Assembly: GCF_040954645.1 (NCBI RefSeq) | Contig: NC_092806.1 | Span: 161,692,328 to 161,756,327 of the forward strand | Direction: 5' to 3' | Length of the DNA: 64,000 nt | Source: Diabrotica undecimpunctata | Lineage: Eukaryota; Arthropoda; Insecta; Coleoptera; Chrysomelidae | Shown: positions 1 through 64,000 of the stretch, in pieces | Numbering within the stretch: the first letter of the stretch is position 1 | Layout of the letters: each line of letters opens with the position of its first letter | Position numbers and translations under genes: made by a program | The notes under the pieces: generated by a model | Databases searched by the model: none | What the model was told of the DNA's origin: nothing | The model's input: only the letters and a program-made list of their open reading frames with translations

Positions 1-650
1 AGAGCAAATTGGACCCAAGAAAAACAAGCCAGGAGCTCCAACAAGATCTAGCAGCATCAGATGTAGTGATTCATGACTCAACTGTTCCAAAAAGACTTTT
101 GGAGAATGGTAGAAGGGCAATGTGTACACAGAAAAAACAACTTTGAACTAATGAAGAAACAAAGACCACTGTGGGCCAAAAAATACGTTAATTGGACTGT
201 AGAAGACTGGAGAAAAGTCCTATTTACAGATAATGAAAACCTTGCACCATCTCATATTGATCAATTCGTAAAACATACAGCCAAAAAAATGTTTTTCTTG
301 CATGGGGATTGGATGTTTGGTACCAATCGAAGGTATGAGGAACAGCCAAAAATACAAATCCATATTGTAACAGCATTTGGACACATAACTTCAAATATGT
401 CAGCCGCAAGGAGGAGAGATTCTTCTACAGGAGTCTGCTCCCTGTCACAAGTCAAAGAAAATGAATTTCTCAAAAGTAAGAAGATTGATGTTTTAGATTG
501 GCCCGGTTTTTTGCAAGACCTAACCAAGCGGACATTCAGGTTTGATTTCGAGATGAAAGGATATCTGGGAACTGCCAAAACCTCGTAGAATCTATGCTAA
601 AAGGAGTAAAAGCAGTAATTGCAGCCAAAAGGGGACATATTTCCTACTAA
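1..650 (+). pseudogene. Tc1-like transposase, C-terminal part, broken
   Basis: Degenerate transposase of a Tc1-like DNA transposon, cut by the window edge, so its 5' part is not visible. Translated pieces in three frames keep the family order. DPRKTSQELQQDLAASDVV comes first (HTH/linker), then WTVEDWRKVLFTDNEN around the first catalytic Asp (about 200-240), VLDWPG near 490-505 and VKAVIAAKGGHISY at the C-terminus (about 607-648). The usual D-N-x-P-x-H segment and the SPDLNPIE box are not intact. The longest open stretch is 73-588, but it switches frame relative to the family several times. The sequence shows frameshifts and stops; non-functionality is inferred. No TIR is visible on the right. 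Confidence 0.8.
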
Positions 651-1825
651 ATGGTGTAATTTTACCTTAATATTTTGGTCAAAATATTGGTTTTCAATAA
701 AACCAAAATTATTTAACGCGGAGTCAAACCCGGAAAACTACAGAAAGCACATAAGTACAGAAAACAGAAAACGATATTATTAAATCGTTTTCGTTATCGA
801 TATTATTAAACGATATTATTAATGTACGTGGACAACTGGAACAAGGTAAACATCATGGTCTTCATTGGGGATTTGGTCTTTTACGGATCTGACAAGATTG
901 GGGTGAGTAGGGAAGACGGTTTTGATGTTTAGAGGGTTAAGAGTTACTGATCTTGTCAGTGACACCTATGATAAATGCTAGAAAAATTTTGGGTTGATCA
1001 GGCTGTATGTTTTTTTGGGTAAAATGGGGTTTAGATGTTTTTGAATGCTTCTATTGATTTGGGTTTTATGGTAGTCGTTTTGTAAGAGTGTTTGCCTTAT
1101 TGAATTGATTAATTAGAAGTATACACTAATGGAATGCTCTTTTTTTAGGTGCAGCAGCATTCTGGATTTAAATATTACTGTCTAAAGTGTAGTGTCATTA
1201 TTTATGATTATATCTTCGACATCTACTAACTTATTATACCTGGGCTGAGAGACATATACATATATCTTACAACCGAAGGATCCAACCAATTTGATTATCT
1301 TTGCTTGACAATTAATTTGATTCTGTATGTCTTCCTTGATGACGTCTACGTTGTTTTGTGGTTTAAAATTACAGACATGAACCAAAGTTAGAAGTAATCC
1401 TCGATAAAAATCGTCCACTCTGTTTGATGAAAACCTCAATAAATCTCAAACTGGACTAAAGAAAGCACTAGAAAAACAAAAATCTTAAAAATCACCGATA
1501 GCTCAAGTAAAACGTAATTGATATGTTGTGAGCTTGAACGGGATATTCTTGACATTTAAAATCTGCACGTGAGAGCAAAATACAATCCATAAAAATGTTT
1601 ATGGTTTCTGGACACGGTGATAAAATTTACGGCCAACGTGAGGTTTGATGGTATTTAATGAAACGTGTGGATGCAGGCGCTCGTCCAATTAATCGATAGA
1701 AATTATATTGGTACAAAATGGAATTTTCAATTAACTAAATTTTTTTATAAAAAGCGAAACACAAAAATTTATATATATTCTGTTTAAAAATAATTGATAG
1801 AGTAGCTTTTATGACACAATTGATA
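651..1825. other. AT-rich spacer, nothing recognised
   Basis: No family motif is recognised on either strand. An 85-codon minus-strand frame at 1182-1439 has no recognisable domain and probably arises by chance. The first part (651-730) is probably the 3' untranslated end of the preceding Tc1-like element. Confidence 0.5.
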
Positions 1826-2420
1826 ATCCACAACAGGGCCGTTCCGACCATGGGTACAAGGGGTATGGGGTACTTGGGCGGCAAATGAAGGAGACGGCAC
1901 GAGCTTCCCTATATATACACAAAAACTAATTATAAAATAATAAAAACATAAATATATGATTATTGTTGTACTAGTAATAGAAGGTTGAATTTAAGAAAAG
2001 AAATTGTATTTTTTTTTGTTGCTTTAGCACTTAGCTATTTAGCCAATTAAGTGTTGAGAAATAATAAATGGAAAATTACTAATATTAATATTCTAATATA
2101 ATTAATACTAAAGAAAATAAAAAAGTGTATATCTATAATTACTAATAATTGCTAGTGTAAAAAGTGTATCTATTCGACTCAAAAAAACCTCATAAAATCC
2201 CTATAACTGAATCAAACAAAAAGACAAAATGATAGCAAAGAAAAAACAAATATCAGGAAAAACAGGGATACTCACTTCTCGTCCAGGGACCTATCAGGAT
2301 ATTTGTTTAAGACATTACTAGCGATAGGTCACGGAAAGAAAGGTAAATAACAATTTACCAATTTACAATTTATTTTTATGACATTCTGCGATTGTTTGAT
2401 AGCCCAAAATTGAAGAAATA

Positions 2421-2456
2421 CCCCTGAAGATGCTCTAGTAAGCGAAAGTACTTGGG
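2421..2456 (+). ncRNA. Hammerhead-ribozyme-like motif (Penelope-type)
   Basis: The core box CTGAAGA is at 2424-2430. Stem II is GCT/AGC (2432-2434 with 2441-2443), followed by GAA at 2444-2446. A short stem III is AG/CT around a TA loop, and U-type cleavage position T2453 completes a CUU triplet. Stem I pairs CCC 2421-2423 with GGG 2454-2456. One extra base (T2431) sits between the core box and stem II, as in the other motifs of this window. PLE repeats are known to carry minimal hammerheads. No PLE protein is recognisable beside this one, so it is probably a relic inside the hAT interior. Confidence 0.5.
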
Positions 2457-2588
2457 CAAGATTTAATTAGTAAAACTGTGCTTGATATCTGCCTTTATTT
2501 TATCAAAGTTCATTTATTCGAACATTCAACCTTATATCAAAATAACAATTGGGTTAAAACAAAGGTTAACGAGCTTAGATAAGATTGA

Positions 2589-3600
2589 CTACAGACACAC
2601 ATTTGCACTATGTATAAATTTAATCAGACAATCATAGACTTTTTTATTATTAGTAGCCAATAGGTTATTTATTTGATATGGAGGAAATATTTGCAGAGTT
2701 TGCAAGTTGTTTAAAAGAGTTCCTGAATGCTGAAGATATTTGGAACACTTAAAAAAGATGTCGTTAAGATCTCCTTGTTCTTGACAAGTTTCGCGTAAGT
2801 CTGAATTGTATATTTTGATTTGTGCAAGATGAGCAGGATAACAAGCGTGGCCAAATCTCAATCTTATTAAACTTGTTGTATATTTACGGGCGGTATTGAA
2901 ATGATTAAACCATCTGGAATCAGGGATATGTGGTTGAAAAAGCGTCAGGAACACAAATTCTCTCATCTGCTAAAATTTCAGCTCTAGAGGTTATTGCAGC
3001 TTTAGCAATGGAATCAACATGCTCATTATATTTTACACCAACATGAGCTTTTACCCAAATAAAATTCGTAGTTTTATTTTTATTTTTAAGGTTAACAAGC
3101 ATGTTCACAATTTGGTAAATGGAAGAATTAGAATTATAATTGGGCAACTTTGTATTTTTGAGAGATAATAAGACTGACATAGAATCGGATATTATTAAAA
3201 CTGCATTATTGTTTAAACTGTCGAAATATATCAAGGCTTCAAGAATTGCAAGTGCTTCAACACTAAAAATTGAGCAATTGAGAGGTAGTTTGAACATTTT
3301 TTTCTCTTGACTTGGATGGAATGTAGAAAGCACATCCGGTCCCTTCCGATGTTTTGGACGCATCTGTATAGATTACAGCTGCCTTACACCATTTTTTTAT
3401 ATAAGAATTTAAGATACATTAATCTAATAATGGAGTATTATAATATGTTGGTATGTGTATGTCAGCTTCATTAAAAAATGCGAAGTAGTCGTTAATATCA
3501 AGGTTGCTAATACTGTTTGTACACTTATTGTTACACATGGCTCTAAAGGCCGTGCAAAGGGTTGGTGAATTTTTTAGAATACTCTTTTGTGGTCAAAGAA
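2589..3600 (-). pseudogene. LINE (RNase H-bearing, I/Jockey-group), RNase H domain and C-terminus, frameshifted
   Basis: Minus-strand C-terminal end of a non-LTR retrotransposon polyprotein in at least three frames. The RNase H acidic residues are all present: Asp in IYTDASK (about 3370-3350), Glu in SVEALAILEAL, Asp in IISDSMSVL, and Asp in HVDSIAKAA. They follow the family spacing. Downstream, RLRFGHACYPAHL followed by a Cys/His-poor remnant corresponds to the post-RNase H tail seen in these elements. Frames shift between the YTDAS segment and the body (near 3300) and again near 2940. The reverse transcriptase and endonuclease are absent. It lies inside the hAT-like element, so it inserted there or was captured before the hAT moved. 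Confidence 0.8.
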
Positions 3601-3846
3601 CATAAATGCATGCGTTGGGATAATTTTTGCCATTCCAATCTTAAAGGTGATGTAATAATATAACAGTGTAATAATAGCAAACTTAAAAATATTGTATTTG
3701 GGGGTAAGTACATACATATATTAATTTAATTCTATTTTAGTTTTTAGCTATTAAATAAAATTTATATCACATTTTTTAGCTTTCTACATTGTGTGGCGAA
3801 TTCATAATTTAAATAATACTAATAATTATAATAATATCTAATAGAT

Positions 3847-4059
3847 GTGACGATACAAATAATGAGACAATGGAGAATGGAAAGTACTCAGATGATACCT
3901 ATTATTTTCTCTACTACTGGAGTTATTCCGAAGTGCCTCTTGGAGAACACAAAACAGCTGGGTCTTAATGAAAATCTCTATAAGACCATGCAAAATGCAG
4001 TACTACCCTCAACATTTAGGTACGTAAGAAAATTTTTGGATGATACTCTGACGTACTAA
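3847..4059 (+). pseudogene. R2-like LINE, C-terminal RT tail fragment
   Basis: A 70-codon frame contains IIFSTTGVIPKCLLENTKQL followed by MQNAVLPSTFRYVRKFL. This matches the region after the reverse transcriptase in R2-like retrotransposons, where a V-P-x-x-I-x-x-T-G-x-x-P-K box precedes L-Q-K-A-x-L-x-x-T-x-x-x-x-R-K-F-L. The frame ends in a stop at 4057-4059 and is followed by plausible 3' UTR to about 4190. Everything upstream (RT, zinc fingers) is missing, consistent with 5' truncation. No target duplication was found. Family placement rests on this one motif. Confidence 0.65.
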
Positions 4060-4189
4060 GTCACCTAGGGCTCGATAACACGAAAAGAGTCTCACCAGAG
4101 CTCAATTCTTTTAATGCCGTAACTTGAATGAGTGAATTTTTCCCTTAGAGAAAGTGTGAGCCGTATGGCTAAATCTGATACCCAATAAT

Positions 4190-5491
4190 AAAACATCTTT
4201 ACATATTTTTTATTTAGTGAGATGTAGTTTAATTGAAGTTAGACATTTTAATATCTTTCATTTTCAAACGTTTTTATTAAAAGTTTTTTAAGTATTTAGA
4301 CAAATGAATAATAGACAGTAGACAGGTCAACAAGTTTCTGAAAATTTCTTTGTAAAATTTGGTCTTTTTCAACAAACAGTTTGCTGTAGACTTCTTCAAA
4401 TCGTGAAAAATAACATTTTTTTGGCGCATCGTAAATTAAGTTGTTTTTTTTATAGATATCTGATAATCGAAAAAAGCTTTCTGGAGCCTAGAGAAGAAAA
4501 AGGAAATGGCAAAAAGAATAACTAGTTGAAAAGGTTAGTGGTTCACTAGAAACGTTTTTAATCCCATTAAGATCATATGAAGTAGCATCAACTTCCTGAG
4601 CCCATGATACAAGTGTGATAGAGATCGAATTGACAGTGGTCAATAGAGATGAACAGAAGAAGGATTTATCGAATACCACAACTATGATTGAATATGTCCC
4701 GAACAAGCAAGTTTTAAAAAAATTCACGTTCATAAGGATCCTAGCTATTGGCCTTGTATTATTAAATTAACTCAGATATGATTAGGTCCTACCCAATTGA
4801 TAGAAGTTGACATGAATTTTCTTTTAAATAAATACAGCAGAGGTTTCTTATATATTTATTATACGAAAAGATTGTATAATGGGTAAGTAATAAAAAGAGT
4901 TTGGTTGGTGTATTCTAAATCAAAAGATTGTGTATATTGATTTTCTCGTTCAAAAGCTTTAACATTTTTCCTAGTTGATGCGTTGTGGGTTATAATGATT
5001 GGAGACATTTAAGTTAGGTTATAGAACCACATGAAAAATCGCAAGGTCACACTTGTAATACAAAATCTGGGATTTATTTAAAAAACGATTTCTTGTAAAA
5101 CAACAATTGATTCACTAAATAAGAAATTAATAAATATGGAAAAAGATAGATGAGCTTCTATTTTAAAAATTGTAATTTATGTTGTTAAATTTTTAGGTGA
5201 CCACAATTTGAGTTTTAGGGGTAAAAATAGCAATATAAAATAGCAACAAAATGGAAATTTAAACAAAATTAAAAAAAAACAATTGCAAGCGTTAATGATT
5301 CGAGATTTGATCTCGTTAATAGGAATAAAAGGTCTCCATCACATATTTAAAAATAATGTTTATATAGCAATAAGCCACAATTATTGAGGCTCCAAAAAAT
5401 TCCATCTGACCAATTTAAAATTTTCATTAATACATTGGGTTTGAGGAGGGCGGCCAAATAACTTTCACACACGGGCGTTAGATATCCTCTA
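4190..5491. other. Interior of hAT-like element, no gene recognised
   Basis: AT-rich sequence with only short chance frames. The 81-codon minus-strand frame at 4488-4733 has no hAT transposase motif that I can recognise. If a transposase once lay here it is beyond recognition by eye. Confidence 0.4.
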
Positions 5492-5509
5492 AACGGCCCT
5501 GATCCACAA

Positions 5510-6550
5510 CTTCTTCTTCTTCTTCTTCTTCTTACTCTTTATAAGCAATTCTGCTTGTTCATTGGCGAATTAATGCCTCTATTTTTGCACGTTCGTCTAA
5601 TACTTCTTATGCTGATTGATGACTTGCCTCTTGCTATTTTGACGACACGGGTCTCCTTCATTGTGCTTCATTTTTTTTTTCTATTTTGTATCCATTCATT
5701 TATACACTGTGCGTTACATTTTTTTCTAACGTCTTCACTTCCCTTTCGATCTTCAGCGTATTTCCTGTAATTATTCTTATTACTCTCATCTCTACAGTTT
5801 CCAGTAAGTTTTGCGTTGTGGCTGTGTCGGGTCTTGTATCTGAGAGATATGTCATTATTGGTCTTACACTGTCTTTATAAGTTCTTGACTTCATCTCAGT
5901 GTTAATGTGTCTGTTTTGCCATATAGTGTTATTAAGGCATCCTGTCAGTCTATTTGCTTTTTGTACTTGATCTCTCACTTCTTTGTCCAGGTTTCCATAG
6001 CTGGACAGTGTAATATAACTCCCAGGTATTTTATTTCCATTACTTGTTCAATACTGATGCCATCAATTTCTATTTTACATTTGGTTGGTTCTTTGCTAAC
6101 TACAATTGATTGAGTTTTCTGAGATGAGATTGTCGTATTATATTTTTTTGCTCTTATGTTAAATCTGTGGACCAGTCTTTGCAGACTGTCTTCATATTGG
6201 GCTATTAATATTGCGTCATCTGCTTAAAAGAATATTTTTATTTCTTTGTTTATCATTCTGTATCATCTTTCTTTGTTAACACTTTTGATGATTTCATCCA
6301 TGATTGAATTAAAGAGCATGTGGCTCAATGAACCCCCTTGTCTTATTCCGCTGCCTATTTCTATATGTTCTGTAAGTTGTCCATCTATTCTGACTTCCAT
6401 TTTGTTGTTTTCGTAGATTTTTTCGATTTTTTCAAAGATGAATTACATCTTTGAGACTTAGTCTGTCAAACGCTTTCTTTAGATCAATGAGACATAGAAT
6501 TGCTGGTCTATTATACTGTAGTGATTGCTCAGTAAATTGCTTTATAACGA
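5510..6550 (-). pseudogene. RTE-like LINE, reverse transcriptase 3' half with (CTT)n tail
   Basis: The minus strand encodes RT motifs in order: LIDLKKAFDRLSLKDV (about 6500), GIRQGGSLSHMLFNSIMDEI (about 6340), the catalytic ADDAILIAQYEDSLQRL (about 6220-6170), then YLGVIL and a C-terminal domain with IWQNRHINTEMKSRTYKDS and RPIMTYLSDTRPDTATT (5700-5978). Stops and frameshifts are frequent, for example just before the ADD box and near 6430. The element ends in a (CTT)n track at 5510-5533, which is (AAG)n on its own strand. Simple-repeat 3' tails are typical of RTE-type LINEs. It is 5'-truncated near 6550. The hAT-like element's right duplication begins immediately at this tail. Confidence 0.85.
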
Positions 6551-7527
6551 ACGATATCCAAGACGTAATGTCATAAATTAGTGGTGACAAAGAATTTCAA
6601 AATTTTGATACCCTATAATCTGGGTACTTTCTATATGTCTCCCTCTATCTGTATTTTCTTTGTTGAATACTATAGTACTTGATGTTAATAATATTACTTT
6701 TTATATATATTAGAAAAAGACTTGTTGCCATATTAATACTGAAAGTACTTAAAATTTTTATATTTTCATCTTATTATTTAGATTATAAACAATTTCTTAG
6801 AATTTGCGACCACTAAATTTGATTTTGACAGTAATAAATAAGCTTCAAATGATGGAAATTGAGTAAAGATCGACGATCTCAACTATCTCTAACGTTTTTT
6901 ATGACAGTGCTACAAATTAAACTTTAATGAAAACCTGCAGGTAATTAAAAAAGTCGAAAGACAAAAGCCGGTGGTGAAATCCCTCCACCCGGCCAGATTA
7001 ATCTCGGAGTTTTCGCCTAGACCAATATTGACATAACGCAATGTCAAATAACTTATAGTGAAAAATTAATTACCTCCCTTTCCTTAACGACAACGATTCA
7101 TAACTTGGAAAGTCAAAAGTTTGGCGGATTTTAGCCCGGCTTTAATATTAACTTTTATCAAGTAGATGTCAGCACAGCAGTGCCGATTCGGAACTACATG
7201 GACGGAGAAGGAATTAGGGACTTTTGAGGGTAATAGCAGAAGAAATTAAAAAATAAAATTATATTGTTTTGTTATTGTTGCTTGAATAGGTCTATTTACC
7301 TAGCGTGCCCACTTATATCGCTTTTTTTTTAATAAATGTCTTTTTTTCTATTTAACTTGTTATGTTCATCTGGTATGTGATTAGCAAGATGGTTTTAAAT
7401 CTTTTCGAAAAGGAGTACTAGTGGCTTTGAAAAGAGACGTTTTTACAATAGGGATTTTGGCTGTATAGCAAAATGTAAGCTGGTGTGGGGTAATACTTCA
7501 CTTAGGTGGCATTAGTAATAAGTTTAT
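6551..7527. other. Spacer, nothing recognised
   Basis: Mostly AT-rich, with one more GC-rich patch around 6960-7020. No protein family, RNA gene or terminal repeat was recognised on either strand. Confidence 0.4.
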
Positions 7528-7540
7528 TAAATCGTACTGG

Positions 7541-8361
7541 TTAAATCGATATACGCTAAGTTTTGCCGACGACCAAATAGTGATCGCACAAGACGAGGAT
7601 GACCTCAGTTTTATGATGAGAAAACTCTAGCAGGAATATACAAAGAATGGGATGGAAATAAACCTAAAGAAAACTGAATACCTAACAACGGAGAATACAG
7701 AAATAAAACAGCTGGAAATAGACGAAGGTAAACAAATCAAAGGAACAGACCAGTATAAGTATTTAGGCTTCATAATATCAAACAAAGGAACAACGGAGGA
7801 AGATATAAAAAATAGACTAGGACAAACAAGAGACTGCATACGAAAATTGAACCCGGTACTATGGGATAAGAACATCAGCATGAAAACAAAGAAAAAAATA
7901 TATAATACCATGACAAGAAGTATCCTCACTTATGGGTGTGAAAATTGGACAATAAATAAGAAAACCAAAAACAAAATAAGAGTAACAGAGATGGAATTCC
8001 TAAGGAGAAGCTGCAGAGTAACAAGAAGAGATAGAATAAATAACATGGAGATTAAGAGGAGAATGGGAATGAACTCCGACATAATAGACTACATCGAACA
8101 GAAGAGGTTAACCTGGTACGGACATGTCAGAAGAGCAGACCAAAATTGGTGGATAAATAGAATAACAGAGTGGAGCCCAATAGGAAGAAGAAAGAGAGGC
8201 AGACCCCGAAGATCTTTCAGAGATGAAGTGGACGAAGCAACGAGTAGAAGAAACCTACAGGAAGGGGACTCGCTAAACAGGAAAAATTGGAGAGTTGGAA
8301 AAAAACGGTTGAGTGAAGGAATACAGTGAAAACTGTGGAAATCCTTGTATATATATATATA
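7541..8361 (+). pseudogene. 5'-truncated RTE-like LINE with 13-bp target duplication and (TA)n tail
   Basis: The insert is flanked by the same 13-bp word TAAATCGTACTGG (7528-7540 and 8362-8374). It starts inside the reverse transcriptase at SFADDQIVIAQDEDDL, so the active-site Asp pair is present but the fingers/palm upstream are missing. An in-frame stop follows (…MMRKL-stop, about 7628). A 225-codon frame then covers the RT C-terminal domain: YKYLGFIISNKG, ILTYGCENWTINKKTKN, LTWYGHVRR and GRRKRGRPRRSF. The 3' end is a (TA)n track at 8348-8362. The duplication and tail are direct evidence of target-primed insertion. The clade name is an inference from the motif style. Confidence 0.85.
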
Positions 8362-8374
8362 TAAATCGTACTGG

Positions 8375-8930
8375 GCATAATGATAATAAAAAATTGATTC
8401 GGGCACCATTTAAAAATATCTAATAAAAACTTGACTGAACTACTACTTGTCTTTTCTAATGGTAAACGCTTTTAATATTGCAAATTTACCTACTGTTTAA
8501 ACTTCCTGGTGACGACTATCTTAAAAAACTACGATGGGTTCTTGGAATTTTGAAAGTCTTCCAAGTAAGAGTATAGAGTCAGTAGATGCGCTTAAAAGAA
8601 GAAAATTGCTTGCAGTTAAGAGACGAGATGGAAAGGATAAACGGCGAAGAACTAGATGAAGGAAATAAATTGAAGTTTGTAAAGAAAAGTATTGCAGATA
8701 GAATCTTAACATGTTTAAAAAGGTTTTAAAATTGGTTTGTTCCTGAATTAATTTATAAGGTATAAGTGTTACATTTACTCTCACCTTTGTCAACATAAAT
8801 TTTATAGGATATGATGATGCTTATATTTCCGTAATTTGCTGTTTTTATAATTGCACATATATTAATTATAAATATATTAGTTTATCAATTTTTGTACTAA
8901 AAATTAAAATTAAATCTTAAAATTTGTGTA
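8375..8930. other. Spacer with one uncertain short frame
   Basis: A 41-codon plus-strand frame at about 8534-8658 (ATG to TGA) is Lys/Arg-rich at its end, with repeats of KRR. No family is recognised and no initiation context can be judged. The remainder is AT-rich with no features. Confidence 0.3.
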
Positions 8931-8932
8931 TA

Positions 8933-10058
8933 CGAAATCTGGCTATTAAATTACGAGACTACGCGCGCAGAGGGCGTCCTAGAGGGGAAGAGTGGGAAAC
9001 GAATGCAGCCTTAGATAGCTGAAAGTGTCTACTCTTTCAGTACGAAAACACGTTTTTGTCGCTGTCGTAGTATTTTTTCTGTAGAGGTTAGAAAAGAACG
9101 TGTTTTTTCTTGTGTCGATAACAATGTGTGACGAAAAACATGAGCAACGGATTAATGTGAAATTTCTCGTTGAATTAAAAAAACTCCGACTGAGTGCTAT
9201 AATTTGTTGAAAAAAGCATATGGTGAGAATTCTCTATCTCGTGCGCGTGTTTTGGAATGGTATAAACGGTTTTCTAAAGACCGAGAGACCGCCGAAGATG
9301 ACCAACGTCCAGGTCGACCTGTTTCTGTTTCAACTCCGCAAACAGTGACCAAAATAAATGAAATTGTGCGTGGAGATTGTCGTATGAGCATTCGGATGAT
9401 TGCTGAGACTGTAAACGCCGATTTAGGAAATTGTCAAAAAATTTTACATGACGAATTGAACATGAAGAAAGTCTGTGCGAAGTTGATCCCAAAAAATTTG
9501 ACCCCTGACCAAAAGCTCGTCCGTCAACAGATCTCAGATTTTCTTGAAAGGTTACATGGATATTCAAATACGATGTTGAAACTAAGCGACAATCCATGCA
9601 CTGGAAAACTCCTGCATCGCCAAGAATGTAAAAAGTAAGGATGTCGAAATCAAAATTTAAAGCCATGCTAATCTTTTTTTTTTCGACATTAACGGCATCG
9701 TGATGACTGAATGGGTTCCAGAAGGTCAAACTGTAAACCAAACTTACTATTTGAAAGTTTTGGCAACGCTGCGAGAGCGAGTTTGTAACAAACGGCCGGA
9801 ATTGTGGAAAAACAAGCGTTATTTAACCGCTAGAGGCATTCCAGTGCTCGAACACCCGCCGTATTCGCCTCATTTAGCACCCTCTGACTTTTTCCTATTT
9901 CCGAAGATCAAGTCTGCCTTAAAAGGAATCCGGTTTGAGTCGATGGAAGAGGTGAAGCGAAAAACGGCGGAGCTCCAGAAGCTCTAACAAAAGAAGACTT
10001 CCAGCATTGCTTTGACCAATGAAAAAACGAATGGAACGCTGTGTGGCGAGGGTGAACA
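8933..10058 (+). pseudogene. Mariner-family transposase remnant with two catalytic segments deleted
   Basis: The 5' terminal repeat is CGAAATCTGGCTATTAAATT-like from about 8933 and the start codon is at 9124. The HTH region reads AYGENSLSRARVLEWYKRF and RPGRPVS, typical of mariner. A frameshift near 9180 separates the ATG from the 144-codon frame 9204-9638. Two internal deletions hit the catalytic core. The stretch with the first Asp (before TWIFKYDVETK, about 9555) is missing, and so is the D-N-A-P-x-H block with the second Asp (between ELWKN and KRYLTARG, about 9815). The third site survives in YSPHLAPSDFFLFPKIKS (about 9860-9920). The 3' end and right repeat are cut off at about 10058, where a different transposase begins in the same orientation. 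Inactive by inspection. Confidence 0.85.
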
Positions 10059-10060
10059 CA

Positions 10061-10704
10061 AAAACAGGTGAGTACCACAGTGAAATGAATTATGAAAATT
10101 ATAAAAAATGGCTTCAGGAAATGCTTATTTCCAATCTTCTTCCACGTAGTGTACTGGTTGTTGACAATGCTTCTTATTACAACGTGCAAGTTGAAAAGTG
10201 TCCTAATATGAGTTCAACGAAAAATATAATGAAAGAGTGGCTAAGACAACGCAATCTGACTTTTTTTCAGAAGATATGTTAAAAGTAGATCTTTACAGCG
10301 TTGTACAAATCCATAAACCCAGATTTAAAGTGTATGAAATTGACAGAATACTAGGTAATAGTGGTCATTCGGTATTACGGCTGCCTCCGTATCATCCAGA
10401 TCTCAACCCCAGAGAATTAGTATGGGCAGTTCTTAAGAAATACGTGGCCGATAAAAACGTCGACTTTAAGTTTAGTTCTGTGGATCGTTTTTGCGATGAA
10501 TCTTTTCAAACATTTTCAAATGAAGAGTGGAAAAAACGGTATGAACACGCTAAAAGTTTCGAACAATTTTTTAGGGAAAAAAAACCGGTTTTAGATTTAG
10601 TTTTTGATGAAATAATGATTAATCTTGACGAAGACAGTAGTAGTGATTTCAGTGATGATAATTCTGAGTCTGATAGTGATTTTTCAGGAGTTGAACCTCT
10701 GTAA
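10061..10704 (+). pseudogene. Tc1/mariner-group transposase with about 82-83-residue D-E spacing (Sailor-like), N-terminus missing
   Basis: C-terminal half of a DDE transposase: GEYHSEMNYENYKKWLQEML, then the second Asp in VLVVDNASYYNVQV (about 10155-10195), then LRLPPYHPDLNPRELVWAVL with the catalytic Glu (about 10378-10435). About 82-83 residues separate that Asp and Glu, far more than the 34-41 of ordinary Tc1/mariner enzymes. This fits the DD82E (Sailor) type. A one-base change in a T run (about 10259-10266) shifts frame between the Asp and Glu halves. The tail after 10610 is strikingly acidic and serine-rich (DEDSSSDFSDDNSESDSDFS). The N-terminal domain and first Asp are absent; the preceding DNA is mariner. 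Lineage assignment is inferred from spacing and motif style. Confidence 0.7.
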
Positions 10705-10849
10705 ACATTTTACTCTTCTTAATTATTATTTCTTATTGCTCTATCTTTACGAAATTTTAAAATTTTATTTTTTGTTCATTTCTTAAGCTCTATACTCTGT
10801 CTCTCTACGACACTTTTGCAATCTGTAAATCCATATAATACTTTTACTA

Positions 10850-11100
10850 GTTTAATACTGGCATCTATTGAATGCAACAAAACAGAACTTGACTTAAAAT
10901 ACTGCCTTGGGGGAGTCCAAGGTTTGTAGTTCTAGGTGTAGTCGTTACTTGATTTATTTTTAAATGCATTTTCCTGTTTGTGTACAGCTAGTAGTTAGTT
11001 ATAAAGTTCGCTAATTATTGTTTAAGAAATTCAATTGAAATTAATTTGTTCGTTAAAACATCTAGGTTAACATTTTATCAAATGCTCCTGTAATATCCTC
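10850..11100 (-). pseudogene. Jockey-group LINE reverse transcriptase fragment
   Basis: Minus-strand translation gives GFEDITGAFDKM (about 11085-11045), the D-x-x-G-A-F-D motif. Further on, NLGLPQGSILS (about 10925-10890) is the RT motif before the active site. Both are in the right order and distance, but stops occur between them. The YADD active site is not found. The fragment lies opposite in strand to the following LINE tail. Confidence 0.65.
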
Positions 11101-11139
11101 GAAACCTGCCATAGTCATGAGGTTACTATTAAATCCAGC

Positions 11140-11654
11140 TAAAGTATCTGTTTAAATATAATGAACCATCTAAAGAATCAGAATATAAATGTGTTATTGA
11201 AGATCTAAATTCTCATCTAAGGAAAAAAATGATAAATTCATGGCAAAAAATGTACAATTTATCCAACAAAGGATTATATTATAAAGATATAAAACCAAAA
11301 ATACAGTCCTCAACGTGGTTCAAAAACTCAAATTTTAATAAAGATATGATTAGAATACTATGTAGAATAAGATTTAACCATGCTCTGTCTCCGTTACATA
11401 AATTTAGAATTAATTTAACCGAAACTCCATTTTGCGAATGTGGCGAAGAAGGCTCAATTGAGCATTTAGTTTTAAATTGCTCATTAAATATACGATGTAT
11501 AAACCAATTTATAATAAAAATATACGAGTATATCAATAAGGAAAAAATTAGTATTAAAAGACCTTTTAATTTATCAGATTTAATAAAAACCAATAACTTG
11601 CATATATATGAAATAATTTTTCGCCACATACGTGAAATGAAATTGAATTTCTAA
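11140..11654 (+). pseudogene. RNase H-type LINE, post-RNase H C-terminal tail
   Basis: A 141-codon frame (11229-11654) preceded by in-frame YNEPSKESEYK (from about 11158) matches the tail of Jockey-group LINE polyproteins with RNase H. It contains WQKMYNLSNKGLYYKDIKP, then ILCRIRFNHALSPLHKFRI, then a CEC-x2-E-x5-EHL-x4-C zinc-knuckle-like cluster (FCECGEEGSIEHLVLNCS) at about 11425-11485. The RNase H domain itself is missing. The open frame ends naturally at TAA 11652-11654. It is not independently functional. Confidence 0.75.
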
Positions 11655-12694
11655 ATGTATTATGAAACCTTTTCCTATATTTGCCAAGTAATATGAAGCT
11701 TTGCGCTAGTCTACTATACCGCCTACTGTACTATTTTTTTTTGTATGCTCATTGTGATACGGTTCGTCCATTGACCTGGTACACGCTTGCTACTGATTAC
11801 AAAGTTAACAACTGAAAGTGTTAAGACTGTTAAATGAAAATATGTAAAAGTGGTACTACATTTTTTTAATGCGGTATACATACAACGCCTGGGTGATTTT
11901 CCCAGAATGGCTAAATGCAAAACAAGATTGCTCAAAATAATAAATGGTTAACCTAATAAAACACTACGTTAATATTATTTTAAGAATACATAACAGTGTA
12001 GTTCAAAAAAGCAGGAGAAACAGTCCAACATGTAGAATTAAGAAAGATACAAAAGAATTTAGTACATAGTTTAATGACAAAGATATTCAAGTCATTAAAA
12101 ATTTTTATACTGGAAACAAATATTAAAAATAATTAACACTTTGTTTATTGTCACTGTAATTTAAAATGCGCAGTGAATGAAATAAAACAATTTACCTTAG
12201 AAACAACTGATAGAAAGCAATTAGGAAAAATATCTTAGTGGTACATAAATCTTGTATGTGAAACTTTCGTAATGAACTTGAAATGGCTATAATTGAAATA
12301 GTTGCCGACTTCGGAAACACTTCTAACCTAATTAAAGAATGTCAACAACTTTCGTGTCCCACATTACTCGAATTCGGTTCATCGTGGACCTAGTCTAAGT
12401 TTTCCTCTATCGGTTAGTTATTTACAGTGGAGAACCAATAGATCATACAATAACATAAACATGATACATACCTCCATTTTGATGCATTTTTAAAAAAATT
12501 ATAATAAAATACAGTTAGTCGAAACAAAAAAAAGGTTGTCCAAGAAAGAAAGATATGGTACTTGAAGTGGCTCAGCTTAAAATTCTCTCAAAATCAGAAG
12601 ACAGATGGACCGAATATCTGTCCTTGAACCTTGGACAGTCGACAGAATATATAAATAAGTTAGATGTTCGTTTGTAAACATATATGTAATGTTA
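11655..12694. other. AT-rich spacer
   Basis: No coding similarity, tandem repeat or terminal repeat recognised. The short minus-strand frame at 11723-11935 shows no domain. The region ends at the TA duplication of the next transposon. Confidence 0.4.
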
Positions 12695-12696
12695 TA

Positions 12697-13206
12697 CAGG
12701 GTGAGTCATGAGGAACTTTACATACTTCTACCATATGTAGAGTCCCTCAGGGAGCATATCATGTGGCTACTAAAAAATGTCAACTCCTCTTCTTTATTAA
12801 TTAACAGGGTGATTTGTGTAATTGACCATTTATTTCATTTTAGTGTAGTGTTTATACGGCTAATTTGATTTTTTTAATTTTTGCATGATACAGTACACTA
12901 CTATCAAGCATTGGACTGGTATTAGCTAAACTAAAAAATTCCAGGACTGGCTTTGGAAAAATTAATATAGGGATTCGTATTAAATATTACACCCTGTATA
13001 TATTTTTTTTAAAATGCAATAAGTGATTTTTAAACTACATAAATAGCCAATGAAAACGACATATGCGACAATGTTGTCGCACTTTTATTAAATTTTTAGT
13101 GAACGATCAAATCTTACCAAAAATAGAACAACCATAATGAAGTATCAAATTATAAGGTAATTAATTTAAACAAATGTTATAAATTTCAAACATTTTAATT
13201 GAAATG
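12697..13206 (+). repeat. Left terminal inverted repeat of the DD41D element
   Basis: About 510 bp, matched in reverse complement by 14850-15360. Internal landmarks shared by both arms are GACATATGCGACAATGTTGT, CAATTATAAG-like AT blocks and ACACCCTGTAT. The few differences include one base in GTTGTCGCAC versus GTTGTCTCAC. Low divergence between arms suggests a fairly recent insertion. Confidence 0.9.
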
Positions 13207-13389
13207 ATAAACTGAGTCACTGCACAACAAAAAATAGTAACTACTAACAATAACGAAGAACAATTTAAAAAAAAACTAAAAATATGTACATAGTTATGAT
13301 TAACCCATAAATTGGAACTGGAAAAGATACAATAATGGTAACAAAATAAAAATAATTCAAAATAGATTTTCGAAATGGAACCCTGCAGC

Positions 13390-14406
13390 CTATACACATT
13401 TTTGTTGCCGAATTGTTAATTGACGTATTGAATTACGGATACTCTGGGGATCGTTTCTAATAGTATTACAACAATGTATAATTCTATCAATTAATTGTTG
13501 TCAGTTATTAATATTCACTGCGTAAACTAGTTGCTTCAATCGTCCCCAAATATGGTAATCAACGGGATTGAAATCAGGGGATCTTGAAGGCCACGAAATA
13601 GGACCTGCAAGTCCTATCCACCTGTTGCCATAAACATTATTGAGATGTTGTCTCACTGCCAGTAAAAAGTGTGGGGGCGCCCCCATCATGCTGAAAATAC
13701 ATCCCTCGGATAGCAACGTTCGCGTTGGTAAGCAAATTCGGCAAAATATTTTGTAGAAAGTTCAAATAGACCTGCCCTGTTAAAGGACCATCAAAAAAGT
13801 GAGGACCTACTAATTGGTTATTTATGACACCAATCCACACGTTAACCGAAAACCTTAACTGAGAACGACGTTCTCGAATAGCATGGGGATTTTCTTCTGC
13901 CCACACACGTGAATTTCGTGAATTATTTATCCCGTCTCTGGTAAATTGGGCTTCATCTGTAAATAATGTCCTGTATAGCGTTGGTCGATTATTGTTAATC
14001 CATCTACAAAATTCCAACCTATCGATCTTATCTCCAGCATGTAGTCGCTGAACCATTTGAATGTGATATGGGTATAGATTATTTTTTTGTAAGACTCTAC
14101 TTACTTTTGATTGAGTAACATTGAGTTCTCGACTTACTTGTCTAGTGCTTATTGTAGGGTTCATAGTAACGGCGTCCATAATGTCATCTTCCTGCGCTTC
14201 ATCTACATGTCGCTCTGTTGTTCCACTAGGAAAAGTGCCATTTTCTCGCAAATAATTAAAAACTGACCCAAATGTTGGATGACTGGGAGTTCGACGATAA
14301 GGAAATCTCCTGCGATATTCTCTACTAGCAGCCCTACCATTCCCATTACAGAATCCATAAACAAATATTATGTCTGCATATTCTGTGGTCGAAACTGATG
14401 TGGCAT
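13390..14406 (-). pseudogene. DD41D mariner-group transposase, nearly full length with three point lesions
   Basis: Minus-strand gene of about 338 codons, the usual size for the group. The N-terminus shows EYADIIFVYGFCNGNGRAA and RRFPYRRTPSHPTFGS. A helix-turn-helix follows (TISTRQVSRELNVTQSKVSR). The catalytic residues are all present: Asp in LFTDEAQF (about 13960), Asp in YFQHDG (about 13695) and Asp in SPDFNPVDYHIWG (about 13560). The last two are separated by 41 residues. Lesions seen: one base missing just after the start (ATG at 14406 is out of frame with the rest), one extra G in a G run at about 13681 right after the second Asp, and a TGA in place of a sense codon near 13500. A final stop is at 13390-13392. 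The open parts are 14251-13637 and 13716-13501. Almost intact, but not translatable as is. Confidence 0.88.
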
Positions 14407-14849
14407 TTTGAACGAAAGTAACAAAAGCTCTACCAAAACTAACACAATGTACTTAACGTAGATATGACAGAAGAAATATGTATTCTTGTACATATAAATA
14501 ACAATGGATAATGACAATAATGACAATGGGTATAAAATATCAAGAAACGTCAAACGGTCAACGCCAACCTTCATTTTAAACTTTTTTAGATTTATTTTTA
14601 TTTAGTACAGTTGATGCAATGTATTATTATTTGATATAAAATTTTAATCATTTACAATCAACAAAAACTAACACATACAAGAGGTTTGACTTTTTAATCA
14701 ATTTAATTTATTATTTATCGAAAATAATGCCCCAATACGATCTATGAGTAAAAATTTAAAATTGAAAAACAATTGATTCTATCGTAGAGATAATACAAAG
14801 TGACAGTGAAGATGTTAATTTTCTACGTATTAGATTATGTTGTAGGAAC

Positions 14850-15360
14850 TCATTTTAATTAAAATATTTGAAATTTATAACATTTGTTTAAATTAATACC
14901 TTATAATTTGATACTTCATTATGGTTGTTCTATTTTTGGTAAGATTTGATCGTTCACTAAAAATTTAATAAAAGTGAGACAACATTGTCGCATATGTCGT
15001 TTTCATTGGCTATTTATGTAGTTTGAAAATCACTTATTGCATTTTAAAAAAAAATTTATACAGGGTGTAATATTTAATACGAATCCCTAAATTAATTTTT
15101 CCAAAGCCAGTCCTGGAATTTTTTAGTTTAGCTAATACCAGTCGAATGCTTGATAGTAGTGTACTGTATCATGCAAAAATTAAAAAAATCAAATGAGCCG
15201 TATAAACACTACAGTAAAATGAAATAAATGGTCAATTACACAAATCACCCTGTTAATTAATAAAGAAGAGGAGTTGACATTTTTTAGTGGCCACATGATA
15301 TGCTCCCTGAGGGACTCTACATATGGTAGAAGTATGTAAAGTTCCTCATGACTCACCCTG
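14850..15360 (-). repeat. Right terminal inverted repeat of the DD41D element
   Basis: Inverted partner of 12697-13206, ending at the TA dinucleotide 15361-15362. It stops inside the 5' flank of the transposase gene, which begins 444 bp away on the minus strand. Confidence 0.9.
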
Positions 15361-15362
15361 TA

Positions 15363-16364
15363 TACAAAATATATGTAAATGTGTCAAGTGTCAGACGATA
15401 AATAAATAAGTAACAAAGTTAAACTTCGACCTCAAACTCTGTCGTTTTAACCATAAGGATAGTAAAGTTAATATGTTAAACATTCAAGGACTTACTCAAA
15501 TGATCCAAGAAAAGTTACAAAGTACTTTTTAAAGCAACCAATTAAAAAAGCTATAATTAAAACGAGGGAAGACAAACACGAGCGTGAAACGCCAACTAAA
15601 AGAGAAACATTCGATAGGACGTGGCAATCTACACAATTATTCTATCGCCCAAGCGTCATTTTTTTACCTACACTCAGAAATGTCAGTGATACTTAGAGGT
15701 ATTCAATCCATCTACAAAGGCCAAAGGCGGAATTGGTGACATACTGTATACAGCAAACTTTTACGGTCGCGTCGGTGCGATACGAAATTATGAATAAAAA
15801 TTATTCATCATGAACGCATGGCCTACATTTTTAAATACCAATAATCTCATCTCCAACACATTCAGCGCTGCGTATGTTGTTCCAATCGCGTATTCGCGAA
15901 TTAAATTCTCCAATTTTAAACTTTGTTATGCTAATGGAAAGCAGAATGGAGCAAAAACTTGTACAGAGGAGTATGAAACGTATAATCCTTCAAATATATT
16001 TGCAAACGCTGCAGCTTTGTTTGGATTAATGCGGCATTATAATATCGAATTTTATATGTTTTGTTCGAGTGAAATTGTTCGTAGTATAAAAACAATTATT
16101 TGAATTTGGAACTTTTTATTTCGAAGCGTTAAAGGGCGGATTAAGGTTGTCATTTGGGAAGAATTATGAAAGTTATGTAATGGAAATTAAATGTTCTGTA
16201 AATAAGGGTCTATCTATTTGTGCCTCTATCTATACTGTCTAAGACTATTTTTTTTAAGCACTGGACACACCTGCTTTCCATTATAGGCCTCTGTTCAATG
16301 TTGCTGTAATTCATTTTCGCTCAAAGTCAGTATATTTTTTGAGAGCTAGGTAAAAAAAAGACTA
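15363..16364. other. Spacer with an uncertain 97-codon frame (15810-16103)
   Basis: The plus-strand frame 15810-16103 begins with ATG and has a mixed composition less biased than chance AT frames, with several Cys/Tyr residues. No domain or family is recognised. The surrounding 15400-15800 is somewhat more GC-rich than the neighbouring TE debris and could be old single-copy DNA. I cannot support a gene call. Confidence 0.25.
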
Positions 16365-16812
16365 GATGCCGCCAGATATTATAAAGCTCATAGAAGAAAA
16401 ACGAAAATACACAAATACAAGTAAAGAAAAATACAAAAAAATGAAGAAATTGGTAGAAACGCAGATCAAGTCAAAAAGCGTTTGACAGAGTCACTCATGC
16501 ATGAATTGAACCGCATTCATCTAGATCTCAAGGATATTAATTTAATAAAAAGTCTATACTACAATCAAACAGCGGTCATAGGGATGTAAGATAGTCAGAC
16601 AAACCAAGTAGAAATTCAAAGAGAAATCAGACAGGGATGTGTACTGTCGCCACAATTATTTAATGTGTACTCCAAACTAATATTTTAGGAGGCATTATAG
16701 AAAAGAACTGAAGGTGTAAGGATTGGAGGGAGCATTGTTAATACCATGCAGAGATTTGCAGACGATGCCGCAATCATGACAGAAATTATAAAAGATTTAC
16801 GAATTCTTATAC
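16365..16812 (+). pseudogene. LINE reverse transcriptase fragment (RTE-like)
   Basis: Plus-strand pieces in several frames. A basic EN-RT linker (EEKRKYTNTSKEKYKKMKKL, about 16390-16455) is followed by HELNRIHLDLKDINLIKSLY, then IRQGCVLSPQLFNVYS (about 16630-16680) and the active-site box QRFADDAAIMTEIIKDL (about 16748-16800). Much of the palm between linker and IRQG is deleted. Stops interrupt the frame. It ends where the next LINE copy begins at about 16835. Confidence 0.75.
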
Positions 16813-16834
16813 GATTTCTTACGATATATCATTA

Positions 16835-18044
16835 AAGATGTAACAGTTCTTAACAGATTCACAACAGGTAGCGATCACAGGATGGTCAGAGCAAAAATTA
16901 GTGTTGACGCTAACTATGAAATGAAAAGAAAAATAATTAGAAACTGGGATCTAGTAGATAGAAACAAACTAAGGCAATATAAAGAGATATACAAATACCT
17001 ATTAAAAGAACAACTTACCCAAAAATTAGACAGTGATGATAAAGATATAGACGAAATAGACAACATACTTACACCAACGATGATTACATCAGGAAAAGAA
17101 ATAGCAAAAAAGGATCTAAAAAAGAACAACTATATATCAACAGAAACATTGAAGCTTATGGATAAAACAAGGAAGCTAAACGAAGAAGGAAAAAGGAAAT
17201 CTATAGAATATAGAATCCATAGAAAACAATAAGCAGAATGATAAAAGAAAATAATAGAAAAGAACAATAAATAAAAATAGAAGAAGTAATGCAGAACAAC
17301 AAAAATATGAAATGCTTAAGACCGAAATTAGGTGAGTGTGAAATAAACAAAATAAAAGATGTAAACGGAATAGAAACAAACATTAAAGATGTCATCATAA
17401 ATATAATCCACCATTTCTACTCAGAATTATATAAAACAAAAAAGGAACCACCAGAAAAAATAAAAAACCAACTTAAGGCTAAAATAAAAAATGTCAACTC
17501 AGAGCTACAGCCAGAAATAAGCAAATTAGAAATAAACAAGGCATTGAAAGAAATGAAAAACAACAAATCTCGTGAAAAAGACGGAATAACTGCAGAGATG
17601 CTGAAATATGGTGGAAAAGTGGTAATTAATACTCTACATTATATTTTTAACATATATTAAAAGAAAAAAAATCCCAAACAACTGGAAGGAATCCGTAACC
17701 ATTATCCTACACAAGAAATGGGATAAAGCAGATATAAAAAACTACCATCCTATAACACTCCTCAATGTAATATATAAACTCCTAACAAAAATTTTAACCA
17801 ATAGATTGACGACAAAATTCGACGGATACCAGTCGAAAGAACAAGCTGGTTTTAGAAAGGGATTCAGCACAAGTGACCATTTACTAAGTATGAAAATGCT
17901 TATAGAACGAGCAAATGATTACCACATTCCTCTATATATAGCGTTCATAGATTTCAAAAAGGCTTTCGAACATTGGGCAGTGAAAAGTTCTTTGATTAAC
18001 AGCAGAATTGACCACAGATATACGGAACTAATAGCCAATATATA

Positions 18045-18081
<37 letters not shown>

Positions 18082-19045
18082 AAGCCAAAACAACAATTAA
18101 AGTATATGAGGGAACAAAAACAATACAAATAAATAGAGGCGTGAGACAGGGTGACACAATATCACCGAAACTTTTCAATCAGGCTCTGGAATATATTTTT
18201 AAAAGATTAGAATGGGAAGAAAAGGGTACAACAATTTTCGAACAACGCTTGAACCATCTAAGGTACCCTAATGACATCGCATGGATAACCGATAAAAAAG
18301 AAGAATTATTTGAAATGATGAAAGAACTGGACGTAGAAGCTGGAAAGATAGGCCTTAATATGATTTACAGTAAGACCAAATTCATAACAAATACACATGA
18401 AGACATCACAATGAGGATCGGACAAGATGAAATAGAACAAGTTCAGGATTATATATATCTGGGTCAAACTATAAAACTTAATAAAGGAAACCTAACAGCA
18501 AAGATAAAAAGACGAGATAGACTGGCATGGGCGGCATTTTGCAAAACTAAGCTACATTCTTAAAAACAAAAGATGTCCACAGCATCTTAAGACCAAAGTA
18601 TACAATCAATGCGTACTCCCTGTTCTTACTTATGGTTCCCAAACGTGGACATTTACAAAAGCAAACATGGACAAAATCATAAAAACCCAAAGAGGAATGG
18701 AAAGACAAATGTTGCACATAAGACTAATGGATAAAAGAGAAACGAGTGGATAAGAGAGAAAACAAAAGTCAGGGATGTTAGACAAGAAGTTGCAAAATTG
18801 AAATGGAGATTTGCCGGACACAATATAAGACAAAAAGAAGACCGATGAAACAACATTCTTATAAGTTAGAGACCGTGGGAATATAAACGAAGCAGATGAA
18901 GGCCCCAAATGAGATGGTCAGATGATATCAAGAAGCACGTGGGCTCTAGGTGGATGACTATAGCGACAAACAGAGAAGAATGGAAAAGGATTGGGGAGGT
19001 CTATGTCCAAATATGGACCGAGGAAGACTATTTAAATAGATATAT
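16835..19045 (+). pseudogene. RTE-like LINE, endonuclease end through full RT, multiply frameshifted
   Basis: It starts in the last endonuclease motif (FTTGSDHRMVRAKI, about 16855-16895), continues through the linker (16882-17232) and RT fingers (NNKSREKDGITAEMLKYGG, about 17560-17620). Further motifs are PITLLNVIYKLL, EQAGFRKGFSTSDH, IAFIDFKKAFEH (about 17937-17972), RGVRQGDTISPKLFNQ (about 18138-18185), and the active-site region written LRYPNDIAW (about 18258-18285). There YPND replaces the usual F/YADD, so one catalytic-box position is altered. The C-terminal domain runs VLPVLTYGSQTWTF to IWTEED at 19030. A (TA)n track (18039-18078) interrupts the frame. Non-functional by inspection. Confidence 0.85.
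18039..18078. repeat. (TA)n microsatellite inside LINE coding sequence
   Basis: About 40 bp of TA repeat with one TTTA interruption. It lies between the motifs LIANIY and the RGVRQGD box and breaks the RT frame. It probably expanded after the LINE died. Confidence 0.9.
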
Positions 19046-19069
19046 TACGAATTCTTATACAAATCATTA

Positions 19070-19690
19070 ACAGAGAAAGCAAAAAGATGGGACAACAATT
19101 ATAGATAAAACCAAATACATGGTGATCTCGAAAATCCCTGTTGACAACATCCATCTAACATTGGAGGGTAAACCGTTAGAGAGAGTTGACCAGTCTAACT
19201 ACCTCGAAGCAATTATAAACTCACAGTTAGATTAAGATAAGGAAATAAAGGTCATAATTGAACTAGCTTGAAGAGGATGTATAAAATACAAGTCAATGTT
19301 AACAAATAAGAAATTGAGTATGGTTATCGGATTGAGGTTATCGTCGAATGTTATATATGGTTACAACTGTTTTATGGTGTAGAAACTTGGACTCTAAAAG
19401 CCCAATTCCTAAGAAAACTGAAGGAATTCGAAATGTGGCTCTATAGGCATATTCTAAAAATTCGTTGGACTGCAAAAGTTTCAAACTAAAAAGTGTTAAG
19501 ACGAATTGGACATGACAGAAAGCATGAAACGATTAAAATACGAAAAACATCGTATATGGGCCACATACTTCAAAACGAAAAAATACTCTCTTCTACACGC
19601 CATCATGCAAGTTAGTATAAATAGGAACGGCCTCATTATCGCCTACCCAACGGTTTATTCGAGATGCTAGGTGATATTATTATGTGTCCT
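19070..19690 (+). pseudogene. LINE C-terminal fragment, degenerate
   Basis: Several frames give recognisable post-RT pieces: LEGKPLERVDQSNYLEAIIN (about 19165-19220), a C-x-W-S/L-L-Y-G-V-E-T-W-T-L equivalent (about 19370-19400, broken), a FEMWLYRHILKIRW equivalent (about 19425-19465) and a K-R-L-x-Y-x-x-H region. It belongs to the same style of endonuclease/RT LINE as 20955-23061, but this is an older copy with many stops. Confidence 0.65.
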
Positions 19691-20469
19691 ACAGACAATC
19701 TAAGATACTATCTTAAATCTATACATAAATATCACTATGTATAATAGATATTATGTAGTCGCTTATAGTTGATGCGACATTTTTCTCTTAATAAAAAAAA
19801 CTTTTAGGAAAATTTCGGTTCTAAAAAGTTTTATCGAAAAAGTTTATAGTAAACGAAATAGATAATCATGTTCACCAGCGTGTATCTTTTATCAAATAGC
19901 TGACGATACAAACTCGTCATTTTCATAACCGAATAAATTAAACTTACCCAAACCCTTATTTGTCTCCATTCTGGCAATATCGAATAAAGCCCCGCTTTAG
20001 ATCCGAAGAAGACGTGGCGGCGCGTTCAATAATTTCTTTAATTCCTATCAATTCTACAGATGTATCTCAAAGTATAACTATTAATAATGTCTTTATCCTC
20101 AAACTCCAGTCTCTCTGCTAAATTACTTTGAGCTGGTGTTCATTTCGCAAGTGTTTGACAAAGGAATGGGATTCGGGGGATTTGAATTATATTAATTCAT
20201 CAATTTTCGAATATCTGTTAAGATGGATTCGGAAGACAGAAAATTAATAATAAAAAAAATAGTGAAGTCGCCGAAGAAGTTATTGATCTATACAAGGTAT
20301 TAATCGTAAGTTTTAAGTTTTTGTCAAAGACTTAAAGGAATTTTTTAGATAGACAAAAAACAATATCATTGATTCTAAAGATATTTTCTTGTGAGATTTT
20401 TCGTTTACATTATTATAATTCTTGCAGTGGCGTAGATACAGAAAACTCGCCCTAGCAACATATTGAAAG
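19691..20469. other. Spacer, nothing recognised
   Basis: AT-rich with a modestly GC-rich patch near 19985-20040. No protein or RNA family recognised on either strand. Confidence 0.4.
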
Positions 20470-20950
20470 CTTGTCCTGTTTTCTCCAATATATATCTATC
20501 TACCTAAAAAGGCCAAAATTGTCCACTGCTGAACGTAAGCCTTCCTAAGTTTTTGTCACTCCTCTCTATATTGTGTTTTTTAAATCCAGTTAACAGCAAT
20601 TTTCTTTATGTCGTCGGTCCATCTGCTGGGTGACATGCCTCTATTTTTATACGCTTCGTGTCTCGAAATCTATGTTTTTTGTTCACCGCTTATCCATGAC
20701 TTATTCCTAGCATTGTATTATTTATATTTTTGTTTATTTTTTTATCATAGAAAGTGTTTCAGAACCATAGGTTAGGACAGGGAATCGATGTTGATTAAAC
20801 ACAGACCCACAAACCCATTCAGACTATTCTTTTTAAATCTGTGATTGATTGTCTTTTTCGATACCTATTTCATGCCTCAAATACTTATACCTAGTGTATT
20901 AATAAATAGGTTCTTGATAGGATGAGTTGCTTTTGGTCTGAGTAAACTGA
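20470..20950 (-). pseudogene. RTE-like LINE 3' end, degenerate
   Basis: The minus strand reads YLRHEIGIEKDNQ (about 20890-20850) and later SRWTDDIKKIAVNWI (about 20625-20580), then AYVQQWT (about 20540). This is the standard C-terminal order Y-L-G-H … R-W-x-D-D-I-K … A-Y-V-Q-Q-W. Many stops are present. The RT active site is not present. It ends near 20480 without a clear tail. Confidence 0.7.
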
Positions 20951-20954
20951 CTTT

Positions 20955-23061
20955 CAGAAACTTTCACGGATAAAATTGAGATACTAAATAGGAACAGTAA
21001 GTTAAAGTATCATAAAGATCGCATCTACATAAATAATGATCTGACACCAAAAGAAAAAGAAATACAGAAAAAAAAACAGTTAAAATAGCAAAAGGAAGAA
21101 AAAAGTAAAGAAAAACAGACAAAAATAGGCTATAAAAAGTTGTTTGTGAATGGGAAAGAATGAATATGGGATGAAGAAAAACAACAACTAAAAGAAAATA
21201 CCAAAGAAAAATTGCCAAAAAACTAGTAGAAGAAAAACAACCGGGAAGATATATCATACCGAAACGACAAGGCAAAGGAATACGATCATGGAAAACGGAA
21301 AAATAAACACAAAAGGCTACAATCCAAGGATATAATAAAAATTGGGACTTGGAATGTGAGAGGTACTTATGAGCAGGAAGATTTAAGAAACTTAGACCAA
21401 ATTATGAAAAAATATACAATAGATATCCTTGCCCTGTAAAAAACAAAACAACTGGGAAATGAAATAATAAAAATAGGAAAGAGCACACTGTTTAAGAGTG
21501 TGAGAACCAAGAGATATTTTAAAGTGGGATACATGGTGTCGGAGAAAGTACACAAAGCAGTTGTAAATTTTCAACCAATATCAGACAGAATATGTTACTT
21601 AAGACTCTTAAGAGTAAGAGGAAAGTATAGGAAGATAAGAATCATTAATGTATATGCGCACACTGAAGATAAAGACTTAGAAACCAAAACAGAGTTCTAC
21701 GAAAAACTAAGCACCCTAATAGGGAATATACAGAAATACGATATAAAGATAATCGTTGGTGAAAGTCGGAAAAGAGGAAATATATACAAGAATAACAGAG
21801 GCACGAAGTTTACATAAGGAATCAAATGAAAACGGGAGAAAGTTATTAGGATTTGCTACAGAGAACAAAATGAAGATAGCTAGCACAAAGTTTGATCACA
21901 AAGACATTCATAAGGTAACATGGACTTCTCCCGATGGAAAAATAAAAAATCAGATAGATCATGTCCTAATTGAAAGCAAACATGATAGGGCAATAATCGA
22001 TTGCAGGAGTTACTGAGGGGCAGATACCAACAGTGACCATACACTTATAATAGCAAAACTAAAACAAGAACTACCAATAATACCAAAACCTGTTGAAGAG
22101 TGGCTTAGATAGAAGAGAAGCCTTGTTTAGTATACAGGTGCTAGTACAGAGATGCAGAGATATAAATCAAAATGTGTACATTTGTGCAATCGATTTTGAA
22201 ACGGCTTTTAACAAAGTCCGATATAACAAAATGCTAGAAATATTGGAAACAGCTGGATTGGACGATAAAGATCTACGAATAATTACAAATCTATACTGGC
22301 ATCAAGTGGCAAGAATAAAGGTTGAACAAGAACTGTAGGATGAAATAAATATAAAAAGAGGAGTGAGACAAGGCTGTATATTGTCGCCTTTACTTTTTAA
22401 CTTATATTCGGAGGAAATATTTAAGGAAGCATTAATGGAGACAACCGAAGGTATTATTGTGAATGGAGTAACCTCCACCAATATTAGATATACCGACGAT
22501 ACCTTAGTGCTTGCTAATTGCGGAGAAGACCTTAAAAATCTAATGAACAAAATAAAACAGACTTGTGATCAGTATGGATTAAAACTCAATGTTAAGAAAA
22601 CTAAATATATGATAGTTAGCAAACAAAATTATATATAAGATGACGGTATAAAAGTCGGAGATGCCACACTGGACAGAGTAGAGAAACTCGTGTATCTCGG
22701 CAGTAATATCAATGAGAGCTGGGATCCAACCGCAGAAATTAAAAACCGAATAGAACAAGCCCGAACTGCCTTTGTAAAAATGAGAAACGTACTTTGCAGT
22801 CACGATCTTAGCATTGACCTTAGAGTTCGAATGACATCTTGCTACATCTTTCCTGTCCTGTTGTATGGAGTAGAAACGTGGACTCTAACTGAGGCTATCC
22901 TTAGACGCTTGACAGCCTTTGAGATGTGGGTATACAGACGACTACTGAAAATAAGCTGGATCGACAGAGTTAGAAATAAGGAGGTCCTTAGACGGCTGAA
23001 CCAAACAACACAACAAAAATCTAAGGCAATGGTATGGAAAATCAACTTCATCGTTATTTAG
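20955..23061 (+). pseudogene. LINE with ORF1-like basic region, APE endonuclease and RT; internal deletion
   Basis: It begins with a charged N-terminal region (SKLKYHKDRIYINNDLTPKE, then KIGYKKLFVNGKE, 20985-21165). The APE endonuclease follows: IKIGTWNVRGTYE (about 21340), RTKRYFKVGYMVSEKVHKAV, FQPISDRICYLRLL, then a frameshift that removes the G-D-F-N active-site block (about 21760). FDHKDIHKVTWTSPDGK, NQIDHVLIESKHD and SDHTLIIAKL come next. The EN-RT linker and RT fingers are deleted: at about 22090 the frame jumps to GLDRREALFSIQVLVQRC. RT continues with ICAIDFETAFNKVRYNKM, RGVRQGCILSPLLFNLYSE and RYTDDTLVLANCGEDL, where Thr replaces Ala before the two catalytic Asp. The C-terminal part runs VLLYGVETWTL to RRLNQTTQQ. 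Long open pieces (22363-22638, 22690-23061) remain. Dead because of the deletion and frameshifts. Confidence 0.85.
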
Positions 23062-23079
23062 AGCTGCTGTCAATAAAGT

Positions 23080-23545
23080 CACGATAGCGAATATGATAGC
23101 CAACATGATATCCAACGATCGATAACGGTCATGGAACTAGAAGAAGAAGAACAAGAAGTAAGAGATAGATTAAATTACCAATTAGAGCGCCTTCAAGAGA
23201 AGCAGGATGTAAACAGACTAGAGGAATAAATAAATAAAAAAACTAGAGAATTCAGTTAAACAGGATATAGATCAAGAATGCCCGACCATACAGACAGCCA
23301 TGTCGGAAGCAGCGAAAAAGTGTATAGGAAGAGAGCATATAAAAAGACGGCAAGACTGGTTCTATGAAGAATGTAGGAATGTTTTGAAAAAAAGAAACAG
23401 GGCAAAGCTACAAAGAGATAAAAAAAATACCCGAAATGCGATCGAAAACTATGTGGCAAGAAGAAGGAAAGTGAAAAGAATTTGCAGAAAAAAGAAAAGA
23501 GAATAGCTAGAAAAGCAATTGAAAAACATAGAAGCCTAAATTGCA
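23080..23545 (+). pseudogene. LINE endonuclease-RT linker fragment
   Basis: Charged sequence ELEEEEQEVRDRLNYQLERL (about 23130-23190) is followed by a 68-codon frame (23300-23506) with AAKKCIGREHIKRRQDWFYE, then ECRNVLKKRNRAK and VKRICRKKKRE. This is the standard W-F/Y-D-E-E-C-R … R-R-x-x-K-x-x-C-R-x-K-K-R-E linker between endonuclease and RT in this LINE group. It is the very segment missing from the adjacent 20955-23061 copy, but the order is wrong, so it is probably a separate copy or a rearranged piece. A weak continuation to about 23830 contains GMTQDRNMYR. Confidence 0.7.
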
Positions 23546-23834
23546 CATTGTGATAGAGCAATATATCATATATCTTCGCACCATTCTACTTAGTGTGATC
23601 CTTAATCTCGAAATGTTTTTTTGGTGAAAGACGCTTAGGCAAGGCATGTCTGTGAAGAGTATTGACCTTGGTATGACCCAAGATAGAAACATGTATAGAA
23701 TTTCTATATGGCGCTGGGTTCTAGCTCTATTAGAAGACGAAAAGAAAAATATTTTTATGCATGTTAAAGCTATGCCAAGCTGGTGTATATGTTTCGATAA
23801 CGGCTTTTTCGCAGATCTAATATATTAAAGAGGT

Positions 23835-24458
23835 TAATTTTCGCAGTATAATCCACAAATTTCCTCTCTGCCACCCCAATATAAAATTATAGCGCCTAGA
23901 GTGTGCCTTATTTAATTTGTGAATTGTGCCACAGCTATTAATTTGGAAAATATGTTTTGAAAACAAGCTAACGGCGCTCCTGATTGGCGACGCCTAGGCA
24001 GTGGCAGTAGTATCTCATAAATTAAGTGGCTTTTCGATAAAGAGCCTCCGTTTATCCGGTTTAATTAAAGGGTCTCGCTCTTTCTCCCTCTCTCTCTTTC
24101 CTGCTCAGGGTAGAGCCAACTCAAAGAGGCCGCCATGCAAATTATTATTTTGACGGCGATATTGGATTCGGCATTAAAAACTGTTTGTAGTCGTACCTTA
24201 TATAAATTAAATTTCATGCTCGTTTGAACTTGTTAACGGAACTGTGGACGAATAGATTGGTGATGTTTGTAGACAACACAGAAATCAAAAGGTTTGATAA
24301 TAGACTGATAAGTAAAGTCCGGATTAATAGCGTTTTACCTTTTTAGTTGTATCTTTATAATCCAGGATTTTTAGTAATAATTTATTTCACAAATGTTTTG
24401 CTTATTTTAATTAATTTAATAAACTAGTTAAATCCTTTTTAGCTAAAGTACAATTTTA
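23835..24458. other. Possible single-copy DNA, no gene
   Basis: It contains a GC-richer block (about 23970-24190) with a pyrimidine run (CTCGCTCTTTCTCCCTCTC) and no TE motif. No open frame of note and no RNA gene recognised. Conservation with related species cannot be judged here. Confidence 0.35.
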
Positions 24459-24462
24459 GATA

Positions 24463-25529
24463 CAGTACATTCCATCAACTTACCTCTAAACGATTAACGG
24501 AATTCGTAAAAAACTTTTCGTTGTAGTAAAAGGAACGGTAAACTGCACTGGTGTTCTCCATAATGTTTAACACTTTGCTAAATTTTAGGTATAAAATAAA
24601 TACATGTGTCATTAACCCGTTGTTCATAGTTTTGCATATTTGGAAAGTATTGAGAGATTTAGGATTTAAATTCAAAAAGAAAATAATAGGTTACTTTTAT
24701 GCGAAATGAGTAGTGTGGTTCACAAAAGAATTAAATTTTTGAGAGAATATACTAAACTTAAATCTGAAAATGCAGCATTCCCATACTTACATGAGACATG
24801 GATATTTGCAAAGGATGGAATTAAAAGAATTTGGCAAGACGACAGCATAAAATCAATAAAACACACAGATAGAAAAGACAAAAGGCACATCATTCTTCAT
24901 GAAGGAGGAAAACAGCCTTTATAGAAAACGCAGATTTGTTTTTTGCTTCAAAATCAAAATCAGCTGATTACCATGAACACATGAATGTAGATATGTTTGT
25001 TAAATGGCTTCAGGAGAAACTGTTACCTAGTCTGAGTGAACCATCAGTTATAGTTTTAGATAATGCACCTTACCATTCGGAGATTTTGGGGAAACAACCA
25101 AAACAGTCGTGGAACGTACCGAGCATAAAAAATTCTTTAGTTAAAAATAATATCAATTTTTCGAAATAAGCCTTCAAATCAGAGTTATTGGAAATTTAGA
25201 AACGTAATTAAAAACCAACAGTTTATATAGTTGACCAAATTGTATGTTAAAGTTATGGACATCAAGTACTACGGTTACCGCCGTATCACTGACAGTTTAA
25301 TCCCATCCAACACATCTGGGGTATATGTAAAACTGGGGTATATGTAAGAAGAAGCTCTTAAAACTGCAACTCTAGAAATATAGGCCAAAACTGACACATA
25401 TTTAGTAAAGTAAGTAATTAAAAAGATTATGGAGAACTCCAGTGCAGTTTACCGTGCCTTTTACTACTACAAAAGGTTTTCTGCGAATTCCATTAATCGT
25501 TTAGAGGTGTAAGCTACTTGAATGTACTG
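24463..25529 (+). mobile_element. TA-flanked transposon with about 105-bp inverted repeats, Sailor-like, internally deleted
   Basis: The ends read CAGTACATTC (24463-24472) and GAATGTACTG (25520-25529), flanked on both sides by TA. The inverted repeats extend over about 24463-24564 and 25426-25529, including the block CTCTAAACGATTAA and TTCTCCATAAT, with a few mismatches. The 1067-bp body carries a transposase remnant lacking its N-terminal part. A second copy of the same family lies at about 61360-63245. TA flanks and the D-N-A-P-Y-H motif place it in the IS630/Tc1/mariner group. Confidence 0.85.
24670..25330 (+). pseudogene. Sailor-like (long D-E spacing) transposase remnant, copy 1
   Basis: Two frames carry most of the signal. 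24706-24924 holds VVHKRIKFLREYTKL, YLHETWIFAKDGIKRIWQDD and HIILHEGGK. 24936-25169 holds HMNVDMFVKWLQEKLLPSL and VIVLDNAPYHSEIL. The first catalytic residue normally written D-E-T-W is H-E-T-W here (CAT at about 24791-24793), so the active site is lost by substitution as well as by frameshift (about 24915). After 25169 there is a stop, and the later region (about 25260-25340), where the glutamate block should lie, is rearranged. The N-terminal DNA-binding part, visible in copy 2, is deleted. Confidence 0.75.
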
Positions 25530-25959
25530 TAGTTCCAGTCATTAAATAACTACCAAGATTAATTTGAATCCTTAAATAGACAGAACTACGCTAAGTTTAA
25601 GAGATTTATTAATAGAGTTTTTTGGTAGAAGTGTTTTAATATAAAAATTATTCTAGGTAAAGAATTAGCTTATGAGTTTAGATTTACATGTTCTTATCTT
25701 TCTCTTATGCATCTTTTTGATGTATTCTTCCACTGGTATCTTCAGTCTGACTATTTCTATCATAAAAAAGTGTCATCCGTCGACCACGTAACTTATGTAT
25801 GTATACTCTGCTTCGAAAGAACTTCGCTTTCTTTTCTTCTTTGTTTTAAAAGTGCTTAATAAACTGGGTAAAGAAACAGCGCTAGCGGCAAAACTACTTT
25901 TCTTTGAGACGGTTTCAATAGATTCTAAAGGACGATATAAATTCAGATTGTCTTGGTAA
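25530..25959. other. Spacer, nothing recognised
   Basis: It lies between the TA site of the preceding transposon and the first recognisable BEL/Pao residues. A 75-codon minus-strand frame at 25773-26000 has no domain. Confidence 0.35.
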
Positions 25960-26960
25960 AAAGGACAACCAAATATGGATATCTTGAAACCCACGGCCAA
26001 ATATTTAAGGAGAGGTTGAATGAAAATATAATTGAGTACGTGTTCAAGGAGCAGCTAAGCCAAGAAGGTCATTGTATATCCCACCAGCTAATAATTAAGC
26101 CAATGATGCTTCATCTAAGGAAATAGACAAACCTTCTTTAAATCGGTGCTAATTAAATCTTAAAAAGGGAGCTAATTTGATTGATTTGTTTCCTGCTATT
26201 TATTGAGATTCAGACAAAAACAAATTGGTGTAATCTCTGATATTTGCAAAGCCTTTTTATATATTGCGATACATGAAGCTTAGATTTTTTTCGTTTTCTT
26301 TGGATAGATGATACGGGAAAAGAAAAGGTTGACCGCCACTGTCGTGTTGTATTCGCAATTACCAGTAACCCGTTTTAGTTAGGGGCTTCGCTAGAACATC
26401 ATTTTTAGTTGATGTTAAGAAAATGTGCTCCAAAACTGCTGACTGTTCCAGAAGACATCATTGTAAAATTATTGTTCAATAGTTTTTACGTTGATAATAG
26501 TGTTGCCTATCAACATGAACTAAAATTTTTTTATAGAATGGTCAAATAAAATAATGGCTGAAGGCAGGTTTGTTCTCATTGGGTAGTAGTATACAGGCCA
26601 AGTCCCTGATAACACTATTGACGTATCCACTCACGTTTTGGGAATAAAATGGAATAAAATGAAGGACATCTTATGTTTAAAACAAGACGATGAAAATACG
26701 GATCAACCTTTTGATAAACCTATAACTAAAAGAGTTATACTCTCACAAGCTCAGCGAATCTTTGATCCCATTGGTTATTTTTGTCCAGCCACGTTAATTT
26801 CAAAGATGTTATTGCAAAAAACATAAAAAGAACAACTGCCTTGGGATTCGTCAGTTGCATTTTCTTTATAACAATCATTAAACCTATTCATAAGCTTCTT
26901 TTGTATAAACACTCAAAACATTACTACAAGTAATTTTTTGAGTGTTCCAATGAAATTATC
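25960..26960 (+). pseudogene. BEL/Pao-type LTR retrotransposon, reverse transcriptase region, degenerate
   Basis: Plus-strand pieces in order: HQLIIKP (about 26075), GANLIDLFPAI (about 26170), ISDICKAFLYIAIHEA (about 26235-26280), the segment with SFYVDNSVAYQHELKFF (about 26475-26530) and LGIKWNKMKDIL in a 62-codon frame (26638-26826). That frame continues with TKRVILSQAQRIFDPIGYFCPATLI. This order is the RT and post-RT region of BEL/Pao retrotransposons, and the Y-V-D-N box is their active-site form. The frame changes at least four times, with internal stops. No LTRs, gag, protease or integrase were recognised nearby. An old dead fragment. Confidence 0.75.
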
Positions 26961-28340
26961 TCAGCAAAAAACTCCAGATAAAACCTGTCGGCAAAAAATT
27001 TATAAACGCGGGAACTATTACCACTAAACTTACTTTTATTTGGGAAATTCCTAAATACGGCTTGTGGAATTTCGGTCACGTCCTACACACATGCTACGCC
27101 CTTGATCATATATTGGAAAAATATATCGGGAGATTACTTTTGTCATCAAAATATTTAAATGAAATATGTTTCACCTGCAAACAGCCGCTACTTTTCTTTT
27201 TCGAAGTTTTCAAGAACAATATATTTATTTATTATTTTTTTTTTATTTCGTTGCATTTTTTGTAATATTATTGTTAGAGAATGGTATTCTTGATGTTATA
27301 TATATTTATATAGCTCCGCAAGTCTTGGAAAACATAGCTGAAGAAGTTATGTTTTATTTATTTTTCCTTGATTATTTCACCCTCACAATGACAGTTTGGA
27401 CAACTTATTTGACTTTTTTGTACCATTCCGGGAACAATTTGTCTATGTGTTACTTAAGCCACAACTATGACAAGTTTCACACTTTTCAGTGCCTCTTTTT
27501 ACTATTTTCCTGTCCTACTACTTCTCAGTGTTGCTTTTACTACCCTTTCCGTTGCTTTACTAAAAGTAAAGTAACGGAAAATGTAAACTAAGTACTACGT
27601 AGTAGTACTAGGTAGTAAAATGTCTTCCAGAGATACTTTTATGGAATGCACAGTATCTTTTCCTCTAAGAATGCTTTACCAACTAAGTATACATTGAATT
27701 TACATTTATTTTTCAGATATGTGTCTAAAATACTGCTATATGACAGCTTTGTACAGAGTTTTCCAAGACATAGATTATATATAATAGGAATGAAGCTGAC
27801 CTTAATATCGATCCATGAGGAACTCTTATCTCAACTTACAATATTGATAAATATAGTTATTCTAAAGGTCCTCATGAAATTTTTTTTAAATAAAATAGTT
27901 ATAAGACTGTAAGACTCGTCAACAGATAAGTCGTTGTCATTTATATTATATTATTAAAATTATTCTTTTTAATAGTTGACAATTCATTAATAATTTGCAA
28001 GCGGGTTTTTAATTGCATTACCGGAATTTTTAATCGGTTTCTAACGGAATATATTCTGTTTCAACTAACATTTCAGGTGGATTTTTTTAGCTCGAACATA
28101 AATATTGGTTCATGTAGGTATACAAGACCCTTCGCATATCAGTTGGCCCACCTATTGAATTTGCAGATAATTCGATTACCGTAAACGAATTATACTCTGC
28201 ATGTTTTTATAAGTTCCCATATTAATTAATATTATTTAGTATTAATAACTATTACCCTTATGGTATTTTTTTTTCAACATTAAAAACAATTCACTAAACC
28301 CTGGCTATGTATTCACTTATGTCAACATACGTTAATTTTT
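26961..28340. other. AT-rich spacer with uncertain frames
   Basis: The 141-codon frame 27166-27591 is Phe/Leu/Tyr-rich, as expected by chance in T-rich DNA. The reverse strand of 27450-27540 reads KCETCHSCG, a Cys cluster that might be a zinc-binding relic, but no family is recognised. The frame 27646-27912 also shows no domain. Confidence 0.3.
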
Positions 28341-28356
28341 TCATAATTAAAGGGTC

Positions 28357-28557
28357 CAATGCATAAACTGGGCAAGTCCACTTTTTGGACAAAATGAGTT
28401 AGCATTTATTCATGCACAGTATAAAATTCTACATCTTCCAGTGCATAAAGCAGCTCTATATAATTAAATATATCAATACTAGAGCGTATAATGTGTTGCC
28501 TGCATTTTGATACTTTGTATAAACCGGTGGAGTCCAGGACTTGACCGGTTAATGCAT
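28357..28557. repeat. Short inverted repeat pair ahead of an unrecognised TE-like gene
   Basis: ATGCATAAACTGGGCAAGTC (about 28359-28378) pairs in reverse complement with GGACTTGACCGGTTAATGCA (about 28535-28555), with about four mismatches. About 155 bp separates the arms. The coding remnant at 28640-29042 follows immediately. The pair could be the terminal or subterminal repeat of that element. I do not recognise the family. Confidence 0.4.
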
Positions 28558-28639
28558 AGTGCTCTTAGTCCTCAGTCAAATAGGTTATCATTCATTGTGT
28601 TATTGTTGTTGGCATCAAGGTGTTGTTATTTTGAGTAAT

Positions 28640-29042
28640 TCACAGTGTTTATTAACAATTTTAAAGTTAAAAATACTGTCTTCTGATAAAGAAAGTGGCA
28701 GTGATCCTTTTGAAGGCACCCATATATCCCTTGACGAAGATTATGTGCAAATTAAAAATAAACATAACCACAAAATTCAGTCCCTTACAAACTATACTGC
28801 ATCCGATGATTCCTTTAGCTCTGATGGAGAAAATAAAGAACCTGAAGCCATCCCTAATACGTCAAATGTTCCTGAAATGTCTAATAATACGACACAAAAA
28901 GGAAAAAAGCGACTTTGACGTACACCATCATGGAAAAGAAACATACGAAAAAATAAACGAGTTAAGGGTGAGCCTTATTTGACCATTGCTGGTGTATATA
29001 TACCCGGAAAACATATTGGTACTAACTGTCAGAGTTGTTTGT
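28640..29042 (+). pseudogene. Unrecognised insect protein fragment with Ser/Asp-rich N-terminus and W-K-R-N-x-R-K box
   Basis: The frame runs through an acidic, Ser-rich stretch (SSDKESGSDPFEG … SDDSFSSDGENKEPE, 28680-28840), one in-frame TGA at 28916-28918, and then a basic box, SWKRNIRKNKRVKGEPYL (about 28928-28980), followed by GKHIGTNCQSC. It resembles a recurrent insect protein family of probable transposon origin, in which a W-K-R-N-x-x-K box is followed by G-E-x-Y and a Cys pair. I recall the pattern but cannot name the family securely. It is cut at about 29042, where an I-like LINE begins. Function unknown. Confidence 0.4.
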
Positions 29043-29776
29043 AATATTACAAGCACTTATCCACATAAAAGAGTCAAAACAGTCCTCGTCTCTCATAATA
29101 ACCGATTCACTAAGCTTACTTCACGCTATCAAACGTTTATATACCAATAATCCAATTACCTCACATATCAAATCAGAAATAGAGATTCTAAATAATAAGA
29201 TCACTGTTGATTTCATGTTTGTTCCATCACATTCAGGTATACAAGGAAATGAAGAAGCAGATGAACTAGCCCGCTTAGCATCCTTCAGCCAGGACTCCAT
29301 TCTTATTAATAAGGTTTCTTCAGATGACTTCAAATCAGAAATAAAATATACAGTGGTAAGTGCGTGGCAAAATAAGTGGAGTGAATCACAAAATAAACTC
29401 AAGAAATCAAAAATTAGTGAAACCGTGGCTCCAAACCACAGCGAATAGACACGACCAAGTGAGAATAACACGTTTGCGACTAGGACACAGTAACTTTACA
29501 AATAAACACCTCTTTACGCGAACTGTGCCGCCAATGTGTGAAAATTGTCAAGTAACACTCTCCGTGAAACATATACTAATTCAGTGCAAAACATGAAGCA
29601 GCAAGAAAGAAGCACACTATCCCAAATAATATAAAGGAAGCCCTAGGGAAAAACATGAACATTAAAAACACTATAAGTTATCTTAAAGACTCTAACTGTT
29701 CTTTAACTTTACCTATATTAAATTAGGTCGCTAATAACCCTGGTGGTTACAGAGTAAATAAATAAATAAAAAAAAT
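29036..29776 (+). pseudogene. I-like LINE, RNase H and C-terminus with TAAA-rich tail
   Basis: It starts inside RNase H. The Glu residue region is missing, but LIITDSLSLLHAI carries an Asp and FVPSHSGIQGNEEADELARLA carries the last His/Asp motif (29095-29285). A frameshift at about 29440 leads to the tail in another frame: VRITRLRLGHSNFTNKHLF, PPMCENCQVTLSVKHILIQC (29455-29590), a C-x2-C-x8-H-x4-C zinc-knuckle. A short run with NNPGGYRVNK follows before the end. The 3' terminus is (TAAA)n plus poly-A (29755-29776). This tail form and the R-L-R-x-G-H box fit the I/Nimb group. 5' truncated, frameshifted, dead. Confidence 0.8.
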
Positions 29777-30629
29777 TTACGCTGCGCTTTTATTTTTGTT
29801 CTCTAAAATTTAATTTTCTTATCAATCTAACTTTGGGTTATAGTACATCCACTAATAATTTTCCAACATAAACATGCCTCATTCTGGTATCAAAGAGACC
29901 GCCTTTCAAATCAAGGTTGTCAGACATATTTCCTAAAATTCCTAAGGTTATATTTAAAAAATATGCTCTATTCTCTATTCGTTATTATTTAATTGCTAGT
30001 CAACGAACGACACTCTTAAAAAATAATATGAATATATTCTCAAAAAATATATCTATAAATTAATTAACTAGGTACTAATATTTCCATGGACTCTTCACTA
30101 ATGAATTAAAGCAACCGTGAACTTTGTATATATTACTTATACTCTAAGTAATTTTCGAATATCGGCAACATTGTAGTCTGGAGAGAATTTGAACCTTCCG
30201 TCCATATCGACGTTGCCATGTTGGTGAATTTAGCGGTAATACTTTTATAGACATAATGATCGACTTTTAAGAAATCAGACAACTTTTAAGAATCCAAGTT
30301 CTCAAAAACGGTTTCAAAAATTGTATTATTTTTTTCCAAATTTCATTGATTTTATACCTTACCTGGAAACATGAAAAATTGCAGATATATTAATATGGTA
30401 TTAAAGTTATATTCACTAATTTTAAACTCATGCATTATGGCAACAGCGAAGCGCAAAGCTATAAATCGTAACGAACACCTGTTTGTCTCGCTATGTGACA
30501 CCCTAAAATATTTCTTTTTGCAGAGGCGGAGGCTTATTATAAGGTAAGTAATATTATAGTTTTCTAGGATGGCATTTTTTAAGATGCATCAACTTCTGTG
30601 TTATCAATAAATAATGACAATTATGTTAA
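29777..30629. other. AT-rich spacer
   Basis: No motif recognised on either strand. A slightly GC-richer stretch at 30430-30560 contains a splice-like TTTTTGCAG and GGTAAGT within 40 bp, but no coding frame connects them. Confidence 0.35.
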
Positions 30630-31079
30630 TGACAGCTCCGAATTAAAAAATAAAGATTTGCACGTACAATCCCAAAGAATAGTCTTAAATGTATAGTCTA
30701 AAGAATTAATTAGAATTATCAAAAGTCGGAATTTTAAAAACGAATACGTTATTGACACCATTTGCAGCAGGCACGGCCATACTCTTTTGCGATTACCCTC
30801 ATACTATTGCTTTTTTAATCCAATTGAAATGGTTTGGGGTACCGTAAAAAAACGATTGCGAAAATATAATCAGTCACCAACATTAAGCGCAATGGCCATT
30901 GAGAATATTCGAGAAATAATTAGTGGCATTAATAGCGATGTGTGGAAAAATTGCGAAGCTCATGTTGTAAAAATAGAAAACGAATATCCTGTTTTACCGG
31001 CAATAGCACCAATAGTTATCCAACCTGGGAACGATTCGACTTCAGAAGACTCTGACGATTCTTTTCAGTCCTTCTAATT
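30630..31079 (+). pseudogene. Long-spacing (Sailor-like) transposase, C-terminal part, separate lineage
   Basis: The frame gives YVIDTICSRHGHTLLRLPSY (about 30747-30806) and FNPIEMVWGTVKKRLRKYN (about 30812-30868) with the catalytic Glu in N-P-I-E. An acidic Ser-rich tail (TSEDSDDSFQSF) runs to the stop at 31075-31077. The same tail style occurs at 10610-10704. Upstream, QSQRIVLNV (about 30680) resembles the extreme N-terminus of the same protein family, so most of the middle, including both catalytic Asp residues, is deleted. One stop (TAG) lies in that N-terminal piece. The lineage is different from the copies at 24670 and 61360. Confidence 0.7.
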
Positions 31080-31240
31080 AATTTCTTTACAGCTATCGCG
31101 ATGCATCTTGAACACTAGTATTCATTATTATAAAGTGTGTCGCATTTAAGATGAAGACACCTCTATATATCAGCTACTAAAATATATACAGATTTGACAT
31201 TTTGCACAGTCATACATGTTGATAGTGCACATTTTTTTAG

Positions 31241-31592
31241 GATAGTCATCTGAAATTTAAATTTTAAACGCGGCTTACTGCGAATCCACAAACAGGGTAA
31301 ATTTTCGATATTTTGCTTCGCGTTAGAGAAATCGGAAAAACTAATTTGGAAATGAAAAAAATCGAAATTTTGGATTTAAGACACTTAGGAAATAAGCTCT
31401 TCAATTAATAAAAAAAGTAAAAGTGCGAATTTTGACATAAAACTTTGTTATGTGGGGTTATAATAATATTTGGAACATATTTTCCAAATAACTTTTTCAG
31501 ATATCTCTAACTCGAAGCAAAATATTGAAGATTCACCCTGTTTGTGCATTAACAGTAGGCCGTGTTTAAAAATTAATTTTCAGTTGACTATC
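31241..31592. mobile_element. Foldback MITE, about 350 bp
   Basis: The left arm 31241-31353 (GATAGTCATCTGAAA … ACAAACAGGGTAAAT … GTTAGAGAAATC) pairs in reverse with the right arm 31478-31592 (GAGATATCTGAAAAA … CACCCTGTTTGTGC … CAGTTGACTATC). Arms are about 115 bp with scattered mismatches and a 124-bp spacer. There is no coding capacity. Superfamily not determined, since no clear target duplication was found. Confidence 0.65.
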
Positions 31593-33895
31593 TTAATTGC
31601 TGGATAGACAATCTTTTAAAATTTTCTGACAGAATGAGCCATTATTTACAGATAATTGTAAAAAAATATTATGGTTTATGTAAAAACTAAATAATAAGTC
31701 CAATATTCTTATAAATCACTAAAATTAACAATCTTTAATTTGAAAGAATTAATTTGTTATTTATTCGATGTTGTGAGCCCGCTCCCATTTGAAAAAAAAA
31801 ACTGATTCTGTCCTTTGAAGAGTCCTATTCAAAAATGCCCCGTTTAAACAAATCGAAGGTTGAAGGGTGCCGGACATTTTTGCCGGAAACAATTCAAATT
31901 CAAAAGATCACCTTTTTCTGCTACGGAAAATATTGCTCCGATTTCTCACCAAAATCAATGTTGAGACTTTAGTTTAGATACTCTTGAATCTCAAAAATAC
32001 TCATTTACATATTTTTCAAGCCTCGAAAATGCATATTAGGTATCGCATTTTTCGGATTTTAAATAGCCTATATCTCCAAAACCATTACCTTTTGAGAAAA
32101 ATGACATAGATCTTATTTAGAGTCGCCCAAAAACCTAAAAAATATTTTTTGGAGCACAAAAGGTGATATTTTGAATTTGTTTAAAAAATTGTTTAAACAT
32201 TTTCTGCCCAAAAATTGAGAAATTTTCCTGAATATAATTATGTAAAAATTAATAAAAATTATATGATTTTTCTTGAAATATGCGTTTGATAACTGATCCC
32301 TTTTCTTAATTTCCACGCCAATGGTCGGCATTGGCATCAAAGAATCTCAAAAGCCGACGCTTGGCAAACTGACATTGGAAAAAGTATAACTGATATGGGA
32401 TGGGGCTCGTACTAGGGTATATTCCTTTTCTGCTATCTACAGGATCTATATTTATATAAAATGTATAAAAAACTCTAATGTATGTGTAAAATTATATCAC
32501 GAATATTAGAAAAGAGAAAAACAAAGATACAACAGTAAAAACCACAATGATTTCTCGTATATTTTGTAATTGGAACCCAATAGTTATATTTTAGATTCAA
32601 TATAACCATAAATAATTCTCACTATTTTATCATCACATTACATATAAGATAGAATTTATATTGAACTTGTGTAGATTTAGTGGTATTCAGAATATGATAT
32701 TGGTGTAATAGGATCTATATTGAATACCGTTCACCCAATATCTATTAAATCTCAAACACAGCTCTTGTTGAATAGGGCCTAAAATCAAAACATTATCCCG
32801 GCAATATTATATATCTGTTTAGATCGAAACCACTTACAAGTGGTTGGAGAAAAGGAATAAACTAGGTCAGTTTGTGGGTTATCAACTTTTCAATTGTATA
32901 CATATCCTTTGAATAGATTATAACCCCTAATATGATTTTGAAATTATCATTTTTTGGAATTTTTATGTTAATTACCATTTTTAATTGTAAATATTCACAA
33001 TTTTAATTAAAAATGCGTTATTTTATTGTTTCGATTTTCACTGAAGAAATAATTTTCCAAAGTGTTTTTCTTTCGAAAATTTTGAGGCACAATTCTTAAG
33101 TTTTTCTCTTTAAAATATTTGTAAGATGCAAATTTAAAATTTATACAGAGTGGAAGAAAAAAGGCTACAGTTTCTTAAGAAAATGGTACCAACGAAAGCA
33201 TCCCCTTTTATTAGAAATAAATTTGCCAGAATAATCGTCAAACTTCGACGAAAAAGTGAAGCTACGTATCGATCAGGACCAAATATAAACAACATTATGT
33301 TCTAAAATTTTTAAAATTTCTACCACTTTACTGGATTCTGCATTTTCACTGTCACCCAGTATACTACATGGCTTTGAGCGTTCTAAACCATTTACTAATG
33401 CTCTATTTATCGACAAATATTTACAATTCTAGTCATCTATTCCAAGTAACTCACATCCTATTTTAATAAGAAATTTTCTTCTGTGCTTTCGTCATGTCAA
33501 CTCTAATTATATACTGAGCATTTCCTGAGCTTTGTCGAAAGTAAAAGCGGGTTGGATTTAATTAAATCTCTTCCCAAATGGAAAAGTTGGGGATTTGGGC
33601 AAATAACGAAATATACCTAACCCCTTGTTCCAGATCTAATGTACCGCACTACTAATGTGCCTTCTATCCCCCAACGAAGTGCCTTTAATTATCATTTAGT
33701 TGATGATCTTTTCAGTGTTCGCGTTATAATTTTTGTTTATATACTCGTACATAATAGATAGGCATATATTATCGTACATATTGAGATTGTATATATTTCT
33801 AACATAGTTTGCATAAAGTGCATCAAACTGCAAAATTTCCTTGTAAGTATGGCGTATAAATGATAAAAATTTACAAATCTTTTTCAATACGGATA
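31593..33895. other. Long AT-rich stretch, no gene recognised
   Basis: No domain, RNA gene or terminal repeat could be supported. Short minus-strand frames at 32113-32340 and 33696-33887 are AT-driven. Some wording, such as GGATCTATATT, recurs at 32432 and 32711, hinting at an old duplicated repeat. Confidence 0.35.
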
Positions 33896-33899
33896 CTGA

Positions 33900-34290
33900 A
33901 GAAATAAACTCAAAATAACATTCGGATTCACTCCCCGCCTCTCGACGCGTTAGTGTTCTGAGCTGTTGGACGTGAATCCCTGTCCTGGCATTTGGTTTTC
34001 ACCTCTGGCTGCGTTAAGTAGTTGAGTTACTGTGACCAATTGCCCATCTTGGTAGTTAGTATTCGCCTCTGGTTGCGTTGAGTAACTGAGTTACCGTTGC
34101 TAACTACCCATCTTCCTGTCTTTTGTTTTCTTTTTCTTTTTTTGTTCTCCTGAAGAAGCTACATACAATTGTAGCGAAACGTCGAGATGAACCCACTTTT
34201 GGGTCACTCACAAATGACACGGTCCAAACCCGGAAGACGAATAAACTATAATTCTTACTCTGGCCGTGGAAGCCTACGATTTCATTTTAC
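33900..34290 (+). mobile_element. Penelope-like element terminal repeat (pLTR) with hammerhead motif
   Basis: A comparatively GC-rich 390-bp block. It contains two diverged tandem units of about 58 bp (33994-34050 and 34057-34114), each with CACCTCTGG/CGCCTCTGG, TGAGTTAC and CCCATCTT. A T-rich tract, the hammerhead motif at 34144-34192 and a 3' part with AACCCGGAAGACG and GCCGTGGAAGCCTACG follow. The order hammerhead then AACCCGGAAGA is shared with the minus-strand block at 47150-47285, so both are PLE-type repeats of related families. No RT or GIY-YIG coding remains nearby. Confidence 0.6.
34144..34192 (+). ncRNA. Hammerhead-ribozyme-like motif (Penelope-type), well formed
   Basis: The core box CTGAAGA is at 34150-34156. 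Stem II is a perfect GCTACA/TGTAGC (34158-34163 with 34170-34175), followed by GAA at 34176-34178. Stem III is a two-base AC/GT without loop, and C34183 is the cleavage-site base in a GUC triplet. Stem I pairs GTTCTC (34144-34149) with GAGATGAAC (34184-34192), with a three-base bulge. One extra base (A34157) precedes stem II. The minimal stem III suggests activity as a dimer, as reported for short PLE hammerheads. Structure is seen; activity is inferred. Confidence 0.7.
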
Positions 34291-34869
34291 TGTGAAAGTA
34301 ATGACATATCAATAAAAATGTTTAAATGTAGAGGAAGTAGTCCCATTTACTGAATATTTACTTTAGGAATAACTCAGAAATTTCGAAGGGTTTTACCAAT
34401 CTTTAAACATAGAATACTTTCTCATCTTCTTCTTCATTCCAGAGTTTGTGCATTTGTTGTCTGTTTTGGTATAAAACACCATCTTATCTCCTCATAGGAA
34501 GTCCTGCATTTCTTTTTCCTTTCAGTTTGTAATTTACTATTGTAAGGTACAAACCACGTGGGTTGCATCGTTTTGAAATTAACGATTGACTTAGTAACGT
34601 AAGTTGATCAACCTTAGCTAAAGTATCTCTTCCACTACAGTTGTCCAATCACAGAGATCCCTACCCTAGCTAGCTCGTCTCAGAGGTAGTTTGGGTAATC
34701 CCTAAGACAAACAATGGTAGCGAGAAAGCTCATAAAAGAAATCAAAGCACAAAACACAAAAATTTAGACAAACATATTTTATTGAATATCTGGTTTTTTT
34801 CATTTAATAAAATGAGACAACCAAACTGCTGAACTACAAAGAAGAAGTCTCTATCAGATATTTCAAATT

Positions 34870-35285
34870 ATTTCAAAAACAAGACGTTCGACGAATGTGT
34901 GCTTCCAGTCATAGCTTACGGCACCGAAATACTTTTCTTAATCCAGGCTACAGCAACCAAAATCAGAGTAACCCAAAGATGAATATAAAGCTCGCTACTT
35001 GGACTGATTGTCAGAGACAGGATTAGAAACAAAGAAATAAGAAAGACAGGTGTCACCGATTTCATAGAATACATAGCATGACTGCGGGCCAAAAAATTAC
35101 AGTGTGGAGACCACGAGCAAACAAAAAAAGCAGAGGTAGATCACCTACATAATGGACAGAGGACGTCAAAAGAATTGCTGAGAATTGCTGCAGAAAGCTG
35201 AAAACGGACAAAACTGGAACAAATTAGGGAAGGTTTAAATTCAACTTTGGATGCAGAAGGCTATGATGGTGATGATGATAATGAT
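34870..35285 (+). pseudogene. RTE-like LINE 3' end with (TGA)n-type tail
   Basis: Plus-strand pieces: FDECVLPVIAYGTEI (about 34885-34935), RDRIRNKEIRKTGVTDFIEY (about 35015-35075) and a G-R-x-x-T-x-W-T-E-D-V-K-R-I-A segment (about 35135-35180). Then comes the end with GATGGTGATGATGATAATGA at about 35266-35285. The tail of short TGA repeats and the C-terminal motif order are typical of RTE-type LINEs. It has many frameshifts and the RT core is missing. Confidence 0.7.
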
Positions 35286-35599
35286 TTTATTGAGTAAAAT
35301 TAAGGACTTGTTTGTACATTACAGCAAGTCCTGTACAAGATGGTTAAAGGCCTAAAAAATCACTGGAGGTCCAAACAAACATTGTATGGCTAAAGATCCA
35401 AAGATAAAAAGGTGGCTGAAGGCCTTAATAAAAAAATTGTCTTTATTAAACACTTAACTGTTTCAGCTCTAGGGCTGCTGAATGAAAAGGTGACGATATT
35501 GTCGGTGTCACTTCAGTATCGGGTCTTCTAATTATTCGTTAGTTGGTGGAGCCTGGTCACTGTATAAAGACATTGTTTTTATAGTCCATCAAATGTGGA

Positions 35600-35870
35600 A
35601 TGGGGTTTCTCTCTCTCACATGGCGCTACAGCCCAAATCGAGCCTTTGCCTCCTCCAAACTATGCCTCCAACCTTGCCGCTTCCGCGCCAATCTTCTCAA
35701 GGTTCTCATGTTTTCTGTTGACGTTTTTTGGTCTTGCGTCCTGCATTTTACTATCTAGGTATTTTGCTTTTTGGCAACCTTTCGGTCTCCATTCTCACTA
35801 CATGATCGGTAAAACACGTAGATCAAACGACCTTGTTGCTGTGGTGATGGTTATAGACGGAAAGGACCTG
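35600..35870 (-). pseudogene. LINE 3' end fragment
   Basis: The minus strand reads TDHVVRMETERLPKSKIPR (about 35815-35755), matching the G-H-V-V-R-M … R-L-P-K box of LINE C-termini. It ends with GGGCTGTAGCGCCATG (about 35633-35618), close to the 3' sequence GGGCTGTAGCACCAATG of the two LINE copies at 52116 and 56798. No RT motif remains. The region between 35286 and 35599 has no recognised gene. Confidence 0.6.
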
Positions 35871-36866
35871 TTATTTTCAGTTTTCACTTTCATAACGATA
35901 AAATAAAGGATACTGTACGGAATATTATTAGCATCTATGAAAATGGTATCTATCCAGTACAAATATAAAATATTTAAGAAATAAAATGTTTATCAGATGG
36001 AGAAGACTTAAATCGAAGGAATTGAAAAGGACCGCCAGATATTAATAACTCGCAAAACAACCTTTTTATCACAATGTAAGTACACTTAAAAATAGGTCAA
36101 AGCTTAGATGAAAGGGAATGAGAAAGATTTAAGATTCACAAGTAAAAACTATTGAAAAGATGCAGATATAAATACATTAAATAAACAATTAGTTTTTTCT
36201 GAATAGACGATAGATCATAAGAGGCCAATTGACTGCAGAATTTTAAACCAAACCATAGTATAAAGTAGCAGAGAATGACTAAGAGATATCGGAACTGCTG
36301 CAAAATTAGGAAGGACGTACATAAAAAGCCCAAATAGAATTTTGTTCACGATCAACAGCTTTGAAAGAAATGAAAAGGTTGGAAAGGAGTATTGTGCGTA
36401 AAGTAAATTAAAAATCCAGCGATTTCTGCTTTGACCTAATACGTCAACTATCGAACATTCCAACCATACTCGAAAGGCTCCCCTCTCCAAGCAGAAGTTA
36501 CCCTCTAAAAACTATCCGTGGCCATAATGCGTCCAGTGGTAAAACCATCAGTATCGCAGTAGCAGAAGAAGGTGAATCTTTTGGTCTGAAACTCAACACT
36601 AGTAAAAGAAAAGCAATGGTAGTAAACAAACATCCAAATCTACAAGTTAACATTCAAATTTGTAACACCCCCATAGAAGTCGTCAAAGAAGTTCATGGAT
36701 AACTAAAGATATAGACCTAGACGTTAAAGAGCTCAAATTAAATACCCAAGATCTGCATTCCTTAAAATGAATGACCTTTTGACTACTACTAAACTCTTTC
36801 ACTGGATACTAGGTATCTATTCGTGAAAACATACATAAATAATATTCTCTTATATGCGACAGAGAA

Positions 36867-38267
36867 TTATATGTAATATTCGACCAGAGGCTAACATGGA
36901 ATGCACACATTCAGAAAGTCACACAGAAGGCCACTATGGCCCTGAACACATGTAGACGAATGTGTGGTAAGAATTGGGGGTTAAATCCTAAAATCAACCT
37001 CTGGTTATACACAAGGGTTATAAGGCCCATGATAACTTATGGTTCAGTGGCGTGGTGGAACAAAACGCAACAGTCCGGGGCGATTCGATTGCTCAATAGC
37101 ACACAAAGGCTTGCATGCTTGAGTGTTACAGGAGCCATGAGAACAGCCCCAACGGACGCGCTAGAAGTTCTGCTAAACCTACCACCTCTGCATATATACA
37201 TACAGAGTGAAGCCAGATCAACAGTACATCGGTTGATCCAAGGCCAAGCTCCAATAAGTATGATGCAGGGAGCTGATAACTTAAGGCTATACCAGGACAT
37301 AAAGGCAGACCCCGTTCTAGGAATGCCTGTAGACCGAATGGTTACGAGGTATAGTTTTAACAAAAATTTTCAAATTACAATACCAAAAAGAGAGGACTGG
37401 GAAACTGGTCCGCCGCTAACAGCAAACTCAATATGGTATACGGACGGCTCCAAAACGGATACAGGTACGGGGGCTGGAATATATGGCATAAAACCAAGGA
37501 CGGAAGTCCGGGTATGTCTAGGAACATACGCGACCGTATTTCAAGCCGAATTAGCTGTTATACACAGGTGCACTATGGAACTAATCGGCCGAAATGTAGA
37601 TAACGACTTCATCGTTATCTATTCGGATAGTCAAGCGGCTCTAAAGGCTCTCAGTTCGGTACAGGTCGATTCATGGCTGGTATGGAACTGTTTGGATGTC
37701 CTTTCTCAGGTGGGAAGTCAAAACAGGTTGACACTTGCCTGGGTGCCGGGACATAAGGGTCATCGTGGCAACGAGAAGGGCGATGAATTGGCCCGAGAAG
37801 GCGCATCTACGCCACTGGTTGGTCCGGAACCCTTCTTTGGAATCGCAAATACGATAAAAAGGGCAGCCATACACAAATGGGTGCAACAGAAGTCTCTTGA
37901 GTGGTGGAACAACTCACCAGGACAGAGGCAGGCCAAACAGTTCATCAAAGGACATTCGGCTAAATTTACAGCAGACTTACTTTCGCACAGACGCAGGACT
38001 GTCAGAATGATAGTGGGTCTGCTCACTGGGCACTGTAGACTCAATAGACACTTGAGTCTCATAGGCCTGACAGAAGAGGACACCTGTCGTTTCTGTCTGG
38101 AAGAAGAGGAAACCGCTCTACACGTTCTGTGCCATTGCGAAGGTCTCGCACGAATGCGGTTTCTAGAACTCGGAGAGGAAAAACCGGAAGCACCAGGCTA
38201 CATGAAAAGGCCACTATCAAGGCTGTTGAGTCTCATTAAGAGGACCAAGCTAGATGAAGTGCTTTAA
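36867..38267 (+). CDS. LINE polyprotein C-terminal part: RT thumb, RNase H, zinc knuckle (5'-truncated)
   Basis: The frame is open from the truncation point at 36867 to TAA at 38265-38267; the first in-frame ATG is 36936. RT tail: LTWNAHIQKVTQKATMALNT, VIRPMITYGSVAWWNKTQ and RTAPTDALEVLLNLPPLHI. RNase H has all its acidic residues: Asp in IWYTDGSKTDTG (about 37433), Glu in FQAELAVIHR, Asp in IYSDSQAALKAL and Asp in GNEKGDELAREG, with WVPGHKGHRGN between them. The C-terminal Cys/His cluster is CRFCLEEEETALHVLCHC (about 38086-38139). About 467 codons with no stop or frameshift. The endonuclease and the catalytic Y/FADD are missing because of 5' truncation, so it cannot be autonomous. Confidence 0.85.
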   Translation, partial: LYVIFDQRLTWNAHIQKVTQKATMALNTCRRMCGKNWGLNPKINLWLYTRVIRPMITYGSVAWWNKTQQSGAIRLLNSTQRLACLSVTGAMRTAPTDALEVLLNLPPLHIYIQSEARSTVHRLIQGQAPISMMQGADNLRLYQDIKADPVLGMPVDRMVTRYSFNKNFQITIPKREDWETGPPLTANSIWYTDGSKTDTGTGAGIYGIKPRTEVRVCLGTYATVFQAELAVIHRCTMELIGRNVDNDFIVIYSDSQAALKALSSVQVDSWLVWNCLDVLSQVGSQNRLTLAWVPGHKGHRGNEKGDELAREGASTPLVGPEPFFGIANTIKRAAIHKWVQQKSLEWWNNSPGQRQAKQFIKGHSAKFTADLLSHRRRTVRMIVGLLTGHCRLNRHLSLIGLTEEDTCRFCLEEEETALHVLCHCEGLARMRFLELGEEKPEAPGYMKRPLSRLLSLIKRTKLDEVL

Positions 38268-38357
38268 AATAAGGGGGAAACACAATAGATCTGCAAAGGT
38301 CGCAGTGTATCAGGCTCTATTGGCCGCCCCATTTTCTACATTCTACATTCTACATGG
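36867..38357 (+). mobile_element. 5'-truncated LINE with RNase H, flanked by 9-bp target duplication
   Basis: GACAGAGAA occurs at 36858-36866 and again at 38358-38366, bracketing the insert. The insert begins inside the RT C-terminal part and ends after a 3' UTR with three tandem TTCTACA-like units (38336-38355). It is visibly more GC-rich than the surrounding DNA and its long frame is undamaged, so it is among the youngest insertions here. RNase H and the overall motif style suggest the R1/LOA/I side of the Jockey group. Confidence 0.8.
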
Positions 38358-38690
38358 GACAGAGAAGTGTTTTAGGAGAAACTTCAAAATAACATGACAG
38401 GCCATGTCACTAACAAGAAAGTATTGTGCAAAATGCACCGTGACAGAAAAAAATATCATCAATAAACGCAAAAGTTACTTAGGACATTTGTACCGGAGAA
38501 GACAATATAAGCTCTTGAGATTGTTGATGGGGGGAGAAAATTTAAGGAAGCATAGGTCCAGATAAGATATGACCATTAAAAACATTTAGAGGGTCTCGAT
38601 ACTCAATCCCTATTGACGGCCGTATAGGATAGACACAGATGTGACATAATTGTTGCCGACCTTCAGAAATGAAGAAGGCGATCTTCAAGG

Positions 38691-41595
38691 CAAGAATATT
38701 CGAGCCCAAAACATCCTAAAAATTTTAAGCTCATCTTTCGTCAATTTTTTACATCGACACCCGAGAAAGAAACTCGTTTCTTCACTCACAAAACTGTAAA
38801 ACTCTGCCAGCAACGAACTCCCTAACAAATACAACGACTCTCTGGAAGCAATGCCTATTTACTACTGCACTGCAAATGGACTGCGAGGAATCGGTTTTCT
38901 TTGGCTTTCCTATCCCATTGCACAATTATTTTTGTCCATAAAGAGATAACAGCCACAGCTGACCTCAATCTGTAACAATAGAGTAAGTAAATCAAAAGAA
39001 TCATAAAAAAATATTCGGAAAAAACATGTTCTTCAAGCCCTTCCTTCTCTGATCTACGCTCTCCTCCGCAGGACACCAGACCATCCACCACAGTCGAGTC
39101 AATGAAGACTTGACACGTTTGTTTTGACTTTTTGACTTAAGGAATATAATAATACGTATTAGTTTTGCATGTGAGTAGTTGAGTTTGTACCACCAACGAT
39201 AAAGAAATAAAAATTTTTAAGCCATTTTTGTGTTTTAATACGAAAATAATTTTTTTGTAATTGAAATTTATTTTTTTATTATTTGGAATCAGGGATCTTT
39301 CACAGAAAGCATCCGCGGGACTTCCCAAACGTAACAACCACCACCAGTGAATTCCAAACGAAGGACCAAAAAAATATCGAGAATAAAATGAAGAATCATG
39401 TAAATTCTACAAATTACATAAAAATATATAAATTTGACTCCCTTGACAGTTTAAAGTCAGTTGGAGAGTAACCTGTAGTTCAGTGTTAGCCTTGCTAAGG
39501 CAGGGAGTTGAAAGTCTTTGGTGGTTCGTGTGAGTGTGGTTTCCTCGATGAATGTGTCGGAGAAAGAACGAGAATCGAATCGGGTGATATCAGGATATCA
39601 GGAGACATGTTTTGCCTTAACCAGCCCTTCTATCCTGATGTCTGGAGTGACAGGGAAGAGGCTTTTAGTTGGACGCCGACCGTCTCGGAGTGGTGAGGGG
39701 CAAAGTGTCAAAGGTCTAACTCCCTAGGACATCTCGTCCTGGTACAACTTCGTTAGGGTACTAGAAACCCAACACTACCTGGGTAAGTAACATGTGTCTG
39801 TATGCAGATTTTCCTTCTTCTCTTTAAAGATGTAAAAAAAAGTTCAGTGTTGATAGTTTTGATGTTTTATAAATTTGTCACCCTAATAACTGCTCTAGAA
39901 ACAGTTTCTGGGAAAACCATTACAATATGATACAAGTTTTTTGATGTGTGATGAATAATAAATAGAATATATTATACATTTTCACAATTATGTAGTTTCT
40001 GAGATCTTCTTAGCACTAAATTTGTAAAAATGTGGCAGCGACCCTACTTTGAACATATTTTCTTACATCGATAACATCTTTACGGTATTTTCAGCTGTTA
40101 TCAACACATTTATAGTTTTTATAGATATTTATGATTGATTTTGTCCACAATTTTTATTGAATATCTGATACCAATATCAAAAATTCTCTAACAAATTTAC
40201 TGTAAAATATTTCATACTTACATAAATATTTTTTTAGGATATTTAGTATCTTACCTGAAACAAAACAAATAAAAAATTACTTTCACAATGTACTATACAA
40301 TACTATTAACATTAATTTATTATTTTATTATGTCAGAAATTACCAAATGCTATTTAATAATTTAGGAATTAGATATAAATGTATTACATAGGATCTGTTC
40401 ATTGTTGTATATTTTGTTAAAAAATGTCGTAACCAGTTACTTCGTAAGCATTTATTGCATGATCCGGCAATAACATTTGCTCCATCTTTTCAAGCATCGT
40501 CTTACAATGCTTCTTTTTTATTATTTATTTTCTCTTATATCTGCATTTATCTGTCTAAAAAGTTTTGTAATGCCTTTAATTCGTATATATCCGATAAATC
40601 CACTATTTAAAAATACTTCGATTATTTGGAAATTATGCAACCACTTGCACAACAGGTTTTAATATAACATTACGGTTGTTGCTTCATTTGAAATTAAAAC
40701 ATAAAATCCCTAATATATCATTTTAAGCATACGAGAACGATAAACTCCCCATTTTTCCCGTTAAAGCACTGTTTATACTGCAGTGATATAGAGCTTTTAA
40801 GCAAATCCCATCCTTAATCCACTTCACTGGAAGCCGACGTATACACACATCCATTATCGCCTTCTATATCAAATTACACAACTCTGAATGCATTAATTAA
40901 GCGGGAAATGAGTTTGGAAAATGGCCAGTTTTCCAACGGACATCTAATAAGGTTAACAAACTCCACTCAAATCCTTTTCCGAGGTCAAAGCGTGGCGGGG
41001 GAGGAAAACTGGTGACGAAGACAGATTTTTATTCTTTTTTTCCCCATTAATCCTTTGTCGCTGTTGTCAATGCACTGATGAAAATGATTGACTGTAGAAG
41101 GATGTCTTTGTGTTTAGGGGTGGAATTTCCCGTTTATCGATTGGGTAAATTCTTAAATATTATTATAGCCCGCACAGGGTTGGAAATGTTTGTACATGAC
41201 CTAGATATCGTAGACGATGCCACAAATTATTTAGTAATGTACTGCAGATACACATTTTGGTGGTTTTTGTAGACGAAACGCACATTATTTATTTATAGAA
41301 TAATTGAAACCGACGGTTTTCCCTAAAATTACATTGTGCTTGTCTCATGCTATAATGATGAGATATGCTGGTATGAATTTATGGCTTTGGATACATAATT
41401 CGAACGATGGTTATTTTTGCAACAAGTACAAAAAGTACTTATTGTACGCGACATGCAATTGTCCAACTATGCCGTCAGGAGCAATTTACTTGAAAAATAT
41501 CAAACACTAAACAAAAAAAAATTTATGATTTTTTAACCAAAGTATAAAAAATGTACGGTGTGTAAAGGGGTAGTGAAGCGCAATACATGATGTCG
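38691..41595. other. Spacer; includes a GC-richer block at 39460-39790
   Basis: No gene recognised. 39460-39790 is GC-rich, with several short open frames and phrases such as GTGAGGGGCAAAGTGTC and CCTAGGACATCTCGTCCTGG. Its composition resembles the LINE 5' UTR at 41600-41818, so it may be a detached 5' UTR of a related LINE. 39800-40700 is very AT-rich. 40740-41280 is of mixed composition with no family match. Confidence 0.35.
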
Positions 41596-41599
41596 TATC

Positions 41600-41818
41600 C
41601 TGTTGGCATCACTTAGCCTCTCCTACTTAATTCCTATCTTCACCTCCAAGCTGGTACACACCGGTAACCTGAGCAACCCCACTGGAGACTGGGTAGCCAA
41701 CCCCAGTGGATGGTGGGGTCAGGGCAGACGAAGAAGGGAGCCTTGGTCCTCCGATGAAAAGGGGGTTAAGCGAAGGGTTAACAACCCTTCCTTGTAGAAC
41801 TCAATTGTTGCGAATACA
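41600..41818 (+). promoter_or_regulatory. LINE 5' UTR (probable internal promoter region)
   Basis: A GC-rich leader directly upstream of the intact LINE frame. It contains two similar phrases, CCTGAGCAACCCCACTGGAG and CCAACCCCAGTGGATGGTGG, and a near-palindrome GGGTTAAGCGAAGGGTTAAC. A similar pair of phrases appears on the minus strand near 47465-47515. Promoter function is inferred from position only. Confidence 0.45.
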
Positions 41819-43504
41819 ATGGCTAATGAAACAAACGGACGGATCTCACAACGACGAACTCAGCACAGAAAAATGGACATGATTATGGATTTAAAATTTG
41901 GAACCTGGAACGTGCGAACCTTCTTAAAGGCAGGAGCTATGATAAGTATGGCAGAAGAACTTGAAAAATACGGAGTTGAAATATTGGCACTGCAGGAAAT
42001 CAGATGGAAGAGCCAGGGAGAAATTCATAAGAATAAATTCTCACTATACTACTCTGGAAATGAAATGAGACAAGGTGAAAGAGGAGTAGGGTTTATGGTA
42101 ACCAAAAAACTGCGGAAAGCCATTATCGCATTTACACCAATATCAGATAGAATTTGCACCATAAGATTTAAAGGTAAATTTCATAACGTGACAATGGTTA
42201 ATGTATATCCACCGACGGAAGAGGCTGATGAAGAAGACGTTGAAAGATTCTACGGAGAACTACAGGATGTATGTGATAAAATCCAAAGACATGATGCTGT
42301 TATAACGTTAGGCGATTTTAATGCTAAACTGGGGAAAGAAGAAACGTTTGCAAATATATTTGGGAAACACAGTTTGCACACTGAAACCAGTCAAAATGTA
42401 CTCAGGGTGGCACAGTTCGCAGCAGCAAATAATTACGTAGTTGTCAGTACTAACTTTCAGAGAAAAGATATCCATAAAGGAACATGGAAAATACCAGGAA
42501 CTAACGAGGCCAATCAAATTGACCATATACTCATCTCAAAAAGATGGGCAACAGACATAACTAATGTCAGAACGTATCGCGGGGCGAACTCTGACTCAGA
42601 TCACTATCTTGTAGGGGCAAAATTACGGCAGAAAATAGCGACAGTAGCAAAAGGGAAAAATATTCAAATCAAAAAATGGAATGTCGAAGGATTCAAAAGC
42701 GCAACAAAGAGACAAGATTACAGAAATGCTCTCCAAATAAAACTCAACCGAACTAGAGAGGAAGATACTGCAGGGGAGGAATGGAGACAATTAAAAACAA
42801 TTATAACGGAGTCAGCAGAGGAAACTGTCGGAAAAGCCAAAAGGCAAAGAAATGCGGATTGGTATGATGATGAATGCAGAACTGCAGTAGAGGAAAAAAG
42901 GCAAGCTAGGCTTAACCAACTTCAGAGAAACACAAGAAATAGCAGTGAGATTTATAACGAAAAAAGAATACAAGCGACTAGAATATGCAGAAGAAAGAAA
43001 AGAGAGGCTATGAAAAAACAAGTACAAGAAATCGTAAAGCATAACAACAGACGCGAAAGCAGAAAATTCTATAAATGCATAAAAGAAAGCACACAGTCAT
43101 TTAGACCAAAACTAACGATATGCAAAGACAAGGACGGAGAACTACTAACAGAGAAGCAAAAAATTATAATGAGATGGAAACAATATTTCGAAGAAAATCT
43201 AAATGCAGACAACGAAAATGATCAGAACAAGACAATATATTATACGGCGGAGCTGCACATCGAAAATCCGAGTTATGAAGAAGTAGTTCAGATAATAAAT
43301 AAACTAAAAAATAATAAAGCACCAGGAACGGACGGAATTTCGGCAGAATTATTAAAGCATGGAGGATCCGAACTCTGGGAAAGAATCCATTACCTAATAA
43401 CATTAATATGGACGAAGGAGCAAATGCCAGAGGAATGGACAGTCTTCAGTTGCTTTGACAAAGTCCTCGTAGACATACCGTCTCAGGACTCGCAACTAAT
43501 GTAG
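41819..43504 (+). CDS. LINE APE endonuclease plus N-terminal reverse transcriptase, 3'-truncated chimera
   Basis: A 561-codon frame from ATG 41819. The APE endonuclease is complete: KFGTWNVRTFLKAGAM (Asn), ILALQEIRWKSQG (Glu), RGVGFMVTKKL, ISDRICTIRFKGKF, ITLGDFNAKLGKEET (Asp/Asn, about 42307-42351), RKDIHKGTWK, NQIDHILIS and SDSDHYLVGAKLR (Asp/His, about 42590-42630). The linker has DWYDDECRTAVEEKRQARL and ATRICRRKKREAMKKQ. RT fingers start with NNKAPGTDGISAELLKHGG (about 43312-43368) and stop at MPEEWT (43438). The last 20 or so codons, to the stop at 43502-43504, are unrelated PLE-side sequence. The RT palm with its active site is therefore missing. The endonuclease looks intact; the LINE is not autonomous. 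It has a 5' UTR but lost its 3' half, the opposite of the usual 5' truncation. Confidence 0.85.
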   Translation: MANETNGRISQRRTQHRKMDMIMDLKFGTWNVRTFLKAGAMISMAEELEKYGVEILALQEIRWKSQGEIHKNKFSLYYSGNEMRQGERGVGFMVTKKLRKAIIAFTPISDRICTIRFKGKFHNVTMVNVYPPTEEADEEDVERFYGELQDVCDKIQRHDAVITLGDFNAKLGKEETFANIFGKHSLHTETSQNVLRVAQFAAANNYVVVSTNFQRKDIHKGTWKIPGTNEANQIDHILISKRWATDITNVRTYRGANSDSDHYLVGAKLRQKIATVAKGKNIQIKKWNVEGFKSATKRQDYRNALQIKLNRTREEDTAGEEWRQLKTIITESAEETVGKAKRQRNADWYDDECRTAVEEKRQARLNQLQRNTRNSSEIYNEKRIQATRICRRKKREAMKKQVQEIVKHNNRRESRKFYKCIKESTQSFRPKLTICKDKDGELLTEKQKIIMRWKQYFEENLNADNENDQNKTIYYTAELHIENPSYEEVVQIINKLKNNKAPGTDGISAELLKHGGSELWERIHYLITLIWTKEQMPEEWTVFSCFDKVLVDIPSQDSQLM

Positions 43505-43645
43505 AGTCATATGTCGCCCTGTTACCTATCCAACGGTAACTTTAACATCTTAAATGTAAATTAGACATAATGTAGATCAAATCTTATTTAATAATTTTTA
43601 AAGGGTTTTTACCCACATATTTAGTGGCTACATCCATGTATTAAC

Positions 43646-43689
43646 TTGACACTGATGATGGAATATTTATTCCGAAAACGTTTTGTCAA
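43646..43689 (+). ncRNA. Hammerhead-ribozyme-like motif with complete stem I and palindromic stem III
   Basis: Stem I pairs TTGACA (43646-43651) perfectly with TGTCAA (43684-43689). The core box CTGATGA is at 43652-43658. Stem II is GGAATA/TATTCC (43660-43665 with 43668-43673), followed by GAA 43674-43676. Stem III is the palindrome AACGTT (43677-43682) and T43683 is the cleavage-position base in a UUU triplet. Because AACGTT folds only with zero loop in cis, pairing between two copies would be favoured. One extra base (T43659) precedes stem II. All three stems are supported by exact complementarity. Confidence 0.72.
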
Positions 43690-44150
43690 TGCAACATAGC
43701 CCAACTGGGTTTTTTATATACCTTTTTATAAAGGATTTTATTCAAAATTTCAGTTATAATAATTATGAGCTCGCAGTTACTTATTGAAATACTTAAGTCT
43801 ACAGGAAGAATTAAAACTAAACATGTACTAAATTATTAAATGAGATTACAAGCGATAGTTGACAGCCGTTATCACTACTAACATTGTGAACCAGTGTTGT
43901 TAAGTGCAAAATTCCATTATTAATCGATTTTAAAACATGAAAATCGCACCTATTATAATTGAGGAGCAGCTGAGCAAAACGTATTAAATCGAAAATATAT
44001 GACGGGAGATGGTTTAACATATCGTATGTTGCCTGAAGTTAAATCTAATATAATCTTAAACATCCTTCACTTTTAACAACAATATGTACATTTTTTGGCA
44101 ACTTTAACTTCTGTAAAGGGTTTTACCCTAATATTTTGGTGGCTCAGGCT

Positions 44151-44192
44151 TTAACCTGATGATGGAATTATTATTCCGAAAACGTTTGTTTA
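44151..44192 (+). ncRNA. Hammerhead-ribozyme-like motif, second tandem PLE unit
   Basis: The core box CTGATGA is at 44156-44162. Stem II is GGAAT/ATTCC (44164-44168 with 44173-44177), GAA is at 44178-44180, palindromic stem III AACGTT is at 44181-44186 and the cleavage base is T44187. Stem I begins AAC/GTT (44153-44155 with 44188-44190), followed by a mismatch. Same architecture as the motif about 505 bp upstream but with an altered stem II loop and stem I. Stem sequences thus changed while pairing was kept in part. Confidence 0.6.
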
Positions 44193-44240
44193 TTTTAATG
44201 TAGCCCTTCTAAGGGTTTATTAAATATACCTACTTACAAA

Positions 44241-44983
44241 GAATTAAACCTCTTTTTGTGATATATCGTATACAGCCAGCTGCAGGAATTTAATTTCCTT
44301 GTGGATTTTCTAAATTTCAGTTTTATAATACTATAAAGCTTTATTTAAATTATCATCTCGAATTTCTACTTCTATATCATTTATTACTCCTTGCCGCTCA
44401 TTTTCATGAGCTGCTTTTGTTCAAATCGTACATCTCTTGAACAAAGAATTTCATTAGTTTCATTATTTGTTTTATGATACGAAAGAGCATAAGTTCATAA
44501 TGTTGGTGATTAAGTATTTCACAAACTTCTGTTATCTCTTCTGGATTACAAGATTTAGATATAGATTTGATCAAAGATAAAATATATCTTATTTTGAATT
44601 ATTTCTAGGCAATATTCACTTTTTGATTTAAACTGCCAATTGTGGCGTTATTGTTTTCTTATTTTTTACATAAAACTTTCATTCTTCCTTTGGCCTATTT
44701 GTGTTGCGCACTATTTTACTGTGGATATAGGGTTTCGCACGTATTGTGAAAAAGTGCTACAGCTTGGAATAAGGTTTTCTTTTAATTAAATACAATCTAT
44801 AAAGCACGCTCTGTACTGCATCGGAGAGTAAAGTATTTCGGTTGCAGGTGGCGCTTTTATTTGCAATATTACCCTTTTATATATACAAAAATCCATTTAA
44901 TTAAAAATGCCTCTTTAAATTTATTAAGGTAATGGGTTATTAAAGCTACGATTGGTAGACTTCAGATTAATTACAGATATTTA
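44241..44983. other. PLE-associated spacer, no domain recognised
   Basis: AT-rich. The minus strand of 44480-44620 gives a moderately open stretch with SISKSCNPEEITEVCEILNH, which I cannot assign. It may be remnant PLE coding sequence in the opposite orientation or chance. Confidence 0.3.
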
Positions 44984-45493
44984 ATGTTACAAAACATTGT
45001 ATCTAACAATCAGAACATCTATTATCATTCACTACCTTTTATACCAGCATTAACACCTAAATTAATACAAACACTAAAGGTTATTGACAATATAAAAATA
45101 GCAACAAAGAACATCAAAACTATTTCGTCTTTATATTCCAAAACTAAATATCCTATAGACAAATTTGAAAAAACGAATGTGGTATACAGCATTAGTTGTA
45201 CTCAGTGTGAAGCTGAATATGTTGGTGAGACCGGAATAAATCTTTCAAATCGCATTATTTCTCACAAAAGTGATTGCAGAATTAAAAAACCATCTTGTGC
45301 TTTGGCAGAGCATGTAATCGATAAAGACCATATTATGGATTTTGATAACATTAAAATTTTATGTAGTGAAAGTAATAAATTCAAAAGGACTTTTTTGGAA
45401 ATGGTTTGTATTAGCAAAAGTGATAATAATTTAAACAAAAGATCGGAAATTCAAAATCTAAGCAAAATTTATAATTATATTATTTCTTTATAA
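44984..45493 (+). pseudogene. Penelope-like element C-terminus with GIY-YIG endonuclease
   Basis: A 169-codon frame, open to TAA at 45491-45493. Residues about 65-105 show the GIY-YIG nuclease pattern as found in PLEs: VVYSISCTQCEAEYVGETG, then LSNRIISHKSDC with Arg and His. The end, FLEMVCISKSDNNLNKRSEI, matches the PLE C-terminal L-E-M-x-x-I … N-x-R-x-(D/E)-I motif also found at 46540-46640. The RT domain upstream is missing; 44984-45110 covers only the linker. The nuclease looks structurally intact, but without RT the element is dead. GIY-YIG plus RT is unique to PLEs, so the family call is strong. Confidence 0.85.
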
Positions 45494-46027
45494 TTTATGT
45501 ATAAAACTTGTAAAATGTCACATTTTGATTTAATTTTCCATATATCTGTTACATTTTTTCAGACATCTATCAATGGTGAATAAATCTTCTTCTTTTTTTG
45601 TTACTAAACAAAAAAGAATTTTTAAACAAAATTTTATTTTTGGCAATATAATTGTCAAAAATAAAAATTTTAAGTTGGCATTTATGACATTGAGGCTTTG
45701 TAATTGGTTGCTATTTTAACTTATTTATAAATTCAATTGTTTTTGTGTTAAGAAAATGTTTTCAAAATTATACTGTCAGAGACGCATTTATTAGATTAGG
45801 ACAATTTTATATTAATTATTTTTGAGATGTATTAGCAGCATTTTTTATTTACCAAACTAATTTTATTTGGTGAGTTAACAAAAATTTTTTTTTCTTTCTA
45901 GTTCAACTTTGTAAGATATTTTGTCTTTTTTAGCAGCTCTTGATAATAATTGTAAACACAATTGAAAGCTCGAGATAATAAATAGTTAACCAATAGCCAT
46001 TTTATTGACTCCAACCCATCCAAAACA

Positions 46028-46028
<1 letters not shown>
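45494..46028. other. PLE 3' flank and AT-rich spacer
   Basis: No coding motif recognised. The part directly after 45493 is probably PLE 3' untranslated sequence. No hammerhead core was seen here. Confidence 0.35.

Positions 46029-46092
<64 letters not shown>
46029..46092. repeat. (TA)n microsatellite, 64 bp, left of the PLE palindrome
   Basis: An uninterrupted TA run that ends directly at the first base of the inverted repeat. A second (TA)n lies at 47077-47125, 33 bp beyond the other end of the palindrome. Confidence 0.95.
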
Positions 46093-46094
<2 letters not shown>

Positions 46095-46156
46095 TAAACG
46101 TTAAATAGTGGGTTTGCAGCAATAAAAATGAAATGTGTACTCTTTTAAATTTTTAT

Positions 46157-46195
46157 TCCAAGCTTTCGGACATTGGTTATGTCCTTCATCAGGGA
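46157..46195 (-). ncRNA. Hammerhead-ribozyme-like motif, left arm of PLE palindrome
   Basis: On the minus strand the core box CTGATGA covers 46192-46186. Stem II GGACAT/ATGTCC is perfect (46084-type numbering on plus: 46179-46184 with 46168-46173). GAA is 46167-46165, stem III is AG/CT (46164-46161) and the cleavage base is U at 46160. Stem I is only three pairs (46157-46159 with 46193-46195). One extra base lies before stem II. It is the intact partner of the mutated copy in the right arm. Confidence 0.6.
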
Positions 46196-46529
46196 GCTAC
46201 AAATGTGATTAAGAAATTGTTGGTGTTGGTATAATTAATTAAAAATTGTTTCTACTTACAAACTTAACGAGGTTGTATCAACAAAGATCTATTATAATAT
46301 TGATAAAATTTATCATGGTCTCTCATCTATTTTAATATATAAAAACTATTTTTATGTTTAAAATTTTAAAAAAATTATTACTGTAAATACAAAAACACTT
46401 AATTATTCTAAATAAATACGTGACATTATTTTGACAAAATTCTTTTAAATGTCAATTGATAAATTGTTGTTTGTGTTATTATTACATTTATCTAGTAGTA
46501 ACAAATAGGAGAATATATAAGAGAATAAC

Positions 46530-46691
46530 ATCACCAAAAGACTTTTTCTTGAAATGGCCTACATTTGCCAAAATAATAATACAATGAATCATAAAACGGA
46601 TATTGGCCATCTAAATGAAATGTTCTCCTATTTGTTACTACTAGATAAATGTAATAATAACACAAACAACAATTTATCAATTGACATTTAA
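46530..46691 (+). pseudogene. Penelope-like element C-terminal coding tail
   Basis: The open stretch SPKDFFLEMAYICQNNNTMN followed by HKTDIGHLNEMFSYLLLLDK ends at the stop 46689-46691. It is homologous to the end of the GIY-YIG protein at 44984-45493 but from another PLE family. The GIY-YIG motif itself is not included, so this is a severely 5'-truncated copy. Confidence 0.75.
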
Positions 46692-46940
46692 AAGAATTTT
46701 GTCAAAATAATGTCACGTATTTATTTAGAATAATTAAGTGTTTTTGTATTTACAGTAACAATTTTTTTAAAATTTTAAACATAAAAATAGTTTTTATATA
46801 TTAAAATAGATGAGAGACCATGATAAATTTTATCAATATTATAATAGATCTTTGTTGATACAACCTCGTTAAGTTTGTAAGTAGAAACAATTTTTAATTA
46901 ATTATACCAACACCAACAATTTCTTAATCACATTTGTAGC

Positions 46941-46979
46941 TCCCTGATGAAGGTCATAACCAATGTCCGAAAGCTTGGA
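46941..46979 (+). ncRNA. Hammerhead-ribozyme-like motif, right arm of PLE palindrome, stem II mutated
   Basis: The core box CTGATGA is at 46944-46950, GAA at 46969-46971 and stem III AG/CT follows. Stem II is GGTCAT/ATGTCC (46952-46957 with 46963-46968), with one T-T mismatch relative to the perfect stem in the left arm. The mismatch arose after the arms separated and predicts weaker activity of this copy. Confidence 0.55.
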
Positions 46980-47074
46980 ATAAAAATTTAAAAGAGTACA
47001 CATTTCATTTTTATTGCTGCAAACCCACTATTTAACGTTTACTTCCTTACGTTGTCAGCAAATACTTCTGGTTC

Positions 47075-47076
<2 letters not shown>

Positions 47077-47125
<49 letters not shown>
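47077..47125. repeat. (TA)n microsatellite right of the PLE palindrome
   Basis: About 49 bp of pure TA. Together with 46029-46092 it brackets the palindrome, which suggests insertion into or expansion of a TA-rich target. Confidence 0.95.
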
Positions 47126-47128
<3 letters not shown>

Positions 47129-47242
47129 CGGAAAGATTTCCGCGGTTAGTACCATTAAACCTAGAGCTAAGATTAATACTATTATAAAAATTAATATTAA
47201 ACTCACCAGTCTTCCGGGTTGAACCGCGTCGATATCCATTGG

Positions 47243-47282
47243 GCCGAGCTTTCGACATCCTCTCTGATGTCTTCTTCAGGAC
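47243..47282 (-). ncRNA. Hammerhead-ribozyme-like motif (Penelope-type)
   Basis: Minus strand: core box CTGAAGA (47279-47273), stem II GACATC/GATGTC perfect (47271-47266 with 47259-47254) with a 6-base loop, GAA (47253-47251), stem III AG/CT (47250-47247), cleavage base C at 47246 in a CUC triplet, and a three-pair stem I including one G-U. One extra base (opposite T47272) precedes stem II, as in all motifs of this window. Confidence 0.6.
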
Positions 47283-47315
47283 TTCCGAAGTCTCAGTCTC
47301 CCGAGGCCTCAGACA

Positions 47316-47383
47316 CTACTACACTCACTAGTCACTTCTAGTGAACTAGTGAGTGAACTAGAAGTGACTAGTGGGTGTAGTAG
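47316..47383. repeat. 27-bp near-perfect inverted repeat with 14-bp spacer
   Basis: CTACTACACTCACTAGTCAC… (47316-47342) and its inverted partner (47357-47383) differ at one base. The spacer 47343-47356 again contains ACTAGTGAGTG, so the word ACTAGT occurs five times in the structure. It can form a strong hairpin upstream of the hammerhead in the minus-strand PLE-type fragment. Confidence 0.85.
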
Positions 47384-47545
47384 CAGAAGCCGTTGGCCAG
47401 TAAGTGCAGAATTTCTTTTAGCGGCAAATACTCGATTACCCCCTTTTTGAAAGAATATTTCTCCCTTCCATTGGGGTTGGTTAAACAGTTTCCAGTAAGG
47501 TTGCTCGGGTGTACTAGTGTTCACCCGTTTGATCAAGATCATGCT

Positions 47546-48834
47546 TCTTACAGATGTGGATTGGATGGATAAACCTTGTTTCTTTCTATTTTTTTCGCTC
47601 TATTGTCAAATTTTACCCTTCTGATTCAATATCTTCTTAACAGCATTAATTAAAATCTTTTTAGGTATTCCTCTTTTATTTTTTTTTTAATCTTGTGGAT
47701 GTGACTGAAGTCCAATAATTGTTTTCATTATCGTTAAGCAGTTCTTCTCCATATTTTCCAATTTTTACATAATCTATTCCCTAATATTCTATTATTTTTT
47801 TGTTCTACTCTTTTATTTAATTATTTTTTAGTTGATACATTCCCTTATTAGAGATAAATCGCTCCAAAAGACATCTTTTTCATTACTTATAGAATCACTT
47901 ATTTTAAAAGATTTAGTGATATATCTTTTACAAGCTTTAAATTCTTAAATATTTAATCTCTAAAAATCCTTACTTTATGCACCAGACGTCGTGCAAAAGC
48001 TCAATTTTAGTTTTAAAGTTTTTCCTTAAGCTTTTCCGTATTAAGGACGAGCAAATGTCCAACGTAAATACGAGAGATGTCAAAGTGAATTTCCTAGTAT
48101 ATTTATCCTTATAAATTGCCTTTTTATGTCGGCACGATTTGCATTTCGAGTATAAAATAAAAAGTAGTACAATTAATTTATTTTTTTTTGATAAATGGTT
48201 TTACATTAAGAAGGGTTTTGTCATCGAATTCTCCTCTAGGATTAACACAAAATGATTTAAAATACATTTTTCTACTATACCGATTCTAGCAAATCAGTAA
48301 AATTTTGATAAATAAGTGACCAAATTTTAATTTTCTTCGAATAATAAGTCCATTAATATTTGAATGAAAATTTCAACTATTTTTACACACAGTACGAGTA
48401 TAATAAGGTATATTAAATAAAAGACATCCACTTGTGAGTATAATTAAAAATGAGCACTGGGAAAGCGGTGGTGTGGAAAAGTCGACTTGGAGACATGTCA
48501 TAAAGAAAATACCGTCCACTTCACCTTTCAATCAAAATCCTACTGTCAGAAATGTTTGCGTCAACACCCGCGCCAATCAACACGCTGGATCCCACGAAAA
48601 ACCTCCACCCAAGCCACGTCACCATCGACGGTATAAATGACCCCTCCTCTATTCCCAGCACCAGTTATGCTTTGATTAATAATCGGTGTAGTAGTGTCTG
48701 GGTACTCGGGAGAGTGAGACCCCGGAAGCCCTAAAGAAGACATTCAACCCGGAAGATTTGTTTGGGAAACACTGGTTTAAAAGAATTATTTGGGGAGTAC
48801 CTAATGTGTGGTCTTACTATAGCCCATTATTTTT
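47546..48834. other. Spacer with PLE-repeat remnant at 48690-48770
   Basis: 47546-48430 is AT-rich with nothing recognised. 48434-48734 is GC-richer, with overlapping short frames lacking domains. 48695-48765 contains GTACTCGGGAGAGTGAGACC, then CCTAAAGAAGACATTCAACC and CGGAAG. This matches the PLE-type block at 47220-47300 but with the hammerhead stem II and GAA part deleted. Confidence 0.4.
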
Positions 48835-49111
48835 GAAGTTATACTTCTATACGCACGGTCGGCGTTGGAAATTTGCATGAGAGTGAATCTGTGAAACCAT
48901 TACATATGTAAGATAATGAGTAAGAGAGAGACAGAAGATATATTTTCTCTCCCTTCCTCTCTCGAGAATAAAAATGTTCCTTTTGTATTTAATATTATAT
49001 ATATTATATATATATAATATTGTATATAAATATATATAATATATTTCAAATATATTTGTATTTCAAAATAATCACTGTTTTACCGAGAACTGTCAATTTT
49101 GAAATCCGTTA

Positions 49112-49185
49112 GTGTCATGTCTAATTGGCAAATCCTTTACGTGTTTGGTTCATACGCTGGTGGTTGTGAGTTCGAATCCAAATTA
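49112..49185 (+). other. tRNA-like / SINE-like internal promoter remnant
   Basis: AGTTCGAATCC (49169-49179) matches 10 of 11 positions of the Pol III B box GGTTCGAATCC. About 50 bp upstream, TGTCTAATTGG (49119-49129) resembles an A box with one base missing. No cloverleaf with paired arms can be drawn, so this is not a functional tRNA gene. It may be a SINE relic or chance. Confidence 0.3.
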
Positions 49186-49409
49186 TGAATTTTCTTTTTT
49201 ATTTTTGAAATATTTAAAAACCTCACGTTAATCTTATTAAATATATGTAATATACGCAAAAAACATAAATTTTAAAATAAAATGAAAATTTACAGCATCA
49301 TCCGAGTTGTTGGTTTTTTATTTTTATCTTCGTAAAGTAAGTTATGTATATTGGCAGTTTTAAATACTTATGAATATTACATTTTAATTTATATTGTATT
49401 ATTATATTG

Positions 49410-49415
<6 letters not shown>

Positions 49416-49476
<61 letters not shown>

Positions 49477-50451
49477 CAATAACCCTTCTACCCTAAGGTG
49501 TTGGGTGTAAAGTCTCTTTTTAGGTTTCATATACAAACTTCCTCCAATTCTTCTTGGTGCTTGCCAATTTCTTCGCTTGCTCCTTGGTGACTCCTCTCCT
49601 GTCTAGGATGGCGGCAATTTCATCGTCGTAGGTCTTCATGGGTCTGCCCCTCGGTCTTTTCAAGGTTGTTCTCGCTTCCCACACTTGTTTCACTTGGCTT
49701 TTTTTATCCATCCTTACCATGTGGCAGTACCATCTCAGTTGGGCTTCTTCGATTTTCTTCTCTATTGATTGGACTTTAAGGCGTTCTCTTATTTCATCGT
49801 TCCGTATCCTGTCCATTCTGGTCACCCCTAGTACTCTTCTTAGATACTTCATTGAAATACTTTGCAGTTTATTTTTTAGTCTGGTGGTGAGCGTCCAGCT
49901 TTCACATCCAAATGTTAAGATAGGTACAAAAACTGTGTTGTAGATAGCTATCTTTGCTTTTTGGGATACTTCTTTTTTCGATAGGAATGTGCTCTTAATT
50001 GCGTGGTATATCCGGGAAGCTGCTATTCGATTGTTTATCTCTGCTTCTTGTGTACCCCTACTCTCTAGTTGCACTCCCAGGTATTTAAAGGTTTCGACTT
50101 GTTCTAAAGTATAGTTATTGATTTTAATGTTTGTATGTTGGTCTGTTTTCCCACATACCATGACCTTGGTTTTACTTTCATTAATTCTCAGGTTACGTTT
50201 TTCAAATTTATCTCTCCATATCTGAAGGTTTCTCTTAAGTGCGTCCTCGTTTCTTCCAAATATGACGAGGTCATCTGCAAATGCGCACTCCGCTATCTGT
50301 ATCATTTACAGGTTTCTATGTCCAACAAATATTCTCGATGTTTCTTCTCTAGTTTTTTTCATTACATCATCTAGTACAAGATTGAACAGGATGGGGCCTA
50401 GTACACCTTCTTGTCGTAAGCCATCATTGACTCTAAACTCTTCTGATTCCA
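49416..50451 (-). pseudogene. 5'-truncated LINE, RT active site to C-terminus, with 13-bp target duplication and (TA)n tail
   Basis: TATATTGAATTAT occurs at 49403-49415 and 50452-50464 on either side. Minus strand, from the truncation: DGLRQEGVLGPILFNLVLDD (about 50430-50370), then a stop near 50306, then a 261-codon frame (50305-49520). That frame has the active site CAFADDLVIFGRNEDAL, NLRINESKTKVMV, FKYLGVQLESRG, ILTFGCESWTLTTRLKN, LRWYCHMVRMDKK and RPRGRPMKTYDDEI. The 3' end is a (TA)n run, 49412-49474. RQEG replaces the usual RQGG. Apart from the early stop the frame is clean, so the insertion is fairly young. It split the inverted-repeat element 48835-50808. Confidence 0.88.
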
Positions 50452-50808
50452 TATATTGAATTATGTTGCAGTGTATTTATTGTATTGTAATTTTTATATT
50501 AATAACAAAATAAACAATGAATTTTACTGCAGAGTATGTGTAAATTTTTTTTGCAATCAACTCCTTTTATACATATATAAAAATAAAAATATATATTTTC
50601 ATTAAAATATTGATACAATCCTTCATTTACTATACTCCTATTACAGGTCAAATGTTTATATACAGCAAACGATGCACCATATACCTATAAACTAATTCTT
50701 TTTCTCTTTCTGCTCTCTCTTACCTATAGCATTACATATGTAATGATTGTGCAGATTGACTCCTATATAAATTTTTAACGGCGAACGCGTGTATAGAAGT
50801 ATAACTTC

Positions 50809-51589
50809 TACCGGCAGTCCCACTGGACTGCCACACCCGTTTTTTTTTAAAGTTATTAGAAAGTAACCACAAAATATAAAAAAATACTATTTTGTTACCG
50901 GTGTTATAATTTTTCTCCAACTCACTTTTCAACTTCTAGCCAAATTGTCTCCAATATATTTCATATATACGAGTAAATCAGTCAAAAGTTGCATTCTCTT
51001 TTGATTTATACCATCACATTGCATTTCCCGTCGAATAAAACATCGACCGGTCGAAATTTTCAAGAACTCTGATGGATGTGTAAAAAATAGACGATATCCT
51101 ACTCCCATGGTACATAAATTTGTTTGTTATTCAATGCTAGCGGACATACATGCCAGTCCCATGTGTGATTATTGCGAATATTGATTTATTCTCAATCAGC
51201 ATCACTTTTTCTATCTGCCAATATTTGTAGTAAAGCTTCAATAACAATGTTTTTATAACTAGCAGGATAAACATCGGAGTTGTTCTACAAAACAAACAAA
51301 GCGTTCATTCTATTTGATAGAAGTTATTCACTTGTCTCATTTACATAAATAATGTTGTATAAATAGACATACAATAAAATTATTTATTAAATTTAATTAC
51401 CTCGTGTTTGTTGGTGCATATTATTATATGGTAATAATATTATTGTTATAACATTTTTATTTACAAATGGCTGTAACAGAAACATTTATTAGCCCAGTGA
51501 AATAAAGATTTATTACACGTAAAGCATTTTGTATCAAGTTTCAAATTGGTACTTTTTCCAAATCAAAGTTTAGGTTAAAATAAATGATT
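50809..51589. other. AT-rich spacer
   Basis: No family recognised on either strand. It starts with CCGGCAGTCCCACTGGACTG, a short imperfect palindrome next to the end of the inverted-repeat element. Confidence 0.35.
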
Positions 51590-52080
51590 TTTTTACCTTA
51601 CCTTACCTTAATATATTTTACGATATCAGGTTCCTGGTATATTCTATAAAGCTCGAAATTGTATCGTCTTCTTCACATTTCATTGTCATTCACTGCTCTA
51701 TAGATTGGCCTTAGTACTTTTCTTTCGAAACATCCTAACATGTTTTCGTTATTTTTTGTTAGAGTCCAGGTCTCCGAACAATATTAGGACTGGGCGTATT
51801 ATTGTTTTGTAGCGTTTTATTTTTGTTTTTCTCGATATAATTGTGGCTTTAAGAAGGAGATTGAGTCCAAAATAGCATCTGTTGGCCGTGCAAATTCTGC
51901 GGTTTATCTATGCGATAGTATTATTTTCAGTATTAAGGAGCGCTCCCAGTGCCTGGTTAAAGTATTCCACCCATCTATTCAGTACATCTTTCCTTGTTGT
52001 TAATAGTTCGCCATTCTGACTTCTGCATTGTCTTGTGGTTGCCTCGAATTATTTTCTGTTGATGTTAACTTACTTATAGA
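51590..52080 (-). pseudogene. LINE fragment with internal deletion joining linker to post-RT region
   Basis: The minus strand reads NGELLTTRKDVLNRWVEYFN (about 52015-51955), the region just before the RT fingers. It then jumps to INRRICTANRCYFGLNLLLK (about 51915-51855) and TKIKRYKTIIRPVL (about 51835-51790), which belong after the RT. The whole catalytic RT is missing, and the two joined words share no obvious overlap. The motif style equals the family of 52116-54047 but the sequence is older. Confidence 0.7.
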
Positions 52081-52115
52081 ATGCTCTGTCTGTCTGAACC
52101 TTTTAAGAATTAAAT

Positions 52116-54047
52116 CATCATCACCATTGGTGCTACAGCCCTATAAAAGAGCCTCGACCTTCCCAAGTCTATTACGCCAGTCAGTTCTATCCATTGCCAA
52201 CTGTTGCCAGTTTGCTGCGCCTATTTGTCTACCATCCTCATCTACACCATCCCTCCATCTGAGTTTTGGTCTACCCCTTTTTCTACTTCCCACAGGTTGT
52301 GACATAAGGATTCTTCTAGGAGGGTTGTTCTGCTGTGATCTTGCCAGATGTCCTGCCCATCTTAGTCTTCCTATTTTTATAAAGGATACTACGTCTTTAC
52401 CACCAAATATATGTTTATATCTGTGATATATCTCGTAGTTGTACCTCCTTCTCCAAACACCATTTTCACAGATGCCACCAAATATTCTTCTCAGGATCCT
52501 TCGTTCAAATATAAGCAGGAGATTTTCATCTGCCTTGGAAATGGTCCATGCCTCTGACCCATATGTCAACACTGGTTGTATAAGGGTTTTGTATATGGTT
52601 ATTTTTGTTTTTTGGCTTAAGTTTCTGCTTCTCATATGTCTACTCAGTACTCAGTCCAAAATAGCATTTGTTTGCTAGGATTATTCTTCGCTTGATTTCT
52701 TCCGTCATGACGTTCTCCTCGGTGATCAGGGAGCCTAAGTATGTGAATTTGTCCACCACTTCAAAGGTAGAATTATCAACCGTGAGTTGGTGGCCGATGT
52801 TTCTGGCTCTATTGTTGGGTGTTGATGCCATTATCTTAGTTTTATTTTCATTTACTTGCAGGCCCATATTTTTTGAGGCGTGTGACAAGGTGGTATACAT
52901 TTCTTCTAGCTTGTGTGTTGTGCGGGCAACTAGATCAACATCATCTGCATATGCCAAAATTTGGGATGATTTATTAAAAATGTTTCCTCTGCTGTCTATT
53001 TGGGCATCCCTGACCGCCTTTTCCAAAGCTATGTTGAAAAGGAGACACGCCAGCGCATCTCCCTGTCGCAGCCCAACATGCGTTTCAAATGCCTGTGATT
53101 GTTCGCCCTATATTTGGACTTTGCAAACAACTTTACGCATTGTAGCCTTAACCAATCTTATCAGTTTATCGGGGATGTGGAATTCATCCATGGCTTCATA
53201 CAATTTATTTCTTAGGACACTATCATAGGCCGATTTAAAATCTACGAAAAGATGGTATGTGTCGATATTAAATTCATTGGTTTTTTCCAGTATTTGCCTT
53301 AGCAGAAAGATCTGGTCTGTTGTTGATCGACCAGGCCTAAAACCACTTTGATATTCGCCAAAAAGCTCCTCTGAATATTCACTCAGGCGACCATATAAAA
53401 TACTCGAAAATATTTTGTATGCTGTATTAAGGAGGGTTATTCCCCTATAGTTTCTACATTCTAAATCATCGCCCTTTTTGTGTAGCGGGCAAACGATCCC
53501 AATACACCACTCTTCTGGGACCATCACTTCCTGGAGATTTATTATTTTTTAGGTGTTTTATTGCATCCCGTACTTCCTGAATTGATGGAGGCTCCAATGG
53601 TGTATTGTTGTTTGCTCCTGGGGGTGGTTGATTTGGATCTTCTACTTCGATAGTAAGCAATTCTTTATAGTGTTCCACCCACCTTTTCAATACTTCTTCT
53701 TTTGTATTGAGTATATGCCCCTCCTTATCCTTACATAGTCCGATCCTTGGTTTAAATTCTTTTCTTGCTTTATTTAGAGTTTTATAGAATTTTCTTGTTT
53801 GATTTTCCTTTTTTAATGCCTCAAGTTCTTCCAATATTCTATTTTCATAAGTTCGCTTTTTTCTCCGATGGATGTACTTCTCTTCTCTTCTGAGATCTTT
53901 ATATTTTTGTTCTTTTTCTCGGGTTCTTCTTTGCTGCATCAGTTTATATGCATTGTTCTTTCTTCTTGTAATGTCCTCGCACTCGGCATCGAACCACTCA
54001 TTGCGTGGTGGTGGTCTTTGCGGCCCTAGAATGTTATTTGCTGCGTC
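52116..54047 (-). pseudogene. RTE-like LINE copy 1, 1.93 kb, with 14-bp target duplication
   Basis: TTTAAGAATTAAAT occurs at 52102-52115 and 54048-54061. Minus strand: linker (NEWFDAECEDITRRKN, 53990; 157-codon frame 53939-53466), RT start NNKSPGSDG, then an internal deletion that removes the next fingers segment at about 53515. It continues CPLHKKGDDLECRNYRGITL, YQSGFRPGRSTTDQ, LFVDFKSAYDSVL, THVGLRQGDALACLLFNIAL and the active site LAYADDVDLVARTTHKL (about 52960-52910). VLTYGSEAWTI, LRWAGHLARSQQN and GSRKRGRPKLRW follow. Stops or shifts occur at about 53108 and at a 7-bp duplication near 52650. The 3' end is GGGCTGTAGCACCAATGG plus TGATGATGATT. It is nearly identical to copy 2 at 56798-58141. 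Confidence 0.9.
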
Positions 54048-54061
54048 TTTAAGAATTAAAT

Positions 54062-55119
54062 AGTGTGTCTAAAAAATTACCAGAAGAAAAAACCAGAAAA
54101 ATACTAACATTTATTAGATATGAAAATATTGAATCATTTTTTTCTTTTTGATAAATGATATTTTTATTTTTTTGTTTTGCATAAAAATACAGCGACGACG
54201 GTTTTCCGACGCGCTAATAATTGTCTATGTGCGAAACATGAAAACTCTAAGTTATTTATGCAAACTTCCAACGGATGGCTTTGTGATTTGTTTATTATCA
54301 TTGCAAAAGCCAAACGCACGGGAAATTGCAAACTTTTAAAATAATCGATATGCGTGATCAAGACATCCTCTTCTTCGTATAATGATCGTTGCCTTAATTA
54401 TTCATAGTGTTTTCACACAGTCACTCTCGTTCCATTCCAAAGTCGACGTTGATTAATGTTACGAAGCATAACAACTGATTATACTTTTAACAATTGCAAA
54501 TTGTTAGCTAGAAGTCTAGGGAATTCTAATAAATTCAAAAACTCTGTAGGACAGTTGACTAGGTCATCCTGATTTAACTGTTTAAATTCATTTAAACGAA
54601 AACAAGTTTCCTACAAGAAAATTCAGAATGGTCGCATTTAGATCATCGTCATCTGTATTTTTTGCCGCTAATATTGCTCGTCCAATTATGGTTTTTAGAC
54701 TTGGTGAGCTATAGGCGAGAACTATACTGAGAAGATAAAATGACAATTGTTAACGTCACTACTACGCACGATGCATAAACAATAATAATGTTTCAAAAAT
54801 GATGTAGAATTTTCGGAATGAGAGAAACCTTATTGCGTAAAAGAGACAGGAGACCGGCTTTATTCTCATCCCCACTTTGTGCTGTTTATTGGGTGAAAAG
54901 TGACACTGGGGATAACTTATCTAGTGATAATTGATCAGTTATCGAAGAGAAATAAAATGATTAATTTTCGTTTAAAATACGGGTCTTGCCGAGTCTTTTT
55001 CAACCATTATCTAAATTTAATTTAAACTGATAGTTACCGAGATATTTTATTTGTTACAAGCCAAAAATTTTTTATAATTTTAAAATATTTCTGAGGCCCC
55101 TCAAATAATCGGTTATCAA
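54062..55119. other. Spacer, nothing recognised
   Basis: AT-rich. The short frames at 54148-54361 show no domain. The region may be partly LINE 5' flank, since the insertion target at 52102/54061 lies next to an older LINE. Confidence 0.35.
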
Positions 55120-55174
55120 TAAAAAACTGATACAACTCTTAAAGAGTATTTTGTAGAAAATTGAGCAATGTATT

Positions 55175-56276
55175 TTGAAGAATAAATATGTAGTATTTAC
55201 ATACTGTCTTTGCTCTTTGCTAGCATGCCCACATGCTAGCAAAGAACTAAAAACAAGAATTGTAACGAAATTAGAAGATGTTTGGTCACTATCTGCCGTA
55301 GCGAACCATTTTAACGTAAGCACAATAACAGTTTTTAATATCAATAAAAGATGGAGAGAACAAGAAATTCTCGAAAGAAAGCAAGGTTCTGGAAGACCAA
55401 AAATATCAACCGCTCATGAAAATCGTACGCTTTTGGAGAGATTAGAAGAGAATCCTTTTGAAGATGCGAAAATTGTAAGAATTATGTTTCCGGGAAGAAA
55501 GAAAATAACTAGGCGCAGAATTAAAGCATCGTGCCTTAGCTACCAAACTGCAGCAAAAAAACAATCTCTTACACCACAACGAAAGCAATTAAGACTCTTT
55601 TTTGCTTTAAACCATCAGCTACAAAATCTGTCACACAGATCCGTCATATATCAAAAAAGCTACAAAAGATGTTTGGGACGGGGTAATATTTACAGATGAG
55701 AAAATTTTTTCAATCTTCTAAAAAGGCCAAAAGTGGGGTGTACAGACCAGATAATAATAGATTTAATCCTCTATATGTTGATAGATATCAAGCAGCTGGT
55801 CATTTTCGCGCCAATGTATGAGGATGGATTTCATCTAGAGGAATGGAAATAGTATGGCGTATTGATGGCAGGTTTGTTGTGCAGACTTATCTGAATATTT
55901 TAGAAAACATCATGTTTCCCAGTGTACAACAGTTGTATCCAGTAAATACTTGTATCCTCGAAGATATTTGTCCTGTTCACACTGCAAATATAATAAACCA
56001 GTGGCTCCAGAATAACAACACCGAAACCTTATCAGGGACCAGCTACAGTCCAGATTTAATAGATAAATAAATAATAAATCGAGAATGTGTATTGGGTTAT
56101 TATAAAACGGTTGTATCGACGTAATTTTATACCTCAAAATGCTGAAGAGCTGTGACACAGTATACAACAGGTTTGGAAAGAGCTCTCTGAAGAAGTCAAT
56201 TTCATAGTTCCTTTCACTTAGATGGACCGAAGACTACGAGCTGTTATCAATGCTGATGGAGATATTACAAAATATT
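55175..56276 (+). pseudogene. Tc1-like (DD34E) transposase, frameshifted, catalytic box damaged
   Basis: Length (about 1.1 kb) fits a Tc1 transposase of about 340-365 residues. The HTH region is LSAVANHFNVSTITVFNINK, then the GRPKIST box. The first Asp lies in VIFTDEKIF (about 55682-55708) just after a frameshift. WGVYRPDNNRFNPLYVDRY and GWISSRGMEIVWRIDGRF follow, and the second Asp is in CILEDICPVHTANI (about 55950-55990), where I replaces the usual N after Asp. The last box, SPDL, is followed by a rearranged stretch without the N-P-I-E glutamate (about 56050-56075). The C-terminus returns with DRRLRAVINADGDITKY to the stop at 56274-56276. The 34-residue spacing is inferred by alignment across the lesion. 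Inactive. Confidence 0.8.
55215..55244. repeat. Perfect 13-bp hairpin with 4-base loop
   Basis: CTTTGCTAGCATG (55215-55227), loop CCCA, CATGCTAGCAAAG (55232-55244). It lies just upstream of the HTH-coding part of the Tc1-like gene and has no counterpart in the inverted 5' half at the right end. It may be an excision footprint or a small secondary insertion. Confidence 0.8.
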
Positions 56277-56299
56277 AATTTTATTTTTACATACCTAAA

Positions 56300-56475
56300 T
56301 TTAGTATAGTTTTGGTCTTCCAGACTCTCGCTTTCTTTCGAGAGTTTTTTGTCCACTCCATTTTTTATTAATAGAAAAACTGTGGTTCTGCTTATGTTAA
56401 AATGTTTTGCTGTCCCTGATAGTGCCCAGTTATCTTTTAATATGGTTACAATTTTATTTAATATATTAATAAGTT
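56300..56475 (-). pseudogene. Second Tc1-like transposase N-terminus (HTH), opposite strand
   Basis: The minus strand reads WALSGTAKHFNISRTTVFLL (about 56429-56370), then a K-x-x-L-E-R-K-R-E-S-G-R-P-K equivalent across a frameshift (about 56350-56305). It corresponds residue by residue to the HTH and GRPK box of the plus-strand gene at 55270-55405 but is clearly diverged. It lies between the C-terminus of that gene and the right terminal repeat. Confidence 0.75.
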
Positions 56476-56797
56476 AAGTCGTTTGTTTTATTTCTTAATA
56501 ATAATAAAAACAATAACAACAACCCTATTTTATGTAAAAACTATCATTAATATACTCCTTATAGGGAATTCAAAATAATATCAAAATTTAGACCTTAATA
56601 ATTATTACAATTTATAAATTAACATATGTAATCAAATGGTTGTTGTTTGTTTGTTTATTTTATTATTTGTCTGTCATAATAAATATAATAAAATGTCAGA
56701 CCAATTAAATACACTGCTCAACATGATCAAATCTTACTAAGAGTCGTATCAGTTTTTTTAGGAACCAGCTGTACAGCAGTAGGTGGAGTGCTGTTTT

Positions 56798-58141
56798 CAT
56801 CATCATCATTGGTGCTACAGCCCTATAAAAGAGCCTCGACCTTCCCAAATCTATTACGCCAGTCAGTTCTATCCATTGCCAACTGTTGCCAGTTTGCTGC
56901 GCCTATTTGTCTACCATCCTCATCTACACCATCCCTCCATCTGAGTTTTGGTCTACCCCTTTTTCTACTTCCCATAGGTTGTGACATAAGGATTCTTCTA
57001 GGAGGGTTGTTCTGCTGTGATTTTGCCAGTTGTCCTGCCCATCTTAGTCTTTCTATTTTTATAAAGGATACTACGTCTTTACCACCAAATATATATTTAT
57101 ATCTGTGATATATCTCGTAGTTGTACCTCCTTCTCCAAACACCATTTTCACAGATGCCACCAAATATTCTTCTCAGGATCCTTCGTTCAAATATAAGCAG
57201 AAGATTTTCATCTGCCTTGGAAATGGTCCATGCCTCTGACCCATATGTCAACACTGGTTGTATAAGGGTTTTGTATATGGTTATTTTTGTTTTTTGGCTT
57301 AAGTTTCTGCTTCTCATATGTCTACTCAGTCCAAAATAGCATTTGTTTGCTAGGATTATTCTTCGCTTGATTTCTTCCGTCATGACGTTCTCCTTGGTGA
57401 TCAGGGAGCCTAAGTATGTGAATTTGTCCACCACTTCAAAGGTAGAATTATCAACCGTGAGTTGGTGGCCGATGTTTCTCGCTCTATTGTTGGGTGTTGA
57501 TGCCATTATATTATTTTTATTTTCATTTACTTGCAGGCCCATATTTTTTGAGGCGTGTGACAAGGTGGTATACATTTCTTCTAGCTTGCGTGTTGTGCGG
57601 GCAACTAGATCAACATCATCTGCATATGCCAAACTTTGGGATGATTTATTAAAAATGTTTCCTCTGCTGTCTATTTGGGCATCCCTGACCGCCTTTTCCA
57701 AAGCTATGTTGAAAAGGAGACACGCCAGCGCATCTCCCTGTCGCAGCCCAACATGCGTTTCAAATGTCTGTGATTGTTCGCCCTGTACTTCGACTTTGCA
57801 AACAAATTTACGCATTGTAGCCTTAACCAATCTTATCAGTTTATCGGGGATGTGGAATTCATCCATGGCTTCATACAATTTATTTCTTAGGACACTATCA
57901 TAGGCCGATTTAAAATCTACGAAAAGATGGTATGTGTCGATATTAAATTCATTGGTTTTTTCCAGTATTTGCCTTAGCACAAAGATCTGGTCTGTTGTTA
58001 ATCGACCAGGCCTAAAACCACTTTGATATTCGCCAAGAAGCTCCTCTGAATATTCACTCAGGCGACCATATAAAATACTCGAAAATATTTTGTATGCTGT
58101 ATTAAGGAGGGTTATTCCCCTATAGTTTCTACATTCTAATT
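56798..58141 (-). pseudogene. RTE-like LINE copy 2, 5'-truncated, long intact RT frame
   Basis: Minus-strand frame open from the truncation (58141) through 56823, about 440 codons without a stop. It starts in CRNYRGITLLNTAYKIFSSI and includes LGEYQSGFRPG, HLFVDFKSAYDSVLRNKLYE, THVGLRQGDALACLLFNIAL and the active site LAYADDVDLVARTTRKLEE (about 57635-57580). YLGSLITKENVMTEEIKRRI, LTYGSEAWTISKADEN, LRWAGQLAKSQQN and RKRGRPKLRWRDG complete it. Fingers upstream, the linker and the endonuclease are missing. The 3' end is GGGCTGTAGCACCAATG plus TGATGATGATGA. Probable 7-bp target duplication CTGTTTT (56791-56797, 58142-58148). It differs from copy 1 at scattered sites and lacks copy 1's 7-bp duplication. 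Confidence 0.88.
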
Positions 58142-58149
58142 CTGTTTTA

Positions 58150-59927
58150 TATGCAAAAAAATTGGTAAACTTCTATGTGGTCTAGTTGTTGTTGTGCAAG
58201 ATTTTATAGAATTCAATTTTTTTTAATTTAGATTTTAAAGTTATTACGCAAAATCTTTTAAATCGAATTTAATGAAATTTTGTGGGCTCTTTTTCCATAT
58301 AATAAAGATTTTCTAGTCGAATTATGAAGGTATTGATTAAAAAACATTGAATAAGAAAAGCCTGATTTTCTGATAGCCTGAAAGAGTAATGAATTAAAAC
58401 ATTTTTAACCAGTCATATCTTATAAAAAATTCAATTATCCCCATTTTGTTTCCTTACAACTGAGCTCCAAAATGAATTCTTTTAAAGTTATGAGCAAAAA
58501 AGTAGAAAAAAACGATGTTTTTAGTAATTTTTAAATATTTTAATTTTTTTTAATATTATTCCCAACCTATTTGATAGGGAGAATAAGTAAATTATTATTA
58601 CTAAAGTTAACATACAACTTTTTCTGCAAAAATCAGAATACTACCTCTCACATCCATCTCAAAAAAAGGACCGCCCTGGTTTATTATAAGAGTTATTCTT
58701 ATCGCAATTTTTAAACGAAACAACCACTGGCTGCTATCCTATATACGGTAGATACCTTTCTCTACTATATTTACATATTTATTGCAAATAAACTACAATT
58801 TTAATTAAAAATACGTTTCTGAATTGTAAGAGTTATGATATCTCCAAATATAGGTACAGATCACAAACTAGTACGGGGCGAATTTCTATTAAAAATACCA
58901 CTAATCAAGAAAATATCCTTGTACTACAACTAAATTATAAATAAATTGCGTTAATAAAAAAACTAACGTACCGTATCACACAGATCTTAAATCCTTATAA
59001 AATATACTCTAATATTCGAGAAAGTCCATCTAAACCTCGAAATGATAAAATACTTAATCAGACAAACTATTTTTTCCACGCCATTCACTCAATTTTATAC
59101 CTATAATAGTATCTGTCGGAAAGAATGAGAAAAAGCGTGTAGAAAGAAGATAGAAAAACGAAAATTACCTGACGTATATAAAACCGAAGATGGTCGTGAT
59201 AAATGACCAGCTGCCTTCACTTTTCTTTCAGGAATAGAAACAAAACTGTCATCGGTGCGAAAATAGAAGAAATATCATAGGCACGTTTGATATAGTGTTC
59301 TGGACGAATAAAGAATGTATTGTCGTTAAGATTCTACTCGGTTTTATGAGAAATTATTATGGGGTTTGTTAAAAAAGACGATTCTTATTATAGGCCAGGC
59401 GCGATCTGTTTTGAATTGGACATTTTCCATAGGAGTCTATTTTTTGCTGGAATCACTTCAGGATGTACCTTGTATCAATAATCTAATATGCACCAGTCCC
59501 AAGCTTTGTATCTAATTTTTTATTTAACAAAATCTGAAAAATATCGAAAATTCTTGATTTGTTTGTCTATTAACTCGAAAGGTCTGATTGCTGCTACAAA
59601 AGAAAATTGTGTAAGATAAAAATTTCGTGTCTTAATTGAATATAAAATTATAAAACAATATTTGACTAGCAAAAATTAAAAATTTAATCTTTAGTGTTTA
59701 AAAAATAGCAAAAATTAAGGAAAAAGTGCAAAAAAGTGGAGTTTTTCCTTTAAATTTTTTCGACCCCTTATACAAAACTTACCGCTTTATATTCGGCTTA
59801 GAAAAACTTTATAACACGACTGAAACGTATGCTACATTTTGTTGAATTAGTTTAATAGTTTTTGAGTAAAGATTTTGCAAGGCAGAGTCCACAAAAAATT
59901 GCAAATTTGTAAAATTATGCTGGGCCC
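58150..59927. other. Long AT-rich stretch, nothing recognised
   Basis: No coding frame of note, no RNA gene, no clear terminal repeats. Some 20-30-bp phrases (AAATTTTTAATTTTTGC-like) recur imprecisely around 58380-58540 and 59640-59750. This may reflect old MITE sequence or composition. Confidence 0.3.
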
Positions 59928-59941
59928 AAAACAAGCACTTT

Positions 59942-60507
59942 AGATTTACAGTCGTATTTTAAAAATATCATCCAAATGTTTTGGCAAAACCACTGGAATA
60001 AAATCTCTTCCAAGCTTCGTGACATCCATCCCAGCGTTAAAAAGCTTGAGTTTCCTTCCATGACACGAAAAAACAAAATCTTACTTCGCCAACTTAGAAT
60101 CCGCCATACAAGACTAACTCATAAACATTTAATGACTTCCCAAGATCCACCTACATGTACACACTGTGGTAATATTATATCTGTTAAACATATTCTCGTA
60201 GACTGTCGCCACTTTAACAACGAAAGAAAAAAGAATCTTTTGAGTCGAAACTTACAAAATATTCTCAGTTCGCCAGATCAATTCCAAAACCTTACGAATT
60301 TCTTCTATGAAACCAAGCTTTATCAGGAAATTTAGAAGAAGAAACGTAGTTTAGAATTTGATAAATAATAATTGTACCAATATTTAATGTATTTAATGTA
60401 TTTCTCTATTGATTGTAATGTTACTGTATATTCTTGTAATGTAATGTAATAAAATTTTACCTGTGTCAGTGACCTACGCTGTCGAGATACGTAAAGCTAA
60501 ATAAAAA
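59942..60507 (+). pseudogene. I-like LINE 3' end with 14-bp target duplication
   Basis: AAAACAAGCACTTT occurs at 59928-59941 and 60508-60521. The insert holds a 119-codon frame (59976-60335): FWQNHWNKISSKLRDIHP, RQLRIRHTRLTHKHLM, PPTCTHCGNIISVKHILVDC (C-x2-C-x8-H-x4-C) and a short tail. It then has a 3' UTR and a terminal TAAATAAAAAAAAA. It is the same clade as 29036-29776 but a different copy. Only the post-RNase H tail survives, so this is severe 5' truncation at insertion. Duplication and poly-A are direct evidence. Confidence 0.85.
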
Positions 60508-60521
60508 AAAACAAGCACTTT

Positions 60522-61355
60522 GAATAGTCGAACATTTTTTTACATATAAAGATAGATTTCAAGGTTTCATATCAATATATCAAAATATCAATTTTAAAGT
60601 TTGTACACTTATAGAACTTTGAAAGTTGCCTCTTTAAAATTGTTGAAAGGAAACTAATGAACTTGTCCGCAGGTGGATGTTTTCCAAAGTTGTCTCATTT
60701 TAACATGTTTAAAATAGCTTAATTCTTCAATACTCTTCCAGTTTAAGCCATAATGTTCTTCTAACATTTTTCTAATATCAACTGCTTTTTCTGCATATAT
60801 TATTTAACGTAAATTTCTTTCACCTACTTATCTAATCATTTTTTTCTTAAACAAATACTACCGTGCTAAGGATAATTTATATTCAAAGTAGATATACAAA
60901 GTACTAAAATATCACTTTTAATTTTCGTTAAACATTACTTCGGAGTAAACTAGAACATTTTGTCAATTTAAATAGTGCTGGTTAGATTGACCATATGTCT
61001 GTTAGAGTGTACCGTTTTTGAGACGTCTGCGATTACGGGTTAAAGTTAGGATTTTGGTAAATATATTTAAGTTTTTATTTTCAAATGAAAATACCTGCAC
61101 CAAAAATAAAATAATTGTGAGAAACATTTTAATTGGTTTATGTACGGTTTCCAACTATTTCTAAACTTTTTATCAAACATACTTAAATTACAATCGGCAT
61201 TCCTAATAATCATTAGGCTAATTTGCTTAATGTGTTTAAGATATTTGTAAGCGGTTATATTATATTTTACCTCTCAAGCACAACAGTTAGAAAGTTTATG
61301 TCATATTGATCTAAACTAAGTTTATTGTAATTTTAACGTGTACTTTCAAGTGACC
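60522..61355. other. AT-rich spacer
   Basis: No domain recognised. I looked here for the left inverted repeat of the following transposon (CAGTACATTC…) and did not find it. Confidence 0.35.
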
Positions 61356-61359
61356 ATCA

Positions 61360-62984
61360 TGCCTAGACGTAAGTTAGATATTGATGAATTAATTGCAAAT
61401 GTTCATAAATACTTTACCATGGAAAGAGACAATCGTGGACCTTTAAAGTCATTATATGTGTAAATCAACGCGTTTGTGACGCACTCGAGATAAGTTAAAG
61501 TAAGCTAAAAACTGTAATGAAGACTGTCAGATATACTCAAAAAGATCTAGTGTGGCTAGGAGACAAGAAAACAAATCGTAAAAATTCTAGAAGCATGGAC
61601 TTGCCTGATGGAGAAAAATTTTAAATTCGCAATATTTTGTATCGAATGCGTGAAAACAATCAACGTGTCAATCTAGATACTTTACTGGCCAAAATAAGAG
61701 AAAGACAAGTTTCTGAAATTAAGAGGACTAGCCCTTGAAAAGTGTTGGGAAATTTAGGATTTAAATTCAAAAAAGGAAAATAGGTTACTTTTATGCGAAA
61801 GGGGTAGTGTGGTTCACAAAAGAATTAAATATTTGAGAGAATATACTAGACTTAGAAGTATTAAAAGAATTTGGCAAGACGACAGCATAAAATCAATAAA
61901 ACACACAGATAGCGAAGGTAAAAGACACATCATTCTTCATGAAAGGGGGAAAGAAGGCTTTATAGAAAACGCAGATTTGGTTTTTTCTAATTTGATGGCT
62001 CTATCTCTCATTATGTGCCGTATATTTTCTTCCCAGGCAACTGAAGGCCTTACCCTTCTTCTTTTTTTTGTGGTATGTAATTTAAAGCTTTCTTTGGCCA
62101 TCTATCTTCATTCATTTGCTTCACGTGACAATACCACACTCGTTTCAATTCTGTCTACACTGGAATATACAGTATTTGTCCTCCGTCTAATATCTTCATT
62201 CCTAATATTGTTTTTTTTTGTTGCACCACACCGCTCTCTTTGTTACATGCTCTCCTTAGAAAATTCATTTCTACTACTTCTATTCTTTTTCTATCTTTTT
62301 TCGTGGTCTGCCAAACTTCTGCCCCATAAGTCATAATAGGCTCTACCAAGGTTCGATAGATTGTCAATTTCGTTTCTTATCTAATATCTTTAGGCCATAG
62401 TAGAGAGTTTAGAATGTGTACCGCTTTTTTTTCCTGCTGCGTTCTGTTTTCGATGTCTATTTTGGTAGTGCCTTCTTTTTAAGGCACTACTTTTGAATTT
62501 TTTCTTCAAAATTAAAATCTGCTGATTACCATGAAAACATGAATGCAGATATGTTTGTTAAATGGCTTGAGGAGAAACTGTTACCTAGTCTGAGTGAACC
62601 ATCAGTTATAGTTTTAGATAACGCACCTTACCATTCGGAGATTTTGGAGCAACAACCAAAACAGTCGTGGAACGTACCGAGCATAAAAAATTGTTTAGTT
62701 AAAAATAATATCAATTTTCCGGAATACGCCTTCAAATCAGTTACTGGAAATTTCGAAACGTAATGAAAAACCAACATTTTACATAGTTGACTAAATTGTA
62801 TCAAGTTATGGACATCAAGTACTACTACAATTTAATCCCATCGAACACATCTGGGGTATATGTAAAACATGATGATCACGTTGGATGCAGTGGATACAGT
62901 GACGATGCTGTTAGGGTAATGTGGCAAGAAGCTCTTAAAACTGCAACTCCAGAGTACACTAGTATAATGTTATTTACAAAATAA
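61360..62984 (+). pseudogene. Sailor-like transposase remnant, copy 2 (N-terminus present, catalytic centre deleted)
   Basis: The N-terminus reads MPRRKLDIDELIANVHKYFT (61360-61419) and then stops and frameshifts. Segments VRYTQKDLVWLGDKK (about 61530-61570), ILYRMRENNQRVNLDTLLAK and VVHKRIKYLREYTRL (61806-61850) follow. At 61857 the frame jumps straight to IKRIWQDD, so the Y-L-(D)-E-T-W block with the first catalytic Asp, present though mutated in copy 1, is deleted here. After the nested LINE come MNADMFVKWLEEKLLPSL, VIVLDNAPYHSEIL with the second Asp (about 62605-62645), and FNPIEHIWGICK with the Glu (about 62831-62866) in another frame. The distance from D to E again exceeds 70 residues. 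Comparing both copies shows the gene order, but neither is active. Confidence 0.75.
61989..62497 (-). pseudogene. RTE-like LINE 3' fragment nested in the transposon
   Basis: Flanked by TTTTTTCT at 61981-61988 and 62498-62505; copy 1 of the host transposon has the uninterrupted sequence. Minus strand: MTIYRTLVEPIMTYGAEVWQ (about 62367-62310), VVEMNFLRRACNKESGVVQQ, then a region with H-V-x-R equivalents down to GHIMRDRAIK-like sequence near 61995. The RT core is absent. A 10-bp hairpin (GTAGTGCCTT/AAGGCACTAC) lies at its 5' end (about 62464-62491). Confidence 0.8.
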
Positions 62985-63247
62985 TTGTACAACAGGTGAA
63001 CCATTATATTTATACATTCATTATTAACCAAATAAACAATAATATTTCAAATTCCATTTGAATTTTTGCTCCTCATGTTATACAAATTAACTCTAATGGA
63101 TAATACAGGCAAAAACATTCTAAACAAAGGAGTAATTAAAAAGATTATGGAGAACTCCAGTGCAGTTTATCGTACTTTACTAGAACGAAAGGTGTTCTGC
63201 GAATTCCATTAATCGTTTAGAGGTATAAATTGGTTGAATGTACTGTA

Positions 63248-64000
63248 TATACCCTGTATAATAGGTAGTCAGTCATATCTTTCCATTAGTTCTGAGGATT
63301 CGCTGGACTTTTCGGTAACACATTTTTGTGTGCACTCCCTGTTATAGTTAATTGGATTTGCTCAACTATTATCCCAATATTTTGTGAGAGTCGGTAAAAT
63401 AAAATAGTGTAAAAACGTGCAAAACGTTGCCTTACGAACAATGCATAACAATGGAAATGATCTTATCGATTATAAATGCACATTAGATCTCTTGCTTTAA
63501 GGGAACTACGTTAGTGAACTTCCTCAACTTCGACCATATACTAATTCCCTGAAATATCCCTGGAGGGTTCCACGTTCTATCAGTTATAGTCCAAGGTGTT
63601 GCTATGTTGCTGCTGCATTCAATAATTAACCCTTGGCTTTAGTTAAAAACATTTTCACATCGATATGTAATTAAATATCTGCGTTGTAGTCTTTTATTTG
63701 TTTTACCAAAATCCACCAAATGAAAATTTCCACCCAAATAGATACTCATATCGATAAGCCTTTTTGTGTACCGTTAATTCTCCCACAACGGTATGTATTA
63801 TGAGTTTTGGGCATTAGCCGCCGACGAAAGGATCTCTATTATGGCATTGTTTGTGAAAAACACAGAAAATTATGTACCCGGCTGAGTGCATCGTGTTTGT
63901 TGACTTTAAGCCTTTTGTTGCGATTTTGTTTTTATTTGATTTTTGGCAAACATGTTCTGACTTCGGAAATAATAATGCTACGCAAACATCCCGTATTTAA
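63248..64000. other. Right-hand flank, nothing recognised
   Basis: Mixed composition, no TE motif, no open frame of note and no RNA gene. It could be single-copy DNA beyond the last transposon. Confidence 0.35.

What the first reader, a model, noticed from the sequence alone, without database searches (positions are those of the whole stretch)
2421..47282. Seven hammerhead-ribozyme-like motifs from several Penelope-type lineages in one 64-kb window
CTGANGA, stem II, GAA and a minimal stem III can be drawn at 2421-2456, 34144-34192, 43646-43689, 44151-44192, 46157-46195 (-), 46941-46979 and 47243-47282 (-). Five of the seven have perfect stem II pairing of five or more base pairs with different sequences, which indicates conservation of structure rather than sequence. 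PLE repeats are known to carry hammerheads. The unusual part is the density and the fact that every copy has one additional base between CTGANGA and stem II, which the textbook core does not have.
Basis: partly seen in the sequence, partly recalled or inferred. Interest (0 to 1): 0.75.

Follow-up and report, generated by a model that had tools for sequence, protein, structure and literature searches.

The report
Hammerhead ribozymes of Penelope-like retroelements
This stretch of insect DNA, probably from a beetle, carries eight small hammerhead-type self-cutting RNA motifs left by Penelope-like jumping genes; they look real, but are of a known kind, and the extra letter in their catalytic core has a known precedent.

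Summary
It sits about 450 nt behind a Penelope-type GIY-YIG endonuclease fragment (44933-45490; 66% identical to a Diabrotica protein). Two of the seven are twin arms of one inverted pLTR, so there are at most seven lineages. These fit the published minimal type I hammerheads of Penelope-like elements, whose loopless palindromic stem III can close only between two copies. The extra base is not unprecedented: it is position 10 of the CChMVd viroid hammerhead, where A and U are tolerated and C and G harmful. All eight window copies have A or T; of 106 phage hammerheads, 23 have one extra base (21 T, 2 A). Cleavage was not tested. Rfam gave no hammerhead hit in the window; no positive control was run.

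The parts
2421..2456 (+). minimal hammerhead: stem I CCC/GGG, extra T, stem II 3 bp, stem III AGTACT, predicted cut after T2453
   Evidence: weakest of the set
34144..34192 (+). minimal hammerhead: extra A, stem II GCTAC/GTAGC, stem III ACGT, predicted cut after C34183
   Evidence: followed downstream by AACCCGGAAGA, shared with the 47243-47282(-) element
43599..43737 (+). first copy of a direct repeat (pLTR piece) that contains hammerhead 43646-43689 (extra T, stem II GGAAT/ATTCC, stem III AACGTT, stem I 6 bp, predicted cut after T43683)
44114..44245 (+). second copy of the direct repeat that contains hammerhead 44151-44192 (extra T, stem III AACGTT, predicted cut after T44187); cleavage at both would release 504 nt
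44933..45490 (+). Penelope-type GIY-YIG endonuclease fragment, 186 codons
   Evidence: Pfam GIY-YIG E 1.6e-4, 22.4 bits, just under the 22.6 cut-off; 66% identical to Diabrotica virgifera LOC126885465; tblastn
46092..46516 (-). inverted pLTR copy with hammerhead 46157-46195(-): extra A, stem II GGACAT/ATGTCC, stem III AGCT
46521..46646 (+). C-terminal piece of a second Penelope-type endonuclease, in the spacer and the start of the right arm
   Evidence: tblastn with P0003 E 1.4e-7, P0002 E 2e-6
46620..47044 (+). pLTR copy, 99% inverted repeat of 46092-46516, with hammerhead 46941-46979 (one stem II mismatch)
47243..47282 (-). minimal hammerhead: extra A, stem II GACATC/GATGTC, stem III AGCT, C17, stem I GTC/GGC
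48686..48756 (+). related copy of the 47243-47282(-) element that lacks 44 bases: the 3' half of the ribozyme and adjoining sequence

Best explanation
The window, probably of a beetle, holds remnants of several Penelope-like retroelements. Their pseudo-LTRs carry minimal type I hammerhead ribozymes with a two- or three-pair stem III that has no loop and is self-complementary, so the fold closes only when two copies lie in one RNA or two RNAs meet. Each copy has one extra A or U between A9 and stem II. Shown here: anatomy, non-random occurrence, covariation, and nearness of some copies to Penelope-type endonuclease remnants. Inferred: transcripts that run through tandem pLTRs pair through stem III and cleave themselves after H17, giving unit-length RNA with 5'-OH and cyclic phosphate ends; and the extra base is accepted because A or U there loops out without harming the core. 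Most copies here are probably fossils.
For: The seven sites and only they meet the full descriptor; 300 shuffles gave 7 hits in total. Five sites found without using stem I or III have both. Stem I is paired in 21 of 21 cells and stem II in 33 of 33 across seven rows, with many two-sided changes (46944 left out as a twin). Stem III varies as ACGT, AGCT, AACGTT and AGTACT but stays palindromic. Penelope-type endonuclease remnants lie about 450 nt before the 45937 copy and between the inverted pLTR arms. Cofolding of 43652 with 44156, and of 44156 with itself, keeps both stem II hairpins and pairs the strands through the stem III palindrome. Literature, passages only: minimal hammerheads in PLE pLTRs that may cleave as dimers (PMC7761336), lacking helix III (PMC6155905); protein-assisted cleavage of an Anolis PLE hammerhead, and the authors' remark that they had seen PLE hammerhead self-cleavage at 3-25 mM Mg2+ (PMC11167929); tolerance of A and U but not C and G at position 10 (PMC3705267). 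Phage hammerheads: 23 of 106 with one extra base, 21 T and 2 A.
Against: No Rfam hammerhead match; phage locus L004, with two hammerheads that parse fully, also gave none at E up to 1, so the library may be insensitive to such forms, but no positive control was run. In cofolding of each motif with itself, 6 of 8 gave long duplexes and 47279 paired through GGCC 3' of the core; no dimer showed stem I, II and III together. Cleavage is untested. No Penelope protein remnant was found near the 34144 and 2421 copies and no Penelope RT anywhere, on a limited search. The descriptor was written after the motifs were known.
Confidence: 0.82

Rival explanations
1. The motifs are ribozyme fossils or RNA hairpins of Penelope pLTRs that keep the look of a hammerhead but do not cleave; the conserved element serves, for example, as a protein or RT binding site.
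For: In the Anolis element, hammerhead-dead mutants still insert normally in vitro, the RNA does not cleave without protein, and no reads begin or end at the predicted cut (PMC11167929 passages). Several window copies are decayed: one stem II mismatch at 46941, 3-bp stem II at 2421, half ribozyme lost at 48686-48756.
Against: CTGANGA and GAA are intact in seven of eight copies, and the eighth has the U3-A8 pair that is reported as active (PMC3088659 passages; window). A mere hairpin would not need stem I, GAA, H17 and a palindrome.
Confidence: 0.3
2. Chance: CTGANGA followed by a stem and GAA is common enough in AT-rich DNA.
For: The core is short; 2421 alone could be chance.
Confidence: 0.02
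3. Canonical metazoan retrozymes (small non-autonomous tandem repeats with type I hammerheads) rather than Penelope-like elements.
For: 43599-43737 and 44114-44245 are direct copies with compatible stem III, whose cuts lie 504 nt apart.
Against: Only two copies, 72% alike, without matching sequence over most of the stretch between; stem III minimal; endonuclease remnants nearby; published animal retrozyme RNAs are about 170-400 nt (PMC7229834 abstract).
Confidence: 0.1

Closest known systems
[quoted passage not shown] Lunse, Weinberg and Breaker 2017; titles seen in reference lists; papers not held)
   Same: Type I order, diminished stem III, pLTR position, nearby GIY-YIG endonuclease
   Different: No difference established; whether those papers show the extra base could not be read here
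Poseidon PAc hammerhead of Anolis (PMC11167929, passages)
   Same: [quoted passage not shown] in 43646-43689 the distance from A9 to the cut is also 26 nt
   Different: No long frame follows the ATG formed by A9-T-G in the window copies (about 13 codons, read by eye)
CChMVd(+) viroid hammerhead with A10 (PMC3705267, passages)
   Same: One extra A (U also tolerated) between A9 and G10.1
   Different: Viroid hammerhead with loop-loop contacts; the window copies lack a looped stem III
Phage intergenic hammerheads (PMC3088659, passages; loci)
   Same: CTGANGA core; 23 of 106 with one extra base, always T or A
   Different: Looped stem III, so no dimer is needed; most lie just behind stop codons

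Membership tests
Hammerhead ribozyme | CUGANGA, GAA and H17 core residues | tested here: met
   7 of 8 copies exact; the eighth is U3-A8
Hammerhead ribozyme | three stems around the core | tested here: met
   stem I 21/21 and stem II 33/33 cells paired in 7 rows; stem III only between copies
Hammerhead ribozyme | textbook core without a base between A9 and stem II | tested here: not met
   one base in 8 of 8; a tolerated natural variant by PMC3705267, so not taken as exclusion
Hammerhead ribozyme | match to Rfam hammerhead models | tested here: not met
   none at gathering or E up to 10; no positive control
Hammerhead ribozyme | self-cleavage after H17 | not testable with these tools
   needs in vitro transcription
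Penelope-like element | GIY-YIG endonuclease linked to RT | tested here: inconclusive
   endonuclease remnants at 44933-45490 and 46521-46646; no Penelope RT found on a limited search
Penelope-like element | pLTRs, partial tandems, inverted copies (recalled) | tested here: met
   99% inverted arms 46092-46516/46620-47044; direct copies 43599/44114
Penelope-like element | minimal hammerhead in the pLTR | tested here: met
   both arms carry one; the 45937 copy lies behind the endonuclease
[quoted passage not shown]
   one pair only, 72% alike

The most novel reading that the evidence does not exclude
The extra base is kept for a reason: U or A at position 10 is a recurrent alternative hammerhead core, found in Penelope elements, a viroid and phages. 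In Penelope elements the U also makes A9-U-G10.1 a start codon inside the catalytic core, so that a ribosome starting translation and the ribozyme folding to cleave exclude each other, a switch between messenger and processed template.
Probability: 0.12. Interest if true: 0.7.

Novelty: new member of a known kind. Interest (0 to 1): 0.34.

Why it matters
It supports that Penelope hammerheads in an insect keep structure while sequence changes, adds a U3-A8 copy, and ties the one-base core insertion to a rule (A or U, never C or G) that agrees between mutational data on a viroid and 23 natural phage ribozymes. Rfam did not report this form here, so counts of hammerheads in genomes may be low.

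Tried and rejected
Chance was rejected by shuffles. Relatives of the endonuclease in viral and prokaryote contigs: 17 and 15 stretches matched the peptide patterns, none was confirmed. Stretches with CTGANGANGG...CCGAAACGTTG and ...CCGAAAGCTYG in viral contigs numbered 6 and 9, the same without the extra base 2 and 6; of these 23 loci only L002 and L004 gave a parse with all three stems, so these counts are mostly chance and I do not use them. A covariance model of my own was abandoned: MAFFT misaligned the stems and the one build failed on the length of the structure string. A text search for motif letters returned 84 papers; none of the 30 listed looked related by title. The window's own genome could not be searched (tool not answering).

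Full report
OBSERVATION. I read the seven stretches. All contain CTGANGA, one base, stem II, GAA. A scan for just these features (at least 5 paired bases, G-U allowed) found 34150(+), 43652(+), 44156(+), 47279(-) and 46192(-) (first base of CTGANGA), all with exactly one extra base, none with 0, 2 or 3; 100 dinucleotide shuffles average 0.27 for one extra base. These five were found without using stem III or stem I. Yet in 5 of 5 the bases after GAA are self-complementary, followed by a non-G base, then by bases that pair with those before CTGANGA. That last descriptor was written after seeing the motifs.

AN EIGHTH COPY. Allowing two core changes, one more site with all three stems and one extra base appears: 45937-45974(+), CTC-TTGATAA-T-AATTGT..ACAATT-GAA-AGCT-C-GAG. 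Its two changes are C3 to U and G8 to A. Passages of PMC3088659 say that C3 and G8 pair, that they covary to U3-A8 in several natural hammerheads, and that such ribozymes had been shown active in vitro. In 40 shuffles, sites with two core changes, one extra base and a stem I of at least 3 bp averaged 0.075. Two other sites have a stem I of 3 or more (55112, two core changes, two extra bases; 60291, one core change, two extra bases, long loop); I take them as chance.

COVARIATION. Across seven rows (46944 left out as the twin of 46192), stem I is paired in 21 of 21 cells and stem II in 33 of 33; every pair position except the first of each stem shows at least three pair types. Re-dealing the 3' strands gives 12.6 of 21 on average for stem I (p 0.0005) and 17.0 of 30 for stem II in the six rows with 5 bp (p 0.003). 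Stem II was used for selection throughout, and stem I for two of the seven rows (2424, 45940), so only the five rows are a fair test of stem I. Stem III is AGTACT, ACGT, AACGTT, AACGTT, AGCT, AGCT, AGCT.

CONTEXT. An open frame of 186 codons at 44933-45490 matches GIY-YIG (E 1.6e-4, 22.4 bits, just under the Pfam cut-off 22.6) and a Diabrotica virgifera protein at 66% identity (three hits in all, two without a name). The eighth motif lies about 450 nt behind it. A second endonuclease tail (46521-46646) lies between two 425-nt arms, 99% complementary, each with one copy of the same hammerhead (46192- and 46944+). This is the inverted pLTR arrangement that I recall for Penelope elements. The copies at 43646 and 44151 lie in direct repeats 43599-43737 and 44114-44245 (72% over 144 columns), whose predicted cuts are 504 nt apart. 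The 34144 and 47243 copies share AACCCGGAAGA some tens of bases downstream. A related copy at 48686-48756 has lost 44 bases with half the ribozyme. No Penelope RT was found, but the search was limited: Pfam on 10 open frames (8 of the 225 frames of at least 60 codons listed, and two shorter ones) and tblastn with three proteins of the endonuclease, one of them with part of the RT. A retrotransposon frame at 36843-38264 has its best named relatives in insects, several of them beetles (best 120 of 344 listed), so the host is an insect and, with the Diabrotica match, probably a beetle.

THE EXTRA BASE. PMC3705267 (passages) states that the CChMVd(+) hammerhead has an additional A10 between A9 and G10.1, that A10 lowers the trans-cleaving rate moderately, that C and G there are strongly harmful, and that U raises the rate 3-4-fold. 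In the window the base is A in four copies and T in four; in AT-rich DNA this alone means little. [quoted passage not shown] One of the 23 (L002) came in only through a pattern that required the extra base. So the insertion is a recurrent natural variant limited, in this sample, to U or A, in agreement with the mutational data. I did not find this tabulation in print, but looked only in the searches and in passages of the papers named here.

START CODON. In three copies (2421, 43646, 44151) the extra T makes A9-T-G an ATG. [quoted passage not shown] 43646-43689 has the same spacing. Thus PAc probably has the same extra U; this is inference, the figure was not seen. The window copies have only about 13 codons or fewer after this ATG (read). 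Phage hammerheads have the same U just behind stop codons (6 of the 6 one-insertion copies printed), which argues that the base is kept or tolerated for catalysis rather than for translation.

MECHANISM. Reviews read in passages say PLE hammerheads are minimal and lack helix III (PMC6155905; PMC7761336) and may cleave as dimers (PMC7761336). The Anolis one cleaved only with the element's protein, and hammerhead-dead RNA still inserted in vitro; the same paper recalls PLE hammerhead self-cleavage at 3-25 mM Mg2+. I therefore expect these motifs to cut transcripts of tandem pLTRs weakly, or with protein help, and rate most window copies as fossils. Folding: the single motif shows stem II in 7 of 8 (not 2424; with a mismatch in 46944) and stem I as drawn in 5 of 8. 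Cofolded with itself, 44156 keeps stem II and pairs through the stem III palindrome, as does 43652 with 44156; 47279 pairs through GGCC behind the core; the other 6 of 8 give long duplexes. None shows all three stems at once.

RFAM. No hammerhead match in the window. The phage locus L004 gave none either at E up to 1, though two of its motifs, one without an insertion, parse with all three stems. So absence from Rfam output may say little; I ran no known positive control.

VERDICT. The motifs are non-random, correctly read and known in kind. The two points called unusual, density and the extra base, have precedents. The useful additions are the eighth U3-A8 copy, the link to endonuclease remnants, and the A-or-U rule at position 10.

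Noticed in passing
window 41547-41738 (+): Weak match to the HDV-like ribozyme drz-agam-2-2 (21.9 bits, gathering 38, E 0.16), 60 nt before an open frame with an endonuclease/exonuclease domain (41798-43501), where I would expect a retrotransposon's HDV-like ribozyme.
   Followed up: no
L070 2995-6400 (+) (IMGVR_UViG_3300009156_000502), also L058, L121: Phage contigs with clusters of hammerheads, nine in 3.4 kb in L070. In all, 82 of 106 hammerheads start within 15 nt behind the stop of a frame of at least 40 codons, against 79 of 817 other CTGANGA sites in the same loci. Clusters around prophage genes are already reported in PMC3088659 (passages).
   Followed up: partly
L004 minus strand, about 700 nt (IMGVR_UViG_3300037423_001962): Three hammerhead-like motifs in one phage contig, two with an extra T and one without; two parse with all three stems, the third has an imperfect stem III; Rfam reports none at E up to 1.
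   Followed up: partly
window 45937-45974: C3-G8 replaced by U3-A8 in a Penelope-type hammerhead; could be decay or a kept pair.
   Followed up: partly
window 43440-43520: By eye, the frame 41798-43501 seems to lose its reverse-transcriptase similarity near its end, just before the first Penelope repeat; it may have been broken by an insertion. No call tested this.
   Followed up: no
window 46029-46092, 47077-47125, 49413-49474: Pure TA runs of 49-64 bases; the first touches the outer edge of the inverted pLTR arm (46092), the second lies about 33 bases from the edge of the other arm (47044), as if Penelope had entered AT-rich DNA.
   Followed up: no
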